64,000 nucleotides of DNA from the NCBI GenBank assembly GCA_944381165.1, contig CALWKC010000003.1, positions 58,259 through 122,258 of the forward strand, read 5' to 3'. Source of the DNA: an uncultured Lachnospira sp. (GTDB lineage: Bacteria; Bacillota; Clostridia; Lachnospirales; Lachnospiraceae). Numbering within the stretch: position 1 is the first letter of the stretch; every line of letters starts with the position of its first letter. Positions 1-64,000 of this stretch are shown in pieces. Under the pieces are notes generated by a model, which ran no database searches, was not told the origin of the DNA, and saw only the letters and a list, made by a program, of their open reading frames with translations. The position numbers were made by a program, and so were the translations under genes.

Positions 1-993
1 GACACTCTTTGGGTGTCCTTCAATCCATGCCCTTAGATTATCCATAGCTATGTCGACGGCTCTGAGCTGAGCCTCAAACGGAGCCCATGCTATATGAGGC
101 GTTATGACTGCGTTAGGGCAGTCCATAAGCGGAATATGCCTGTGGGTGTTGTCGGCGGTGGTTGCGTCAAGCCCGGCGGCATAAAGTTTACCGCTTTTTA
201 GGGCGTCGGCAAGCGCAGCTTCGTCAATGAGACTGCCGCGTGAAGGGTTGATGATAATAGCGCCGTCCTTCATTTTATTAATGCTGTCGGCGTTAATAAT
301 GTGTTCAGTAGAAGGGTTGGCTGAGCAGTTGAGAGATATGACATCTGCTCGCGCCAGGACTTCGTCCGAGCTTACCTGTTCTATAAATTCATATTCAGGA
401 CCCTCCTTTTTGTGCCGGCTTGAGGCGATAACATTCATTCCGAAGCTCTGAGCCATTCTGGCAACCCATAAGCCGACATGTCCAAGACCTATAATTCCCA
501 TAGTCTTTCCGTAAAGTTCAATCTGACGGCTAATCGGATTGAAAAACGCTCCGTCTGACAACACCCCGTCAGGTGCATTTTTAATAAAATCGCTGTTGCC
601 CCGGACGTTGTGGCATATGTCCAAAAGCAGGGCCATAGTAAACTGCGCTATGGTCTGAGCTCCGTACACCGTGTTGGTAAGGGTTACGCCGTGCCGCTTT
701 GCGGCGGAACGGTCAAACGGAGCATAGCCCATTGCAAGGGTCGCGATATAGCGCACGTTTGGATGGCGTCTGTAAAAATCTTCATTCAGATAGCTTCCTA
801 TATAAAAACCGATTAAAATTTCTTCATCCTCTATGCTTTCCTCAAGTTCCTGCTCAGATTTCCGGTATACACTGTAGAGACGGTAACTGTCAATCACAGA
901 AAGTTTTTTCAGGTGTTCTTCCCATCTTGACTGTATTTCAGGGTTAAGGCTTTCCTTCCATGCCGGGTGTCCTGTATAAATCAATGCTTTCAT
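1..993 (-). CDS. D-2-hydroxyacid dehydrogenase, NAD-binding (3' end outside window)
   Basis: Member of the D-isomer-specific 2-hydroxyacid dehydrogenase family (glycerate/phosphoglycerate/lactate dehydrogenase type), cytosolic NAD(P)-dependent reduction of 2-oxoacids. 331 codons are visible; the frame is open at base 1, so only the last residues are missing. The Rossmann glycine motif GLGHVG appears about residue 170, followed by the family signature NPSRGSLIDEAAL and the catalytic-His region TPHIAW near the visible end. The ATG at 993 has a GGAGG about 8 bases upstream and a good promoter further up. Substrate cannot be assigned from sequence; hydroxypyruvate or 2-ketoacids are both possible. 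Confidence 0.88.
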   Translation of the reverse strand, partial: MKALIYTGHPAWKESLNPEIQSRWEEHLKKLSVIDSYRLYSVYRKSEQELEESIEDEEILIGFYIGSYLNEDFYRRHPNVRYIATLAMGYAPFDRSAAKRHGVTLTNTVYGAQTIAQFTMALLLDICHNVRGNSDFIKNAPDGVLSDGAFFNPISRQIELYGKTMGIIGLGHVGLWVARMAQSFGMNVIASSRHKKEGPEYEFIEQVSSDEVLARADVISLNCSANPSTEHIINADSINKMKDGAIIINPSRGSLIDEAALADALKSGKLYAAGLDATTADNTHRHIPLMDCPNAVITPHIAWAPFEAQLRAVDIAMDNLRAWIEGHPKSV

Positions 994-1039
994 TTTCCTT
1001 TCCTCCGTTCTCCATATAGTTTAATTTTATATATGTATA

Positions 1040-1068
1040 ATTTTATTCGGCGCCATTTTAATTGTCAA
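1040..1068 (-). promoter_or_regulatory. Sigma-A promoter of the hydroxyacid dehydrogenase
   Basis: Read on the minus strand, TTGACA (1068-1063) is followed after exactly 17 bases by TAAAAT (1045-1040), about 50 bases before the ATG at 993. Seen directly; use as a promoter is inferred. Confidence 0.7.
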
Positions 1069-1496
1069 GGTGGTATATATAAAAGCTTATATTTATATAA
1101 AAATTTACAGAAATACTTAAAAACCATAAGAAATAGGCACGTGTTTATAAATATAATTAAACGTGTGCAGAGAGCGAGCATGTCTCATCTAAAGACAAAA
1201 ATGCACAATAATATTATACATGTATAGCTAGCGGGCGCGAAATTCTGCGAATATATGAAGGGCTTTGAGCTGCTTTTTTTTACAAAAAAACTGTTGTTTT
1301 TTACAATAATAATATAAATTAAAACTACTGGTATATAATTTGTCTATACAGTTTCGAGGCTTGTGACAGTCCAATCTGAGAGGGGGGATGCCTTAAGTTG
1401 GTCTTTGTTCGTGCTCCTACCGGATGTATGCGTCTGATAGAGGTGGAATCAAACGTAGATTTAGATTTCAATTACATTCGATACGGGGGAATACAA
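1069..1496. other. Intergenic region before the recombinase, no supported gene
   Basis: AT-rich spacer between divergent genes. A TATAAT lies at 1334-1339 with no convincing -35, and two T-rich runs around TTTTTTACAA occur at about 1278-1306. Short open frames here lack ribosome binding sites and family resemblance. I see no RNA gene. Confidence 0.5.
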
Positions 1497-2312
1497 ATGG
1501 AAACAGACAATATAATGGAGTTTAAGAGACATCTCGAAGAAAATAATTTAAGTGTAAATACGGTAAACGTATATATAAGGGCTGTGAAGTATTTTTATGA
1601 AGTAAGCAAAGGGGCTTCGCCCGATTCTGAAAATGTAAAGCAGTTTGAGCTGAGTCTGATACAGAATTACAGCCGCTCAACCGCAAATTTGTACAGTGTG
1701 GCGTTCAACAGTTATTTAAGATTTTTGAAATCAGAAAGTCTGTGTATTAAGACTAAGCGTTTGTCTGTCAAAAGGAGCCTTGAAAATATTATAACAGTCG
1801 CGCAATACAAGGAGCTGCTTAAATATGCCAAAGATACTCACCGGGATAAATATTATTATATCATTAAGGTGCTTGCATGTACCGGAATAAGGATAGGAGA
1901 GCTTAAATTTATAACTGTTGAAAATGTGCGCAGCGGAAATGTGGTTATATGCAGCAAGGGAAGAAGCAGAGAGATTTATATATCAGAAGAACTGCAGACG
2001 GGGCTTGAGCTGTACTGCAAAAACGAGGGGATAAAATCGGGAACGATTTTTACCGGAAGTACACGAAAGCCTATAAGCAGAGGCGCGGTATGGCAGATGC
2101 TTATGAAAATGGCGGATATGACAGGTATACCCAAGTCTCATGTCCATCCTCACAGCTTCAGGCACATGATGGCAATAGAGTATATGAGCCGTTATAAAAA
2201 TATTTCGGAGCTTGCAGATATACTCGGACACAGCTCTATTGAAATTACCAGAATTTACACTATGACTACTAAGGAAGAAAAAAGAAAGAGGTTAAATAAA
2301 CTCTATTCATAG
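1497..2312 (+). CDS. Tyrosine recombinase / site-specific integrase
   Basis: 271-residue tyrosine recombinase of the XerC/XerD/phage-integrase family, which cuts and rejoins DNA through a covalent phosphotyrosine. An N-terminal SAM-like core-binding domain (about residues 5-85) precedes the catalytic domain. Catalytic residues are visible: Arg132 in TGIRIGE, His219 and Arg222 in HSFRH, His245 in LGHSS and the nucleophile Tyr254 in RIYT. An in-frame upstream ATG at 1398 is possible, but the ATG at 1497 has GGGGGA six bases upstream and matches the usual family length. No phage or transposon genes flank it, so it is an orphan; it could act on a nearby invertible or excisable segment, or be a relic of an integrated element. 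Confidence 0.92.
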   Translation: METDNIMEFKRHLEENNLSVNTVNVYIRAVKYFYEVSKGASPDSENVKQFELSLIQNYSRSTANLYSVAFNSYLRFLKSESLCIKTKRLSVKRSLENIITVAQYKELLKYAKDTHRDKYYYIIKVLACTGIRIGELKFITVENVRSGNVVICSKGRSREIYISEELQTGLELYCKNEGIKSGTIFTGSTRKPISRGAVWQMLMKMADMTGIPKSHVHPHSFRHMMAIEYMSRYKNISELADILGHSSIEITRIYTMTTKEEKRKRLNKLYS

Positions 2313-2825
2313 AGATTTTATAAGTTAAGCAGAGCTTGAAAGGCTTTTGCAGCAGCAGGCTGGCTTTCTCAAAATTCCACAAATTGTTCTGAAAGGTCAG
2401 AGACCATCTTAACATTTCTATAAAATAAATCCTGACACGATTATTAAAATAAAATTAATACCCCGTATAATTTAAAATAAACTGAACTTAATACAATATT
2501 AAGTTTATATTGTCAACAGCAAATTAAAAAAATTTTTAAAATTTTTTTGCGGATTATTTTTATAAAAACCGGCAAACAGGCGGACAGGAATAATTTTTTT
2601 AGTTTGATTATGTTTCAGGACTTGCAGACCCGCAGTTATTTAATTGTATATGATTTATATGAAAACAGCTTTTAAACGCCATTTCTTCGGAAAAGTCATC
2701 TTAACATAATATTGTATTATGATTACAGGTCAGGGACATGCAAAACAGAACGGCCGTAAAAATGAAATTTCAACTGTTTTAAATGCCGGACCAAAAAAAA
2801 TAAAATTTAAAAAAGGAGATTTTTT
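2313..2825. other. Long non-coding region between recombinase and unknown gene
   Basis: About 510 AT-rich bases without a gene. It holds a perfect palindrome CATAATATTGTATTATG at 2706-2722, a pair of direct copies of CATCTTAACAT (near 2404 and 2697) and a second pair of related words GGTCAGAGAC (near 2396) and GGTCAGGGAC (near 2728). These could be regulatory sites for the following gene or remnants of a recombination site; neither is demonstrated. Confidence 0.45.
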
Positions 2826-3446
2826 ATGTCAAAGTACAGATTAAACATTAAGATTAACGACCAGGATTTAAAAACAATTTACAAGGCCAACGAGCAGATT
2901 GTGATTGTTAAGCACACAGCAGGAAATGCCGACTCTCAGGTTGCATGGGTAAGCTTTAAACCATTTATGAACAATACCGTTGACTGGGAGAATAATTTTG
3001 CGGTTTACGCTTCAAACACGGAGGTACAGCATGGTGCGGTTATCAATAAGCTCTCAGATTTGGCTGCCACAACAAAGGTTATGTACAACTTCGAGCAGGG
3101 TGTTTTCCAGAAGCCGGAAATTGTTCCGTCGCTTGGGAAAAATACATATGCGGTTAAGAACGATATGGCAGACTATGACGGACTCACCTTCGGACTTGCT
3201 CAGGACGTTCAGGTAAACGGAATAGGTATGGCAAAAAATCCTATCAACGCCGTATTTGTTCCATATGAGCAGTCAATATCCATGACGCCTATCGAGAAGG
3301 TTGATATTTATCTCAGGAGCGACATAAATGACGGAACTGTAATAAGCCATGTCTCATCAGTGCCTCTCACGGTAGAGTACGAGGAGAACGAGACAGAGCA
3401 TACAATCGCTTACAACAAGGAGACAGGCTTTTACAGGGAGAGCTGA
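2826..3446 (+). CDS. Conserved-looking hypothetical protein, 206 aa, cytosolic
   Basis: I do not recognise this protein. It starts at an ATG with a very strong site (AAAAGGAGA, six-base spacing) and is followed by a stem-loop terminator, so it is probably a well-expressed single-gene unit. It has no signal peptide and no membrane segment. The sequence alternates short polar and hydrophobic stretches typical of an all-beta fold (for example WVSFKPF, FAVYAS, VDIYLRS) with many Asn, Thr and Tyr. The long leader with a palindrome suggests regulation. No catalytic motif or metal site is evident. Confidence 0.75.
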   Translation: MSKYRLNIKINDQDLKTIYKANEQIVIVKHTAGNADSQVAWVSFKPFMNNTVDWENNFAVYASNTEVQHGAVINKLSDLAATTKVMYNFEQGVFQKPEIVPSLGKNTYAVKNDMADYDGLTFGLAQDVQVNGIGMAKNPINAVFVPYEQSISMTPIEKVDIYLRSDINDGTVISHVSSVPLTVEYEENETEHTIAYNKETGFYRES

Positions 3447-3498
3447 TATTGATATGCATCTGAGTATATAAAATGCATATATTTATCGGAGAAAGGGC

Positions 3499-3530
3499 GG
3501 AGGAGGGAGAAATCTCTCCTCCATATTTTT
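3499..3530 (+). terminator. Intrinsic terminator after the 206-aa gene
   Basis: GGAGGAGGGAGA (3499-3510) pairs with TCTCTCCTCC (3513-3522) with a two-base bulge, then ATATTTTT. It runs directly into the dispersed repeat that begins at 3527. Confidence 0.75.
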
Positions 3531-3602
3531 ATTCTATAGGAAATTTCTCTGAACTTCCTACAGAATGAAAATGCTCCGCAGGCTCGCAGAGGCACGGAAA
3601 GG
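3527..3602 (+). repeat. Dispersed 76-bp repeat, copy 1
   Basis: 76 bases that recur at 48003-48078 with only about six mismatches. The first 36 bases are an imperfect palindrome (ATTCTATAGGAAA ... TTCCTACAGAAT), followed by ATGCTCCGCAGG and GCAGAGGCACGG. In this copy the end, GGAAAGGAGG, supplies the ribosome binding site of the next gene. Likely a small non-autonomous or REP-like element. Confidence 0.75.
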
Positions 3603-3609
3603 AGGCAGA

Positions 3610-5364
3610 ATGGAAAATATAACATACAGAACACAATTTAAGGATTATTTGAATGAAAATTTTGAATTAATCAGAAGCGACCAGAAAGACGGCGTCACCG
3701 GAAGACTGAAGATGAATGATTTGACAGTCAATGAAATAGAGCTTCAGAAAAAAATGTGGAGAATCAGACAGCAGTACAAAAAACGCTATGAGACAATGCA
3801 AAGACCTTACCCGTCTGTGCAGCCCTTCTATAAGGTTAAGAGTATGGCGGAAAAAAGTGAACTCTACACGAAGGTATTTAAAAAAATGCCAAAGGGAGGG
3901 CTTCTTCATGTTCACAGTACGGCAGGTCTGTCGGTGGAGCGGCTCCTGATGCTGCTTAAGGCATGGCAGAATATACAAAATACTGATTATAAAATAATGA
4001 TTGTCACAATACAGGATATAAATCAGACAAAGGTAGCCTCGGGTACGCTCTTGTATGCCTGTCAGGTTAAGGAAGCCGGAGTTGAGGGATATGTAGAGCC
4101 GCTGGATGCATTTTTAAAGGAGGAGGGGAACGAGCAGTGGCTTAAAGAGCTTTTGTCTTTCTCCTCCGACAGAGCAGAGCAGTTCACCTATAAATGGGAT
4201 GAATTTAACACTATATTTTCAAGAACGTCAAGGTTGTTTATGAATTCAGTATTTTATTATGTGTATCACATTGAATTTTTCAAAGAATGCATTGAGGACA
4301 ATATATATTATGTAGAGCTCAGGTGCGGATATGAGGAGTTCACAGATAAGGTACAGAGCAGTTTGGAAGAGCGTCTTGGAGAGAAGTCTGACTGCAATGC
4401 AAAAAATTATGTATATAAAAAAGATATGGCGATTGAGATTTCGCCGTGGGACAATCCGCTTGATTCTTATTTTCTCGACATAATATTGAAGGCACGCGAT
4501 GCAGTAAATGAATCGTACTCAAAGTCAGGTGAGAAATTCATTGTAAAGATTATATTGTGTGCAAGACGTGATTTAAGCCCTTATAAAAAAGAGGACAGGG
4601 CTAAGCTGCTGAAAAAACTTGACACCGCGATTGTTCTGAAAAATACCGTGAGGTATAAAGATATTATTTTAGGCTTTGACTTTGTCAGCGAGGAGGACAG
4701 GGGACAGATAACAGACGCATATGCTGAAGATATTATATACGGCAGCTTCGGCACGGGATATGAGGATGTTCTGTCGGCTGAAGAGAAGGAAAAGCTGGGA
4801 GAGCTGATTCAGCAAGAAGCCGAAAACGGAGTGAGCGGTCCGCGTATAGAACTTATTGATTTTTATTTGCATGACGGAGAGAGCACATGGAATAATAATT
4901 TTAATGTGTCTGGCGCTTCGATAATATGCAGAAAGAGAATAGGGCACGGTTTTAATATGGTTAATCATCCGGGCACTGTGAGGGCTGTTGCCACCAATGG
5001 AGGCACTATAAATTCCGATGTGCGCGAGCCTGTTCTTGAGATATGTCCCATAAGCAATCAGCTTCTCGGTTATCATCCGGACTTGAGAACTCACCCGGCG
5101 TGCAGCCTTATGAGAAGCGGCATTGCCTGCTGCATAGCAAACGATGATCCGCAGCTTTTCGGAAATCCGGGCGTATCGTATGATTTTTGGTCTGCGTATA
5201 TGGCAATGGACTTGGATTTGGGACAGATAAAGGCTATGGTTTATACGGCGTACTATTATTATCAGACCAACGGCTGCGGTCAGACAAATGAAAATATAAT
5301 AAGGAATAATTTTGATGATATGTGGGAAAGTTTTGTTGCCCGCGCGCTTGCCGAATGGCAGTAA
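3610..5364 (+). CDS. Adenosine deaminase-like amidohydrolase, ADGF/ADA2 type
   Basis: 584-residue metal-dependent deaminase of the adenosine/AMP deaminase superfamily, expected to convert (deoxy)adenosine to inosine plus ammonia. The zinc ligand pair is HVH at residues 100-102; further conserved positions are His421 in HDGES, His446 in RIGHG, the segment EICPISN and the Asp pair at 512-513 in NDDPQLFG. The last motif followed by GVSYDFW is characteristic of the secreted ADA2/ADGF branch, yet there is no signal peptide, so this one should be cytosolic. The ATG at 3610 is chosen over an upstream ATG at 3565 because GGAGG precedes it and the upstream part lies inside a dispersed repeat. The N-terminal 90 residues are charged and helical, as in ADGF proteins. 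Confidence 0.85.
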   Translation: MENITYRTQFKDYLNENFELIRSDQKDGVTGRLKMNDLTVNEIELQKKMWRIRQQYKKRYETMQRPYPSVQPFYKVKSMAEKSELYTKVFKKMPKGGLLHVHSTAGLSVERLLMLLKAWQNIQNTDYKIMIVTIQDINQTKVASGTLLYACQVKEAGVEGYVEPLDAFLKEEGNEQWLKELLSFSSDRAEQFTYKWDEFNTIFSRTSRLFMNSVFYYVYHIEFFKECIEDNIYYVELRCGYEEFTDKVQSSLEERLGEKSDCNAKNYVYKKDMAIEISPWDNPLDSYFLDIILKARDAVNESYSKSGEKFIVKIILCARRDLSPYKKEDRAKLLKKLDTAIVLKNTVRYKDIILGFDFVSEEDRGQITDAYAEDIIYGSFGTGYEDVLSAEEKEKLGELIQQEAENGVSGPRIELIDFYLHDGESTWNNNFNVSGASIICRKRIGHGFNMVNHPGTVRAVATNGGTINSDVREPVLEICPISNQLLGYHPDLRTHPACSLMRSGIACCIANDDPQLFGNPGVSYDFWSAYMAMDLDLGQIKAMVYTAYYYYQTNGCGQTNENIIRNNFDDMWESFVARALAEWQ

Positions 5365-5394
5365 AATAAGTATAATAATATTATAAGAGTTTAT

Positions 5395-5424
5395 ATACCC
5401 CGCAGCATACTGCGGGGTATTTGA
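5395..5424 (+). terminator. Stem-loop terminator after the deaminase
   Basis: Perfect 11-bp stem ATACCCCGCAG (5395-5405) with CTGCGGGGTAT (5410-5420) and a four-base loop. The T-run after it is short (TATTTGAA), so termination may be partial. Confidence 0.65.
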
Positions 5425-5501
5425 ACGCCGGGGCTTTAGTCACAGCGCACCTGACAAAAGCCTGTGTTGCGGTACAGCGTGCGCGGAAACGGGGATATTT
5501 T

Positions 5502-6905
5502 ATGAAGGCTGATGTTGTGATTGTCGGAACGGGACCTGCGGGGATTTTTACGGCGCTTGAGCTGCTTAAAAACGGAAGTTCCAAAAAGATTATTATGGTT
5601 GAGAAGGGAAGCAGTATTCATAAGAGAAAGTGTCCGAAGAGCATAACTAAAAAATGTGTAAACTGTGAGCCGTGTAATATCACTACGGGCTTTTCGGGAG
5701 CAGGAGCATTTTCGGACGGAAAGCTTTCGCTGTCATATGAGGTAGGCGGAGATTTGCCAAGCCTGATAGGTGAGGATTTTGCACAGAGTCTTATTGACTA
5801 CACTGACAAAATTTATCTCGAATTTGGTGCGGACAGCCATGTAGAGGGAATTAATCAGGGCGATAAGGTAAAGGAGATACGGAAGAGAGCTATACAGTCG
5901 GGGCTTAAGCTGGTTGACTGCCCAATCAGGCATCTGGGTACGGAGAGGGCTCAGCAGATTTACGCAAGCATTGAGGATTATCTCGTGGAGCGCGGAGTTG
6001 AGATGATGTTCGGATATACCTGCAACGACATTATTCTTGAAAATAACCGCTGCGTAGGCATACGAATTAAAAAGACCTCAGGAAACAGCGACGAGACTGC
6101 TGTTTACGGCGAGGATATTATCATTGCTACCGGCAGAAGAGGAGCAGAATGGCTGGAGAAGCTATGCTCCAAGTACGATATTATGCACAAGCCGGGAACG
6201 GTTGACATCGGAGTACGCGTAGAGGTGCGCAACGAGATTATGGAGGACGTAAATAATGTTCTCTATGAGTCTAAGCTTATCGGTTATCCGAGACCGTTCA
6301 AGAACAAGGTGAGGACATTCTGTCAAAATCCGGGAGGCTTTGTGAGCCAGGAAAATTATGACGACAATCTGGCAGTGGTAAACGGTCATTCCTACAAGGA
6401 TTTAAAATCTGACAATACAAATCTTGCAATTTTGTGCTCGCACAATTTTACAGAGCCGTTTAACCAGCCTATCGAGTACGCGAAGAAGGTAGGGGAGCTT
6501 ACCAATATGCTCGGGGCAGGTCAGATTTTAGTTCAGCGCTACGGAGATATTCTTGACGGAAAGAGAACATGGCAGAAGGAGCTTGCGCAGGCAAATGTAA
6601 AGCCGACGCTTCCGGACGCCGTTGCGGGCGACATAACGGCTGCGATGCCATACCGCGCAATGGTGAATATTATTAACTTCATTCAGGCGGTTGACAACGT
6701 AGTTCCGGGTTTTGCGAGCACGGAGACGCTTCTGTACTCACCTGAATTAAAGTTTTACAGCAATAAGGTAAAAATGGAGCCTAATTTAAAGACGAATGTG
6801 GCGCATCTGTACTGCCTCGGGGATTCGAGCGGCTGGACCAGAGGACTGATGATGGCGTCGGTTATGGGCGTGCTTATGGGCAGAAATCTTTTGGAGGAAA
6901 AATGA
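5502..6905 (+). CDS. FAD-dependent dehydrogenase, COG2509 type
   Basis: 467-residue flavoprotein. The N-terminus carries the dinucleotide-binding motif VGTGPAG, and residues about 40-75 hold the Cys-rich stretch CPKSITKKCVNCEPC followed by GFSGAGAFSDGKL, which marks the uncharacterised COG2509 family. The C-terminal part CLGDSSGWTRGLMMAS is the second FAD-binding block. The four cysteines may bind a metal or Fe-S cluster. ATG 5502 is preferred to an upstream frame extension because the Rossmann fold begins at once. Its stop overlaps the start of the following reductase gene by four bases (ATGA), so the two are co-translated. The reaction is not known for the family. Confidence 0.85.
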   Translation: MKADVVIVGTGPAGIFTALELLKNGSSKKIIMVEKGSSIHKRKCPKSITKKCVNCEPCNITTGFSGAGAFSDGKLSLSYEVGGDLPSLIGEDFAQSLIDYTDKIYLEFGADSHVEGINQGDKVKEIRKRAIQSGLKLVDCPIRHLGTERAQQIYASIEDYLVERGVEMMFGYTCNDIILENNRCVGIRIKKTSGNSDETAVYGEDIIIATGRRGAEWLEKLCSKYDIMHKPGTVDIGVRVEVRNEIMEDVNNVLYESKLIGYPRPFKNKVRTFCQNPGGFVSQENYDDNLAVVNGHSYKDLKSDNTNLAILCSHNFTEPFNQPIEYAKKVGELTNMLGAGQILVQRYGDILDGKRTWQKELAQANVKPTLPDAVAGDITAAMPYRAMVNIINFIQAVDNVVPGFASTETLLYSPELKFYSNKVKMEPNLKTNVAHLYCLGDSSGWTRGLMMASVMGVLMGRNLLEEK

Positions 6906-7840
6906 AGTATTTAATTATAGGAGCCGGAGGCACCGGCGGAGTGCTGGGTTTTTTTATGGCAAAGGCGGGAAAGGACGTAACGCTTATTGCAAGAAATGAG
7001 CATCTGACAGAGATTAATAAAAACGGGCTCGGAATACACCGCATGTGGAACGATACCGTAGAATACTGTCAGGTTAAGGCGGCAGATATGGAGAGCTATG
7101 AGGCACAATTTTGCGCGTCAAACGAGGATAAGCCCGATGTTATTATTGTATGTGTAAAGGGGTATTCGCTTGACAGTACAATACCTTTTATCAGGAGGGC
7201 GGCAAAACCCGAGACAATAGTTATACCAGTTCTTAATATATACGGAACGGGGGCAAAAATGCAGGAAAAGCTGCAGGAGCTTCTCGTGCTTGACGGCTGT
7301 ATCTATGTCTCTGCAAATATCGAGAAGCCGGGAGTACTTCTTATGCACGGCGAAATTCTGCGAGTTGTATTCGGTGTGAGAAACCCGGAGGAATTCCGGC
7401 CTGAACTCAAAGAAATACAGAGGGATTTTGCTGAGAGCGGAATTTCAGGCGAACTTTCAGATAACATACAAAGAGATGCGCTTGAGAAGTTTTCTTATGT
7501 TTCACCTATCGGGGCAGCAGGACTTTACTGCAATGCATGCGCACAGGATTTTCAAAGGGAGGGTGAGCCGAGAGAGCTGTTTAAGGCGATGATAAGGGAA
7601 ATTACGGCGCTTGCGGAGGCGATGGGATATCCCTTTGAAAAGGATTATGTCGAGGTTAATCTTAAAATATTGTCCGGGCTTGCACCAGAGACAACTACAT
7701 CTATGCAGCGCGACGTCACGGCAGGACGCAAATCCGAGATTGACGGACTTGTATACGAGGTCGTGAGGCTCGGAAGAAAATATAACGTCTCTGTTCCGGT
7801 TTATGAAAAGGTCGCAAAGGCGCTTGGAATGAAAGAATGA
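6902..7840 (+). CDS. Ketopantoate reductase family (ApbA/PanE) protein
   Basis: 312-residue NADP-dependent oxidoreductase with the N-terminal GAGGTGG nucleotide motif and a C-terminal helical ApbA domain. PanE makes pantoate in the coenzyme A pathway. The family is broad; the usual Lys-x3-Asn region reads EKFSYVSPIG here and lacks the expected Asn, so a substrate other than ketopantoate is possible and no gene symbol is given. Translationally coupled to the upstream flavoprotein by a four-base overlap, which suggests a two-step redox function. A bidirectional terminator follows. Confidence 0.8.
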   Translation: MKYLIIGAGGTGGVLGFFMAKAGKDVTLIARNEHLTEINKNGLGIHRMWNDTVEYCQVKAADMESYEAQFCASNEDKPDVIIVCVKGYSLDSTIPFIRRAAKPETIVIPVLNIYGTGAKMQEKLQELLVLDGCIYVSANIEKPGVLLMHGEILRVVFGVRNPEEFRPELKEIQRDFAESGISGELSDNIQRDALEKFSYVSPIGAAGLYCNACAQDFQREGEPRELFKAMIREITALAEAMGYPFEKDYVEVNLKILSGLAPETTTSMQRDVTAGRKSEIDGLVYEVVRLGRKYNVSVPVYEKVAKALGMKE

Positions 7841-7884
7841 TAATAATATAAAGTATTTTTTATTGGTTTGCTGCTATCATAAAT

Positions 7885-7920
7885 AAACGGACGCTGTTTT
7901 GAAACGGCGTCCGTTTTTTT
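7885..7920. terminator. Bidirectional terminator between convergent genes
   Basis: AAACGGACGC (7885-7894) pairs with GCGTCCGTTT (7907-7916), with an inner GTTT/AAAC extension, and is followed by a T-run on the plus strand and preceded by A-rich sequence. It serves the reductase gene and possibly fucO from the other side. Confidence 0.85.
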
Positions 7921-7925
7921 GACAT

Positions 7926-9074
7926 TTACATAAGTGAGCGGTAAAGCTGCTCGATTTCTTCAACTGAAGTGTCTCTTGGATTTCCGGGACGGCATGCGTC
8001 TGCATATGCGGATTCAGAGAGGAATGCAACGTCCTCGTCCTTGACGATTTCCTTCAAATCAGCAGGAATTCCCACATCGGCAGAAAGTTTTCTGACTGCG
8101 TCAACGGCAGCCTGGCGGTATTCTTCCTGGCTCATATCGTCAACTCCCTCAACACCCATAGCCTTTGCTATATATTTGTACTTATCGCCGGTAAAAGGCG
8201 CGTTGTATTCCATAACAGTAGGAAGAAGTATTGCGTTTGCTACACCGTGCGGCGTGTCATAAACTGCGCCGAGTGCGTGAGCCATAGAGTGGACAATTCC
8301 CAGACCTACGTTGGAGAAGCCCATTCCTGCAATATACTGCCCCAAAGCCATTCCGTCGCGTCCTTCAGGAGTATTTTCGACTGCACCGCGAAGAGAATTG
8401 GAGATAATTTCAATAGCTTTCAGGTGGAACATATCAGTCATTTCCCATGCGGCTTTAGTTGTATATCCCTCAATGGCATGAGTAAGAGCGTCCATACCGG
8501 TAGCGGCAGTTAAACTCTTTGGCATGCTTGACATCATATCCGGGTCAATGACAGCGATAATCGGAATATCGTGGGTGTCAACACACACAAATTTGCGCTT
8601 TTTTTCAACATCGGTTATGACATAGTTGATAGTAACCTCAGCGGCAGTTCCGGCGGTAGTAGGAACCGCAATAATAGGAACGCATGGCTTCTTTGTAGGA
8701 GCAACACCCTCAAGACTTCTGACGTCGGCAAATTCAGGGTTTGTTATTATAATGCCGACAGCCTTTGCCGTGTCCATTGAAGAGCCGCCGCCTATTGCGA
8801 TTATGTAATCTGCTCCCGAAGCTTTAAACGCCTCAACTCCTGTCTGTACGTTCTCAATAGTAGGATTGGGTTTAATATTTGAATAAATTTCATAGGCAAG
8901 GCCTGCTTTATCCAGAACATCCGTGACCTTCTTAGTCACATTAAACTTAATAAGGTCCGGGTCGGAGCAGACAAATGCCTTTTTAAACCCGCGGACTTTT
9001 ACCTCGGCAGGTATGGAGTTAATAGCTCCGGCGCCGTGGTAAGAAGTCTCATTCAATACAATTCTGTTTGCCAT
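7926..9074 (-). CDS. fucO: Lactaldehyde reductase / iron alcohol dehydrogenase
   Basis: 382-residue group III iron-dependent alcohol dehydrogenase. From memory of the E. coli protein it resembles FucO (L-1,2-propanediol oxidoreductase) almost throughout, including MANRIVLNET at the start, IAIGGGSSMDTAKA for NAD binding, NPEFADVRSLEG, and the metal region GMDALTHAIEGY and HSMAHALGAVYDTPHG holding the Asp and three His iron ligands. It reduces lactaldehyde to propanediol to dispose of reducing power during deoxyhexose fermentation. Fucose or rhamnose catabolic genes are not adjacent. The ATG at 9074 follows AGGAGG; the longer frame to 9182 is unsupported. Confidence 0.92.
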   Translation of the reverse strand: MANRIVLNETSYHGAGAINSIPAEVKVRGFKKAFVCSDPDLIKFNVTKKVTDVLDKAGLAYEIYSNIKPNPTIENVQTGVEAFKASGADYIIAIGGGSSMDTAKAVGIIITNPEFADVRSLEGVAPTKKPCVPIIAVPTTAGTAAEVTINYVITDVEKKRKFVCVDTHDIPIIAVIDPDMMSSMPKSLTAATGMDALTHAIEGYTTKAAWEMTDMFHLKAIEIISNSLRGAVENTPEGRDGMALGQYIAGMGFSNVGLGIVHSMAHALGAVYDTPHGVANAILLPTVMEYNAPFTGDKYKYIAKAMGVEGVDDMSQEEYRQAAVDAVRKLSADVGIPADLKEIVKDEDVAFLSESAYADACRPGNPRDTSVEEIEQLYRSLM

Positions 9075-9153
9075 AATAATACCTCCTGTTTGAAATTTGA
9101 TGTATGTTGCCTGACGCATTTTGCCGTGCCAGTAAACATCTGATGTTGAATAA

Positions 9154-10110
9154 TTAACCGATTTGCTCAATCTTGCCTTCATTTTTGCGGTTTTTTACAA
9201 CGGAAATAATCGTCGGTACAATGCCCACAACTGTAAAAATATATAAAAGTACAAGATTGCTCATGTATGCTCCCTGGTCAATATAATTCTGCTTAACCAG
9301 TTCGGGAACAGCGCGGAAAGCAGAGAAGAAATCCACGTCTATGTACTGATTAAGCTCACGCACAACAAGGATTGCCAAATCCATACGGTTGCCCACATAT
9401 GTCATGACAATCATCACAATACATCCTATTACAATTCCTTTCTTTGTGAGCTTTCCGCCGAGAAGCTCATAGCCCTTAAGCGTGCATATTGCCATGACGA
9501 TTCCCGATATGGCTGCAACCCTTCCGAGCTGACCGAAAATAATGATGCATATGATGCCGATAACAGAGCCGATAAGCGCTCCGACAATACCGCCGAGAAT
9601 GTTTTCGGATTTATTCTGATTTGCATGGACAGCCATTGACATATCCTGATGAATTTTGCCGGCGCAGTCTGAACAAACCTGTAAATACTGGCTGTTCGCA
9701 ATGTAATTTGAAGTGCCTGTGTACTGGCCGCAGAGCTGACAGCATGGAGCGTAACCCCTGTTCTGAAGCATATTTGTCAGCACATTGAGAGAGGAAGACA
9801 CAGCTTCCTGAAGTTTCTGCGGGTTAGGATTGTTTTTAAATCCCATTGCAATCATGTTTCCGTTCTGACGCAGAAAATTGACTGGCTTGTTATCCTTGCA
9901 GAACTGAGTCAGCTCATCCTTCGTAAACATAATAGAGTCAGGATTTCTTGCGGATATTGATGCTGTCAGCATAAAAGGGTATCTTGCATCAGCCGGATAC
10001 AGAATAACCTCGAAGCCGTTCCATGTGCCGAAAATGACACTGTGCCCATAGTCATAGCGCATACGAAGTTCAGACGCAAGCTGCTGATAAACTTGTGTTT
10101 TTTTACTCAT
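9154..10110 (-). CDS. Zinc-ribbon membrane protein of unknown function
   Basis: 318 residues, not recognised. Residues 1-115 are soluble. A four-cysteine zinc ribbon follows at about 122-152 (CQLC ... CSDC). From about 165 there are roughly four membrane segments: ILGGIVGALIGSVIGIICI, an adjoining one through VAAISGIVMAICTL, one around IVIGCIVMIVMTYV and a C-terminal one at LVLLYIFTVVGIVPTI. The charged tail RKNEGKIEQIG would be cytosolic. The start has GGAGG. It lies 80 bases upstream of fucO on the same strand and may be co-transcribed with it. Confidence 0.75.
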   Translation of the reverse strand: MSKKTQVYQQLASELRMRYDYGHSVIFGTWNGFEVILYPADARYPFMLTASISARNPDSIMFTKDELTQFCKDNKPVNFLRQNGNMIAMGFKNNPNPQKLQEAVSSSLNVLTNMLQNRGYAPCCQLCGQYTGTSNYIANSQYLQVCSDCAGKIHQDMSMAVHANQNKSENILGGIVGALIGSVIGIICIIIFGQLGRVAAISGIVMAICTLKGYELLGGKLTKKGIVIGCIVMIVMTYVGNRMDLAILVVRELNQYIDVDFFSAFRAVPELVKQNYIDQGAYMSNLVLLYIFTVVGIVPTIISVVKNRKNEGKIEQIG

Positions 10111-10197
10111 TTGTAGTCCTCCTTGATATTTTATATTTATTTATTTTCATTATAACAAAAATACAAATGTACAACAATAAAAACAATAATATTAATA

Positions 10198-10364
10198 TGT
10201 AACAGTTCGGCCATAAGCTGTATAACAAGCAAATCATGCTTGCATGAATTTGCCTGTTGTGCAGCTTATGAGCTGAGCGCCCGATTATGAGCAAAGTTAG
10301 CTGCGAAGCAGCGGGAAAGCGCCTCTGGCGCGGCTTTGCGAATGGCGCGGGCTGAACTGTTACA
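10198..10364. mobile_element. MITE-like element with 15-bp terminal inverted repeats
   Basis: 167 bases bounded by TGTAACAGTTCGGCC on the left and GGCTGAACTGTTACA on the right (14 of 15 complementary), flanked on both sides by ATTAATA (10191-10197 and 10365-10371) as a 7-bp target duplication. The interior holds a long hairpin (CATAAGCTG ... CAGCTTATG with G-U type differences). No open frame. Remnants of the same family lie at 46164-46215 and 54626-54655. Confidence 0.8.
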
Positions 10365-10435
10365 ATTAATATGTAACATAAATCTTAAAGTCGTCTCAGG
10401 TAACTTTTTAAAAAACTGATAGGAAGGGGGAATTG

Positions 10436-10466
10436 TTTTGACAAATCAGTTTGTCTAAAATATGAC
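10436..10466 (+). promoter_or_regulatory. Promoter/operator region of the phosphoketolase gene
   Basis: TTGACA (10438-10443) begins a dyad: GACAAA (10440-10445), TCAG, TTTGTC (10450-10455), with flanking T and A runs extending the symmetry to about 25 bases. A weak -10 (TATGAC, 10461-10466) follows at 17 bases; a TATAAT lies at 10483-10488. The dyad over the -35 suggests a dimeric repressor; its identity is not evident. Confidence 0.5.
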
Positions 10467-10511
10467 AAAGAAAAATAAACAATATAATGAAGAACTTAGG
10501 AGGAAAACCAC

Positions 10512-12887
10512 ATGTCAGAACAGAATACAGTTGAAAAACAGCCTGTGACAGAAGAATATCTCAAAAAAATGGATGCTTACTGGCGCGCTGCAAATTATCT
10601 GGGCGCTGCACAGTTGTATCTTCTGGATAATCCGCTTATGCGTGAGCCGCTCACAATGGAACATGTCAAGAAAAAAATTGTGGGACACTGGGGAACGGTG
10701 CCGGGTCAGAATTTTGTATACGTTCACTTAAACAGGGTTATCAAAAAGTATGACCAGGATATGATTTTAATTTCAGGTCCGGGGCACGGCGGAAATTTTT
10801 TTGTGGCAAATACATATCTTGAGGGAACTTACAGCGAGGTATATCCGAATATCGGAGAGGATATGGACGGACTTAAGAAGCTCTGTAAACAGTTTTCATT
10901 CCCGGGCGGTATTTCAAGCCATGTGGCTCCGGAGACGCCGGGCTCAATCAACGAGGGCGGTGAGCTCGGATATTCGCTTGCGCACGCATTCGGCGCTGTA
11001 TTTGACAATCCCGATTTGATTGCTGCGTGTATCGTGGGAGACGGAGAGGCAGAGACCGGACCTCTGGCTACGTCTTGGCAGTGCAACAAATTTTTAAATC
11101 CTAAAAATGACGGCGCTGTGCTTCCTATTCTTCATCTTAATGGCTATAAAATCAGCAATCCTACTGTGTTTGCACGCATCTCACATGAGGAGACTGAGCA
11201 TTTCTTTGACGGCTGCGGCTGGAAGCCTTACTTTGTAGAGGGTAGCGAGCCTATGGACATGCATCGCAAAATGGCTGAGGCGCTTGATGCTGCAATGGAT
11301 GATATAAAGGCAATCCAGAAAAACGCAAGGGAAAACAATGATACCGAAAGACCTAAGTGGCCTATGATTGTGCTGCGCACGCCTAAGGGCTGGACAGGTC
11401 CTAAGGAGGTTGACGGAAATAAGATTGAGGGATCTTTCAGGGCGCATCAGGTTCCGATTATGATGGATAAACCGGAGCATCTCGACATGTTAAAGGAATG
11501 GCTTGAGAGCTATCACCCAGAGGAGCTTTTTGACGAAAACGGAAGGCTTATTCCTGAACTCAAGGCTCTGGCTCCTGAGGGAGACAGAAGAATAGGCGCA
11601 AATCCTCATGCAAACGGGGGCAAGCTTTTGAGAGACCTGCGCCTGCCGGATTTCAGAGAGTACGGAATTGAAGTTCCGAAACCGGGAGCGGTTGAGGCAC
11701 AGGATATGGTAGAGCTGGGCGGATTTGTCAGAGATATTTTCAAGCTGAACGAGGAGTCGAAGAATTTTCGTATCTTCGGACCGGACGAGACAATGTCAAA
11801 CAGGCTCGGCAAGGTGTTTGAGGTTACAAACCGTGACTGGAACAGCGAAAAATATGACACCGACGAGTTTCTGGCTGCCGACGGGCGCGTCATGGATTCA
11901 ATGCTGAGCGAGCATATGTGCGAGGGCTGGCTTGAGGGTTATCTTTTAACCGGCCGTCACGGATTTTTCGCCAGCTATGAGGCGTTTATAAGAGTGGTGG
12001 ACTCAATGTGCGCGCAGCATGCAAAATGGTTAAAGGTCTGCAGCCAGCTTCCGTGGAGAGCGTCTATTGCTTCGCTTAACCTGATTTTGAGTTCTAACGT
12101 ATGGCAGCAGGACCACAACGGATTTACTCATCAGGACCCGGGATTTCTTGACCATATTGCAAACAAAAAGGCTGACGTAGTTCGTCTTTATCTGCCGCCT
12201 GACACTAACTGTCTGCTCTCATGCTTCGACCACTGCATCAGAAGCCGTAACTACGTAAACGTGCTTGTGACTTCAAAGCATCCTAGACAGCAGTGGCTTA
12301 CAATGGAGCAGGCTGTAAAGCACTGCACGCAGGGAATAGGCATCTGGGATTGGGCAAGCAACGACCAGGGAAGCGAGCCGGATATTGTGATGGCATGCTG
12401 CGGCGATACTCCTACGCTTGAGACTCTGGCAGCGGTTACAATATTAAGAGAGGCTCTTCCGGAAATTAAAATCCGTGTTATAAATGTTGTGGATTTGATG
12501 AAGCTCGAGCCTAAGTCAAAGCATCCTCACGGTCTTGGCGACGCCGACTATGACGCTCTGTTTACAAAGGACAAGCCTATTATATTTGCCTTTCACGGAT
12601 ACCACACGCTTATCCATGAGCTGACATACAGAAGAACTAACAGAAATATTCATGTATACGGCTATCAGGAGGAGGGAACAATCACAACGCCTTTTGATAT
12701 GCGCGTACAGAATGAGATAGACCGTTTCCACCTTGTAAAGAACGCTGTTAAATATCTTCCGCAGCTTGGAAACAAGGGCTCATATCTTATCCAGAAGATG
12801 AACGATAAACTTGTGGAGCACAAGCAGTACATTCATGAGTATGGAATTGACATGCCTGAGATAAGAGACTGGAAATGGGATTTATAA
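10512..12887 (+). CDS. xfp: Xylulose-5-phosphate/fructose-6-phosphate phosphoketolase
   Basis: 791-residue thiamine diphosphate enzyme that splits xylulose-5-P (and usually fructose-6-P) with phosphate into acetyl-P plus glyceraldehyde-3-P or erythrose-4-P. Family length is normal. Signatures: GPGHGGNFF near residue 90, [15 protein letters not shown] near 155 and the TPP-binding GDGEAETGP from about residue 176 with the closing Asn in LNGYKISN. Start ATG 10512 follows TAGGAGG. It is monocistronic, with its own regulated promoter and a terminator shared with the convergent AraC gene. It gives a route from pentoses to acetate with extra ATP, in line with an anaerobic fermenter. Substrate preference cannot be read from sequence. 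Confidence 0.97.
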
Positions 12888-12946
12888 AAAAGTCGGAAAA
12901 CCGGAAATTATATGTTTTAACATAAGTATTTAATTAAAAATATTTA

Positions 12947-13012
12947 AAACGGCGGTATTCATTAGCTGCGGTGTGTCCGGTAACGGACAGGCGTCACAGA
13001 ATACTGCCGTTT
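12947..13012. terminator. Nested hairpin terminator between convergent genes
   Basis: AAACGGCGGTATTC (12947-12960) pairs with GAATACTGCCGTTT (12999-13012), one G-T pair, enclosing a second hairpin TGTCCG-GTAA-CGGACA. CTTTTATTTTT follows on the plus strand. The right arm lies within the last codons of the AraC gene. Confidence 0.75.
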
Positions 13013-14058
13013 CTTTTATTTTTCTTTCTCAACTGTGCAGGGGTGAGGCGGTACCGCTCTGTAAATATTTTATAAAAATATCCCTTATTCTGATAACCAA
13101 CCTCACGAGCTATACTGTCAACTGTGAGATTAGTTGTAAGCAGAAGCATTTTTGCCTTCTTTAAGCGAAGCGACTGCACGTATTCGGTATATGTGAGTCC
13201 GGTTTGTGATTTCAGAAGCCTGTTAAAGTAATCCTCCTGAAAATGAAATTCTCCGGAAAGCTGTGAGATTGAAATATTATTGAGGTTGCGGTTTATATAA
13301 TCGGTAATCTCCTCAAATAAAATCGAATTCATTTGCTTTCTCAGCTGTTTTGAGAGTGAGAAATCATATTGGGTGCTCAAAATGTGAAAAACCCTTATCA
13401 GAAGTCCCTGACATATAAAAGGCGTAGCCTCATCATGGCGCGCAAGTTCTTCCACGAGACTTACAAGAGTTTGCTCCATAATTGTGTCGCCTCCGGAATG
13501 CGGCTTGAAATGCAGGTACTGCTGCAATGTTTTCTGCTCAAGCAGAGCGGTGCTTAAAAATGACGATATACGCTCGGTGGTAACGGGATGCTTTACAATA
13601 TCATCAAACATAAAGTTGGTTATTCCCAAAAACAAAACCGTGGCTCCGGAACTGTCAAGAATTTCCTGGTGCTGACAGTTTTTGTCGATGAGACATAATT
13701 CTCCCTTGTGAAATGTAAATTCGCTGCCAAGAATTTTCTGGCGGTATTCCCCGTCAACTATGTAGAACAGCTCCATGTATTCGTGTGAGTGCATCTGTGT
13801 GCGTGTGCCGGGAGTAAAATTGCAGCTGTATGTAAACGGCGTACGGCACGGAACAATAGTTGCGGACAGATGACTGTTGTCGGGGATGTCCCAGAGAAGC
13901 GCAAACAGCAGCTCCTCATCCGGCATGGGGTATTCCTTTATCTCAACCTCATGCTCTGAATATTCGGGGCATACTATGCCGAATTTCTGATAAATTTCAG
14001 GTGTGTCTGTATTATTTTTATTGTAAATCAGTTGTCTTGTGAGATTTTTTAAATTCAT
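12994..14058 (-). CDS. AraC family transcriptional regulator with cupin sensor
   Basis: 354 residues. An N-terminal cupin-like sensor domain (about 70-160; motif MHSHEYMELFYIVDGEY) is followed by a linker and a C-terminal double helix-turn-helix AraC domain (about 255-350; ISQLSGEFHFQEDYFNRLLK, then the second helix pair around VGYQNKGYFYKIF and the signature end RLTPAQLRKK). Such proteins usually sense a sugar or metabolite and activate catabolic genes. Candidate targets nearby are phosphoketolase (convergent) or distant genes; nothing in the sequence decides. No SD is obvious beyond GAGCTGCTTG before the ATG. Confidence 0.88.
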   Translation of the reverse strand: MNLKNLTRQLIYNKNNTDTPEIYQKFGIVCPEYSEHEVEIKEYPMPDEELLFALLWDIPDNSHLSATIVPCRTPFTYSCNFTPGTRTQMHSHEYMELFYIVDGEYRQKILGSEFTFHKGELCLIDKNCQHQEILDSSGATVLFLGITNFMFDDIVKHPVTTERISSFLSTALLEQKTLQQYLHFKPHSGGDTIMEQTLVSLVEELARHDEATPFICQGLLIRVFHILSTQYDFSLSKQLRKQMNSILFEEITDYINRNLNNISISQLSGEFHFQEDYFNRLLKSQTGLTYTEYVQSLRLKKAKMLLLTTNLTVDSIAREVGYQNKGYFYKIFTERYRLTPAQLRKKNKRNGSIL

Positions 14059-14179
14059 ATCAAGCAGCTCCGCATTACATATTAAATCTATTATATAGTC
14101 ATTACTGTTGAAAAACCAGAGGCAAAAAGGGTATAATTTTTATAATAATAAAAAATAAGGAGCTGTGGGAGGTATAAAT

Positions 14180-15064
14180 TTGGAACTGAGAGTACTCAGA
14201 TATTTTTTGACAGTGGCATCAGAGGGGAATATTTCAAGGGCTGCGGATATGCTTCATGTTACACAGCCGACGCTCAGCCGTCAGATTATGGATTTGGAGG
14301 AAGAGCTTGGAACAAAGCTTTTTATCAGGGGAAAACGTGAGATTACGCTGACAGATGACGGAACATTGTTCAGACAGCGCGCTCAGGAAATAGTAGAGCT
14401 TGTGGATAAGGCTGAGCATGAGTTTGCGCAGCGCACTGAGCAGATAGAGGGAAATATTGTTCTGGGATGTGTGGAGACGCTTGGCAGTCGGGTTTTGGCT
14501 GATTTTATATGTGAGTTTCACGAAAAATACCCGAAGGTGCAGTTTAATTTATACAACGGGTATTCTGACGATATAAAAGAACGCATCGACAGGGGTCTTC
14601 TGGATATGGGACTTTTAGTGGAGCCGGTTGAGATAAGCAGATATGAGTATATAAAGCTTAACCAGAAGGAGACGTACGGAGTGCTTATGCGCGCCGATTC
14701 GCCGCTTGCGCAGAAAGAGTCGGTGACAATAGAGGATTTGCTCAAAGTCCCTATGATGATTCCGGGCAGGACAACAGTACATAATGAAGTTTTAAGCTGG
14801 TTCGGACCAGAGGCGTCAAAGCTTGATATAGTTGAGACGCATACGTTATTATCAAATGCGTCGCTTCTTGTGGAGCGCGGAATGGGCTATGCTGTCACTC
14901 TTGACGGAGCATTAGCCGTGCAGAATAAAAATCTGAAATTTGTTCCCATATGGCCTGAAAAGACCACAGAGAGCGTTCTCGTCTGGAAGAAAAACAGAAT
15001 GGTGAATGCCGCAACCTCGCTTTTTATTCAGAACATAAACATGTTTATAAGGCATGGAAGATAA
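14180..15064 (+). CDS. LysR family transcriptional regulator (TTG start)
   Basis: 294-residue LysR regulator: winged helix-turn-helix at residues 1-60 with the classic LRYFLTVASEGNISRAA and QPTLSRQIMDLEEELG, then a periplasmic-binding-fold effector domain. The frame extends to a GTG at 14165, but the TTG at 14180 is favoured because GGGAGG lies seven bases before it and LysR proteins of this branch start MELRVLRYF. It precedes a flavodoxin gene by about 75 bases on the same strand, a common pairing in which LysR controls the flavoprotein, perhaps in response to redox state. Confidence 0.9.
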   Translation: MELRVLRYFLTVASEGNISRAADMLHVTQPTLSRQIMDLEEELGTKLFIRGKREITLTDDGTLFRQRAQEIVELVDKAEHEFAQRTEQIEGNIVLGCVETLGSRVLADFICEFHEKYPKVQFNLYNGYSDDIKERIDRGLLDMGLLVEPVEISRYEYIKLNQKETYGVLMRADSPLAQKESVTIEDLLKVPMMIPGRTTVHNEVLSWFGPEASKLDIVETHTLLSNASLLVERGMGYAVTLDGALAVQNKNLKFVPIWPEKTTESVLVWKKNRMVNAATSLFIQNINMFIRHGR

Positions 15065-15138
15065 TAGGATATAAGTATTAGCAATAAACGATGGTGCTGT
15101 CTATAATAAAGTCAATAAATGGTTAATTGGAGATTGTT

Positions 15139-15630
15139 ATGTGTAAAGAAATTTTAATTGCCGGCTATTCAAATTCCGGAAATACAAATCATATAGCGAG
15201 AGTTATACAAAGTATAACAGGCGGTAAAATTCTGGAAATATTTCCGGCGCAGCCGTATCCGCGTGATGAGCAGATTATGCTTAAGCAGGTTGAGAGCGAG
15301 ATAAAATCTAAAAAATACCCGGCGCTGCTTCCCGTATGCAGCTGTTATATTAAATACTGTAAGTATTTATTTGCAGGAACGCCGAATTGGTGCGGCACCA
15401 TAGCGCCTCCGCTTGCTTCGTTTCTTAAAAATTACAGCTTTACCCAAAAGACAATTATACCCTTTGTGTCGCATGACGGGGGAAACGCGGGAACGGTACG
15501 CGAGGATATTCAAAAAATCTGCCCTCACGCCGAGGTGACGGAGCCAATCTGTGTGTATAAAGACGGAGGCGATACTCTCGATGAGCAGATTAAGGATTTT
15601 TTAAAACATATAGGCTGGGAAATAAAATGA
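15139..15630 (+). CDS. Flavodoxin family protein
   Basis: 163-residue FMN-binding flavodoxin. The phosphate-binding loop appears at residues 8-18 (GYSNSGNTNHIA) and the flavin-contact segment near residue 80 (AGTPNWCGTIAPPL), with FVSHDGGNAGT later. It would carry low-potential electrons in the cytosol or act as a flavin reductase. ATG 15139 follows GGAGA by five bases; an in-frame TTG four codons earlier is less likely. Downstream of the LysR gene and closed by a terminator. Confidence 0.88.
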   Translation: MCKEILIAGYSNSGNTNHIARVIQSITGGKILEIFPAQPYPRDEQIMLKQVESEIKSKKYPALLPVCSCYIKYCKYLFAGTPNWCGTIAPPLASFLKNYSFTQKTIIPFVSHDGGNAGTVREDIQKICPHAEVTEPICVYKDGGDTLDEQIKDFLKHIGWEIK

Positions 15631-15636
15631 ATTTTG

Positions 15637-15672
15637 AAAACCGAGGGAGCCGTCAGCGGCGTCCTCGGTTTT
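15637..15672 (+). terminator. Terminator after flavodoxin
   Basis: AAAACCGAGG (15637-15646) pairs with CCTCGGTTTT (15663-15672), with an inner GCCG/CGGC pairing. TTTTGACTTT follows. Confidence 0.8.
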
Positions 15673-15781
15673 GACTTTCTCTAATCGGTTTTGCTCGTAA
15701 ACATCTTAAAAATTTTTATGTTTGCTAAAATATAAAAACTATGACTTTCGTATATAGTGAGGACCTTTTTTGATAATAAAA

Positions 15782-15821
15782 TGCAAAATATGCCTTAAAG
15801 TGTGCAAAATATGCCCTTAAA
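15782..15821 (+). promoter_or_regulatory. Direct repeats with 21-bp period, possible LytTR sites
   Basis: TGCAAAATATGCCTTAAA (15782-15799) is repeated as TGCAAAATATGCCCTTAAA (15803-15821), start to start 21 bp, i.e. two helical turns on one face of the DNA. They stand 100-140 bases upstream of the first secreted-protein gene, before an AT-rich promoter region around TATGGTAAAATATATA. Same-face direct repeats upstream of a weak -35 are the usual layout for LytTR regulators such as AgrA; such a regulator is encoded at 28395. Confidence 0.55.
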
Positions 15822-15920
15822 TAAAAAAATGAATATTTATATGGTAAAATATATATATCTTCTATATTAAAAAGCGCTTGAGAAGATTCAAACTATTTAT
15901 GGGAATGGGGGGTGAAGATT

Positions 15921-16322
15921 ATGAAACATAAAAAGAAATTTATAAGTGTCGTGCTTGCTGCAATGCTAGTCACTATATTGTCTCCGGTAAGTTCGGCATA
16001 TGCTGCAGATAAATATTCAGAGGCATCGGCAGTGCTGTTGTATAACATATACGGAGAGTATGGCGGATATGGAGCGCATTCGGTTGATTTAACTGTGGCA
16101 GACGGCTCGTATGCTGTGATTGACGATTATAGTATTTGGATGGGTGAAGGGGATTTTATAAACTATGTTCCTTCAGAATCATATTATAATTCAGGCACAG
16201 ATGCCTACGCCCATTCTGTATTTCAGGCGATTGTAGGTGACAGATTGGTAAAAGGAGTTGCTTATACCAGCTGTTCTTGTTATTCTGAAATTGAGAATGG
16301 CAGATATTATATTAGTCGGTAA
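15921..16322 (+). CDS. Small secreted protein, 133 aa, cassette A
   Basis: Not recognised. A clear Sec signal peptide (KHKKKF, then a hydrophobic core, cleavage after SSAYA) leaves a mature protein of about 105 residues, rich in Tyr, Ser, Gly and Asp and without lysine-rich segments. Two cysteines occur close together near the C-terminus (SCSCYSE). The ATG at 15921 follows GGGGGGTG; a GTG three codons earlier is a weaker choice. It heads a unit with a lipoprotein and a polytopic membrane protein, the same order as at 29.4-35.8 kb. A bacteriocin, a surface protein or a signal are all possible; bacteriocin-family resemblance is too weak to claim. Confidence 0.75.
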   Translation: MKHKKKFISVVLAAMLVTILSPVSSAYAADKYSEASAVLLYNIYGEYGGYGAHSVDLTVADGSYAVIDDYSIWMGEGDFINYVPSESYYNSGTDAYAHSVFQAIVGDRLVKGVAYTSCSCYSEIENGRYYISR

Positions 16323-16359
16323 CGTATTTTAGCTGTTAAGAGAAATTTCTCAGTGAATT

Positions 16360-16434
16360 GGAAACTATTCAGAGCTGTACAGGATTATACTAAATAAAAT
16401 ATTGCTGGTGTAATTTACACCTCTGAATAGTTCC
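16360..16434 (+). promoter_or_regulatory. Large stem-loop and inner palindrome between cassette A genes
   Basis: GGAAACTATTCAGAG (16360-16374) is complementary to CTCTGAATAGTTCC (16421-16434). At the end of the loop a perfect palindrome GGTGTAA-T-TTACACC (16407-16421) can form instead, sharing bases with the right arm. T-rich sequence follows. It could lower read-through from the secreted-protein gene into the lipoprotein gene, or serve as an operator. Confidence 0.5.
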
Positions 16435-16469
16435 GATTTATTTTAAGAGGCACAGGGAGGGGGATTTTA

Positions 16470-17654
16470 ATGAAATTCAAAGCGGTCGTAATTTTATCAT
16501 TGCTCGTATGCTCGGCATATATGTGCGGGTGCAGGGATTACAAGAAAGAGTATGAAATTTCAAAGGAAACGGATATTGACAGTTCGTTCGTTTCGGCGAC
16601 AGATGACGAGATCGCTTTGTCGGGCGTGTGCACTAATCAGGCTGTCAGCGGCGACGGTCTGTATTACGTTCAGGATAATAAAATTTTTTATTATAGTTTT
16701 AACACTCAAAAAAGCATGAATTGGTGTACGGTCGCAAACTGCAATCATGATAATAAAGAGTGCTGCGGATATATGGGAGAGGACGAATATCTGTCAAAGT
16801 ATTTATTTTATTATAATGAACATATTTATAAGCTTTCAAAGGCTGAAAACGCCGCGTATCTGGAGCAGTACAGCATGGACGGGAGCAGGCATATCACGAT
16901 AGGAAAGCTGTGGGATAAAAATTCTTATGTTTTGGACGATGAGACACTTCTTACCACGGGCTGTGCAAGAATGTACGGAGGAAGGCTTTATTATTTGGTC
17001 AATGAGGATTACAAAACAGTTACACTGTGCTCTATAGATTTAAACGCAGCGGCAAAACCTCAGGTTATATGCTCGTACGAGGAGGAAAACAAAAGAGTTA
17101 ATGCGTATGATTTTTATGTGTCTGAAGGTTTCGCAGCCTTTGCTCTGCGTTTTTCCGATGAAAGCGAAAGCACTCAGAGCATACATGCAGTAAACCTGGA
17201 AGAGAAAAAAGATTATTCTGTTAGTGAGAAAATTGTATATTTTGGATTGGACGGAAGCAGGATATTATATCCGGACCCGGAAAGTCCAGAGGATATTATT
17301 TCTTATGATGTTGTTGCGCAGGAGGCAAAAAAAATAATTGATACGGACAAGGACGGCGGGTACGCGTCTTATTACAATAATATAATATGCGCGGAAGATT
17401 ATATTTTGCTGGATAATGAAATGGAAACAGCTTATGGTTATTATGAGCAGAAAGAAATAAGTCATGTATATAAAATATATGATTATAACGGAACGTGTAT
17501 AAAGGAAATTCCCGCGCAGCAATATGGTCTCGCAGGGTTTAACGGAAGAATTATAACTGCAATTAAGGTGGGAAGGACAATAGAAACGTATATTTACATG
17601 CCGGTAAATCCTACAGACAATAGTATTCAGGCGGAGTGGAAAAAACTTGGGTGA
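16470..17654 (+). CDS. Lipoprotein with Cys/His motif and propeller-like repeats, cassette A
   Basis: 394 residues. The N-terminus is a lipoprotein signal with Cys21 in MCGC. About 70 residues later comes a C-x4-C-x-H-x4-C motif (CTVANCNHDNKEC), followed by repeated YYxxxxIYxL-type strands (FYYNEHIYKL, GGRLYYLV, SLDGSR), as in beta-propeller lipoproteins common in Clostridia. The same motif and strand pattern occur in the lipoproteins at 30060 and 32070. It would be anchored on the outer face of the membrane. The ATG has GGAGGGGG. Six bases separate it from the membrane protein gene, so they are co-transcribed. Role unknown; the Cys/His cluster could bind metal or form disulfides. Confidence 0.78.
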   Translation: MKFKAVVILSLLVCSAYMCGCRDYKKEYEISKETDIDSSFVSATDDEIALSGVCTNQAVSGDGLYYVQDNKIFYYSFNTQKSMNWCTVANCNHDNKECCGYMGEDEYLSKYLFYYNEHIYKLSKAENAAYLEQYSMDGSRHITIGKLWDKNSYVLDDETLLTTGCARMYGGRLYYLVNEDYKTVTLCSIDLNAAAKPQVICSYEEENKRVNAYDFYVSEGFAAFALRFSDESESTQSIHAVNLEEKKDYSVSEKIVYFGLDGSRILYPDPESPEDIISYDVVAQEAKKIIDTDKDGGYASYYNNIICAEDYILLDNEMETAYGYYEQKEISHVYKIYDYNGTCIKEIPAQQYGLAGFNGRIITAIKVGRTIETYIYMPVNPTDNSIQAEWKKLG

Positions 17655-17660
17655 TTTTAT

Positions 17661-19661
17661 ATGGAAATTAGAAAAATATTCGGCAAAAGAAGACTGGGGA
17701 TTATATTTTTATTATGGTTTGTAAACTGCTTTTGTTTTTATAAATCGTATGACAGCATTGAAGAGGCTGAAATAAAAAATTATTATGATAAACAGAAGGA
17801 ATATGTCTTGCTGTATGAAGCGGGCATACAGGAGGTAATAGATGCTTCGGAAACAATACTGGAATCTGACTTGCTGAAAAACAGCAGTGCGTTTGTTGAA
17901 AATAATTTATTGAAAACAAGATATGATTTTATTCAGTTAAAAAAAATACCTGTAAGCACTACCAATACTTTTGGGTTTATGAAAGCATATGATTATAGTC
18001 TGGGTATATTTTTTTGTATGGCGTCTGTGCTCGTTATTATAAGTTCTTTTGCTGAGGAAAAAAAGAACGATTTCTTTTTGATTTTGCACGCATCAAAAAA
18101 CGGTCGGTATAATTTAGTAATCAGGCGTTTTTTGATACTTTTATTCAGCTGTGCATTTATCGTATTTCTATATGAAACATCTGCATATGCTATTAGTGCA
18201 GGAATGTTTCATGACAGTTTGGGCGATTATTTAAAGCCCGTTCAGTCAATGCCGGAATTTGGGCAATGTATACTGCATATTAATTTATTCGAAATGCTTA
18301 TGCTGTGCATTCTTGCTGATATTATTATTGTCATGCTTTTTTGTATGCTGTTCTGGCTATTGACGGAAATTATATTTAAAAAGAATATTATTATACTATG
18401 TTTTTTTGGTATCTGTGCATTTGAGCTGCTTTTATATAATATTATTCGAAACCAGAGCATTTTTAATATTTTAAAATACTGCAACCTTTTAGCTGTATTT
18501 AATTTAAAGGAATATTTATTTACATACTCAAATTATGGGATTTTTAACCTGATTACGGAAACCTCTGTAATTATATCAGCCTTTTCTGTTATCAGTATAT
18601 TATTGCTTTTGATTTTGTTGATTTTAAAATATAACAAAAGCGATACTGCCGGAAAGCAGCCTAAGATTGTATTGTCAGTACAACAGTTTATTTATAAATT
18701 GAAGGGAGATATTTTGAGCCGTCTGCCGCTTGTTTTGACGGAAGTATATAAGCAATTCAGCGTACAGCACGGGCTGTTCATATTGGTTATTGCGGTATTT
18801 ATATTTTTTCAGTCGAGAATTTCTGTCGGCGCTGCGCATAATGAGGTGCAGGCGGAATTAGAACGATATTATAATGAAGTCAGATATGTTGAAAATCAGG
18901 AAGAATTTACAGAAGAGTATTTAAGAAAAATAGATGAATGGCTTATTAATGCAGAAAATGAGCTTTTGGCATACCAAGAGGATAATAATATATATCAAAT
19001 TCAAATTTTAAGTGAAGAAATTAATATTCAAAGACAGGTGGAAGATGAGATTGTTAAGCAGAGGCAGTACAGGCAGCAGCTTCTGGAAAATAAAATTGTG
19101 TGCGGGGTTGTTCCTCAGCAGGAGTTTCAGTCTGTTACCGGTGAAAGAATGTATTCTTATGAGGAAAAGAATGCGCTGATTGCGGTTATTTCAGTTATAA
19201 TAGTCACATATGGTATAGTTTCATATGAGAAAAAAACGCATATGATAGGTTTAATAAGAAGCTCAAAAACAGGTTATAGAAGGTATCTGGTTAAAAAAAT
19301 ATTTTCATTAATCATTATAACATTTATATTCTGGATAATCATATATGGATTAAATTTCATAAATCTGCTCAAGGTATACAATATAAATATTCACGATTTG
19401 CAGTATTCTATACAGAGTATCATGACAATGCAGTCATATCCGCTTAAAATTTCAATCGGTATGTTTTTTGTAATAAAAAATCTGTTGCGTTTTATTTTAA
19501 TGCTGTTGACTGCATTGACTGGATTTTGTATTTCGGTGAAAACATCATATAAAAATGGTGTGTTTTTATGTTCGCTGTTTTTTGTCCCTTATATCTTAGA
19601 CTTAATTGGAATTCATATAATGAAATATTTGTCTGTTTTTTATTGGATGATGATTTGTTAA
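17661..19661 (+). CDS. Duplicated ABC-2-like polytopic membrane protein, cassette A
   Basis: 666 residues built as two homologous halves. Each half has an N-terminal membrane segment, an extracellular helical region of about 100 residues, then about five membrane segments. Two marks repeat in each half: a cytosolic Glu-Lys stretch with R/S-S-K-x-GR (EEKKNDFFLILHASKNGR; YEKKTHMIGLIRSSKTGYR) and an outer-loop QS followed by hydrophobics (KPVQSMPEF; YSIQSIMTM). This layout is that of ABC-2 type permeases, where two permeases are fused. No ATPase gene is adjacent. It is homologous in plan to the protein at 33529. Possible exporter or immunity component for the secreted protein. Confidence 0.75.
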   Translation: MEIRKIFGKRRLGIIFLLWFVNCFCFYKSYDSIEEAEIKNYYDKQKEYVLLYEAGIQEVIDASETILESDLLKNSSAFVENNLLKTRYDFIQLKKIPVSTTNTFGFMKAYDYSLGIFFCMASVLVIISSFAEEKKNDFFLILHASKNGRYNLVIRRFLILLFSCAFIVFLYETSAYAISAGMFHDSLGDYLKPVQSMPEFGQCILHINLFEMLMLCILADIIIVMLFCMLFWLLTEIIFKKNIIILCFFGICAFELLLYNIIRNQSIFNILKYCNLLAVFNLKEYLFTYSNYGIFNLITETSVIISAFSVISILLLLILLILKYNKSDTAGKQPKIVLSVQQFIYKLKGDILSRLPLVLTEVYKQFSVQHGLFILVIAVFIFFQSRISVGAAHNEVQAELERYYNEVRYVENQEEFTEEYLRKIDEWLINAENELLAYQEDNNIYQIQILSEEINIQRQVEDEIVKQRQYRQQLLENKIVCGVVPQQEFQSVTGERMYSYEEKNALIAVISVIIVTYGIVSYEKKTHMIGLIRSSKTGYRRYLVKKIFSLIIITFIFWIIIYGLNFINLLKVYNINIHDLQYSIQSIMTMQSYPLKISIGMFFVIKNLLRFILMLLTALTGFCISVKTSYKNGVFLCSLFFVPYILDLIGIHIMKYLSVFYWMMIC

Positions 19662-19668
19662 AAAGGAA

Positions 19669-20703
19669 TTATGTGACCGCTGCAAGAAACTCTTCGTTGC
19701 TGATTTGCGACGCGTTTACAGCCGTAATAATGGCTTTAGCCATAACATCGGCGGCGAGTGTTCCGACGGCATTTATATCAGCATACACAAAACCGTCGCT
19801 GTCTGCGGCGGTATTTCTTTCTGAGCCGGTTCCGGCGTTTGGGGTGCTTGCGGCATATACCGTATCCCCGTCCGCCATAGTTCCCACGGGATAGATACAT
19901 CTTGCGTATGCATTTGCAGCCATAGAAGCAATTTTATTCATCTCAGCTTTTGAAAATGCCGCGTTTGTAATGACTGCCCCGATAGTGGTATTTCCCGTAA
20001 AAAGGTCTTTGGGAGCAAGGCTTTTATACATTATGGAGCGGGTGTCCTCAAATGCTTTTCGGTCCGGAGTGTGCAGTCCTGCGATTTTTTGTCCGTTTTC
20101 GGGATTTATAATGTCTCCGAGAGCGTTTACGACAACAATGGCCGTTACTGTGAGCTCTCCGAGCCTGACAGAGTGTATTCCAAGACCTGATTTCTGTGCA
20201 AGCCTCATACCTCCGATTTTTCCGACCGTAGCGCCCGTTCCGGCGCCGACATTTCCGACATCGGGAGCTTTGGCGCTGCCCAGCGCACTGAGACAAGCCC
20301 TGTACCCCATGTCGGCGTCAGGGCGTAATTTTGCACTTCCATATGACAAATCATAGATACAGGACTGGCATACAAGAGGAACAAGCGCGCAGCCCGTGTT
20401 ATAGCCGATACCGTTATCCTCAAGACATCTCATCACCCCGTCGGAGGCGGCAAGACCGTAGGCGGAGCCTCCTGAGAGAACAATGGCGTTGACAGGATTG
20501 TCTGCAGTCTCAGGAAGCGTCAGAGGGGTCTCGCGTGAAGCGGGACCGCCGCCGCTTATGTCGCAGCCGACCTTTGCGCCGGATGGAAAGTATATTACAG
20601 TGACGCCTGTCTTGGCGGTGTCATTCTGTGAGTGTCCTATTTGAAATCCGAGGGAGCCGTTGGTGGCTTCCTCTAATTTTATTTCTCTAATCAGCTTTTG
20701 CAT
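19669..20703 (-). CDS. P1 family (DmpA/NylC-like) self-processing peptidase
   Basis: 344-residue Ntn-type hydrolase of peptidase family S58 (DmpA, BapA, NylC). These are cleaved autocatalytically just before the nucleophile; here the site is within GNTTIGAVITNA near residue 240, giving alpha and beta chains. SGGSAYGLAASDGV (about 75-90) and GAGTGATVGK (about 150) are family signatures. They act on N-terminal D- or beta-amino acid peptides or amides. Its start overlaps the end of the upstream ECF S-component gene by 17 bases, so uptake and hydrolysis of the same compound are probably linked. ATG has GGGAGG. Confidence 0.88.
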   Translation of the reverse strand: MQKLIREIKLEEATNGSLGFQIGHSQNDTAKTGVTVIYFPSGAKVGCDISGGGPASRETPLTLPETADNPVNAIVLSGGSAYGLAASDGVMRCLEDNGIGYNTGCALVPLVCQSCIYDLSYGSAKLRPDADMGYRACLSALGSAKAPDVGNVGAGTGATVGKIGGMRLAQKSGLGIHSVRLGELTVTAIVVVNALGDIINPENGQKIAGLHTPDRKAFEDTRSIMYKSLAPKDLFTGNTTIGAVITNAAFSKAEMNKIASMAANAYARCIYPVGTMADGDTVYAASTPNAGTGSERNTAADSDGFVYADINAVGTLAADVMAKAIITAVNASQISNEEFLAAVT

Positions 20704-21319
20704 GTAAACCTCCCACTTTTAATGCCTTATACAGAGTTCTCGTCAATATGCTTGCTATGAGAAAACAGATTACCGCTTCAACAGCGCCCTGAATGCCGAC
20801 AAATGCCAGTACAAATGTGAGAGGGTTTGCTGCGCCGAGCGCCGAAGCAAAGCCCTGAATGTATTCAGTATTATAAAAGAAAATCACAAGTGAGCTCATA
20901 AAAAGAAGTGTATTCAACAGCGGACAGCAAAGGCATGCTATATAATACGACAGCTTGGAAAGCCGGGCTGAACTGTGTACAGCTTTAAAAATAAGTCCTG
21001 TAAGCCAGCCTACAAGAATTCTCATTACTACTGTTGTAATAAATGTTCCTATTGGATTTATGCTGAGGAGTACAGTTCCGAATGCTGTGAGACCAAAGCA
21101 CTGGTAAAAGCTCGTAAGACCGAACGCGGCTCCGCATATTGCTCCGCCTAATGGACCCAAAAGCACAGCGCCTACTGCGACAGGTATAGTCAGAAGCGTA
21201 ATGGAAAGTCCGGGAGTTCGGATGTAGCCGAGCGGCGTCAGAGACATTACGACAATAATAGCTACCATCAGAGCCAGCTCAACCATAAATTTTGTGTTTC
21301 TCTGAGATTTGAATTGCAT
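20687..21319 (-). CDS. ECF transporter S component (PF12822-like)
   Basis: 210-residue substrate-binding membrane subunit of an energy-coupling-factor vitamin transporter, with about six membrane segments and the typical N-terminal MVELALMVAIIVVMSLTPLGYI and the loop LLGPLGGAICGAAFGLTSF. It would work with shared EcfA/EcfA'/EcfT subunits encoded elsewhere. PF12822 members include pantothenate-type importers, but the substrate cannot be fixed here. The in-frame ATG at 21325 sits only two bases from GGAGG; the ATG at 21319, eight bases away, is the better start. A structured element lies about 90 bases upstream. Confidence 0.82.
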   Translation of the reverse strand: MQFKSQRNTKFMVELALMVAIIVVMSLTPLGYIRTPGLSITLLTIPVAVGAVLLGPLGGAICGAAFGLTSFYQCFGLTAFGTVLLSINPIGTFITTVVMRILVGWLTGLIFKAVHSSARLSKLSYYIACLCCPLLNTLLFMSSLVIFFYNTEYIQGFASALGAANPLTFVLAFVGIQGAVEAVICFLIASILTRTLYKALKVGGLHAKAD

Positions 21320-21408
21320 TTTCATTTCCTCCGTTTTTTACAATTAAATTTTAAGTTATAAATTGGGATAAAAATGAACGTAAACTGCGAAAGTTTGAAC
21401 ACCAGAAA

Positions 21409-21466
21409 ATAAAATGATATACATTTCGTGACCGCCTGTCTGGTCGGTCCTAAAGTATCATTTTAT
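21409..21466 (-). promoter_or_regulatory. Structured element upstream of the ECF S-component gene
   Basis: A perfect 11-bp inverted repeat ATAAAATGATA (21409-21419) / TATCATTTTAT (21456-21466) encloses a 36-base loop that itself pairs through GACCG (21430-21434) and CGGTC (21445-21449). In the mRNA direction of the ECF gene the loop holds GGACCGACCAGACAGG. Looks like a leader RNA or operator; I cannot match it to a known riboswitch class. Confidence 0.5.
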
Positions 21467-21539
21467 GAATTGGGGAAAAAAGATTGATTTATCTGATGCA
21501 TTTTCCTTAAGAATAACGCTCGTTGGTATAGTATCATAA

Positions 21540-21749
21540 ATGCGGTGTTACTGCAAATGGAATTTTGTAAAGAAAAAGTGGGCGGCATCGCCGCCCGCTC
21601 ATAAGGAAAAAAGGTACAGCATCATACCTGCGTATGATGCTGTGGGCATTTCTGCCCGGAAAAAGTATAAAGAGGTTTTGTGTGCACTGTGCACATTCAT
21701 GAAGAATTTATGTCAGCGCTGCAGGAATCTGTCCTGCGGCGTTATTTTT
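21540..21749 (+). ncRNA. Hairpin-rich candidate small RNA
   Basis: About 210 bases with four consecutive stem-loops: GGGCGGC-ATC-GCCGCCC (21580-21596), an 11-bp stem CAGCATCATAC-CTGC-GTATGATGCTG (21617-21642), GGGCA-TTTC-TGCCC (21644-21657) and CGCTGCAGGA-ATCTG-TCCTGCGGCG (21717-21741), the last followed by TTATTTTT like a Rho-independent terminator. A TATAGT at 21527-21532 could be its -10. A 90-residue open frame here has no ribosome binding site. I do not recognise 6S, SRP, RNase P or tmRNA signatures. Confidence 0.5.
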
Positions 21750-21907
21750 AGACGGAACTGTTTTAACCCCAATCTGTGTGCCATGCATTATACGCTGCTA
21801 AATCAAAACTAAATCAGCTCCTTTTGATGTTTGTATTATAACTGGAAAATATGTCCAAACAATGACTGTGCTGTAAAGGAATGATAAAAATTATAAATTT
21901 TATCTGA

Positions 21908-21937
21908 TTGACTTTTATAAATATTATAAGATATTCT
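21908..21937 (+). promoter_or_regulatory. Promoter of the ABC exporter operon
   Basis: TTGACT (21908-21913), 18-base spacer, TATTCT (21932-21937), about 40 bases upstream of the first exporter gene. Confidence 0.5.
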
Positions 21938-21978
21938 TAAATAAGATGATTTTGTCAGTATGATAAGGTGGTCAAAAA

Positions 21979-23739
21979 GTGCACGGAAGGAGCGGTATAC
22001 GTCAGATTATGAAGCAGTTTGTAAAATATATAAAGCCCTATTTTTATTACTATATTCTTGGACCGGTGTTTATGATGGTAGAGGTGGCAGGCGAGATTGT
22101 TCTGCCGTGGCTGCTCTCAAAAATAATAAATAACGGCGTTGCGACACATGATGTCGGCTATATCATACGGGTTGGCGCTCTTATGGCGGCGACGGCAGTT
22201 CTCATGGCAGTCGGAGGTGTGCTCGGAGCGTGGTTTGCCTCAAACGCTGCTATGAGCTTCGGAGCTGATTTGAGGATGGATTTGTTCGAGAAAATTCAGG
22301 AATTTTCTTTTAACAATATAGATAAGTTTTCCACAGGCTCTCTGATTACGAGGCTCACAAACGATATAACGCAGATTCAGAATATGATTATGCAGACGCT
22401 TCGTTCATGCATGCGCTCTCCCGGAATACTTATCGGGGCGATTATAATGGCGTTTGTCATAAGCCCGAAGCTTGCGCTTGTGTTCATAGTTGCGGTTCCT
22501 GTGCTTGTGGTTTCAATCGTTGTGATTATGAAAATGGCGTTTCCGAGATTTAAAGCTCTTCAGGTAAGCCTAGACAAGCTCAATTCCTGTGTTCAGGAGG
22601 GGCTTGTAAATATACGTCTGATTAAATCGTTTGTCAGAAAGGATTATGAGGAGAAGCGGTTTGAAGAACACAATTATGATTTAATGGATAAAAATATCAG
22701 GGCAATGAATATCATGATTAAATATCAGCCGATTATGACGCTTGCGCTTAATCTGACAACAGTCGCAGTAGTGTGGTTTGGCGGAAATATGATTATAGGC
22801 GGGAAAATGCAGGTGGGCGACCTGACGGCGTTTACTAATTATATTGTGCAGATTATGGGAAGTCTGACGATGCTGTCTATTGTATTTTTAAACTGGGCGA
22901 GAGCGGTGGCGTCGTTTCGGCGCGTGAGAGAGGTGCTTGATGAGGAGATTGATCTGACAGATGATACGGCGCGGGATAAGCAGCGCAAGGTGTGTGAGGG
23001 AAGCATAGAGTTTAAAAATGTATCTTTTCAGTATTATAAGGGAACGGACCAGCTTGTGCTGTCGGATATAAGCTTTAAGGTCAAACCGGGACAGACGCTC
23101 GGAATTATCGGGCCTACAGGAAGCGGCAAGACTACGCTTGTATCTCTTATACCGAGACTGTATGATGCCGACAGAGGCGAGGTTTTGGTTGACGGTGTGA
23201 ATGTGAGAGATTATTCCCTTGAAAATTTAAGAAACGGGATAGGAATGGTGCTTCAGAAAAATACTCTGTTTTCGGGAGATATTTATGAAAATCTGCGCTG
23301 GGGCGATGAGAATGCGGATGATGAAACTGTCCGTGAGGCTGCGTGTGCCGCTCAGGCAGATAAATTTGTCAGGAGCTTTAAGGAAGGATATAATACACAG
23401 CTCGGTCAGGGCGGAGCAAATGTCTCAGGCGGACAGAAGCAGAGACTTTGTATAGCCAGAGCGCTCCTTAAAAATCCTAAAATACTTATTCTTGACGATT
23501 CGACAAGCGCGGTTGACACCGCAACGGAGCGTTATATAAGAGAGACGCTTTACACTAAATATTCCGGTATGACAAAGATTATTATTGCCCAGAGAATAAG
23601 CTCTGTAATGGAGGCTGATGAGATTCTCGTTATGGACAACGGACAGATTTGCGGCTTTGGAAATCATGATGAGCTGCTTTTAAGCTGTCCACTGTATAAA
23701 GAAATTTATGATGTTCAGATAAGCAGGGAGGTGAGCTGA
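21979..23739 (+). CDS. ABC exporter, half 1 (degenerate catalytic site)
   Basis: 586-residue half-transporter: six membrane helices (residues about 20-310) plus an ATPase domain with Walker A GPTGSGKTT (about 373-381), signature VSGGQKQR and Walker B LILDDSTSAVD. The residue after the Walker B Asp is Asp rather than the catalytic Glu, typical of the non-hydrolysing subunit in heterodimeric exporters such as TM287/288 or BmrCD. Exports lipids, drugs or peptides; substrate unknown. A GTG at 21979 with AAGGTGG seven bases upstream is taken as start; the ATG at 22009 gives a shorter but also plausible protein. The partner gene follows after one base. Confidence 0.9.
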   Translation: MHGRSGIRQIMKQFVKYIKPYFYYYILGPVFMMVEVAGEIVLPWLLSKIINNGVATHDVGYIIRVGALMAATAVLMAVGGVLGAWFASNAAMSFGADLRMDLFEKIQEFSFNNIDKFSTGSLITRLTNDITQIQNMIMQTLRSCMRSPGILIGAIIMAFVISPKLALVFIVAVPVLVVSIVVIMKMAFPRFKALQVSLDKLNSCVQEGLVNIRLIKSFVRKDYEEKRFEEHNYDLMDKNIRAMNIMIKYQPIMTLALNLTTVAVVWFGGNMIIGGKMQVGDLTAFTNYIVQIMGSLTMLSIVFLNWARAVASFRRVREVLDEEIDLTDDTARDKQRKVCEGSIEFKNVSFQYYKGTDQLVLSDISFKVKPGQTLGIIGPTGSGKTTLVSLIPRLYDADRGEVLVDGVNVRDYSLENLRNGIGMVLQKNTLFSGDIYENLRWGDENADDETVREAACAAQADKFVRSFKEGYNTQLGQGGANVSGGQKQRLCIARALLKNPKILILDDSTSAVDTATERYIRETLYTKYSGMTKIIIAQRISSVMEADEILVMDNGQICGFGNHDELLLSCPLYKEIYDVQISREVS

Positions 23740-23740
23740 T

Positions 23741-25552
23741 ATGCCGCCGATGGGAGGAGTTACCGGTGCCATGAAGGGCAGCCGGATAAATATGGGCAGC
23801 GGTAAAGAAAAGCCAAAAAATTTAAAAAATACTGTGATGCGTCTTTTCTCTTACATGAGCGACGCTAAAGCTGCACTTGCAGGAGCGCTTTTGTGTGTTG
23901 TCGTAAGTACGGTCAGCAATCTGGCTGCGTCATATATGCTGAGGCCGGTAATAAATAATCATATTATAGGCTTCAATGAGAACGGTGGCGCAAAGGGGCT
24001 TGCGCTTGCACTGATTGCCATGCTTGCGGTTTATCTGTTTGGTGTTCTGGCGACTTATTTTCAGGCAAAGCTGATGCTATATGTATCTCAAAAGGCGCTT
24101 TTTGAGCTCAGAAGAGATTTATTTGTACATATGCAGAAACTTCCGGTATCGTTTTTTGACAAAAACAGCAAGGGCGATTTGATGAGCAGGTATACCAACG
24201 ATGTGGATGTGGTAGGAGAGATGCTGAACAGCACGGCGGTGCAGCTTTTGTCAGGCGTGATGACACTTGTCGGGACGCTGGGAATGATGATTTACACAAA
24301 TATATGGCTGTCAATCATTACGTTTGTGATGTCTCCCGTTATTATTTATTCGGGGCGTTTTCTTGTTTCAAGGAGCAGAAAATATTACACTGCGCAGCAG
24401 CAGTCTCTGGGAGCTCTAAACGGCTGCATTGAAGAGACTATAAGCGGACAGCGCGTGGTGAAGGTGTTCTGTCACGAGCAGCAGGCTGTCGAGTCGTTCA
24501 GAAAATATAACTATGATTTGAAGGATAAACAGATTAAAGCACAATTTTTCGGGGGTATTATGGGGCCTGTTGTGGGTAATCTCGGACAGGTGAATTATGC
24601 GCTGACTGCCATGATTGGCGGCATATTGTGTGTGCTCAGAGGCTTTGATGTGGGAGGTCTGACTATTTTTGTCACTTATGCGAGACAGTTCTCAAGACCG
24701 ATAAATGAGATTACCATGCAGATGAATACGATATTTTCGGCGCTTGCCGGCGCGGAGCGCGTGTTTGATATATGTGATATGGAGGTTGAGGATATTTCCG
24801 GCGAGGAGTTATCAGACGTCAGGGGAGAGATTGTAATGGAGCATGTGACTTTCGGATACAGACGCGATACCCCTGTTCTTCGGGATATAAGCCTGTACGC
24901 AAAGAAGGGACAAAAGATAGCGTTTGTCGGCTCTACAGGAGCCGGAAAAACCACGGTTACAAATCTTCTTACAAGATTTTATGAAATCTGGGAGGGAACT
25001 ATCAGACTGGACGGCAGGGATATACGTTCTTTTAATATGGAAAGTCTCCGAAGCAATATTGCTCTCGTACTTCAGGACACACATCTTTTCACGGGAACAG
25101 TAATGGAAAATATACGATACGGCCGGCTTGACGCCACCGATGAGGAGGTTATAGCGGCTGCTAAGACGGCTAACGCAGATTATTTTATCAGGCATTTGTC
25201 TGACGGCTACAATACGGTGCTTGAGGGCGACGGAGCAAACTTAAGCCAGGGTCAGAGGCAGCTTTTAAATATTGCGCGTGCTGCGCTCTCCCGAGCGCCT
25301 ATCCTTATTATGGATGAGGCTACAAGCTCTGTTGACACTATCACGGAAAGACAGATACAGGACGGCATGGACAGACTGATGTCTGACAGAACTACGTTTG
25401 TCATTGCCCACCGTCTCTCGACAATACGCAATGCCAATGCGATTATGGTGCTCGAGCACGGCGAGATTATAGAGCGCGGTACGCATCAGCAGCTTCTTGA
25501 GCAGAGGGGCAGATATTATGAGCTATACACCGGAAAGGCGGAGCTGGATTGA
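23741..25552 (+). CDS. ABC exporter, half 2 (catalytic partner)
   Basis: 603-residue half-transporter with a Gly/Met-rich 30-residue N-terminal tail, six membrane helices and an ATPase domain: Walker A GSTGAGKTT, signature LSQGQRQ, Walker B ILIMDEATSSVD with the intact catalytic Glu. Together with the preceding gene it forms a heterodimeric LmrA/MsbA-like exporter with one consensus ATP site. The first gene's stop is one base from this ATG and its GGGAGGTGAG lies in the end of the first gene, so they are co-translated. Confidence 0.92.
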   Translation: MPPMGGVTGAMKGSRINMGSGKEKPKNLKNTVMRLFSYMSDAKAALAGALLCVVVSTVSNLAASYMLRPVINNHIIGFNENGGAKGLALALIAMLAVYLFGVLATYFQAKLMLYVSQKALFELRRDLFVHMQKLPVSFFDKNSKGDLMSRYTNDVDVVGEMLNSTAVQLLSGVMTLVGTLGMMIYTNIWLSIITFVMSPVIIYSGRFLVSRSRKYYTAQQQSLGALNGCIEETISGQRVVKVFCHEQQAVESFRKYNYDLKDKQIKAQFFGGIMGPVVGNLGQVNYALTAMIGGILCVLRGFDVGGLTIFVTYARQFSRPINEITMQMNTIFSALAGAERVFDICDMEVEDISGEELSDVRGEIVMEHVTFGYRRDTPVLRDISLYAKKGQKIAFVGSTGAGKTTVTNLLTRFYEIWEGTIRLDGRDIRSFNMESLRSNIALVLQDTHLFTGTVMENIRYGRLDATDEEVIAAAKTANADYFIRHLSDGYNTVLEGDGANLSQGQRQLLNIARAALSRAPILIMDEATSSVDTITERQIQDGMDRLMSDRTTFVIAHRLSTIRNANAIMVLEHGEIIERGTHQQLLEQRGRYYELYTGKAELD

Positions 25553-25606
25553 TTATGTCGTGTTTTCAAGTGAAGTGAAGGATTAAGTATGGAAGAAATA
25601 TTATGA

Positions 25607-26959
<1,353 letters not shown>

Positions 26960-27033
26960 CAGAGTTTTTCAAATACCGCGTATAATAATATAGTTATTTC
27001 GGCTTATTGCTGAGTGAAGAAAAGAGGAAGGTT

Positions 27034-27807
27034 TTGAGCGGTAAAAATACAATGGATTATAAACTACTTATTGATACGGCGGCGCTGGCAGGCACAATTA
27101 TGCTTGAAAACGGCGCCGAGATTTACCGTGTTGAGGAGACAATTAATTATATTTTAAAGGTTTCAGGGTTAAAGACGACAGAGGCTTTTGTAGTTTCAAC
27201 AGGTCTTATGATTTCGCTTGATAACCCTGATATTGACGCGCTCACTGTTGTCCGCAGAGTCAACGGCAGCGCTATAAACTTAAATGTCGTGGCAAAGGTC
27301 AACGATATATCGAGGCGTTTTTATAAAGGTCAGATTTCTTTGGAGGAAGCATTTTATCAGATAAAGCATATTGACAGACAGCTGTATCCGTGGTGGCTCA
27401 AGGATATTTGTACTGTTCTGGTGGTTATATTTTTTACGGGAATGTTTGGCGGAGGCTGGCAGGACATGGTTTTTACAGGAATAGTGGGACTGTGTCTTGC
27501 CGGCTGGTTTCATATTGTAAAGAGAATAGGTCTCAATTCACTGATAAGGGATTTGCTCTCATCAGTGCTGATTTCTGTTCTTGCTGCATTTCTTGTGCGT
27601 TTCAACCCGCAGCTTCATCTGAATCTTATTATTACCGGCTCAATAATGCTTCTTGTTCCCGGGGCGATTATCACAAATGCCATACGCGATACTCTTCACG
27701 GCGACTATGCGGCAGGAAATGCCAAGATACTTGAGGCGTTTGTTAAGGCGGCAATGATTGCTCTGGGAGTGTATGCGGGACTGCTTATTACGGGAGGTAT
27801 AGACTGA
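27034..27807 (+). CDS. ThrE-type exporter, large subunit (DUF1212)
   Basis: About 257 residues, the N-terminal half of the threonine/serine exporter family (PF06738). A cytosolic region (MLENGAEIYRVEETI near the start, then AFVVSTGLMISL) is followed by about five membrane segments from residue 125. In many Firmicutes ThrE is split into this protein and a small DUF3815 partner, which is encoded immediately downstream. The start is uncertain: TTG 27034 has AGAGG at a good distance, while ATG 27052 has no clear site; TTG 27007 is also open. Confidence 0.85.
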   Translation: MSGKNTMDYKLLIDTAALAGTIMLENGAEIYRVEETINYILKVSGLKTTEAFVVSTGLMISLDNPDIDALTVVRRVNGSAINLNVVAKVNDISRRFYKGQISLEEAFYQIKHIDRQLYPWWLKDICTVLVVIFFTGMFGGGWQDMVFTGIVGLCLAGWFHIVKRIGLNSLIRDLLSSVLISVLAAFLVRFNPQLHLNLIITGSIMLLVPGAIITNAIRDTLHGDYAAGNAKILEAFVKAAMIALGVYAGLLITGGID

Positions 27808-27809
27808 AT

Positions 27810-28253
27810 ATGGTATTACAGTGTATTTTTGCGTTTTGTGCTATTATCGGATTTTCTATTATAATCGAAGCTCCAAAAAAATGTCTGTTTGTAAACGGCG
27901 TACTCGGAATGCTGGGCTGGGCTGTATATCTCCTGATCGAAGCAATCTCTGCGATGCTTGCGGCAACATTTGTGTCGGCTCTTGTTCTCGCTGTGGCTGC
28001 CCATATTCTTGCCAGAATTTTAAAAACGCCTGTCACGACAGTACTTATTCCGGCGATACTGACTATTGTTCCGGGAGCAGGAATGTATCAGACTGTGTAT
28101 TACCTGTTCCTGTCAGATATGGAGCAGGCAATTCCGAGCCTTGTCAACACAATCGGTGCAGCAGGGGCGATTGCTACGGCAATATTTATTGTGGATGCGT
28201 TTGTAGTGGTTCTGAAGAAAATTTTTTTGTATGAGCACGGAACAAAGCCGTAA
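27810..28253 (+). CDS. ThrE-type exporter, small subunit (DUF3815)
   Basis: 147-residue hydrophobic protein with four or five membrane segments, matching the C-terminal half (ThrE_2) of the threonine/serine exporter family; PAILTIVPGAGMYQTVYY is the recognisable core. It begins two bases after the stop of the large subunit. The pair would export small amino acids or peptides. Confidence 0.85.
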   Translation: MVLQCIFAFCAIIGFSIIIEAPKKCLFVNGVLGMLGWAVYLLIEAISAMLAATFVSALVLAVAAHILARILKTPVTTVLIPAILTIVPGAGMYQTVYYLFLSDMEQAIPSLVNTIGAAGAIATAIFIVDAFVVVLKKIFLYEHGTKP

Positions 28254-28327
28254 GAAGCGCATTAAACTGACTAATTATTACAATTAAAATGCATGTTTTT
28301 ACATCAGTATAGAAGGGCATTTCGATA

Positions 28328-28347
28328 TATGTTATATTAATAACATA
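28328..28347. promoter_or_regulatory. Palindrome upstream of the LytTR regulator gene
   Basis: Perfect dyad TATGTTAT-ATTA-ATAACATA, 48 bases before the ATG of the regulator. Likely overlaps its promoter; may be an operator. Confidence 0.5.
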
Positions 28348-28394
28348 GTATTGTGAGCCAAAATGAATAATTTTTCAGTTGGGGGGAATGTTAA

Positions 28395-29108
28395 ATGAAT
28401 ATTGCAGTTATTAATGAGGATGAAGCCTTCTGCCGCCGTATAAAGCGAATGATTTTTAATATATCTAAAGAGACAAAGATATATATAAGAACATTTATAT
28501 TTAATGACGCGCAGGAATTTTATGACAGTATTGAGGTCGAAGATAAATGGGATCTTTGTTTTTTGAATATTGAAAACAAGTACATAAGCGGAATTGAGGT
28601 TGCTGATTATATTCGCGGGCATAAAAACGGTCAGAGATTACAGATAGTGTTTTTTTCGGATAGCACTGAGCGTGTGATGGAGGTTTTCAGATTCAGGACA
28701 CTGGATTTTTTTGTAAAGCCGATTGAAGAGGATTATGTTAAAAAGGCTGTTATTAATACATCAAAGCTGATGAACGTGACTAATTATAAATTTGTTTATA
28801 CGTTTGAAAAGAATATAAATATCGCGCCTATAAATGAGATTATGTATTTTGCAAGCAATCTGAGAAAGATTAGTATTATTTTTAGTAACGGAAGAACTGC
28901 CGAATTTTACGGCAGGCTTAATGATATAGAAAAGGAGCTGTGCAATTCAAGCTTTATAAGAGTGCATCAGTCGTATCTTGTGAACGGAATGTATATAGAT
29001 CATGTGAGATATAATCATGTCGAGCTTACAGACAAGACGACTCTGCCTGTGAGCCAAAGCAGAAGGGGCGATGTATTTGATATTTTCGGGAAGTACAGCA
29101 AAGTATAG
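28395..29108 (+). CDS. LytTR response regulator with altered receiver domain
   Basis: 237 residues: an N-terminal receiver-like domain (1-120) and a C-terminal LytTR DNA-binding domain (about 135-232, with FIRVHQSYLVN). In the receiver the phosphoacceptor position reads LNI (Asn58) instead of LDI, and the usual acidic pair after the first strand is Asn7-Glu8. Ser88 and Lys108 (FVKP) are kept. It is therefore probably not phosphorylated normally, or is constitutively shaped. No histidine kinase is adjacent. It stands directly upstream of the tandem cassette B, which it may control. ATG with GGGGGG. Confidence 0.88.
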   Translation: MNIAVINEDEAFCRRIKRMIFNISKETKIYIRTFIFNDAQEFYDSIEVEDKWDLCFLNIENKYISGIEVADYIRGHKNGQRLQIVFFSDSTERVMEVFRFRTLDFFVKPIEEDYVKKAVINTSKLMNVTNYKFVYTFEKNINIAPINEIMYFASNLRKISIIFSNGRTAEFYGRLNDIEKELCNSSFIRVHQSYLVNGMYIDHVRYNHVELTDKTTLPVSQSRRGDVFDIFGKYSKV

Positions 29109-29143
29109 AGACATAGGGGAAATTAATTAAAAATTTTGCTCCT

Positions 29144-29237
29144 GAAGACTATAAGTGCTGCGATTACGTATTTAATTATGACGAGGCAATTAAGCAGCAG
29201 ATGAGATACATTTCAGTGGATTAGCATAACGCCATGA
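29144..29237 (+). pseudogene. Relic of a cassette lipoprotein gene
   Basis: GAAGACTATAAG and GATTACGTATTT match the sequence just after the lipobox of the lipoproteins at 30165 and 32165 (DYEYSDYVFDN). The last 27 bases read FQWISITP-stop in another frame and match the exact C-terminal end of those proteins (EFQWIKITP). So both ends of a lost paralogue remain, with almost the whole middle deleted. Confidence 0.7.
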
Positions 29238-29461
29238 ATATGCAGTTTTATATATGTTAGGGGCAAAAAGTTTATATATACAAGCAAAATTGATAGATAG
29301 GGGGAATTTGCTTAGAATTGTAGATCAGCCATTAAATAGGGTTAAAGAAGGCATGGGGTTAGTTTGAAAAATTATAATAATTTTTACACGCGGGATTTGT
29401 GTCTGTGCACACTTGGCACAAACCTGTTAGAGAGAAAATGTGTGCAGAAATGAGGGTTATT

Positions 29462-29920
29462 ATGGGATATAAAAAAATACGTAAATTATTTATTTCAGCA
29501 GCTGCTATTCTGGCATGCATACTGGTTTTCAATCCGATAAGCGCATATGCAACACAGTCCGGTGGAAGAAACATGATACTTGAAAAGGATGTGAGTCTTG
29601 ATTCAAGTCATTCAATACACATATATGTTAATGCATATGTGGAGTACTCGTATGACGAAGGTGTGTATGGATGGATTAATAACATAACTATATCTGATGA
29701 CAGCGGGGTTGTAAGTAATGAGGTAAATGTTGAAACATTACAGGCAGTGGATGGTGATGAGACCGGTTATTCGACTTATTGGATAAGATATTTATTTTGT
29801 GGTCATTCCTTTTTAGAAGATTATAGAGGATATATAAATATCTATTTTAACTGCGATGAGTGGGGAGACTTGAGCGGTTGGATTACATATGATTATTTGT
29901 CTAATGAAAGTGTAGAGTAA
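29462..29920 (+). CDS. Small secreted protein, 152 aa, cassette B copy 1
   Basis: Not recognised. Sec signal peptide (GYKKIRKLF, hydrophobic core, cleavage after ISAYA) and a mature beta-rich part of about 122 residues with many Tyr, Asp, Ser and Trp. It ends in NCDEWGDLSGWITYD. The ATG 29462 has GAGGG six bases upstream; earlier in-frame starts are less likely because the signal begins here. It is closely paralogous to the protein at 31573, with most change in the central region between about residues 70 and 115. Possible effector or surface protein. Confidence 0.78.
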   Translation: MGYKKIRKLFISAAAILACILVFNPISAYATQSGGRNMILEKDVSLDSSHSIHIYVNAYVEYSYDEGVYGWINNITISDDSGVVSNEVNVETLQAVDGDETGYSTYWIRYLFCGHSFLEDYRGYINIYFNCDEWGDLSGWITYDYLSNESVE

Positions 29921-29936
29921 AAGTTAAATATTTATT

Positions 29937-29995
29937 GAGCATTGTCTCTATTTGTTTTGTGTATATAGTTTTTACCCCATAAAGGGGCAATGCTC
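29937..29995 (+). promoter_or_regulatory. Stem-loop between secreted-protein and lipoprotein genes
   Basis: GAGCATTG (29937-29944) pairs with CAATGCTC (29988-29995), with an inner CCCC-ATAAA-GGGG. TTATCTATTTT follows. It resembles an attenuator; the second copy of the cassette lacks it. Confidence 0.5.
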
Positions 29996-30059
29996 TTATC
30001 TATTTTAATTATTAAGGTAAGCAGTGTATCAGGGTATGTATGTAGATGGGGGTGATACT

Positions 30060-31451
30060 ATGAAAAAAAGCAAGAACTTAAAAGTTATGCTGATGTGCAC
30101 AGTCATTCTGCTTTCGGCACTCTCAGGCTGCGGCGGGAAGGAAAACGGAGCCGCAAACGCTGACTATGAGTATAGTGATTACGTATTTGACAATGACGAA
30201 GCGCAGTATTATATGAGCAATAATTCGGCCGCCGCTGAGACAGGATATTATTATATAGCAAACTCGCCTGTTTATACAACCTCATATAAATTTTTATATT
30301 ACTTTGATATGATAAATAAAAACTCAATGCCGCTGTGTACAAAGCTTAACTGTGAGCATAATGACGAGAGCTGTGACGCATATCTGTCGGATGATGAATG
30401 CGTTGGACGTAATATATGGTACTATAACAAGCGTATATATATGATTGAACGTACTGCCGAGAAAGACATTCTTGTTTCGTATGACAGGACCGGAAGGGAT
30501 AAAAGGCAGGAAAATGTTTTGTCTGTTGACGGAAGGTCTATTAGCGGTGGTAATAATAACGCTTGTGTTATTCACGAAAAGCTTTACTATATACTTTACA
30601 GTGAGAGTTCTAAATTTATATACGAGGTGTCGATTGATAAAAAAGAGACACCAAAACTTTTAAAGGAGTATAAGAGTGAGAACAGAAAATCAGACACGAT
30701 TATGTTGTATGGGATAGGAGATTATTTATATATAACTATTGTAAAAATATTTAAAGATAACACAAATGATTATATTATTGAAAGCTATAATGTTTTGGAG
30801 GATAGGCTGGTATCAGAGTTTGGGTATATGTCGGACGGCATACAGCTGCAGGGAATGATTTACTCATGGGGATTTAATTCTTTTTATGATGAAAATCGTA
30901 ATTTTTATTTTGTATCAATTTCAGACCAGGCATATTGCCTTAATAAGTTAAATCTTGATACAAAGGAAAATACTGAAATATATACAATCGACCTTTCCGA
31001 AGACACAGGCTCAAGAGAGAACTATATAAACTTACAGGGAATTGACAGCAAGTATCTTTATTTGTACGAACGTGTAGATATTACCGTAGACGATAAAGCT
31101 TTTAATTATGAACAGATGAATTATATTTATATTATTGATACAGACGGGCAGTTGGTCGATACTGTCAGCATGGCATTAAATAAACAGTACATAGAGGAAA
31201 ATAATCTTCCGGAAAAATCAGTAGGTATAACAATAAAATTTTTAGGCGGCGACAGCAGGTATTTAATGCTGATACTTGGTGATTATGCTGTAACGGGACT
31301 GGAATTGTCACACGAAAACATAGAGAAGTATAAAGAGGCATATATAAATGGTCCAAGAATTCAAAAAATGCCGGAAGTATGCGTTGTTGGTGTACTTGAC
31401 AAGAAGAATATTGGCACAGGTGAGTTTCAGTGGATTAAGATAACGCCATAA
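30060..31451 (+). CDS. Cys/His-motif lipoprotein, 463 aa, cassette B copy 1
   Basis: Lipoprotein signal with lipobox LSGC at about residue 24. Residues 45-60 hold the shared DYEYSDYVFDN, and the C-x4-C-x-H-x4-C motif (CTKLNCEHNDESC) comes near residue 100, followed by propeller-like strands (IWYYNKRIYMIER, KLYYILYS, YLYLYER). The last residues are EFQWIKITP. ATG 30060 follows GGGGGTG; earlier in-frame starts would delay the signal peptide. Paralogous to the 463-residue protein at 32070 and to a relic at 29144. Membrane-anchored outside the cell; function unknown. Confidence 0.8.
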   Translation: MKKSKNLKVMLMCTVILLSALSGCGGKENGAANADYEYSDYVFDNDEAQYYMSNNSAAAETGYYYIANSPVYTTSYKFLYYFDMINKNSMPLCTKLNCEHNDESCDAYLSDDECVGRNIWYYNKRIYMIERTAEKDILVSYDRTGRDKRQENVLSVDGRSISGGNNNACVIHEKLYYILYSESSKFIYEVSIDKKETPKLLKEYKSENRKSDTIMLYGIGDYLYITIVKIFKDNTNDYIIESYNVLEDRLVSEFGYMSDGIQLQGMIYSWGFNSFYDENRNFYFVSISDQAYCLNKLNLDTKENTEIYTIDLSEDTGSRENYINLQGIDSKYLYLYERVDITVDDKAFNYEQMNYIYIIDTDGQLVDTVSMALNKQYIEENNLPEKSVGITIKFLGGDSRYLMLILGDYAVTGLELSHENIEKYKEAYINGPRIQKMPEVCVVGVLDKKNIGTGEFQWIKITP

Positions 31452-31572
31452 TTATGAAGTTATGTAATTATAAGTATAAAAATTATAATAATTTTTACAC
31501 GCGGGATTTGTGTCTGTGCACACTTGGCACAAACCTGTTAGAGAGAAAATGTGTGCAGAAATGAGGGTTATT

Positions 31573-32001
31573 ATGGGATATAAAAAAATACGTAAATTAT
31601 TTATTTTGGCAGCTTCAATTCTGGTATGCATACTGGTTTTTAATCCGACAAGCGCATATGCAACACAGTCCGGCGGACAAAACATGATACTTGAAAAAGA
31701 GGTGAGTCTTAATTCAAGTGATTCAATACACATATATGTTAATGCATATGTGGAATACTCGTATGACGAAGGTGTCTATGGCTGGATTACCAATGTAACG
31801 ATGACTGAAGACAGCGGGGTTGGAAGTAATGATGTAAATATAGATATATTGTATAAATATGATGACTCCCAATATGGGTCAGCAACGTATTGGATAAAAT
31901 ATTACTTTAAAGGAGAGGAATACAGAGGGTACATAACTATTAATTTTAACTGTGATGAATGGGGAGATTTGAGCGGCTGGATTACATATGAGGCAGCTTA
32001 A
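31573..32001 (+). CDS. Small secreted protein, 142 aa, cassette B copy 2
   Basis: Paralogue of the protein at 29462, lying exactly one repeat period downstream. Signal peptide with cleavage after TSAYA, beta-rich mature region, same C-terminal end DEWGDLSGWITYE. Ten residues shorter, with most changes between residues 70 and 115. No cysteine is apparent in the mature part apart from the one in NCDEW. Start ATG 31573 with GAGGG. Probably transcribed with the lipoprotein and membrane genes that follow. Confidence 0.78.
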   Translation: MGYKKIRKLFILAASILVCILVFNPTSAYATQSGGQNMILEKEVSLNSSDSIHIYVNAYVEYSYDEGVYGWITNVTMTEDSGVGSNDVNIDILYKYDDSQYGSATYWIKYYFKGEEYRGYITINFNCDEWGDLSGWITYEAA

Positions 32002-32069
32002 TAAAAAGACAAAGTTAAATATTTATTGACTATTGTTTTATAATGCATAATTTAGAAGGGGGTGATACT

Positions 32070-33461
32070 GTGCAAAAAAGCAAGAGCTTAAAAGCTATTC
32101 TGCTGTGCGCAGCTCTGATTTTTTCTGTATTTTCAGGCTGCGGCGGGAAGGATAACGGGGCCGCAAGCGCTGACTATGAGTATAGTGATTACGTATTTGA
32201 CAATAACGAAGCGCAGTATTATATGAGCGATAATGCAGCCGCTGCAGAGACAGGATATTATTATATAGCAAACTCGCCTGTTTATACAACCTCATATAAA
32301 TTTTTATATTACTTTGATATGGTAAATAAAAACTCAATGCCGCTGTGTACAAAGCTTAACTGTGAGCATAATGACGAGAGCTGCGACGCATATCTGTCAG
32401 CCGAAGAGTGCCTTTCGTCAAATATATGGTACTATAACCAGCGTATATATATGATTGAGAGAAGCGACGAGAAAGATAGATTGGTTTCATATGATAAAAC
32501 GGGCAGAGATAAAAAAAATGTCGCTGATTTGTCAGTTGACGGAAGGTCGGTTATACAGAGTCAGAACAGGGCTTGTGTAAGCCATGGAAAACTGTACTAT
32601 ATGCTTGCCGGGGAAAAATCACAGTTCTTATATGCGGTGCCTCTTACAGGAACGGATACCCCGAGGCTTATAAAGGAATATACAAGTGAGTATGAGATAA
32701 GGGAAACTCTTACACTTTATGCAATAGAAGACCGGGTTTATATAACACTGGTGAGCGGTATAACGAGTGATACAAATAATTATATAATTGAATGTCTTGA
32801 TATTTCGGATGGAGAGCCGGTGAGAAAGTTTGATTATATGTCTGACGGCGCGTCAGTACGCGGCGATATTGATGGTTGGGAAATACAGGCGTGCTATGAT
32901 GCAGAGGGGAATTTTTATTTTACATCCATCTCAGATGAGGCATACTTTGTCAATAAATTAAATCTTGAGACGAAAGAAAATACAGAGATATACACAATTG
33001 ACATTTCGGAAGATACGGGCTCAAGAGAAGACTATATTGATTTATGCGGTTTTGACGGCAAGTATCTTTATGTATATGAAAGTGTAGATTTTTCTGTAAA
33101 AGAAAACAGACAGAATTATGAGCTGGGAAATTATTTTTACATAATTGATACTGAAGGAAAGCTTGCAGATACTATTATGCTGACTAAAAATACGGAATAT
33201 GCGGAAGAAAATAATATTTCCGCAGTTTCTGCCAGTGTCAGTGTGTCGCTTAAGGGAGGTGACAGCAGATATTTACTGGTTGATTTTAGCAATTACTGTG
33301 TAAGAGGAATTGAAATGTCACAGGAGGATATAGATAAATATAAAGAGGAGTACACAAAAGGAATTAGTCAGATGAAAATGCCTAATGTATGTGTTGTAGG
33401 AGTACTTGACAAGAAACAGATTGGAACTGGAGAGTTTGAGTGGATTAATATAACGCCTTAA
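32070..33461 (+). CDS. Cys/His-motif lipoprotein, 463 aa, cassette B copy 2 (GTG start)
   Basis: Paralogue of the protein at 30060, of the same length. Lipobox FSGC, the shared DYEYSDYVFDN and the C-x4-C-x-H-x4-C motif are kept; the rest diverges moderately, mainly in the predicted propeller. GTG 32070 corresponds to the ATG of the first copy and has GGGGGTG before it. It precedes the duplicated membrane protein gene by 67 bases. Confidence 0.8.
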   Translation: MQKSKSLKAILLCAALIFSVFSGCGGKDNGAASADYEYSDYVFDNNEAQYYMSDNAAAAETGYYYIANSPVYTTSYKFLYYFDMVNKNSMPLCTKLNCEHNDESCDAYLSAEECLSSNIWYYNQRIYMIERSDEKDRLVSYDKTGRDKKNVADLSVDGRSVIQSQNRACVSHGKLYYMLAGEKSQFLYAVPLTGTDTPRLIKEYTSEYEIRETLTLYAIEDRVYITLVSGITSDTNNYIIECLDISDGEPVRKFDYMSDGASVRGDIDGWEIQACYDAEGNFYFTSISDEAYFVNKLNLETKENTEIYTIDISEDTGSREDYIDLCGFDGKYLYVYESVDFSVKENRQNYELGNYFYIIDTEGKLADTIMLTKNTEYAEENNISAVSASVSVSLKGGDSRYLLVDFSNYCVRGIEMSQEDIDKYKEEYTKGISQMKMPNVCVVGVLDKKQIGTGEFEWINITP

Positions 33462-33528
33462 CTGAGACGGCAGTCCGGCAAAAGGGGCTTGTCTCCGGTT
33501 GAGGAGCCGCTGGGGAATGGAGTTTTAT

Positions 33529-35751
33529 ATGGAATTTTTGAGGGTTTTAAAAAAAACATGGGTTGCTGCGCTGATTATTTTCACAGCAATTATAGGGGTA
33601 TGCCTTTTTAAAATTCACAACAGCAGCGACAGTCAGGTTTATAAGTTTTATAAGCAGATGATTGGCGAATATAAGGAGCAGCTTGCGGTGTCTTCAAAGG
33701 AAAGTGCACAGAAGGCTGTTTTCGGAAAGAAAAAAGAAGATGATGAAAACACCGAATACAGGCAGTCCGCTATGCAGCTTCTGACGGAAAAAATTAATTA
33801 TACGGATAATTATAAAAATACGCTTCAGATTACTTCAGATTACGAAAAAATATTGAACAGCAGCCTGTATTCAGGGCAGAATGATTTCGGAAGAATTAAT
33901 GCCTTAAAATATGCAGAGGATATGTCGGCGCTTTCTGATGTAAATGTCACACTCGGCAATACGACGGCTATTGAAAAGCTGATGGAGTTCAGGGAAATTC
34001 CGGTGCTTTTTGCAGTTATGATGATTATATTTATAATTGCGTTTGTCGAGGAGAGAGATAACGGTGTAATTATGATTGTCAGGTCATCAGGCAGAGGACG
34101 GTCTGTGCTTGCACTCAAAAGAAACATGATAATTATAGCTTTCAGTATTGTATATTCATTTATTTTCAATATGGCTGTGTATGGGATATATCTCTATGTA
34201 TACGGCGGAAGCGATGATTTGGGAAATGCTGTTCAGAGCTCGGAAATGTTCTCAATGTTTCCGATGAAAATCAGCGTCGGGCAGTTTTTTTGTCTGTACT
34301 GTCTCGTTTTTGCGCTTGCCATGTCTGTATTGGGTATGCTTTTTTATTTATTTATCAGTTTTTTTAAAAACTATAAGATTGCGATTGTACTGCTGCTTGC
34401 AATATTTCTGTGCGAATTCATATTATATGAAAATATAGAAGCAAACAGCGCACTATGTATTTTTAAGTACGTAAATCTGATAAATATTCTTCTGCCGGGA
34501 ACATCATATGTAATTTATGAGAACTGGGGTTATAACGGATTTATAACGGATATTTCAACCTCGACTTATATAATTACATCAGTAACAGGAGCTTTAAGTT
34601 TTGCCGGAGTTGTGCTTGCGGGGTGTTTTTTATATCCTGACAGGAGAGAAAGAGTTTTAGACAGAATATACGATAAAATAATATTATTATGGCAGAAGAT
34701 ATTTTACAGGACAAATTCTCTTTTTATGGAGCTGTATAAGACTTTTGTCATACAAAAGGGGCTTCTGATACTTGTGATTGCGGTATATCTTTTCGCAAAC
34801 TGTAAGCTGTACAGAGGCGTTGACTATTCGCAAAGCAGCTTTTATCTTGTTGATTTCTATGAGGAATTTTCGGGGAAAGCGCCAGATGAGGCGTGTGAGG
34901 AATATCTTAATAATTTTAAGGCAGAGCTTGACAATTTAAAAAAAATAGAAAATCCTACATATATTCAGAGAAAAAACGCCGAGGATATGTCATCGGCACT
35001 GTCTGCGATGAATACTGTGGTCGAGCATGTAAATAAAATGCGCGACGAAAAAGGTATAAATGCGGTAATTGTAAAGCCTGATACATATAATGATATACTT
35101 GGAGAGAGAAATTATGCGAATCAGGAAAATATTAATCTGGTGTGCATTATTGCTGTTATTTTAATTCTCTCAGGTGATTTCTCTTTTGAAAGAAACAGTG
35201 GTATGTATGTACTTGGAAGAACTGCGAAGCGAAGAGAGCTAACATGGCGGAATAAGACACAAAAGCTTCTTCTTACAGCCGCGGCAATGTGGGGGATTTC
35301 ATTTCTGATAAACTGGCTTAATGTTACGTCACTGTATGATTTTAACGATTTGTCGGCGCCAGTTCAAAGCCTGTCTGAATTTGCTGATTTTCCGCTTCGG
35401 GTGAGTATTGCCGGATATATAGTTTTATGTCAGCTTGTGAGACTGTTTTTGCTCTGTATGATAAGCTTTATCGTATCAGGCATTTCGTTTTATATGGATT
35501 ATAAACGCTCTGTCGCGCTGTCTGTAGTTTTGCTGCTTCCGCATGTGCTGTATATATTTGATATACCGTTTATGTATTACCTGTCGGCTGTAATATCTCT
35601 TGACTTTAACAGATATTGGTTAAGGTTTGGAAACAGCGCTGCCGGGTTTATATTGCCTGCAGTGATAATCGCTGCGGGTGCTGCTTTGTACATGAGAGCA
35701 TACTGGAAGTGGAGAGGCGTTAAAAGTAAGATTTTGAAGAATGTGCGATAA
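33529..35751 (+). CDS. Duplicated ABC-2-like polytopic membrane protein, cassette B
   Basis: 740 residues in two homologous halves, each with one membrane segment, a helical outer region of about 120 residues and five or six membrane segments. Repeated marks: EERDNGVIMIVRSSGRGR and ERNSGMYVLGRTAKRR on the inner face, NAVQSSEMF and APVQSLSEF on the outer face, each followed by a similar hydrophobic stretch. The plan equals that of the protein at 17661. The ATG 33529 has TGGAG and gives the same N-terminus as the paralogue (MEFLRVL against MEIRKIF); a start at 33517 or the TTG at 33499 is less likely. No ATPase gene is adjacent. Confidence 0.77.
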   Translation: MEFLRVLKKTWVAALIIFTAIIGVCLFKIHNSSDSQVYKFYKQMIGEYKEQLAVSSKESAQKAVFGKKKEDDENTEYRQSAMQLLTEKINYTDNYKNTLQITSDYEKILNSSLYSGQNDFGRINALKYAEDMSALSDVNVTLGNTTAIEKLMEFREIPVLFAVMMIIFIIAFVEERDNGVIMIVRSSGRGRSVLALKRNMIIIAFSIVYSFIFNMAVYGIYLYVYGGSDDLGNAVQSSEMFSMFPMKISVGQFFCLYCLVFALAMSVLGMLFYLFISFFKNYKIAIVLLLAIFLCEFILYENIEANSALCIFKYVNLINILLPGTSYVIYENWGYNGFITDISTSTYIITSVTGALSFAGVVLAGCFLYPDRRERVLDRIYDKIILLWQKIFYRTNSLFMELYKTFVIQKGLLILVIAVYLFANCKLYRGVDYSQSSFYLVDFYEEFSGKAPDEACEEYLNNFKAELDNLKKIENPTYIQRKNAEDMSSALSAMNTVVEHVNKMRDEKGINAVIVKPDTYNDILGERNYANQENINLVCIIAVILILSGDFSFERNSGMYVLGRTAKRRELTWRNKTQKLLLTAAAMWGISFLINWLNVTSLYDFNDLSAPVQSLSEFADFPLRVSIAGYIVLCQLVRLFLLCMISFIVSGISFYMDYKRSVALSVVLLLPHVLYIFDIPFMYYLSAVISLDFNRYWLRFGNSAAGFILPAVIIAAGAALYMRAYWKWRGVKSKILKNVR

Positions 35752-35775
35752 ATTGCTTCGGAATGGAGGGGTATT

Positions 35776-36321
35776 ATGAAAAAATTAATGTGTATTTTGT
35801 GTGCTGCTGCGCTGTTTTTATTGACAGGCTGCACGGAAACCATAGATGAGGTTATTAATAATACGAGGTCGCCTGAGGAGATAGAAGAGCAGGAAAGCTA
35901 TATTTGGGAAAAAGTTCCTTCATACACTGAGGTTTCGGAAAGCGATGAGGCGAATGCCGATGATTTGCTGAAAAAAGTAATCGAAACTGAAAATGGTATA
36001 TCGAGCATAGAGGATATATTTACAGATAAAGTAAGAGATGAAATGGTAAATATAATTAACGAGTGGTATAACAACAAATTTTATACTGTTAAACATATTG
36101 AGAAGGAAGAAATGACCAAATTAGAGGTTAAAAATTATGAAACATCGGTAGTTTATTGCGATGGTATACCGATGATAAAGATGTATTTTACAACTTCGGC
36201 TACAAAGGTAATAGCAGGGACAGAGGATTCATTAAATGCACTTATAGATGTCTCAGGAGAGGAATACAGTGTCTATGAGATGTGGTATGAAGGAAAGTAC
36301 AGATATGGAACAGTATTTTAA
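35776..36321 (+). CDS. Small lipoprotein, 181 aa, end of cassette B
   Basis: Signal with lipobox LTGC (Cys18), then about 35 acidic residues and a globular part with SIEDIFTDKV and an alternating strand pattern to the end. I do not recognise it. GGAGGGG precedes the ATG, and it starts 25 bases after the membrane protein gene, so it belongs to the same transcript. Cassette A has no counterpart. Confidence 0.7.
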   Translation: MKKLMCILCAAALFLLTGCTETIDEVINNTRSPEEIEEQESYIWEKVPSYTEVSESDEANADDLLKKVIETENGISSIEDIFTDKVRDEMVNIINEWYNNKFYTVKHIEKEEMTKLEVKNYETSVVYCDGIPMIKMYFTTSATKVIAGTEDSLNALIDVSGEEYSVYEMWYEGKYRYGTVF

Positions 36322-36348
36322 GTAGAAAAGAGTCAAAAAGTCTATAAA

Positions 36349-36382
36349 CCTACTTGACAAGTAGGAATTATATAGATATAAT
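36349..36382 (+). promoter_or_regulatory. Promoter with operator-like palindrome before cysK
   Basis: TTGACA (36354-36359), 17 bases, TATAAT (36377-36382): a consensus promoter. CCTACTT-GAC-AAGTAGG (36349-36365) is a perfect dyad centred on the -35 box, and GTAGGAA recurs near 36411. A repressor site is likely; an Rrf2 (CymR-like) regulator is a guess. Confidence 0.75.
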
Positions 36383-36505
36383 GCATAACATAGAAATCAT
36401 ACAAAATAAGTAGGAAATATAGGCGTGTTTTTCTTCTTATTTTCAAAGAACATATAATAAAATGTGTTTTAGAAATTAAACTTATTTAAAACGGAGGAAA
36501 GATTA

Positions 36506-37444
36506 ATGAGTAAAATCGTGGAAAGCAGTCTGGAGTTAATCGGAAATACACCTCTTATGAGGGCAAGCAGGTATGCAGCCAAAGCAGGCGTGCAGGGCGC
36601 GGATATTTTAGTAAAGCTTGAGTATTTAAATCCGGCGGGCTCCGTAAAAGACCGTGTTGCACTTTCAATGATTGAGGATGCGGAAAAGAAGGGAACTTTA
36701 AAGCCAGGAGCGACGATTATTGAGCCGACGTCAGGCAACACGGGTATCGGGCTTGCGGCGGCAGCAGTTGCAAAGGGGTATAAGGCAATTCTTACACTGC
36801 CTGACACGATGAGTGTTGAGAGAAGAAACCTTTTGGCTGCCTATGGCGCCGAGCTTGTTCTCACAGATGGGGCGAAGGGAATGAAAGGGGCGATAGCCAA
36901 AGCGGAGGAACTCAACAAGTCAATTCCCGGATCAATAATTTTAGGACAGTTTGATAATCCTGCAAACCCGGCAGTGCATAAAGCTTCTACCGGACCGGAA
37001 ATCTGGGAGCAGACAGAGGGAAAGGTTGATATATTTGTTGCGGGAGTAGGTACGGGCGGAACTATTACCGGTGTTGGCGAGTATCTCAAATCAAAAAATC
37101 CGCAGGTGAAAATAGTTGCGGTTGAGCCGTCGGATAGTCCCGTGCTGTCTAAGGGAACGGCAGGTGCTCATAAAATTCAGGGTATAGGCGCCGGTTTTGT
37201 TCCAAGTATATTAAATACAGAGATATATGATGAAATTATTCCTGTTGAAAACGAAGATGCGTTTACAGAGGGAAGGTTATTTGCCACAAGCGAGGGTATT
37301 CTTGTCGGGATCTCTTCCGGAGCTGCGCTTAAGGCGGCGGCGATTCTGGCGTCAAGACCGGAAAATGAGGGAAAGACAATAGTTGTATTGCTTCCGGACT
37401 CAGGAGACAGGTATCTGTCGACGCCGCTGTTCAGCCGTAATTAG
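36506..37444 (+). CDS. cysK: Cysteine synthase
   Basis: 312-residue pyridoxal-phosphate enzyme making cysteine from O-acetylserine and sulfide. The PLP lysine is Lys48 in NPAGSVKDR; SGNTG binds substrate and GTGGTITG holds the PLP phosphate. Family length is normal. GGAGG precedes the ATG. It is monocistronic with a strong promoter and operator, consistent with control by sulfur supply. OASS-A cannot be separated from O-phosphoserine-using relatives with certainty. Confidence 0.95.
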   Translation: MSKIVESSLELIGNTPLMRASRYAAKAGVQGADILVKLEYLNPAGSVKDRVALSMIEDAEKKGTLKPGATIIEPTSGNTGIGLAAAAVAKGYKAILTLPDTMSVERRNLLAAYGAELVLTDGAKGMKGAIAKAEELNKSIPGSIILGQFDNPANPAVHKASTGPEIWEQTEGKVDIFVAGVGTGGTITGVGEYLKSKNPQVKIVAVEPSDSPVLSKGTAGAHKIQGIGAGFVPSILNTEIYDEIIPVENEDAFTEGRLFATSEGILVGISSGAALKAAAILASRPENEGKTIVVLLPDSGDRYLSTPLFSRN

Positions 37445-37525
37445 TCCGGGCAGCTTGACAAACGGTTTTATATAAGTATAATAATAAAAGACTTTTTGTA
37501 TGTGCATTGATATATAAGTGCAGAA

Positions 37526-37622
37526 GCGGTATGAGGGGGAGCGCCCTGGTATCGTGTATGAAAAGTATAGCGATGGGAGTCCGTGTTTCGGATTGAGAGG
37601 ATGCAGTTTAAGCATCGACCGC
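37526..37622 (+). promoter_or_regulatory. Structured leader, riboswitch candidate, upstream of thiW
   Basis: A closing stem GCGGT (37526-37530) / ACCGC (37618-37622) encloses four hairpins: AGGGG-type with CCCT, a bipartite stem around ATCG and CGAT, AGTCCG-TGTTT-CGGATT and GATGC-AGTTTAA-GCATC. The 3' strand (CCGCCAAAA) can pair instead with TTTTGGCGG at 37639-37647, and a terminator follows at 37735. This is a switch-like layout, but the conserved TPP-riboswitch words are absent. Confidence 0.55.
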
Positions 37623-37734
37623 CAAAAATAAATAGCTGTTTTGGCGGAAAACTTTTGCTGTACTGTATATTAATTTGTATTTATATTTACTGCTGAATAT
37701 TTTTGCTGTAATTAATATTATATGACAGACAGAG

Positions 37735-37761
37735 CGGCGCGCCTTAAGGCGTGCCGTTTTT
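37735..37761 (+). terminator. Terminator in the thiW leader
   Basis: CGGCGCGCC-TTAA-GGCGTGCCG (37735-37756) followed by TTTTT, thirty bases before the thiW ATG. Its place in the leader of the gene suggests conditional termination. Confidence 0.8.
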
Positions 37762-37790
37762 GCCGGACAGCGGAAAAGAGGAGAATAGAC

Positions 37791-38519
37791 ATGAACAAAA
37801 GTCAAAAATTAATTAAACTGATTTTCCTTGCTATGATGGTGGCAATCGGCGTTGTTATTTCGCCGATTTTGAGGGTTGAGGGAATGTGCCCTATGGCGCA
37901 TTTTATAAATGTGACCTGCGCCGTTATGCTTGGACCGTGGTATGCGTTTGTATGCGCGCTTCTTATCGGAATAATCCGCATGGCATTTATGGGAATTCCG
38001 CCTCTTGCACTGACTGGTGCGGTATTTGGTGCGTTTTTATCGGGAATGCTATACCGCCTTTCAAAAGGAAAACTTGTGTGCGCGTTTCTTGGGGAGGTAA
38101 TAGGAACAGGAATTATAGGAGCCATTGTATCTTATCCTGTAATGACATTACTGTGGGGTAAAACAGGGCTTACATGGTTTTTCTATGTGCCGTCCTTTAT
38201 CGCTGGAACGCTTATCGGAGGAAGTATTGCGTTTATTTTCTTAAAACAGATACAGAAGTCCAACATGCTTTCAAAATTCCAGACAGCTCTCGGCTCAAAT
38301 GTATACGAGGGCACAGATGTGGTTTTAAACGATGCGCTGGGTATTGCGTTTCTGGGATTTATCGCATATCTTGCGACTGTTGTAATCGTAAATAATTTTG
38401 TGAAAACACAGGATGCTTTTACAGCCAGCATAAAATACATAGTTTTGGCAGCATTTATGGCTGCGGCGCTTATATTCTGGCTGGTTAAGAGACCAAAAAA
38501 GGAAGCGCCTGCGGCATAA
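37791..38519 (+). CDS. thiW: Thiazole ECF transporter S component ThiW
   Basis: 242-residue hydrophobic protein with about six membrane segments, similar to ThiW, the hydroxyethylthiazole-specific S component of ECF transporters (EGMCPMAHFINVTCAVMLGPW and GAVFGAFLSGMLYR are recognisable). Its identity is supported by the following thiM. ATG 37791 has AGAGGAG eight bases upstream. Expression is probably set by the leader structure and terminator before it. Needs EcfA/A'/T from elsewhere. Confidence 0.88.
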   Translation: MNKSQKLIKLIFLAMMVAIGVVISPILRVEGMCPMAHFINVTCAVMLGPWYAFVCALLIGIIRMAFMGIPPLALTGAVFGAFLSGMLYRLSKGKLVCAFLGEVIGTGIIGAIVSYPVMTLLWGKTGLTWFFYVPSFIAGTLIGGSIAFIFLKQIQKSNMLSKFQTALGSNVYEGTDVVLNDALGIAFLGFIAYLATVVIVNNFVKTQDAFTASIKYIVLAAFMAAALIFWLVKRPKKEAPAA

Positions 38520-38574
38520 GGAAACTTGTGGTTTGAGGTTTGGAAATAAAATAAAATGAGAGATGAGGACAGCT

Positions 38575-39396
38575 ATGAAAAAGGCATGGATGGATGCAAA
38601 GGAGAAGCTCAATATTAAAAACCCGCTTATCCACTGTATAACAAGCCCTATTGCTATAAATGACTGCGCCAATGTCGTGCTTGCGCTTGGAGCTAAGCCG
38701 ATTATGGCTGAGCATCCCAAGGAAGTTGAGGGCGTGACAAAATCAGCCCGGGCGCTCGGTGTGAGTCTTGCAAATATTACAGATGTGAGAGCCGAGTCTA
38801 TGATGATTTCAGGAAAGGCAGCTCTTGATTCGGGAATTCCGTCCGTGCTTGACGCTGTCGGCGTTACGTGCAGTCAGTTCAGGAAGGCGCTTGCGGAGCA
38901 GTTTATAAGCGAGTGCCGCCCGTCTGTTATAAAGGGAAATGTCTCTGAGATAAAAGCGCTTGCCGGAGTTGATTTCAGCGTCTCCGGTATAGATGTGAGC
39001 GAGAATGACAGAGTCAGCCGTGAAAACAGAGCGGCGCTTGAATACATGACGTCGGTGGTCAAAAAACTTGCGGAGAATACCGGAAGTGTTGTTATGGCAA
39101 CCGGCGAGACAGATATTATAAGCGACGGAAAGAAAACGTATTATATTGAAAACGGCTCGCCGCTTATGGCACGCGTTACGGGAACGGGCTGTATGCTCAA
39201 CTGCATAACGGCGGCATTTTTGTCGGTGACTGACGCTGTGACAGCCGCTGTGCTCGCTGCGGCTTCGCTTGGCATAAGCGGTGAGCTTGCAGACAGCAGG
39301 GGAGGACTTGGAACATATCATATAAATTTGATTGATGCGCTGTCGCTGCTTACAGAACAGCAGTTTTCAGTGCGGTTTCATTGTCATGAAGCCTGA
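38575..39396 (+). CDS. thiM: Hydroxyethylthiazole kinase
   Basis: 273-residue ribokinase-like enzyme that phosphorylates 4-methyl-5-hydroxyethylthiazole for thiamine salvage. Signatures: NPLIHCITSPIAINDCAN at the start, RPSVIKGNVSEI in the middle and the ATP/anion-hole region ARVTGTGCML. ATG 38575 follows GAGGA; an ATG four codons earlier has no good site. Directly after thiW on the same strand, so import and phosphorylation of thiazole form a unit. Its 3' end overlaps the convergent tenI-like gene by 30 bases. Confidence 0.95.
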   Translation: MKKAWMDAKEKLNIKNPLIHCITSPIAINDCANVVLALGAKPIMAEHPKEVEGVTKSARALGVSLANITDVRAESMMISGKAALDSGIPSVLDAVGVTCSQFRKALAEQFISECRPSVIKGNVSEIKALAGVDFSVSGIDVSENDRVSRENRAALEYMTSVVKKLAENTGSVVMATGETDIISDGKKTYYIENGSPLMARVTGTGCMLNCITAAFLSVTDAVTAAVLAAASLGISGELADSRGGLGTYHINLIDALSLLTEQQFSVRFHCHEA

Positions 39397-39951
39397 CATC
39401 ATACATGCTCCGGCTGCGCCTGTTTTCATAACATCTGACATTTTTTCGGGGGTAATTCCGCCTATTGCATATACGGGAATATTTACAGACGAGACAATCT
39501 CACGGAGAAATTCAAGTCCGCGCCCGGAAAGCCCGGGCTTACATTCTGTCTCGTAGATATTTCCGGCAAATAAATAGCTTGCGCCGAGTTTGCAGGCAGC
39601 TTTGGCATCTTCGACAGAGTGAACGGAGGTGCCAGTTTTTTTAAATACGGAGCATGGCTTTGAGCCATTTTTGAGCTGGAAATCCCTAAGCGCGTAAAGC
39701 GGCATATGGATATATGGGTGTGAGAGCTTTATTGCGGCATCTGCAAAGTTGTGCAGAATAAGCGGAGTTTCATATTTTTGGCATATTGAAACGGCTTTCT
39801 CTGCCAGTTTTAAATACGATTCGGGAGATAAATCCTTTTCCCGAAGCACAACAGCCTTCGGGTGAAGCGAAGCTATAAAGCTGAGCTGTTCTAAGTAGGC
39901 TTGATTCGGACAAAGTTTTCGGTTGGTTATCGCAATCATATTTTCGTACAT
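39367..39951 (-). CDS. ThiE/TenI family protein
   Basis: 194-residue TIM-barrel protein of the thiamine phosphate synthase family. VVLREKDLS, GTSVHSVEDA and AIGGITPEKM are family motifs; ETECKPGLSGRG resembles TenI more than ThiE. TenI of Bacillus is a thiazole tautomerase using a His in a GHVF segment; here the equivalent reads GNIY, so the function may differ, and ThiE activity cannot be excluded. It lies convergent to thiM with a 30-base overlap. The ATG has AGGAAA. Part of the local thiamine salvage set. Confidence 0.82.
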   Translation of the reverse strand: MYENMIAITNRKLCPNQAYLEQLSFIASLHPKAVVLREKDLSPESYLKLAEKAVSICQKYETPLILHNFADAAIKLSHPYIHMPLYALRDFQLKNGSKPCSVFKKTGTSVHSVEDAKAACKLGASYLFAGNIYETECKPGLSGRGLEFLREIVSSVNIPVYAIGGITPEKMSDVMKTGAAGACMMSGFMTMKPH

Positions 39952-40030
39952 AATAAATTTCCTGCTTTTCTTATTTTTATAAATGGATTATAATGTAAAA
40001 AAACATTTTATACAACAAACGGAGGCTGAT

Positions 40031-40849
40031 ATGTACAAATTTACAGAGGACTGTCTCACAGGGATAGAGGAAATAGATAATGAGCATCGTGAGCTCTTCA
40101 GAATTATTAACGGAGCGCAGGCTATGCTTGAAGAGGAAACAGCAACGGCGGCAGCGGCAAAAAATCTTGTATTGCATCTGAAGAGATATGCTGAGCAGCA
40201 TTTTGACCATGAAGAGGCATATATGGAAAAAATAGGAGATCCTGAGCTTGGGCGCCAGAAGAAGGAACACGCTGAATTTACCGAAAAAGTCAATAATGTT
40301 AAGCTTGATGAAATGAATGATGAGGAAGGCAGGAAGGTGCTTGAGGATTTGTTAGTCTATCTGGCAAAATGGCTTTATCATCATATTCTCGGCAGCGACA
40401 TTATTATTGGAAAAATGCCTGCTGTAAAACCGGAAAATAAAGGCATGTTTGAGTTTACGGACGAGTATAAGACAAATATTGATTTTGTTGATGAGGAGCA
40501 CAGGAAGCTTTTTGAGATTATCGAGCATACCTATGATGTCATTAACGCTCAGTTTCTGGCGGATAAATATGACCAGATTGTGAGTATTATAGAACAGCTT
40601 AAAGAATATACAAAGCTTCACTTCAGCGATGAGGAAAGATACATGGAAGAAATAGGGTATGAGGGGCTTGAGGCTCAGAAGCTCGCACATGAAGCTTTTG
40701 TTGACAGGCTGGCAGGGATTGATATGGATGCAGTTGATGACAGCCAGCAGGAATATCTGTTTGAGCTGATTGACTTTCTGCTTGAGTGGCTTAAAAATCA
40801 TATTTTAAAAATGGACAAAAAAATTCCTGCAAAAAAGCCGGAAAAATAA
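40031..40849 (+). CDS. Double-domain bacteriohemerythrin
   Basis: 272 residues comprising two complete hemerythrin domains in tandem (about 5-130 and 140-265). Each is a four-helix bundle with the diiron ligands: domain 1 has DNEHREL, HFDHEE, HAEF and HHILGSD; domain 2 has DEEHRKL, HFSDEE, AHEAF and NHILKMD. Single-domain bacteriohemerythrins are about 135 residues, so this is a fusion. Oxygen binding or sensing in an anaerobe is the likely role. ATG 40031 has CGGAGG; starts further upstream are not needed. Divergent from the tenI-like gene. Confidence 0.93.
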   Translation: MYKFTEDCLTGIEEIDNEHRELFRIINGAQAMLEEETATAAAAKNLVLHLKRYAEQHFDHEEAYMEKIGDPELGRQKKEHAEFTEKVNNVKLDEMNDEEGRKVLEDLLVYLAKWLYHHILGSDIIIGKMPAVKPENKGMFEFTDEYKTNIDFVDEEHRKLFEIIEHTYDVINAQFLADKYDQIVSIIEQLKEYTKLHFSDEERYMEEIGYEGLEAQKLAHEAFVDRLAGIDMDAVDDSQQEYLFELIDFLLEWLKNHILKMDKKIPAKKPEK

Positions 40850-40876
40850 AAATATTGCGCGAGCTTCCGGAGGCTG

Positions 40877-41383
40877 TCAGCAAAGAAAATTTTTGTCTTT
40901 GAGCGCCTGCTCTATTTCGTCAAGTATTTCTTCGCTTGCGGCCTCCACTGTATGAAAATGTTCGTTTCCCGTAACATTTTTAAGAAGTGAAGAGCTTTTA
41001 TTTTCAACGGTTTTAATAAAGTTTCGGACGTCTCTTCTGGAGGAAATATTAAGTTCAGCCTCAAAGCGCCCATAGATATTGTGGTCTACAAATACGTTGA
41101 GAACCCTGCCGCCCAAATCGACTATGAGAGAGAGCTCATCCTCCGTCTGGCTGTCTGTGTGGCATACCTTGAATGTCCTCCGGCTTTTTCTTGGTACGGC
41201 GGACAGAATATATCCCCGGTTAGTAGACAGAATTTCATTTCCCGATGCCCGCAGGAGCGCTATATCCTGAACGACTGCCTGACGGCTCACGTTAAAATGT
41301 TCGGCGAGAGCTGTTCCGGAGACGGGTGTTGGGCTTTTGCCGATATATTCAATAATTTTACAGCGTCTTTCTTCGCCGTTCAT
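40877..41383 (-). CDS. niaR: NAD biosynthesis repressor NiaR
   Basis: 168-residue repressor: an N-terminal HTH_11 winged helix (about 5-60; GTALAEHFNVSRQAVVQDIA) and a C-terminal 3H domain with the conserved histidines in CHTD, VDHNIYG and EHFH, which bind metal and niacin. NiaR represses NAD synthesis genes when nicotinate is plentiful. ATG 41383 follows GGAGG located in the end of nadC, so they are coupled. It closes the nadA-nadB-nadC operon. Confidence 0.93.
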   Translation of the reverse strand: MNGEERRCKIIEYIGKSPTPVSGTALAEHFNVSRQAVVQDIALLRASGNEILSTNRGYILSAVPRKSRRTFKVCHTDSQTEDELSLIVDLGGRVLNVFVDHNIYGRFEAELNISSRRDVRNFIKTVENKSSSLLKNVTGNEHFHTVEAASEEILDEIEQALKDKNFLC

Positions 41384-41384
41384 G

Positions 41385-42242
41385 TTATTCCTCCGTCTTG
41401 TGAAGATTTTTAAGTGAAATATCCATAATAGGCGCCGAATGAGTAAGCGCACCGCTTGAAATATAGTCTACGCCGATATTGATAAGTCTGTCAATGTTTT
41501 CCTTTGTGACGTTTCCTGAGCATTCCGTTTTGGCGCGTCCGTCTATTAATTTAACAGCTTCCCTCATCTGTTCCGGCGTCATGTTGTCGAGCATAATAAT
41601 GTCGGCGCCCGCCTCAACAGCTTCCTTTACCATATCAAGATTTTCAACTTCAACCTCAATTTTGCGGACAAACGGAGCGTACTCACGGGCCATTTGAACG
41701 GCTTCCTTTACGCCGCCGGCAGCACCGATGTGATTGTCCTTGAGAAGTATGCCGTCCGATAGATTGTAGCGGTGATTGCAGCCGCCGCCGACAGTCACGG
41801 CGTATTTTTCAAAAATGCGGTTGTTCGGCGTCGTCTTTCTTGTGTCAAGCAGCTTTGTTGAGGAGCCCTTCAGGAGGTCGGCGATGCTTCTTGTATATGT
41901 TGCAATACCGCTCATACGCTGAAGATAGTTGAGCGCCGTGCGCTCGCCTGACAGGAGCACCCGGATGTCGCCTCTTACTATTCCCATCAGCTGTCCCTTT
42001 GTGACAGTATCTCCGTCAGATACTTTCATCTCAAAGGTTGTTTTTTCATCAAGAAGGGTAAATACCCGCATAAATACATTAAGACCGCATATAACTCCGT
42101 CCTGCTTGCATATAAGCTCGACTTCCCCCTGCCGGGCATGAGGCATAACCGAGTTTGTTGTGATGTCCTCGCTTGTTATATCCTCTGAGAGAGCCTGCAT
42201 TATCAAATGGTCTGCGTTTAATTTCATAGTTATAGAATTCAT
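41385..42242 (-). CDS. nadC: Quinolinate phosphoribosyltransferase (carboxylating)
   Basis: 285 residues. Uses quinolinate and PRPP to form nicotinate mononucleotide. Signatures: ERTALNYLQRMSGIAT, DTRKTTPNNR, and GGGCNHRYNLSDGILLKDNH. ATG 42242 follows GAGGATAAT; the last codons of nadB overlap slightly upstream. Ends two bases before the niaR start. Third gene of the de novo NAD operon. Confidence 0.96.
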   Translation of the reverse strand: MNSITMKLNADHLIMQALSEDITSEDITTNSVMPHARQGEVELICKQDGVICGLNVFMRVFTLLDEKTTFEMKVSDGDTVTKGQLMGIVRGDIRVLLSGERTALNYLQRMSGIATYTRSIADLLKGSSTKLLDTRKTTPNNRIFEKYAVTVGGGCNHRYNLSDGILLKDNHIGAAGGVKEAVQMAREYAPFVRKIEVEVENLDMVKEAVEAGADIIMLDNMTPEQMREAVKLIDGRAKTECSGNVTKENIDRLINIGVDYISSGALTHSAPIMDISLKNLHKTEE

Positions 42243-42249
42243 ATTATCC

Positions 42250-43602
42250 TCATTTCTGCGCACCTGTTCTGCACATAACAGTTTTGCGTCTTATTTCTGT
42301 TTCTTTTTTTGCACGCTCAATTTCCGAGAGCACCTGGCTGCGGTAGCGTGAGAAAAGTGCATTTTTATTATCGTAATACTCTGTATTGATGCCGTCAAGC
42401 AGACTGTCGGGACACTCCGTAACATTGGAAAAATCCATACATTTCGCGGCACGTTTTGCGAAAATAAGGCTCTCAAGAAGTGAGTTGCTTGCGAGACGGT
42501 TTGCTCCGTGTACGCCGTTGCAGCTTGTCTCGCCTGCGGCGTAGAGATTATTCATGGAGGTCTGGCTGTTCATGTCAACCTTAACGCCTCCCATAAAATA
42601 GTGCTGTGCCGGTACTACCGGAATAGGCTCTTTTGTGACGTCAAAGCCCTCTTCAAGACAGTGTTCATATATATTAGGAAAATGTGATTTTATAACGCTC
42701 TCGTCAATCGGTGACATTGACAGCCAGACATGGCTGCTGCCCTCTTTTTCCATTTCTTTAAATATGGCGGCGGCAACAATGTCTCTTGGGAGCAGCTCGT
42801 CCACAAACCGCTCGCCCTTGCCGTTCAGAAGCACAGCGCCCTCGCCTCGCACAGATTCGGAAATTAAAAACCGTCTTCCGGGTTTATCGGAATATAGCGT
42901 AGTAGGATGGATCTGAACGTAGTCGGCGTGTTCAATTTCAATGTTGTGGTTGAGCGCGACTGCCAGAGCGTCGCCTGTAAGATGTCTGAAATTGGTCGAG
43001 TGTGTGTACAGACCGCCGATTCCTCCGCACGCCCAGAGTGTGTAAGGGGCGGTTATAGCATAAAGGCTGTCAGAGGATGATACGGCGATAATTCCGTAAC
43101 AGGTGTTGTCTGTTGCCAGTATATCGAGCATCGCAGTGTTTTCCCATATAGTTACATTTGGAAGTTCTCTTACGCGCGCCAGGAGTTTTGAAGATATTTC
43201 CTTTCCCGTAATATCTTCGTGGAACACAATTCTTGGGGTGGAGTGAGCACCCTCACGAGTAAATGCAAGATTTCCTTCATTATCACGGCGAAAATCAACG
43301 CCGTAACCGATAAGACTGTCTATTGTGTCTCTGGATGATTTAATCATGATTTCAACTGCTTCGGGATTATTTTCATAGTGTCCGGCGCGCATGGTATCCT
43401 CAAAATAGCTGTCATAATCGTCGTCGCTTTTCAGCATGCAGATGCCACCCTGTGCAAGAAATGAGTCACTTTCCTCGATTTTTGATTTTGTAATCATTAA
43501 AATATTTTTATCTGCAGGGAGACTTAGGGCTGCATAGAGCCCGGCAACACCTGTTCCCACAATGATTACATCGGTATTTACGCGATTTATCTGTTTATTC
43601 AT
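42250..43602 (-). CDS. nadB: L-aspartate oxidase
   Basis: 450-residue FAD enzyme that oxidises aspartate to iminoaspartate, using fumarate in anaerobes. GTGVAGLYAALSL binds FAD, QGGI and HPTTLY line the active site, and SVRGEGAVLLN and GETSCNGVHGANRLASN are family signatures. It is shorter than the roughly 530-residue enteric form because most of the C-terminal helical domain is missing, as in other clostridial NadB. Second gene of the operon, 41 bases after nadA. Confidence 0.95.
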   Translation of the reverse strand: MNKQINRVNTDVIIVGTGVAGLYAALSLPADKNILMITKSKIEESDSFLAQGGICMLKSDDDYDSYFEDTMRAGHYENNPEAVEIMIKSSRDTIDSLIGYGVDFRRDNEGNLAFTREGAHSTPRIVFHEDITGKEISSKLLARVRELPNVTIWENTAMLDILATDNTCYGIIAVSSSDSLYAITAPYTLWACGGIGGLYTHSTNFRHLTGDALAVALNHNIEIEHADYVQIHPTTLYSDKPGRRFLISESVRGEGAVLLNGKGERFVDELLPRDIVAAAIFKEMEKEGSSHVWLSMSPIDESVIKSHFPNIYEHCLEEGFDVTKEPIPVVPAQHYFMGGVKVDMNSQTSMNNLYAAGETSCNGVHGANRLASNSLLESLIFAKRAAKCMDFSNVTECPDSLLDGINTEYYDNKNALFSRYRSQVLSEIERAKKETEIRRKTVMCRTGAQK

Positions 43603-43643
43603 AAAATCTCCGTTTCTGCGTCTTAAAGAGCGTGTTTTAACCG

Positions 43644-44546
43644 TTATTTTGCAAGCTCAAGCATTTTGTCAAGAGCTGCGAGGGCTTTTTGTTTTAGTGC
43701 ATCATCGACGAAGACCTCATTTTTTTCGTTGCGGAGCACATCAAGCACCTTTTCGGGCGTAACTTTTTTCATGTCTGCACAGGTAGGAGCTCCGACCGTA
43801 TAAAACGTCTTGTCGGGATATTTTTCCCGCAGCTCGTACAAAATTCCGCATTCCGTACATATAATAAATGATTTGCTGGTGCTTTCACCTGCGTATTTCA
43901 AAATGCCTGAGGTGCTTCCTATGTAATCGGATATTGCCAGGACGTCAGGAGTACATTCAGGATGTGAAAGCACCTCGGCGTCAGGATGTTTAATTTTACA
44001 TTCGGCAAGCTCAGCTGCTGTTATATTTTTATGTATAGGGCAGAAGCCCGGATTAAAAATAAAGTTTTTATCGGGAAGCTGCTCTGCCACATATCTGCCC
44101 AGATTTTCGTCGGGAATAAATAAAATATTTTTATTCGGAAGCGTGCTTACGACCTTGAGCGCGTTGGCTGAGGTCACACATACGTCCGAGCTGCATTTCA
44201 GAAGTAAGGTCGAATTTATATAACAGACAACCGCAAGGTCGTCGTACCGGCTGCGCACTTTTTCAATATAATCCACCGATGCCATATGAGCCATAGGACA
44301 GTCTGCTGTAATGTCCGGCAGAAGTACTTTCTTGTCAGGATTTAAGAGCTTGGCGCTCTCACCCATAAACGACACACCGCAGAGAACAATAATATCTGCA
44401 TCTGTGTCTCTCGCAATTTTGCTCAGGTAATACGAATCTCCGGTATAATCGGAAACAGCCTTTATTTCGTCATTAACATAGTAGTGAGAAAGAATAACGG
44501 CATTTTTTTTCTTTTTTAAATCATTGATTTCATCGATAATACTCAT
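43644..44546 (-). CDS. nadA: Quinolinate synthase
   Basis: 300-residue [4Fe-4S] enzyme that condenses iminoaspartate with dihydroxyacetone phosphate. Cluster cysteines are in LCGVSFM, SSDVCVTSAN and CTECGILY, with a further GAPTCAD. SHYYVNDEIKAV at the start and HPECTPDV are diagnostic. Oxygen-labile, fitting an anaerobe. First gene of the nad operon; an operator-like dyad covers its promoter. Confidence 0.95.
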   Translation of the reverse strand: MSIIDEINDLKKKKNAVILSHYYVNDEIKAVSDYTGDSYYLSKIARDTDADIIVLCGVSFMGESAKLLNPDKKVLLPDITADCPMAHMASVDYIEKVRSRYDDLAVVCYINSTLLLKCSSDVCVTSANALKVVSTLPNKNILFIPDENLGRYVAEQLPDKNFIFNPGFCPIHKNITAAELAECKIKHPDAEVLSHPECTPDVLAISDYIGSTSGILKYAGESTSKSFIICTECGILYELREKYPDKTFYTVGAPTCADMKKVTPEKVLDVLRNEKNEVFVDDALKQKALAALDKMLELAK

Positions 44547-44611
44547 AGTAAATGTAAAGTCCCAAAGCCGGGGACAGTCTCCTTTAGTGTATTTTGAAAA
44601 TATTACGTGAA

Positions 44612-44652
44612 ATTATAGCACAAGACTTTACATGTGACAAGACAGTTGTAAA
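44612..44652 (-). promoter_or_regulatory. nadA promoter with NiaR-operator-like dyad
   Basis: On the minus strand TTGTCA (44640-44635), 17 bases, TATAAT (44617-44612). The -35 is inside a dyad TTTACA (44627-44632) ... TGTAAA (44647-44652). A further ACACATGTGT lies around 44665. NiaR, encoded at the operon end, is the expected ligand-responsive repressor. Confidence 0.7.
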
Positions 44653-44776
44653 TAAAATACATTTACACATGTGTGAGATTTTTTGATAAATTTTTTATAT
44701 ATGTTGAGTAAATAATATTTTTATTATATAATCTATGATACTATTAAAAAAACTAATTAAGGAACGGAGAGACATT

Positions 44777-46093
44777 ATGCAGTATACCATTCACCAGTTA
44801 ATTTTTTTCTTTTTTGTATATTCGTTTTTGGGCTGGATTTTTGATATGACGGCAGAGGCAATCCGATATGGAAAAGTTGCAAACAGAGGATTTTTAAACG
44901 GGCCTCTGTGTGTTCATTATGGAATTATAATGATTGTAGTTCTTCTTGATATAAATGATTTGTGGGAACATCCTCTGTACCAGCTTATTACATGTATGGT
45001 TATTGTGTTTGTGACAGAATATGTTTCGGGGGCGATGCTCAAAAAAATTACCGGACGAAGGTTTTGGGATTATTCGCATTTAAAATTTAATATCGGAGGG
45101 TATACATGCGCTTTCAGCATTATCGGCTGGGGACTTGCGGCAGCAGCTACAGCATGGCTTATTCATCCGCTTGTCTGTATAATTTATGCGCTCATACCGC
45201 TAAGTATAATTAAGATATTGGAAATTGCAGCGATTGTAATATTTCTGATAGATTTGTTTGTTACTGCGGCCACAATGCTGAAGTGGCATTTTTCGGGAGG
45301 CATTTACGGAAACGTCGCAAAGACACTCGAGAAGACCAAGATACATCTCGGACAGAAAACATTTCAATGGGTGTCAAAGCGTATGTATAAAGCATTTCCT
45401 GAGCTTGAGGGGCAGGAGAAAAATGATGAGGTTGGATTTGGAAAAACAAAAGACCGTGTGTTTGCGAAGGGACTTTGCTTTGATAAGCTGGTGTGGATTT
45501 TCTTTGTGAGCGCTCTGCTGGGAGACTGGGTGGAAACAGTGTTTGTCTGGCTGACAGCGGGAGAGTTTATGAGCCGAAGCAGTCTTCTGTACGGTACCTT
45601 CAGTATTGTATGGGGGCTTGGGGGAGCTCTTGCTACGGCGCTGCTGTATCCTGTTAAGGACAAAAATCCGCTTATTATTTTTGCGGGAGGCTTTGTGCTC
45701 GGAGGTGTTTATGAGTATAGCTGTTCGGTGTTCACTGAGTATGTATTCGGCACGGTGTTTTGGGATTACAGTCATCTTCCTTATAATATAAACGGGCGTG
45801 TAAATCTTTTATTCTGTGTTTACTGGGGAGTTGCGGCTATTGCATGGGTTAAGCTTATATATCCGGCGGCAAGTTTTCTTCTGGAAAAAATTCCTCCTGT
45901 GGCAGGGAAAATAATGACATGGATTATAGTTGTTTTCATGGTTTTGAATATGGCGGTTTCCGGAGCGGCAATCAGCCGTTATGTGTCGAGAAAATCAGGG
46001 GTTGAGGCGTCTACGCCTATAGAGCACCTGTGCGACAGCATTTACAGCGATAAATTTATAGAGAGGATATATCCAAATATGCGTATTCAATAG
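44777..46093 (+). CDS. CmpB-like membrane protein, two copies of the domain (PF06541)
   Basis: 438 residues, about ten to twelve membrane segments. Two homologous halves are joined by a cytosolic linker (about 175-240). The halves share the core GWIFDM / GDWVETV, TEYVSGAML / TEYVFGTVF and FWDYSHL in both, which marks the ABC_trans_CmpB family. These are annotated as putative ABC permeases without proven function. The ATG 44777 follows CGGAGA. Divergent from nadA and closed by a strong terminator. Confidence 0.83.
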   Translation: MQYTIHQLIFFFFVYSFLGWIFDMTAEAIRYGKVANRGFLNGPLCVHYGIIMIVVLLDINDLWEHPLYQLITCMVIVFVTEYVSGAMLKKITGRRFWDYSHLKFNIGGYTCAFSIIGWGLAAAATAWLIHPLVCIIYALIPLSIIKILEIAAIVIFLIDLFVTAATMLKWHFSGGIYGNVAKTLEKTKIHLGQKTFQWVSKRMYKAFPELEGQEKNDEVGFGKTKDRVFAKGLCFDKLVWIFFVSALLGDWVETVFVWLTAGEFMSRSSLLYGTFSIVWGLGGALATALLYPVKDKNPLIIFAGGFVLGGVYEYSCSVFTEYVFGTVFWDYSHLPYNINGRVNLLFCVYWGVAAIAWVKLIYPAASFLLEKIPPVAGKIMTWIIVVFMVLNMAVSGAAISRYVSRKSGVEASTPIEHLCDSIYSDKFIERIYPNMRIQ

Positions 46094-46104
46094 ATAATCC
46101 GTGC

Positions 46105-46148
46105 GGGCGGCATAAAACCGGAAGAACAGTTCCGGTTTTATGCCGTCC
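46105..46148 (+). terminator. Strong terminator after the CmpB-like gene
   Basis: GGGCGGCATAAAACCGGAA (46105-46123) pairs with TTCCGGTTTTATGCCGTCC (46130-46148), 19 bp with one G-T. TTTGT follows. Confidence 0.85.
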
Positions 46149-46163
46149 TTTGTAGTGGAAAAA

Positions 46164-46215
46164 TGTAACAGTTCAGCCCGCGCCATTCGCAAAGCCGCCC
46201 GCTGTGGCTGAACTG
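46164..46215. mobile_element. Short remnant of the MITE-like family
   Basis: TGTAACAGTTCAGCC at 46164-46178 and GGCTGAACTG at 46206-46215 face each other as in the element at 10198, but only about 50 bases remain. The shared CGCGCCATTCGCAAAGCCG is the inverse of the right end of that element. It stands just upstream of the rubrerythrin promoter. Confidence 0.7.
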
Positions 46216-46248
46216 ATATGGAAAAAATAAGTTTTTATGTTTTTGGTG

Positions 46249-46297
46249 TTGACAAAAGTGAAAAGATATGTTTATATTAATTTAGAATTATTCTAAA
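46249..46297 (+). promoter_or_regulatory. Rubrerythrin promoter and PerR box
   Basis: TTGACA (46249-46254) and TATATT (46273-46278) with an 18-base spacer, followed at once by TTTAGAAT-T-ATTCTAAA (46281-46297), a perfect 17-bp dyad matching the PerR/Fur box. PerR is encoded within the operon, so this is an autoregulatory peroxide switch. Confidence 0.85.
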
Positions 46298-46320
46298 TTT
46301 AATTTTGAAAGGAGAACAAC

Positions 46321-47037
46321 ATGATTAAATGGAAATGCAGTGTATGCGGATATATCTATGAAGGCGAAAGTCTTCCGGAGAATTTTGTATGTCCGGTCTG
46401 TAAGCAGCCTGCATCTGTGTTTGTCAAGGTTGATTACGGCGCTTCACCAAGCGCGGCTTCGCCTGACGAGGCAAAGGCGGAAAAGACAAGCGGCAGTACA
46501 GTAAACAGATACGCAGGCACACAGAGTGAGAAAAATCTTATGGCTGCGTTTGCCGGTGAATCGGAAGCGAGAAATAAATATACATATTTTGCCTCGGTTG
46601 CAAAAAAGGAAGGCTATGAGCAGATTGCAGCTCTCTTTCTGACAACGGCAAATAATGAGAAGGAACATGCAAAGCTCTGGTTTAAGGAGCTTAACGGTAT
46701 CGGTGACACCGCGCATAATCTGGCTGCGGCAGCAGAGGGTGAGAATTATGAGTGGACTGATATGTATGACGGCTTTGCAAAAACAGCTGATGAGGAAGGA
46801 TTTCCTGAACTTGCAGCTAAATTCCGTCTGGTAGCTGAGATTGAGCGCCATCATGAGGAACGGTACAGAGCGCTTCTCAAAAATGTTGAGACAGCTGCTG
46901 TATTTGAAAAGAGTGAGATTAAGGTTTGGGAGTGCCGTAACTGCGGCCATATTGTTGTGGGAACAAAGGCTCCTGAGGTTTGTCCGACCTGCAGTCATCC
47001 ACAGAGCTATTTTGAAGTGCACGCGGCTAATTATTAA
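46321..47037 (+). CDS. Rubrerythrin with N- and C-terminal rubredoxin-like domains
   Basis: 238 residues. A short N-terminal rubredoxin-like domain ([10 protein letters not shown] ... CPVC, residues 6-27), a linker, a ferritin-like diiron domain (about 65-200; [31 protein letters not shown]) and a C-terminal rubredoxin-like domain (CRNCGH ... CPTC). It reduces hydrogen peroxide at the diiron site, fed by electrons through the Fe-Cys4 sites. The second rubredoxin end is unusual relative to plain rubrerythrin. AAAGGAG precedes the ATG. First gene of rbr-perR-rbr. Confidence 0.93.
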
Positions 47038-47051
47038 AGCGGGGAATAACG

Positions 47052-47432
47052 TTGTCAAAGTATGCGGATAAAATTGTGGAGATTGTCCTTAACTCACGCG
47101 AACATTTGACTGCCGAACAGGTTTTTTTGGAGATGAAAAAGACTTATCCGAAGGTGGTTTTAGCTACAATTTACAATAACCTGAATATGCTTGTCTCTGA
47201 GGGAAAGCTTCGCAGGATAAGCATTGAAGGCTCGCCTGACCGTTATGACAGAACAACGAGACATGACCATATGATTTGTATGAAATGCGGCGCTTTGTCC
47301 GACATTACAATTCAGGACATGACTCAAATGATAGAGCGGCAGACAGGCGGAAAAATTTTATCATACGATTTAAAAATAAATTATATATGTTCAGAATGCA
47401 AAAACAAATTAAAGGAGAATAAACATGAGTAA
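47052..47432 (+). CDS. perR: Fur family regulator, PerR-like, short N-terminus
   Basis: 126 residues from a TTG start; GCGGGG lies upstream. PerR-type ligands are kept: His in REHLTAEQV, Asp in DRYDR, RHDH with two His, and Asp in SDI; the structural zinc cysteines are CMKC and CSEC. The first helix and the VRITPQR segment usual in Bacillus PerR are missing, so the DNA-binding domain begins late. It overlaps the second rubrerythrin by eight bases and lies between the two rbr genes. Expected to release the box at 46281 on peroxide oxidation. Confidence 0.87.
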
Positions 47433-47961
47433 ATACGAAGGAACACAGACAGAAAAGAATTTACAGGCGGCTTTTGCAGGCGAGTCACAGGCGAGAAATA
47501 AATATACATATTTTGCTTCGGTTGCAAAGAAGGAAGGCTATGAGCAGATTGCTGCGTTATTTCTTAAGACGGCAGACAACGAGAAAGAGCATGCCAAAAT
47601 GTGGTTTAAGGAACTTGCCGGTATAGGCAATACATCAGAAAATCTTGCAGCTGCGGCAGAGGGTGAAAATTATGAGTGGACCGACATGTATGACAGCTTT
47701 GCAAAGACAGCAGATGAGGAAGGCTTCCACGAGCTTGCGGAAAAGTTCCGTCTGGTTGCGGCCATTGAGAAGCATCATGAGGAACGCTACCGCACACTTC
47801 TCAATAATGTAGAAATGGCAGAGGTTTTTGCCAAGAGCGAGGTTAAGGTTTGGGAGTGCCGTAACTGCGGCCATATTGTTGTGGGAACAAACGCACCTGA
47901 GGTTTGTCCGACCTGCAACCATCCGCAGAGCTATTTTGAAGTACATGCAGAGAACTATTAA
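47425..47961 (+). CDS. Rubrerythrin, second copy
   Basis: 178-residue rubrerythrin nearly identical to residues 62-238 of the protein at 46321, including [24 protein letters not shown] and CRNCGH ... CPTC, but without the N-terminal rubredoxin-like domain. It starts within the end of perR with AAAGGAG. The pair looks like a recent tandem duplication split by perR. Peroxide reductase of the oxidative defence operon. Confidence 0.94.
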
Positions 47962-48002
47962 TATAGTGGCTGAGTTATAAACAGATTTATACAGGCAGGG
48001 CT

Positions 48003-48078
48003 TTTTATTCTATAGGAAAGTTCTCTGAACTTCCTATAGAATAAAAATGCTCCGCAGGATTGCAGAGGCGCGGAAAGG
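48003..48078 (+). repeat. Dispersed 76-bp repeat, copy 2
   Basis: Counterpart of 3527-3602. Here the palindrome is near perfect (ATTCTATAGGAA ... TTCCTATAGAAT). The element seems to continue: GCGCGGA (48069-48075) is complementary to TCCGCGC about 30 bases later, and AAAGAGTTCGC-TT-GCGAACTCTTT follows, giving a possible full length of about 140 bases. No gene inside. Confidence 0.72.
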
Positions 48079-48162
48079 TAATTATTCTTATGAATCCGCG
48101 CCTCGCGAAAGAGTTCGCTTGCGAACTCTTTGTTCTATATGCCTGCCGGAAAGCTGAAAAAT

Positions 48163-48206
48163 ATGACCTCCATACGCTTGAATGAGATGATGCGTATGGA
48201 GGTCAT
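48163..48206 (-). terminator. Terminator of the methyltransferase gene
   Basis: ATGACCTCCATACGC (48163-48177) pairs perfectly with GCGTATGGAGGTCAT (48192-48206). On the minus strand ATTTTTC follows the stem, so it terminates the methyltransferase gene ending at 48211. Confidence 0.8.
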
Positions 48207-48210
48207 TGCA

Positions 48211-49107
48211 TTAATTTATTCCTGAAAAACGGCCGGATGCTCCGCAAGGGAGTATAAGTCCGTTTGAGCTCACGGGAAGCCCGACTTCCTGCGAGTCAAT
48301 ATGTCCGCTGAAGGCTTTCAGCTCTGTGCCCAGAAGATAACTTAGGACAGCGGGCTGAAGTCCTGTGGTATAGGAATTTATGAGGAAAAACAGAGGTCTT
48401 TCATTAAGAAGCTGAGCGCACTTTGCTACAAGAGGGTGTATAGCGTCCTCGATTTTCCAGATTTCACCCTTTGGACCTCTTCCGTAAGAAGGAGGATCCA
48501 TTATAACGGCGTCATAGCGGTTTCCTCTTCTTATCTCACGCTCAACAAATTTTACGCAGTCATCGACAATCCAGCGTATAGGCTTATCGGAAAGACCGCT
48601 TGAGGCAGCGTTTTCTTTTGCCCATGCAACCATACCCTTTGCGGCGTCAACGTGTGTGACGGCGGCTCCGGCAGCAGCACAGGCAAGAGTCGCACCGCCT
48701 GTATATGCAAACAGGTTAAGCACCTTTATTGTGCGTTCCGGAGAGGCTTTTTTTGCATCGGAAATTATTTTCCCAAACCAGTCCCAGTTTGCTGCCTGTT
48801 CCGGAAAAAGTCCGGTGTGCTTGAAGCTGAACGGCTTAAGGTTGAATTTGAGCGTTGTGTCAAAGGACGGGCTTTTATACGAAATCTGCCACTGTTCGGG
48901 CAAATCGAAAAACTCCCAGTCGCCGCCTCCTTTTGCGCTTCTGTGATAGTGGGCATTCATGTGCTTCCAGCCCTTAGCCGTCTTTGGAGTATTCCATATT
49001 ACCTGAGGGTCAGGTCTAACGAGAATATAATCTCCCCAGCGCTCGAGTTTTTCCTTGCATGATGTATCTATAACTTCATAATCTTTCCAGTTGTCTGCAA
49101 TAAACAT
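48211..49107 (-). CDS. Class I SAM methyltransferase, RlmI-like
   Basis: 298-residue methyltransferase. The SAM-binding fold lies at about 125-225: NLFAYTGGATLACAAAG, then VDAAKGMVAWAKENA and the catalytic MDPPSYGRG. It resembles the catalytic part of RlmI/RlmK 23S rRNA methyltransferases (PF10672), but has no PUA domain. Probably modifies RNA; target unknown. ATG at 49107, followed on the far side by an AT-rich divergent promoter region. Confidence 0.85.
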   Translation of the reverse strand: MFIADNWKDYEVIDTSCKEKLERWGDYILVRPDPQVIWNTPKTAKGWKHMNAHYHRSAKGGGDWEFFDLPEQWQISYKSPSFDTTLKFNLKPFSFKHTGLFPEQAANWDWFGKIISDAKKASPERTIKVLNLFAYTGGATLACAAAGAAVTHVDAAKGMVAWAKENAASSGLSDKPIRWIVDDCVKFVEREIRRGNRYDAVIMDPPSYGRGPKGEIWKIEDAIHPLVAKCAQLLNERPLFFLINSYTTGLQPAVLSYLLGTELKAFSGHIDSQEVGLPVSSNGLILPCGASGRFSGIN

Positions 49108-49200
49108 TGTGTTGTAAACCTTTCATAAAATATTCAAAGTAAGTATAGCATGCTGATATTAACAATTCCACATTTACAATGCCGATTTTTTATAAAAATA

Positions 49201-49230
49201 TTGCAGACAAGAACAACAAATTGATATAAT
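49201..49230 (+). promoter_or_regulatory. Promoter of the DUF362 gene
   Basis: TTGCAG (49201-49206), 18 bases, TATAAT (49225-49230). The leader to the ATG at 49391 is about 150 bases long. Confidence 0.55.
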
Positions 49231-49390
49231 ATAAAAACTAAAGCCAAACTGCGTATAAAGCTATTGGCAGGACTGAGGCTGCCTGTTTGAGCCGGAGCGT
49301 CACAAACAGGTATTATCGCACAAGAAAAAGTGACTTCACGAATTTTTCTTCACGTTTTTTTGAGTAAAACGCTTTGGAATGGAGGATAAT

Positions 49391-50509
49391 ATGAAAAAAT
49401 CTAACGTGTATTTTACAACATTTAAGACGACAGGAAGTGAAAATCTTTTGCAGAAGCTTCATAGGCTTATGAAAACTGCAGGATTTGAGAATATTGATTT
49501 TAAAGATAAGTACGCGGCGATAAAAATTCATTTCGGCGAGTACGGCAATCTGGCATTCCTTCGTCCGAACTATGCGCGCGTTGTTGCCGACTATGTAAAG
49601 GAGCTCGGAGGTAAGCCTTTCCTTACGGACTGCAACACGCTGTATGTCGGAAGCAGAAAGAATGCGATTGACCATTTGGAGACAGCGTATGTCAACGGCT
49701 TTTCTCCGTATCAGACAGGGTGTCACGTGATTATCGGCGACGGTCTTAAGGGAACTGATGAGGCTGTTGTGCCTGTAAACGGCAAATATGTAAAAGAAGC
49801 AAAAATCGGTCAGGCTATTATGGATGCGGATGTTTTTATCTCTCTTACGCATTTTAAGGGGCATGAGATGGCTGGCTTCGGAGGAGCGCTTAAAAACATA
49901 GGAATGGGCTGCGGCTCAAGAGCCGGAAAGATGGAGCAGCATTGTGACGGTAAGCCGAGCGTGGATCAGGATTTGTGTGTAGGGTGCGGCGCCTGCGACC
50001 GTATATGTGCACATGGAGCCCCGATTATAAAAGATGGAAAAGCGAGCATTGACCATGACAAATGCGTGGGCTGCGGAAGATGTCTTGCAGTCTGTCCGAA
50101 GGACGCCATTGCTGCTGATTTCAGCGATTCTATAGCGATGCTCAACTATAAAATGGCAGAGTACAGCCTTGCGGTCTGTCAGAACAGACCATGTTTTCAT
50201 ATTTCGCTTATATGCGACGTATCTCCGAATTGCGACTGTCATGCGGAAAATGATATTCCGATTATACCTGATGTGGGAATGCTCGCCTCATTTGACCCTG
50301 TCGCATTAGACCAGGCGTGCGCCGATTTGTGCAATCAGATGACTCCGGTTAAGGACAGCATACTGGGACAGAACATTGCTGCGCATGACAACCACGAGGA
50401 GGGGGATCATTTCCATATGACACACCCTGACACAGAGTGGCGTTCATGTATAGAGCATGCTGTTGAGATAGGTCTTGGCTCAAATGAATATGAGCTTGTC
50501 CGGATTTGA
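49391..50509 (+). CDS. DUF362 protein with two [4Fe-4S] ferredoxin motifs
   Basis: 372 residues. The DUF362 core covers 1-190 (KIHFGEYGN, SLTHFKGHEMAGFGGALKNIGMG split over the fold). Residues about 195-240 form a 2[4Fe-4S] ferredoxin domain with CVGCGACDRIC and CVGCGRCLAVC; the Pro after the first cluster is replaced by Ala. A second Cys group CDVSPNCDCH follows, then a C-terminal region with His-rich HDNHEEGDHFHMTH. Cytosolic; electron transfer or metal handling is likely, reaction unknown. ATG with GGAGG. Precedes the SulP gene by about 85 bases. Confidence 0.87.
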   Translation: MKKSNVYFTTFKTTGSENLLQKLHRLMKTAGFENIDFKDKYAAIKIHFGEYGNLAFLRPNYARVVADYVKELGGKPFLTDCNTLYVGSRKNAIDHLETAYVNGFSPYQTGCHVIIGDGLKGTDEAVVPVNGKYVKEAKIGQAIMDADVFISLTHFKGHEMAGFGGALKNIGMGCGSRAGKMEQHCDGKPSVDQDLCVGCGACDRICAHGAPIIKDGKASIDHDKCVGCGRCLAVCPKDAIAADFSDSIAMLNYKMAEYSLAVCQNRPCFHISLICDVSPNCDCHAENDIPIIPDVGMLASFDPVALDQACADLCNQMTPVKDSILGQNIAAHDNHEEGDHFHMTHPDTEWRSCIEHAVEIGLGSNEYELVRI

Positions 50510-50592
50510 GAGTTACAGCTTAAATTACATATAAAGACGCCTGAAATGCGCACGGCGGTTTCGGCAATTACTGACTAAAAACGGAGGTTTCC

Positions 50593-52785
50593 ATGTTTAA
50601 AAATTACAGACGTGAATATCTTACAAAGGATATTGTCTCGGGAATTATTGTGGCGTTAATATCTATACCTATATCTATGGGGTATTCACAGGTGGCTGGG
50701 CTTCCGGTGGTTTACGGACTTTACGGCTCGCTTTTTCCGATAATAGTTTTCGGGCTTATCTCGTCATCGCCGCAGTTTGTTTTCGGCGTTGACGCAGCGC
50801 CGGCGGCGCTCGTAGGCGGAACAATAGCGTCTCTTGGAATTGCATCGGGAAGCGATGAAGCCATGCGGGTTGTTCCTGTGATTACGTTTGTTACGGCGTG
50901 CTGGCTTATGCTGTTTTTCATAGTGCGTGCCGGAAAGCTTGTAAATTATATATCAAAGCCGGTGCTGGGAGGTTTTATCTCCGGTATCGGCTGTACGATT
51001 ATACTTATGCAGGTTGCCAAGCTTTTCGGAGGAACTGCGGGAACAGGCGAGGTAGTTGAGCTCGTAGGTCACATTATTTCGGAACGCGGGAGTTTTAATC
51101 TTCTTTCATTTATAATGGGGATAGGCACAATTATCATTGTTCTTGTGAGCAAAAAAATATCGAGAAAATTTCCGATGTCAGTTATTATGATGCTGCTCGG
51201 TGCACTTTCGACTGCCGTGTTTCATGTGGACAGCTACGGAGTTAAGCTTCTGCCGAAGGTTGAACCCGGGCTTCCTGAATTTAAAATGATTGATTTTTCT
51301 GTTCTTACAGAGTATCCTTCCGAAATCATAACGCTCGGTCTTACTGTTGCGCTTGTAATTGTGTCGTCAACTCTCCTGACGGCGTGTAATTATGCGATAA
51401 AAAATGATTATAAAATCAAAAATAACCGTGAGATTCTTGCATATTCAATGTCTAACTTCTGTGCTGCGTTTAACGGCTGCTGTCCGCTTAACGGCAGTGT
51501 GTCGAGAACGGGAATAGCAGAGCAGTTTGGTGTGAAATCACAGGTTATGTCTTTGGTTGCCGCGCTTACAATGGCGATTATTGTGCTATTTGGTACAGGA
51601 TTTATTGCGTATCTGCCGGTCCCTGTGCTGACAGGCATAGTTATCTCGGCTCTGATAGGAATACTTGAATTCGGAATGGCTAAAAAGCTGTGGAAAACGG
51701 ATAAAGTTGAATTTGCCATATTTATGGGGGCGTTTCTGGGAGTTCTGGTATTCGGAACAATTTACGGCGTGGTTATAGGAGTGCTTCTCTCATTTGTTTC
51801 GGTTATTATTAAGGCTTCTGTTCCGCCGAGAGGGTTTCTCGGTGTTATACCGGGGCAGAACGGATTTTATGATATGGAGCGGAACAGAAATGCGCACACG
51901 ATTAAGGGTGCGGTTATCTACAGGTTTAGCGGCACTCTGTTCTTTGCAAATATAAATGTTTTTGTGCGTGACATTGAAAATGCCGTGACACCTGATATTA
52001 AGCTTGTTATTGTCGACGCAAGCGGCATAGGAAGCATTGATATTACAGCTGCTGACAGGCTTGTTATTATGGCGGAGAAGCTAAGAAATAAAGGTATAAG
52101 ATTTTATTTAACCGAGCATGTGGGTTATGTAAATGATTTGCTCAGAAAGCTGGGCGCCGGGGAACTGATAGATATCGGCGCTGTTAGAAGAACGATTTCT
52201 CTGGCATTGAGGGATTCGGGCATTGTGCGTCCGTATCCTCTTGAGGACAGGGACGGCGTCAGTCCTATGGAGACGGTACTTGAGCGCAATGACGAGCTGG
52301 CGGAGTTTGAGTGGGCTTTCGGGGACGAGGCTGAGGAGCGAATGGAAAAGCTGGCGCTGGAGGTTGCGGGAAACGTTGCCGGCAGCAATCTTACAAGTAC
52401 AGGAGTTATAAGGGATGCGGAGCAGAACGTATCGTGGGGGCGCATCGGCTTGTTTGATGAGGACGAGCTGCTTGACCGTTTGGAAATGCATTTGTCAGAA
52501 ATTGCACAGCGCGGAAATCATGACCCGAAGCTGCTTGAGGAGCGGATTGAAGAGAGACGTTCTATTGTAGAGAAGAAGCTTGCAGACTTAAATCCTGACG
52601 CAATCAAAGCGCTTAAGGAGCACAGAAGAAAGCTCGCGCTTCACTTTAAAGAGACAAATCCCGAGGCGTACGAACATATGCTTCAGGTGAGAAGAGAGCA
52701 TATTGAGAGGCTTGAGAAGAGTGAGCCCAAGCTGGCGGAAAAGCTCAAGGAACTTTATAATCACGGAGAAGACAGTGAATCATGA
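50593..52785 (+). CDS. SulP/SLC26 anion transporter with STAS domain and C-terminal tail
   Basis: 730 residues. The transporter domain (about 10-410, 12-14 membrane segments, with GYSQVAGLPVVYGLYGS) is followed by a STAS domain (about 436-543) and a charged helical extension of nearly 190 residues (544-730) with repeated ERIEERR, EHRRK and RREHIER, probably a coiled coil. Imports sulfate, bicarbonate or another anion. Typical SulP proteins end after STAS (550-600). It overlaps the ABC-F gene by four bases (ATGA). GGAGG precedes the ATG. Confidence 0.9.
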   Translation: MFKNYRREYLTKDIVSGIIVALISIPISMGYSQVAGLPVVYGLYGSLFPIIVFGLISSSPQFVFGVDAAPAALVGGTIASLGIASGSDEAMRVVPVITFVTACWLMLFFIVRAGKLVNYISKPVLGGFISGIGCTIILMQVAKLFGGTAGTGEVVELVGHIISERGSFNLLSFIMGIGTIIIVLVSKKISRKFPMSVIMMLLGALSTAVFHVDSYGVKLLPKVEPGLPEFKMIDFSVLTEYPSEIITLGLTVALVIVSSTLLTACNYAIKNDYKIKNNREILAYSMSNFCAAFNGCCPLNGSVSRTGIAEQFGVKSQVMSLVAALTMAIIVLFGTGFIAYLPVPVLTGIVISALIGILEFGMAKKLWKTDKVEFAIFMGAFLGVLVFGTIYGVVIGVLLSFVSVIIKASVPPRGFLGVIPGQNGFYDMERNRNAHTIKGAVIYRFSGTLFFANINVFVRDIENAVTPDIKLVIVDASGIGSIDITAADRLVIMAEKLRNKGIRFYLTEHVGYVNDLLRKLGAGELIDIGAVRRTISLALRDSGIVRPYPLEDRDGVSPMETVLERNDELAEFEWAFGDEAEERMEKLALEVAGNVAGSNLTSTGVIRDAEQNVSWGRIGLFDEDELLDRLEMHLSEIAQRGNHDPKLLEERIEERRSIVEKKLADLNPDAIKALKEHRRKLALHFKETNPEAYEHMLQVRREHIERLEKSEPKLAEKLKELYNHGEDSES

Positions 52786-54620
52786 ATATTTTAAATGCGG
52801 AAAAGGTCAGTAAGACATACGGAGAAAAGGTTTTGTTTGACCAAATTGTACTCGGTGTAAACAAGGGAGATAAGATAGGAGTTATAGGCGTAAACGGAAC
52901 GGGAAAATCTACATTTTTAAAGATTATCGCGGGACTTGAGGAGCCGGACGAGGGCAGGATAGTCGCGGGAAAAGGAGTTACTGTCTCGTATCTTTCGCAA
53001 ACTCCGTATTTTTCGCCTGCGGATACGATTGTGGGTTATGTGCTTAAAGGAAAGAGCAGCGCGAGCGAGGCTGAAGCAAAGGCTATACTCACAAAGCTCG
53101 GCATCAATGATTTTGATGCGTCTGTTTCCACGCTGTCGGGAGGTCAGAGAAAAAGAATAGCTCTTGCAGGAACGCTTGTTGAGCCGGCGGAGGTGCTTAT
53201 TCTTGACGAGCCGACCAATCATCTTGACAGTGAAATGGTTATCTGGCTTGAGGATTATATTCGTAAATTTAAGGGCGAGCTTATTATGGTCACACATGAC
53301 AGATATTTTCTTGATAACGTGACTAACAGGATTGTAGAGCTCGACAAAGGAAAACTCTATGGCTACGATACAAACTATTCCGGATTTCTTGAGCTTAAAG
53401 CGCAGCGTGAGGAGGCGGAGCGGGCGACCGAGGCGAAGCGCGCAAATATTCTGCGCAGGGAGCTTGAGTGGATAAGGAGAGGCTGCAAGGCGCGTTCAAC
53501 CAAGCAGCAGGCGAGAATTGACCGCTATGAGGATATGAAAGAGGCGTCCAGACAGGCCAGAGCAGGGTTTGAGAGCAGGGCTCTGGAGATGAATTCAGTC
53601 AGTACGCGCCTTGGGAAAAAAACGATTGAGCTTAAAGGTATATCTAAGAGCTTTGGCGGTCGTACGGTTATAAACGATTTCAGCTATATTTTTCTGCGCG
53701 ACGACAGAATAGGTATAATAGGAAGAAACGGCTGCGGAAAGTCTACGCTTATGAAAATTATAACCGGACAGACGAAGCCTGACCGGGGCAGCGTGGAAAC
53801 GGGCGACACCGTGCGCATAGGATATTTTATGCAGGAGAATGAACCTCTTGACGAGAGCATGACTGTTCTTGAATTTGTAAGAAGCATAGGCGAGTATGTG
53901 ACGACGGTAAACGGAAAGGCAAGCGCGTCGCAGATGTGTGAAAGGTTTCTTTTTGGCCCTAAAAGTCAGTGGACGCCGATTTCAAAGCTCTCAGGCGGAG
54001 AGAAGAGACGTCTGTACTTGCTCAGTGTCCTTATGGGTGCGCCCAATGTGCTTATTTTAGATGAGCCTACAAACGATTTGGATATAGAGACACTTGAAAT
54101 TCTTGAGGATTATCTTGACGGCTTTGCGGGTATTGTGATTGTAGTATCGCATGACAGATATTTTCTTGACAGAACTGTCGACAGAATATTTGAGTTTGGC
54201 GACGGCGGACAGCTTGCGCAGTACGAGGGAGGCTTCAGCGATTATTATGAAAAGAAAAATGCAGCGGAGTCAGCTTTGAGCGGTGAGGGCGCTGCGAGCG
54301 GTACTGGTGGGCAGAAGTCCGGCGGAAGCGGCGGAGAAGCAAAGGCAAAGAAGTATGTTAAGGACAGGAGCGGCAGGCTTAAGTTTACTTACTCTGAGCA
54401 GCGGGAGTATGAAAGCATTGATGATGACATTGCCGCTTTAGAGGAAAAGATTGCAGAGCTTGACGAACAGATTTCAGAGGCTGCGACACAGTACGGAAGA
54501 CTAAGCGAGCTTATGCAGGAGAAGGCTGGGTTAGAAGAAAAGCTTGAAGCTAAAATGGACAGATGGGTATATCTCAATGATTTGGCTGAGAGGATTGAGG
54601 CTGATAAGGCGTCTTCGTGA
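52782..54620 (+). CDS. ABC-F family ATPase, Uup-like
   Basis: 612-residue soluble ABC-F protein with two ATPase domains (Walker A GVNGTGKST near 35 and GRNGCGKST near 315; signatures LSGGQRKR and LSGGEKRR; Walker B ending LDEPTNHLD and LDEPTNDLD), a linker of helical PtIM type between them and a C-terminal coiled-coil domain (about 525-612) after a Gly/Ser-rich stretch, as in Uup. Such proteins act on the ribosome or on DNA. Translationally coupled to the SulP gene. Ends just before a MITE-family remnant and the S10 promoter. Confidence 0.92.
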   Translation: MNILNAEKVSKTYGEKVLFDQIVLGVNKGDKIGVIGVNGTGKSTFLKIIAGLEEPDEGRIVAGKGVTVSYLSQTPYFSPADTIVGYVLKGKSSASEAEAKAILTKLGINDFDASVSTLSGGQRKRIALAGTLVEPAEVLILDEPTNHLDSEMVIWLEDYIRKFKGELIMVTHDRYFLDNVTNRIVELDKGKLYGYDTNYSGFLELKAQREEAERATEAKRANILRRELEWIRRGCKARSTKQQARIDRYEDMKEASRQARAGFESRALEMNSVSTRLGKKTIELKGISKSFGGRTVINDFSYIFLRDDRIGIIGRNGCGKSTLMKIITGQTKPDRGSVETGDTVRIGYFMQENEPLDESMTVLEFVRSIGEYVTTVNGKASASQMCERFLFGPKSQWTPISKLSGGEKRRLYLLSVLMGAPNVLILDEPTNDLDIETLEILEDYLDGFAGIVIVVSHDRYFLDRTVDRIFEFGDGGQLAQYEGGFSDYYEKKNAAESALSGEGAASGTGGQKSGGSGGEAKAKKYVKDRSGRLKFTYSEQREYESIDDDIAALEEKIAELDEQISEAATQYGRLSELMQEKAGLEEKLEAKMDRWVYLNDLAERIEADKASS

Positions 54621-54625
54621 AATGA

Positions 54626-54655
54626 TTTGCGAATGGCGCGGGCTGAACTGTTGCA
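54626..54655. mobile_element. Half-remnant of the MITE-like family
   Basis: TTTGCGAATGGCGCGG then GCTGAACTGTTGCA equals the right end of the element at 10198-10364, only five bases after the ABC-F stop codon. The left end is missing. Confidence 0.65.
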
Positions 54656-54683
54656 TGTATTAAAAAAAAAACAATTTTTATTG

Positions 54684-54712
54684 TTGATTTTGCAATAGCG
54701 TTCATGTATACT
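54684..54712 (+). promoter_or_regulatory. Promoter of the S10 operon
   Basis: TTGATT (54684-54689), 17 bases, TATACT (54707-54712), about 250 bases upstream of rpsJ. Confidence 0.75.
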
Positions 54713-54719
54713 ATTTCTT

Positions 54720-54955
54720 GCTGTGACATTGATAGCGTTGAAGCGTGAGGTTGCTGCCGTAAGGCAGGTTTTCCGTGGAGCGAATGTCAAGGCCGGTGCA
54801 AACCGGCGTATAAACCTGGCGACAAGTCACTGTACAAATAATCATCTGTGAGAACAGAAATGACACGTATTATCGAAATGGTATTTTTTGATACGCGTGG
54901 GAGTGTGTACAGTCACCGCTTGTCGTACTTACATTATAAAGTGCGAAAAGGAGGC
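54720..54955 (+). promoter_or_regulatory. Structured leader of the S10 operon
   Basis: The 5' untranslated region holds CTGCC-GTAA-GGCAG (54754-54767), GCCGG ... CCGGC (54792-54807) and CACGTAT ... ATACGCGTG (about 54864-54899), then a weaker hairpin around GTGTACAG. It does not resemble the enterobacterial L4-binding leader. Such conserved leaders before rpsJ are usual in Clostridia and probably mediate feedback control. Confidence 0.6.
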
Positions 54956-54965
54956 GACTTTTTTT

Positions 54966-55280
54966 ATGGCAAATCAGGTAATAAGAATTACACTGAAGGC
55001 TTATGATCATCAGTTGATTGACCAGTCTGCGAAGAAAATCATCGAAACTGTAAAGAAGACGGGAGCACAGGTTAGTGGTCCGGTACCTCTTCCAACAAAG
55101 AAGGAGGTTGTTACAATCTTGAGAGCTGTTCACAAGTATAAGGACTCAAGAGAGCAGTTTGAGCAGAGAACTCACAAGAGACTTATCGATGTATTGACAC
55201 CTTCACAGAAGACTGTGGATGCATTATCTAAGTTAGAGATGCCAGCTGGTGTATTCATCAATCTTAAGGTTATGAACTAA
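54966..55280 (+). CDS. rpsJ: 30S ribosomal protein S10
   Basis: 104 residues ([14 protein letters not shown] at the start, GPVPLPT in the middle, [10 protein letters not shown] near the end). Binds 16S rRNA in the 30S head and is also the NusE antitermination factor. ATG 54966 has AAAAGGAGG; a longer frame to 54888 lacks support. First gene of the S10-spc operon; 190 bases of probably structured spacer (CCCTTA ... TAAGGG) separate it from rplC. Confidence 0.97.
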
Positions 55281-55469
55281 TCATTCCCTTAAACTTTTTT
55301 TCATTATTTAAGAGCAATAATCCTAAGGGTTTAATATAGAAGCAACTTTGCAACAGTGGTGCGGGTTCCACTTATATTAGCTGTTCTAGGATGACAGGAT
55401 GCGCTGTGCGGGCGTTATAAAACGAGCATATTCATCTTGTCCGCTGTAGATTAAACAGGAGGAAAATCA

Positions 55470-56105
55470 ATGAAGAAAGCAATTTTAGCTACAAAAGTCG
55501 GAATGACTCAAATCTTCAACGAAGACGGTGTTTTGACACCTGTAACTGTTCTTCAGGCAGGTCCTTGTGTTGTAACACAAGTAAAGACTGTTGAAAACGA
55601 CGGTTACGATGCAGTTCAGGTAGGTTTCGCTGATATTAAGGAAAAGCTTGTCAGCAAGCCTGTTAAAGGACATTTTGACAAGGCAGAGGTTCCTTACAAG
55701 AGATTTGTAAGAGAGTTCAAGTTTGAGAACGCTTCAGAGTACTCAGTTAAAGATGAAATCAAGGCTGATATTTTTGCGGCAGGAGACAAGGTTGACGCAA
55801 CTGCTATTTCAAAGGGTAAAGGTTTCCAGGGTGCAATCAAGAGATTGGGCCAGTCAAGAGGACCTATGGCTCACGGTTCTAAATTCCACAGACATCAGGG
55901 TTCAAACGGATCAGCAACAACACCTGGTAGAGTATTCAAGGGAAAAGGAATGCCTGGACATATGGGATCAAAGAGAATCACAGTCCAGAATCTCGAAGTA
56001 GTAAGAGTTGATGTTGAGAACAACGTAATCTTAGTTAAGGGCGCAGTTCCGGGACCTAAGAAATCATTAGTGACACTGAAAGAAACAGTAAAGACTGGTA
56101 AATAG
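55470..56105 (+). CDS. rplC: 50S ribosomal protein L3
   Basis: 211 residues. The start [15 protein letters not shown] and the [13 protein letters not shown] and [14 protein letters not shown] loops, which reach the peptidyl-transferase centre, are diagnostic. AGGAGG precedes the ATG. Followed closely by rplD. Confidence 0.98.
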
Positions 56106-56133
56106 TTTTTGCTAAGGAAGGAGGACCACACAG

Positions 56134-56754
56134 ATGGCAAACGTATCTGTTTACAATATTGAAGGCAAGGAAGTTGGCTCTATCGAGTTAAACGATGCTG
56201 TATTTGGTGTTGAGATTAACGAACATCTCGTACACATGGCTGTCGTAAACCAGCTTGCAAATAATCGTCAGGGAACACAGAGCGCAAAGACACGTTCAGA
56301 AGTTTCCGGCGGCGGAAGAAAACCGTGGAGACAGAAGGGAACAGGTCATGCAAGACAGGGTTCTACAAGAGCTCCGCAGTGGACCGGCGGCGGTGTAGTA
56401 TTTGCTCCGAAGCCGAGAGATTATTCATTCAAGATGAACAAGAAGGAAAAGAGATATGCTCTTCTCTCAGCATTATCATCAAAGGTTGCTGACAGCAAGA
56501 TAGTTGTTCTCGATGAGTTCAAGCTTGATGAAGTTAAGACTAAGAAATTTGTTGAAGTTATGGACAACTTAAAGGTTTCTAAGGCACTCGTGGTAATCGA
56601 GGGCGAGAACAAGAATGTTGTTCTTTCAGGAAGAAATATTCCTACAGTTAAGATTTCTGCAACAAACGAGATTAACACATATGACGTGTTGAAGTATGAC
56701 ACTCTTGTTGTGACAAAGGCTGCTGTAGAGAAACTCGAGGAGGTGTATGCATAA
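56134..56754 (+). CDS. rplD: 50S ribosomal protein L4
   Basis: 206 residues; [18 protein letters not shown] and RAPQWTGGG form the exit-tunnel loop. GGAGG upstream. Its stop overlaps the start of rplW by one base. Confidence 0.98.
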
Positions 56755-57053
56755 TGGCAAACGTACAGTATTATGATGTAATCCTCAAGCCGGTTATTAC
56801 AGAGAAGTCAATGGCTGATATGGCTGTTAAGAAATATACATTTCTTGTGCATCCGGAAGCTAACAAGACTATGATTAAGGAAGCTGTTGAGAAGATGTTT
56901 GAGGGCACAAAGGTTGCCAGCGTAAACACAATGAACAGCGTCGGCAAGAAAAAGAGAAGAGGCAGAACAGTGGGAATGACTGCTAAGACAAAGAAGGCAA
57001 TTGTTCAGCTTACTGCTGACAGCAAGGATATTGAGATTTTTGAAGGTCTCTAA
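56754..57053 (+). CDS. rplW: 50S ribosomal protein L23
   Basis: 99 residues, with [12 protein letters not shown] and the tail [16 protein letters not shown]. Sits at the exit-tunnel mouth and docks SRP and trigger factor. Overlaps rplD by one base (TAATG). Confidence 0.98.
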
Positions 57054-57108
57054 AATATAAGCTACAGTGTAGAAAACAATATTACACAACTCGAAAGGAG
57101 AGAATATA

Positions 57109-57951
57109 ATGGGAATCAAAACATATAACCCATATACACCTTCCAGAAGAAATATGACTGGTTCTGATTTCTCAGAAATCACAAAGACAACTCCTGAGAA
57201 GTCTTTGCTTGTTTCTAAGAAGAAGACAGCCGGACGCAACAATCAGGGTAAAATTACTGTGAGACATCACGGCGGCGGAAACAGACAGAAGTACAGAATT
57301 ATCGACTTCAAGAGAAATAAGGAAGGCGTTCCTGCAAAGGTTATCGGTATCGAGTATGATCCGAACAGAACAGCAAACATCGCATTAATCTGCTATGCAG
57401 ACGGCGAGAAATCATATATTATTGCACCTCAGGGTCTTACAGACGGAATGACAGTACAGAATGGTGCTGGTGCAGAGGTAAGAGTGGGCAACTGTCTGCC
57501 GCTTTCAGAAATTCCTGTTGGTACTCAGGTGCACAACATTGAGTTATATCCTGGCAAGGGCGGACAGCTGGTTCGTTCAGCAGGTAATTCGGCACAGTTA
57601 ATGGCTAAGGAAGGTAAGTATGCAACACTTCGTCTGCCTTCCGGTGAGATGAGAATGGTTCCTATCGTATGCCGCGCAACAATCGGCGTTGTAGGAAACG
57701 GAGATCACAGCCTGATTAATCTTGGTAAGGCAGGACGTAAGAGACATATGGGTATCAGACCTACAGTTCGTGGTTCTGTTATGAACCCTAATGACCATCC
57801 ACACGGTGGTGGTGAAGGAAGAGCGCCGGTTGGACGTCCGTCACCTATGACACCTTGGGGCAAGCCTGCTATGGGTCTTAAGACTCGTAAGAAGAAAAAG
57901 CAGTCTAATAAGCTGATTATCAGAAGAAGAGACGGCAGGGCTATCAAGTAA
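57109..57951 (+). CDS. rplB: 50S ribosomal protein L2
   Basis: 280 residues; [16 protein letters not shown], and [17 protein letters not shown]-like [14 protein letters not shown] hold the conserved peptidyl-transferase-centre His. AAAGGAGAG precedes the ATG. Confidence 0.98.
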
Positions 57952-57997
57952 TTATTTTAAACTTTAAACAATCAAGATTATAAGGAGGTTTGAACCT

Positions 57998-58273
57998 ATG
58001 GCTCGATCACTTAAAAAAGGACCATTCGCAGACGAGAGCCTGCTTAAGAAGATAGATGCATTGAATGCTTCAAATGACAAGCAGGTTATTAAGACATGGT
58101 CACGTCGTTCAACTATTTTCCCTCAGTTCGTTGGACATACAATCGCAGTTCATGACGGAAGAAAGCATGTTCCTGTATATATTACAGAGGATATGGTTGG
58201 CCATAAGCTTGGTGAGTTCGTTGCAACAAGAACTTACAGAGGACATGGCAAGGACGAGAAGAAGAGCAGATAA
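57998..58273 (+). CDS. rpsS: 30S ribosomal protein S19
   Basis: 91 residues, [15 protein letters not shown] and the C-terminal [12 protein letters not shown]. Binds the 30S head with S13. TAAGGAGG upstream. Confidence 0.98.
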
Positions 58274-58305
58274 ATATCCATTAATTGAAAGGAGGCTGTA
58301 ATCCC

Positions 58306-58692
58306 ATGGCAAAAGGACATAGATCCCAGATAAAGAGAGAGAGAAATGCCGTTAAGGACACAAGACCTAGCGCAAAATTATCATATGCCAGAGTTTCAGT
58401 ACAGAAAGCATGTTTCGTATTGGATGCTATCAGAGGCAAGAGCGTTGATGAGGCGCTTGCAATCGTAATGTACAATCCAAGATATGCTTCAACACTTATA
58501 GAGAAGTTAATTAAGTCAGCAGCAGCAAATGCTGAGAATAACAACGGTATGGACCCAAGCAGGCTGTATATTGAAGAGTGCTATGCAAACAAGGGACCGA
58601 CAATGAAGAGAATTAAGCCAAGAGCACAGGGTAGAGCTTACAGAATCGAAAAGAGAATGAGCCATATCACTATTATACTCAATGAAAGATAA
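58306..58692 (+). CDS. rplV: 50S ribosomal protein L22
   Basis: 128 residues. PSAKLSYARVSVQKACFVLD and the beta-hairpin IKPRAQGRAYRI lining the exit tunnel. ATG 58306 follows AAAGGAGG; an ATG at 58285 is upstream of that site. A stem-loop follows the gene. Confidence 0.97.
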   Translation: MAKGHRSQIKRERNAVKDTRPSAKLSYARVSVQKACFVLDAIRGKSVDEALAIVMYNPRYASTLIEKLIKSAAANAENNNGMDPSRLYIEECYANKGPTMKRIKPRAQGRAYRIEKRMSHITIILNER

Positions 58693-58724
58693 TTCCGGAT
58701 GCGCGAAAATGCGCATCGCCGGAA
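58693..58724 (+). other. Stem-loop between rplV and rpsC
   Basis: TTCCGG and ATGCGC (58693-58704) pair with GCGCAT and CCGGAA (58711-58724). No clear T-run follows, so it is more likely an RNA processing or attenuation element than a full terminator. Confidence 0.6.
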
Positions 58725-58771
58725 AGGCTTTTGGAAATTGACGTTTCCTGAAGAACAGAAAGGAGATTTAA

Positions 58772-59434
58772 ATGGGACAGAAAGTTAATCCTCATGGTTT
58801 AAGAGTCGGCGTTATCAAAGACTGGGATTCTAAATGGTACGCAGAAGATAACTTCGCTGACAACCTTGTAGAAGATTATAACATTAGAAAATTCCTTAAG
58901 GAAAAACTTTATGCTGCAGGAATTTCTAGAATTGAGACAGAGAGAGCTTCAGACAGACTTAAGATTATCATTCATACAGCTAAGCCTGGTGTCGTAATCG
59001 GTAAGGGCGGCGCTGAAATCGAGAGCCTGAAGAAGCAGGTTGAAAAGCTTACTTCAGCTAAGAAGTTAAGCATTGATATTAAGGAAGTAAAGAGACCGGA
59101 TAAGGATGCTCAGCTTGTTGCAGAAAACATTGCTCAGCAGCTTGAAAACCGTATCTCATTCAGAAGAGCTATGAAGTCATGCATGGGCAGAACAATGAAG
59201 CAGGGTGCAAAGGGTATCAAGACATGCTGCTCAGGACGTCTCGGCGGTGCTGATATGGCTCGTACAGAATTCTACAGCGAAGGTACAATTCCGCTTCAGA
59301 CACTTCGTGCTGACATTGATTATGGTTTTGCAGAGGCAGACACAACATACGGCAAGGTCGGCGTTAAGGTTTGGATTTATGAAGGAGAGGTACTTCCTGC
59401 AAAAAAGGCTAATAAGGAAGGGAGCGAACAATAA
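58772..59434 (+). CDS. rpsC: 30S ribosomal protein S3
   Basis: 220 residues: KH domain with [15 protein letters not shown] in the middle and the conserved [13 protein letters not shown] and [11 protein letters not shown] in the C-terminal domain. Forms the mRNA entry site. AAAGGAG upstream. Overlaps rplP by one base. Confidence 0.98.
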
Positions 59435-59871
59435 TGTTACTACCTAAGAGAGTAAAATATCGTAGACAGTTCCGTGGCTCAATGGCTGGTAAGGCTACAA
59501 GAGGCAATAAGATTACTAACGGTGAATATGGTATCGTTGCAGCAGAGCCATGTTGGATTAAATCAAATCAGATAGAGGCTGCCCGTATTGCGATGACACG
59601 TTACATCAAGCGTGGCGGTAAAGTATTTATTAAGATTTTCCCAGATAAGCCGGTAACAGGCAAGCCTATCGGTGTTCGAATGGGTAAAGGTAAAGGTAAC
59701 TTGGAGTGCTGGGTAGCAGTAGTTAAACCTGGACGTGTAATGTTTGAAATCTCAGGCGTTCCTGAAGAGACAGCCAGAGAGGCGTTGCGTCTTGCAACAC
59801 ACAAGCTTCCTTGCAAGTGTAAGGTTGTTTCACGTGCAGACTTAGAAGGCGGTGATAACAGTGAAAATTAA
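59434..59871 (+). CDS. rplP: 50S ribosomal protein L16
   Basis: 145 residues with [27 protein letters not shown]-like [15 protein letters not shown] and [19 protein letters not shown]. Binds near the A-site tRNA. Ends within the start of rpmC. Confidence 0.98.
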
Positions 59872-60061
59872 TAAATATGTAGAAGATTTAAAGGCAAAAT
59901 CAGCTGCAGAGTTAAATGATGAATTAGTAGCTGCTAAAAAGGAACTTTTCAACTTAAGATTCCAGAACGCAACAAACCAGTTGGACAATACTAGCAGAAT
60001 TAAGGAAGTAAGAAAGAATATTGCTAGAATTCAGACTGTAATTGCACAGAAGAATGCTTAA
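59861..60061 (+). CDS. rpmC: 50S ribosomal protein L29 (GTG start)
   Basis: 66 residues, ending [12 protein letters not shown] ... RIQTVIAQ. The GTG at 59861, preceded by GGCGGTGA, overlaps the end of rplP; an upstream frame extension is unsupported. Confidence 0.95.
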
Positions 60062-60106
60062 TTGAATTATTGAATAAATAATAATCCTAAGAAAGGAGAA
60101 CGAACT

Positions 60107-60364
60107 GTGGAAGAGAGAAATCTTAGAAAAACTCGTACAGGCAGAGTCGTAAGCAATAAAATGGATAAGACAATCGTTGTTGCTGTTGAGGATAACGTAA
60201 AGCACCCGCTCTACAACAAGATTGTCAAGAGAACATACAAGTTAAAGGCGCACGATGAGAACAACGAATGTTTAATCGGCGATACTGTTAAAGTAATGGA
60301 GACAAGACCGCTCTCAAAGGATAAGAGATGGAGACTTGTTGAGATTATCAGCAGAGCAAAATAA
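60107..60364 (+). CDS. rpsQ: 30S ribosomal protein S17 (GTG start)
   Basis: 85 residues, [22 protein letters not shown] and [20 protein letters not shown] start at 60107 after AAAGGAG. Confidence 0.97.
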
Positions 60365-60454
60365 TATTGTTAAAGAATTCAATATGTCGATACGCTTGGC
60401 ACGGTTGAAGATACCGTCAGAGCAGACATGGATATTACTGAAAGGGGTAGTATT

Positions 60455-60823
60455 ATGGTACAACAGGAAACCAGACTGAAGGTTGCCGATAACACAGGTG
60501 CTAAAGAAATCCTCTGCATCAGAGTTATGGGCGGCTCTACAAGAAGATATGCAAATATCGGTGATGTAATCGTAGCTTCTGTTAAAGAGGCAACACCAGG
60601 CGGCGTTGTTAAGAAGGGCGATGTTGTTAAGGCCGTAGTTGTTCGTACTGTTAAGGGTACACGTCGTAAAGATGGTTCATATATCAAATTTGATGAAAAT
60701 GCTGCTGTTATTATTAAAGATGACCAGACACCGAGAGGAACTCGTATTTTTGGACCAGTAGCAAGAGAGTTAAGAGATAAGAAGTTTATGAAAATCGTAT
60801 CTTTAGCTCCGGAAGTATTATAA
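60455..60823 (+). CDS. rplN: 50S ribosomal protein L14
   Basis: 122 residues, [17 protein letters not shown] and [21 protein letters not shown] 60455 follows AAAGGGG; the ATG at 60428 lacks an adequate site. Contacts 16S rRNA in the subunit bridge. Confidence 0.98.
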
Positions 60824-60835
60824 GGAGGTGCCACA

Positions 60836-61147
60836 ATGTCAGCTGTAAGAATTAAGAAGGGCGATACAGTTAAGGTTATCGCAGGAAAAGACAAGGGCAA
60901 GGAAGGCAAAGTATTGTCTGTAAATGCCAAAAACCATACAGCATTAGTTGAGGGCGTGAACATGGTTACAAAGCATGCAAAGCCAAGCGCAGCTAATCAG
61001 CAGGGTGGAATTCTCCACCAGGAAGCGCCAATCGATATTTCAAATATCATGTATTCCGTAAAGGGCAAGACAACAAAGATTGGCTATGACTTTAAGGATG
61101 GCAAAAAGGTTCGCGTTGCTAAGGCAACTGGCGAAGTTATTGACTAA
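60836..61147 (+). CDS. rplX: 50S ribosomal protein L24
   Basis: 103 residues. KOW motif [20 protein letters not shown] and [12 protein letters not shown]. Assembly initiator. AAGGAGG upstream. Confidence 0.98.
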
Positions 61148-61169
61148 TACGGGAAGGAGGCAATAAAAA

Positions 61170-61709
61170 TTGAGTAGACTTAGAGATTTATACGAAAACG
61201 AAATCACTAAAAAGATGACAGAGAAATTCGGTTACAAGAATCCTATGATGGTTCCTAAGATCGATAAGATAGTAATAAATATGGGCGTCGGCGAAGCAAA
61301 AGAAAATTCAAAGCTTCTCGATGCAGCAGTTAAAGAGCTTGAGATTATTTCAGGCCAGAAGGCAGTTCTCACAAGAGCAAAGAATTCTATTGCTAACTTC
61401 AAGTTAAGAGAGGGTATGCCAATCGGATGTAAGGTTACACTTCGCGGCGAGAAGATGTATGAATTCCTTGACAGACTTGTAAACCTTGCATTACCTCGTG
61501 TGCGTGACTTCAGAGGCGTAAGCCCTGATTCATTTGACGGAAGAGGAAATTATGCAATGGGTATCAGAGAGCAGATTATCTTCCCTGAAATCGAGTATGA
61601 TAAGATTGACAAGGTAAGAGGTATGGATGTTATCATCACAACAACAGCAAAGACAGACGAGGAAGCTCGTGAATTGCTGAGACTGTTCAACATGCCATTT
61701 AAGAACTAA
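61170..61709 (+). CDS. rplE: 50S ribosomal protein L5 (TTG start)
   Basis: 179 residues; [20 protein letters not shown] and [15 protein letters not shown] and DKVRGMDV near the end. The only usable start is TTG 61170, preceded by GGAAGGAGG. Binds 5S rRNA. Confidence 0.97.
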
Positions 61710-61727
61710 TTTAAGGAGGAAAATTCA

Positions 61728-61913
61728 ATGGCTAAAACTTCAATGAAGATTAAGCAGCAGAGAGCACAAAAGTTCTCAACAAGAGAGTATACTCGTTGCA
61801 GAATTTGCGGCCGTCCACATGCTTATTTAAGAAAATACGGAATCTGCAGAATTTGCTTCCGTGAGTTAGCTTATAAGGGTCAGATCCCAGGCGTTAAGAA
61901 AGCTTCTTGGTAA
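61728..61913 (+). CDS. rpsN: 30S ribosomal protein S14, zinc type
   Basis: 61 residues with [20 protein letters not shown], the CxxC-CxxC zinc form typical of Gram-positives. AAGGAGG upstream. A spacer of about 120 bases with hairpin TGACGCC-TGA-GGCGTCA follows. Confidence 0.97.
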
Positions 61914-62036
61914 GATTTTGCCGGGGGCGCAGGTTTCTTTGGCGGAGCCTGCATATGACGCCTGAGGCGTCAGTTTCATTAACACAAGTCCTGCAATGCG
62001 GGAAACCGGTTAATTAATTAAGGAGGAACATTTAGA
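61914..62036 (+). other. Long intra-operon spacer between rpsN and rpsH
   Basis: About 120 bases, unusually long inside this operon. It contains GCAGG ... CCTGC and a hairpin TGACGCC-TGA-GGCGTCA (about 61957-61973). No T-run follows; possibly a small inserted element or regulatory structure. Confidence 0.5.
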
Positions 62037-62432
62037 ATGACAGATCCAATCGCAGATATGCTTACAAGAATCCGTAATGCGAATACAGCAAAGCATGACA
62101 CTGTTGATGTGCCATCATCAAAGATGAAGCTTGCTATCGCTAAAATCCTTTTGGACGAGGGTTATATTAAGTCATACGAACTTGTTGATAACGGTAGTTT
62201 CAAGGACATCCATATCACATTAAAGTATGGTAAAGATAAAAATGAAAAAATAATTTCCGGTCTTCAGAGAATTTCTAAGCCGGGTCTTAGAGTATATGCA
62301 AACAAGGAAGAGCTTCCAAAGGTTCTCGGAGGCCTCGGTGTTGCTATAATCTCAACAAACCAGGGTGTTATCACAGATAAGGAAGCAAGAAAGCTCGGCA
62401 TTGGCGGAGAGGTACTTGCGTTTATTTGGTAA
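62037..62432 (+). CDS. rpsH: 30S ribosomal protein S8
   Basis: 131 residues, [19 protein letters not shown] and the closing [29 protein letters not shown] upstream. Confidence 0.98.
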
Positions 62433-62509
62433 AAGTACGCAGCAAGACTGCATATTAACTCATGAGCGGGCATTAAAAGATGCTCTACTATAATTAGGAG
62501 GTGCACGGC

Positions 62510-63052
62510 ATGTCACGTATAGGAAGAATGCCTATCGCTGTACCGGCAGGAGTTACTGTTGATATAGCAGAAAATAATAAAGTGACTGTAAAGGGTCCTA
62601 AGGGAACACTCGAGAGAGTTTTACCTGCTGAAATGGACATCAAAATGGAAAACAATGAGATTATCGTTTCAAGACCAAACGACTTGAAAAAGATGAAATC
62701 ATTACACGGTTTGACAAGAACACTTATCAACAATATGGTTGTAGGTGTTACAGAAGGATATGAGAAGAAGCTTGAGGTAAACGGTGTTGGTTACAGAGCG
62801 CAGAAGCAGGGCAAGAAGCTTGTGCTTTCACTCGGTTATTCACATCCGGTTGAGATGGAAGACCCAGAGGGTATCGAGACTGTATTGGACGGTCAGAATA
62901 TCATCATTGTAAAGGGTATAAGCAAAGAAAAAGTTGGCCAGTACGCAGCTGAAATCAGAGCAAAGAGAGCTCCGGAGCCATATAAGGGCAAAGGTATCAA
63001 GTATGCTGATGAGGTTATTAGACGTAAGGTTGGTAAGACTGGTAAGAAATAA
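62510..63052 (+). CDS. rplF: 50S ribosomal protein L6
   Basis: 180 residues, [28 protein letters not shown] and [19 protein letters not shown] 62510 with AGGAGGTG; an ATG three codons earlier is inside the ribosome-binding spacing. Confidence 0.98.
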
Positions 63053-63069
63053 TTAAAGGAGTGAATATT

Positions 63070-63438
63070 ATGGTTAGTAAGAAGTCAAGAACGGTAGTTC
63101 GTGAAAATAAACATAGAAAATTACGTAATCGTTTCAGTGGCACGACAGAAAGACCACGTTTAGCTGTGTTTAGAAGCAATAATCATATGTACGCTCAGAT
63201 TATTGACGATACAGTTGGTAAGACACTTGTCTCAGCATCAACACTTGATAAGGACGTCAAGGCTGAATGTGAAAAGACTAATAACATTGAGGCTGCTGCT
63301 GTAGTTGGTAAGGTAGTTGCTAAGAAGGCATTAGAAAAGGGTATTACGACTGTTGTCTATGACAGAGGCGGTTTTATATATGAAGGAAAAGTAAAAGCAT
63401 TGGCAGAGGCAGCTAGAGAAGCTGGCCTTGAATTCTAA
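63070..63438 (+). CDS. rplR: 50S ribosomal protein L18
   Basis: 122 residues, [22 protein letters not shown] and [26 protein letters not shown] 63070 with AAAGGAG. Binds 5S rRNA. Confidence 0.97.
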
Positions 63439-63456
63439 GCGGAAGGGAGAAACAGT

Positions 63457-63966
63457 ATGAAGCGTACAATCATTGACGCTAGTCAGTTAGAGTTAAATGA
63501 TAATGTTGTAGCAATCAAACGAGTAACTAAGGTAGTAAAGGGCGGACGTAACATGAGATTCGCAGCTTTGGTTATCGTTGGTGACGGCAACGGACACGTA
63601 GGTGCAGGTGTTGGTAAGGCAGCCGAAGTTCCTGAGGCAATCCGCAAGGGAAAAGAAGATGCTATGAAACATTTAGTAGAAGTTCCGATTGATGAGAATG
63701 GCTCAGTTCCACATGACTATATCGGTAAGTTCGGAGGCTCTACAGTACTTCTTAAGAGAGCTCCTGAAGGTACAGGTATCATCGCCGGTGGTCCTGCTCG
63801 TTCAGTACTAGAGCTTGCAGGCATCAAGAACATTCGTACAAAGTCACTTGGCTCTAACAATAAGCAGAACGTAGTACTTGCGACAATCGCAGGACTTCAG
63901 TCTATGAAGACGCCTGAGGAAGTAGCAAGACTTCGCGGCAAGTCAGTAAGCGAGATTCTTGGTTAA
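63457..63966 (+). CDS. rpsE: 30S ribosomal protein S5
   Basis: 169 residues with [39 protein letters not shown] and [15 protein letters not shown]. Takes part in decoding accuracy. GGAAGGGAG upstream. Last complete gene; the operon is expected to continue (rpmD, rplO, secY) beyond the window. Confidence 0.98.
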
Positions 63967-64000
63967 TTTGTGATATTGTAATGTCCGCAGTTATGCGGCG

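What the first reader, a model, noticed from the sequence alone, without database searches (positions are those of the whole stretch)
15782..36321. Two loci encode an unassigned secreted-protein / lipoprotein / duplicated-permease system
Cassette A (15921-19661) and cassette B (29462-36321) share gene order: small Sec-secreted protein, lipoprotein with C-x4-C-x-H-x4-C, then a membrane protein built as two ABC-2-like halves. The families have similar architecture, yet the secreted proteins of A and B are not obviously alike in sequence. Neither locus encodes an ATPase. I infer an export, immunity or surface-sensing system, with a diversifying secreted component.
Basis: partly seen in the sequence, partly recalled or inferred. 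Interest (0 to 1): 0.72.

Follow-up and report, generated by a model that had tools for sequence, protein, structure and literature searches.

The report
Secreted-protein, propeller-lipoprotein, ABC-2 permease cassettes
A gut bacterium of the genus Lachnospira carries about ten copies of a little-known gene cassette (a small secreted protein, its partner lipoprotein and a membrane pump that seems to borrow its motor from elsewhere in the genome), which looks like a family of bacteriocin-type weapons with their self-protection, though that use is not yet proven.

Summary
Both cassettes hold a small Sec-signal protein, a propeller lipoprotein with C-x4-C-x-H-x4-C, and a permease of two homologous ABC-2 halves; B carries the secreted-lipoprotein pair twice. 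None of these proteins reaches a curated Pfam or NCBIfam cut-off. The host genome has 10 such permeases and 12 such lipoproteins; 11 lie beside a permease, the twelfth at a contig end, and all 12 have a secreted gene upstream. The missing ATPase is real locally but misleading: it is adjacent in 44 of 49 scorable loci outside the genus and 7 of 25 within it. The host has a stand-alone cognate ATPase (77% identical to ones beside permeases in a congener), and L. eligens keeps one where its lipoprotein and permease are gone. A shared ATPase is therefore likely, though one near-complete draft has permeases and no family ATPase. Both cassettes are absent at clean sites in a sister species; relatives sit beside agr/LytTR quorum-sensing genes. 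Best reading: bacteriocin-like secreted proteins with lipoprotein plus ABC-2 self-protection, working like LanI/LanFEG but failing membership tests for that and for lactococcin 972. Antibacterial activity is inferred, not shown.

The parts
15640..19678 (+). Cassette A as a unit of gain or loss: the sister genome G414 lacks this block
   Evidence: L171 3-742 = window 20418-19679 (95.9%), L171 748-3000 = window 15639-13385 (93.3%), 5 bases between; G+C 0.345 against 0.422 for the whole window
15783..15815 (+). two exact 12-base direct repeats at a 21-base period, 138 to 106 bases before the secreted gene; LytTR-type operator by inference
   Evidence: one further copy (1 mismatch) in 243,500 bases of own loci, in front of another secreted-type gene beside a LytTR regulator on contig C1; mean 0 in 5 mononucleotide shuffles; 1 match in the window against 0.02 expected in dinucleotide shuffles; C1 copy also found by the whole-genome DNA search
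15921..16322 (+). small Sec-signal protein of cassette A (133 aa)
   Evidence: weak relative on own C1 (30% over 69 aa); no Pfam or NCBIfam match
16470..17654 (+). propeller lipoprotein A with C-x4-C-x-H-x4-C
17661..19661 (+). duplicated ABC-2-type permease A
28395..29108 (+). LytTR response regulator upstream of cassette B (AgrA type)
   Evidence: Pfam LytTR E 2.8e-17, Response_reg E 4.2e-7
29147..29252 (+). decayed remnant of a further lipoprotein gene (start and end only)
   Evidence: direct repeats D6 and D7; kept in sister G414
29269..35744 (+). Cassette B core as a unit of gain or loss: absent in sister G414, which keeps the regulator, the remnant and the small lipoprotein
   Evidence: L157 1-2459 = window 38159-35745 (90.9%), 2503-3765 = window 29268-28006 (94.4%), 43 bases between; G+C 0.367
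29462..29920 (+). small Sec-signal protein B1
30063..31451 (+). propeller lipoprotein B1 (ORF opens at 30024)
31573..32001 (+). small Sec-signal protein B2; all-beta model, mean pLDDT 75.5
32070..33461 (+). propeller lipoprotein B2 (ORF opens at 32043)
33517..35751 (+). duplicated ABC-2-type permease B (ORF opens at 33499)
35776..36321 (+). accessory small lipoprotein; a relative (27%) lies inside a cassette of another species (L147)

Best explanation
Each cassette encodes (1) a small Sec-exported all-beta protein that acts outside the cell, most likely a bacteriocin-like effector, (2) a cognate membrane-anchored propeller lipoprotein that binds it, and (3) a fused pair of ABC-2 transmembrane halves. 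The ABC ATPase, adjacent in most relatives, is here supplied in trans by a stand-alone cognate ATPase that serves many permeases. Lipoprotein and transporter would protect the producer: the lipoprotein captures the effector at the membrane and the transporter strips or expels it, as LanI and LanFEG do for lantibiotics. Some relatives are wired to agr/LytTR quorum sensing. SHOWN here by sequence: the gene families, their linkage, the internal duplication of the permease, the ATPase beside relatives, the stand-alone ATPase, presence/absence of whole cassettes between sister species, tandem duplication of the secreted-lipoprotein pair, and an agr/LytTR neighbourhood in a minority of loci. INFERRED: antibacterial activity, binding of the secreted protein by the lipoprotein, direction of transport, and sharing of the ATPase.
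For: Linkage: own genome 10 of 10 permeases with a lipoprotein, 12 of 12 lipoproteins with a secreted gene upstream; 64 of 74 scorable permease loci with a lipoprotein. Pair as unit: tandem duplication in B, in L143 and L044, and probably at C25/C1, where the sister G414 keeps the second lipoprotein (91%) but lacks the secreted gene that precedes it in the own genome. ATPase: adjacent in 44 of 49 scorable loci outside the genus, 7 of 25 inside (Fisher 1e-7); stand-alone C38 ATPase 77% identical to the ones in G008, one of which sits beside a permease only 39% identical to B; L. eligens ATPase intact (99% aa, dN 0.003, dS 0.20) where G411 has small lipoprotein, lipoprotein, permease and ATPase. 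Regulation: AgrB beside G008:C26 (E 1.8e-38); L. eligens secreted-small lipoprotein-lipoprotein-permease-LytTR-kinase, then AgrB and AgrD on the other strand. Cassettes absent at clean sites in G414. Lipoprotein modelled as a propeller.
Against: No secreted protein matches a known bacteriocin family above cut-off; the nearest is a sub-threshold match of one relative (L116) to BLB8/JUQZ-1 (E 0.0032, 17.7 bits against a cut-off of 40). In other genomes only 17 of 66 scorable loci show a secreted gene upstream of the lipoprotein, so permease, lipoprotein and ATPase often seem to work without it. LytTR regulators are near only 16 of 74 loci. G403 (96% complete) has 2 permeases but no ATPase of this family at E <= 1e-85, and the sister G414 (85% complete) lacks the C38-type ATPase, which weakens the sharing claim or reflects gaps. 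One of two orthologous secreted proteins is conserved rather than fast-evolving. The SecB model is of medium confidence and matches no solved fold.
Confidence: 0.47

Rival explanations
1. Surface sensing: the secreted protein is a ligand or density signal, the lipoprotein its receptor, and the ABC-2 permease with its ATPase a sensor-transducer (in the manner of BceAB) that feeds the LytTR/agr or ECF regulators.
For: LytTR regulators and histidine kinases lie near 16 and 13 of 74 scorable loci, AgrB near 3 (an undercount: my seed missed the AgrB annotated in L. eligens), an ECF sigma factor near 1; LytTR regulator directly upstream of cassette B.
Against: agr already supplies its own signal (AgrD beside AgrB), and 58 of 74 scorable loci have no LytTR regulator found nearby. 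Large secreted beta proteins are unusual signals (general knowledge).
Confidence: 0.21
2. Export or surface assembly: the ABC-2 transporter and lipoprotein help to release, fold or anchor the secreted protein after Sec export.
For: Constant gene order secreted-lipoprotein-permease in the own genome.
Against: The secreted proteins carry signal peptides (judged by eye and a crude script); 49 of 66 scorable loci in other genomes show no secreted gene upstream of the lipoprotein.
Confidence: 0.13
3. Resistance to foreign antimicrobials only: the lipoprotein and transporter protect against agents of competitors or host, and the secreted protein is a decoy or scavenger.
For: Many loci show lipoprotein, permease and ATPase without a secreted gene, some with 2 to 4 lipoproteins (15 of 83 stretches, the window with its two cassettes included).
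Against: Does not explain the pairing of secreted gene with lipoprotein throughout this genome nor the tandem duplication of the pair.
Confidence: 0.13

Closest known systems
Lantibiotic self-immunity, LanI lipoprotein plus LanFEG ABC-2 transporter (e.g. NisI/NisFEG; start of abstract of PMC4828448 in a search listing; details recalled)
   Same: A lipoprotein and an ABC-2 transporter with two membrane halves and a separate ATPase, encoded with a secreted antimicrobial and often under a two-component regulator.
   Different: The secreted product is a Sec protein of about 110 mature residues with no modification enzymes in the cassette; the two permease halves are one chain; the lipoprotein is a large propeller with a Cys/His motif; the ATPase can be in trans.
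Lactococcin 972 family bacteriocins, incl. mediterrocin of Mediterraneibacter gnavus (PMC12345188: outline with abstract, passages and section 9 seen)
   Same: Small Sec-exported protein encoded near a multi-spanning membrane protein and an ABC ATPase in Lachnospiraceae.
   Different: No match to PF09683, none to TIGR01653 above E 0.5; no DUF1430 protein; no similarity as profiles to two local family members; the two local loci hold no propeller lipoprotein or duplicated ABC-2 permease of this family.
Multitask ATPases of type I importers, MsmK/MsmX (search listing and start of abstract of PMC7658222 and PMC5730181)
   Same: One ATPase energises several permeases encoded elsewhere.
   Different: Known for sugar importers; here the permeases are ABC-2 type, and sharing is inferred from gene content only.
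Split relatives: two half-size permeases with ATPase (loci L100, L122, L123, L124)
   Same: Same permease profile, same ATPase family.
   Different: Halves are separate genes, as in LanE/LanG (recalled).

Membership tests
ABC-2 type transporter | permease recognised as ABC-2 membrane domain | tested here: met
   ABC2_membrane_3 in 2 and ABC2_membrane_4 in 1 of 20 family members, best E 2.2e-6; permeases A and B themselves do not match at E <= 1; weak NosY match of the profile in PDB, E 0.027
ABC-2 type transporter | cognate ABC ATPase | tested here: met
   adjacent in 51 of 74 scorable loci; stand-alone in own genome; absent from cassettes A and B
LanI/LanFEG immunity | lipoprotein plus two permease halves plus ATPase | tested here: met
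   as family architecture; halves fused, and no ATPase gene in the window cassettes
LanI/LanFEG immunity | lanthipeptide precursor and modification enzymes in the cluster | tested here: not met
   no such family among the 10 proteins of the two cassettes scanned; rest of the genome not scanned
Lactococcin 972 bacteriocins | match to PF09683 / TIGR01653 | tested here: not met
   0 of 32 secreted proteins at E <= 0.05; own genome 0 matches; one relative (L116) touches TIGR01653 at E 0.51
Lactococcin 972 bacteriocins | DUF1430 membrane protein in the cluster | tested here: not met
   permeases A and B have no such Pfam match at E <= 1
Bacteriocin in general | inhibits other bacteria, producer protected | not testable with these tools
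   needs purified protein and mutants
Shared (multitask) ATPase | one ATPase needed by several permeases | tested here: inconclusive
   gene counts 10 permeases to 3 ATPases in own genome, 5 to 2 in L. eligens, but 2 to 0 in G403; function not testable here

The most novel reading that the evidence does not exclude
A new, widespread class of Sec-exported protein bacteriocins of gut Clostridia, each with its own propeller lipoprotein as specific immunity protein, plugged into a common ABC-2 immunity pump whose ATPase serves up to ten diversified permeases encoded across the genome: a modular, quorum-controlled arsenal in which whole cassettes and effector-immunity pairs are duplicated, gained and lost.
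Probability: 0.36. Interest if true: 0.8.

Novelty: new variant of a known kind. Interest (0 to 1): 0.61.

Why it matters
If right, a common human gut genus (Lachnospira, including L. eligens) carries a large, uncharacterised set of secreted proteins with matched self-protection, annotated as hypothetical proteins even in a finished genome. It would give new handles on competition between gut commensals, and would be a case of one ATPase serving many ABC-2 permeases, testable with a single gene deletion.

Tried and rejected
Lactococcin 972 membership of the secreted proteins: my first guess from a resemblance of pattern; rejected by Pfam, NCBIfam and profile comparison. A first profile run with badly trimmed signal peptides was repeated with better, still approximate trimming; neither showed similarity between groups.

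Relocation of a secreted-lipoprotein pair: I first took the own pair on contig C25 for an orphan that had moved. Checking showed that C25 ends 316 bases after that pair, that contig C1 ends 85 bases before its cassette's secreted gene, and that both contigs are collinear with one G414 contig, including a shared 393-aa neighbour. The likely reading is one locus split between two contigs, so the relocation claim was dropped; odds were lowered slightly (0.50 to 0.47; novel case 0.38 to 0.36).

Phage or plasmid origin: the lipoprotein profile found no relative in viral contigs; 2 plasmid records matched, both L. eligens. PADLOC: 0 matches at E <= 0.05 for the 7 window proteins scanned; the stand-alone ATPase matches ATPase models. 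Rfam: nothing in the cassettes above a gathering score.

Positive selection on the secreted protein: not seen in one ortholog (0.13) or in B1/B2 (0.25 mature part); higher in the C25 ortholog (0.82, few changes) and the L044 pair (about 0.76 mature part).

Counting lipoproteins against secreted genes per locus: by my definition secreted genes could not exceed lipoproteins, so I draw nothing from that tally. The 104 of 104 motif count is partly circular, since the lipoprotein profile contains the motif; two propeller-like neighbours without the motif lie beside permeases (L107, L145).

Fold search with VIA-align was not available.

Rows dropped before counts: permeases shorter than 580 aa or too near the edge of the fetched stretch were left out of the 74 scorable loci, among them own C1 and C4; L146 and L147 were left out as duplicates of L039 and L183. 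The 74 loci are search hits, not a random sample, and some are near-duplicates (e.g. L045 and L138). The weak C14 lipoprotein hit (21 bits), two N-terminal fragments and the half-size C58 hit were not counted. Searches scored only 5, 2 and 2 candidates per genome, so their counts are lower bounds.
Full report
THE OBSERVATION. Both cassettes are as described. A: Sec-signal protein (ATG 15921), lipoprotein 16470-17654, membrane protein 17661-19661. B: Sec-signal protein 29462-29920, lipoprotein to 31451, second Sec-signal protein 31573-32001, second lipoprotein to 33461, membrane protein to 35751, then a small lipoprotein 35776-36321. Signal peptides and lipoboxes were judged by eye and by a crude script, not by a dedicated predictor; the signal of the C20a secreted protein could also be read as a lipobox. 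The B pair is a tandem duplication of about 2.0-2.1 kb. Both copies are open with dN/dS below 1 (mature secreted part dN 0.18, dS 0.71; lipoprotein dN 0.25, dS 0.95). A decayed third lipoprotein lies at 29147-29252. None of the secreted, lipo- or membrane proteins reaches a curated cut-off in Pfam or NCBIfam; the regulator upstream of B is a LytTR response regulator.

THE PERMEASE. A profile of 20 members shows two homologous halves (hhalign 99.7%, E 1.6e-25). ABC-2 domains are recognised in two or three of 20 members. Relatives with the halves as two separate genes with an ATPase exist (L100, L122, L123, L124).

THE LIPOPROTEIN. C-x4-C-x-H-x4-C is invariant in 20 of 20 aligned members apart from the last spacing and present, with some spacing variants (80 exact), in 104 of 104 lipoprotein ORFs found by the profile, against 8 of 479 other ORFs of 300-600 aa (partly circular, see Tried and rejected). 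The model (mean pLDDT 80.2) matches propeller-bearing chains such as tricorn, acylaminoacyl peptidase, PCY1 and TolB at E 3e-8 to 5e-7, with modest TM-scores (0.23-0.51 by query length); the profile finds similar propellers by sequence.

THE SECRETED PROTEINS. The B2 model is all-beta, mean pLDDT 75.5, with no PDB match at E <= 0.001 (best 0.16). In the own genome they fall into groups by blastp links that range from strong to weak: A with C1 and C25; B1, B2 and C7; C20a, C6, C4, C20b and C17; C18 alone. Profiles of these groups do not recognise each other.

A MULTICOPY SYSTEM. The window is G000:C3:58259-122258. The genome has 10 long permeases and 12 lipoproteins of the family. Every permease has a lipoprotein; 11 of 12 lipoproteins lie beside a permease; the twelfth, on C25, lies 316 bases from its contig end and is probably the upstream part of the C1 cassette, because both contigs are collinear with one G414 contig. 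All 12 lipoproteins have a small Sec-signal gene upstream, 10 directly, C20b with one and C18 with two small lipoprotein genes between (by inspection). Background: 27 of 517 other genes of at least 250 aa have such a gene within two upstream positions. Fisher for 11 of 12 within two positions is 7e-13, for the 7 of 8 own loci scored automatically 2e-8, and for 11 of 49 loci outside the genus 1.4e-4. Across 74 scorable permease loci: lipoprotein in 64, ATPase in 51, secreted gene upstream of the lipoprotein in 24 (own 7 of 8, others 17 of 66). The permease is found in 33 of 200 family genomes with the B protein alone, 143 of 397 with the profile at E <= 1e-10 (many of these are half-size ABC-2 permeases), and 17 of 390 other genomes of the class at E <= 1e-50.

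THE ATPASE. Outside the genus 44 of 49 scorable loci have the ATPase adjacent, inside it 7 of 25 (Fisher 1e-7). In the own genome only the C1 locus has it, of 9 with the downstream side visible (C4's permease ends 137 bases from its contig end). A profile of the ATPase finds C38 (498 bits, stand-alone), C1 (392), C58 (309, beside a half-size permease), then a drop to 154 bits. The C38 ATPase is 77% identical to both ATPases of G008, although the B permease is only 39% identical to its best relative there. In L. eligens (G398, recognised by its contig length, equal to NC_012780.1) there are 5 permeases at E <= 1e-40 and 2 family ATPases at E <= 1e-85. One of these stands where G411 has small lipoprotein, lipoprotein, permease and ATPase: flanks 95% alike, ATPase 99% identical, dN 0.003, dS 0.20, the other genes gone but for a 60-base stretch of the permease. 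The G411 permease at that place is itself short and continues in another frame, so there too the ATPase looks better kept than its permease. Against sharing: G403 has 2 permeases and no family ATPase at E <= 1e-85, and G414 lacks the C38 type; both are drafts.

GAIN AND LOSS. In the sister G414 (97% identity of CysK) block A (15640-19678) and block B (29269-35744) are missing, with 5 and 43 unmatched bases at the junctions. Both blocks are poor in G+C (0.345 and 0.367 against 0.422). At the C25/C1 locus the own genome reads secreted, lipoprotein, (contig break), secreted, lipoprotein, permease, ATPase; G414 reads secreted (90%), lipoprotein (89%), lipoprotein (91%), permease, ATPase, without the second secreted gene at that place. 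A lipoprotein can thus stand without the secreted gene that precedes its orthologue, as expected of immunity genes; whether G414 holds that gene elsewhere was not searched.

SELECTION. Sister orthologues: secreted C20a 96% and dN/dS 0.13, its lipoprotein 0.14, its permease 0.32; secreted C25 90% and 0.82 (dN 0.046, dS 0.056), its lipoprotein 0.26, the neighbouring 393-aa gene 0.20. The picture is mixed.

REGULATION. In L. eligens NC_012780 the order is secreted, small lipoprotein, lipoprotein, permease, LytTR regulator, kinase, and on the other strand AgrB and AgrD; the first four are annotated hypothetical. AgrB, a LytTR-like regulator and a GHKL kinase follow the ATPase in G008:C26; G409 and G411 have similar arrangements. 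Over all 74 scorable loci a LytTR regulator was found near 16. Upstream of cassette A two exact 12-base repeats lie at a 21-base period; the same element occurs once more in the own loci, beside the LytTR regulator on C1, in front of another secreted-type gene related (27%, E 1.6e-16) to one that precedes the 'Lactobacillus rogosae' ATCC 27753 cassette. A 21-base period of direct repeats fits LytTR operators (recalled, no call).

MECHANISM. Shown and inferred steps are marked in Best explanation. Lipoprotein plus two ABC-2 halves plus ATPase is the architecture of LanI/LanFEG; the secreted protein takes the place of the lantibiotic. I put the bacteriocin-immunity reading at 0.47, and rate the ABC-2 transporter identity and the one-system claim as nearly certain.

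KNOWN OR NEW. The literature library gave no description of this system in the listings of searches; most subscription papers are not held. The nearest found in print is mediterrocin (PMC12345188; outline with abstract, passages and section 9 seen), of the lactococcin 972 family, from which this differs on each tested feature except Sec export and a membrane protein with an ABC ATPase.

Noticed in passing
G000:C1, locus L038 6466-7060 (- strand): A further secreted-type gene beside a LytTR regulator, preceded by the cassette A repeat element; its signal part and mature part lie in different frames, so it looks broken or mis-sequenced.
   Followed up: partly
ends of G000:C25 (L151) and G000:C1 (L038): Both contigs stop inside one cassette locus and are collinear with a single contig of the sister G414 (L182): probably one locus split by the assembly.
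   Followed up: partly
window 29368-29470 and 31479-31580: Identical leaders of about 100 bases before B1 and B2 with an inverted repeat around TGTGCACA.
   Followed up: partly
L086 (G111:C25) and L087 (G084:C7): Lactococcin 972 family genes (over the Pfam cut-off) with a multi-spanning membrane protein and an ABC ATPase nearby, in 2 of 200 family genomes.
   Followed up: partly
L189 7957-9917 (G411:C106): Permease that is short and continues in another frame, beside an intact ATPase.
   Followed up: no
window 54730-54825: S10-Clostridia ribosomal protein leader (Rfam RF03136, 77.9 bits).
   Followed up: no
L034 5380-7677 (G000:C7): A Cache-GGDEF-EAL signalling protein downstream of the C7 cassette.
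   Followed up: no
L045 2959-3522: An ECF sigma factor-like gene, judged by eye, and a one-span protein precede a cassette with three lipoproteins, permease and ATPase.
   Followed up: no
L100, L122, L123, L124: Operons with two half-size permeases around or beside the ATPase: likely the unfused relatives of the duplicated permease.
   Followed up: partly
window 15636-15674: Terminator-like hairpin, seen by eye, after the flavodoxin-like gene at the left edge of block A.
   Followed up: no
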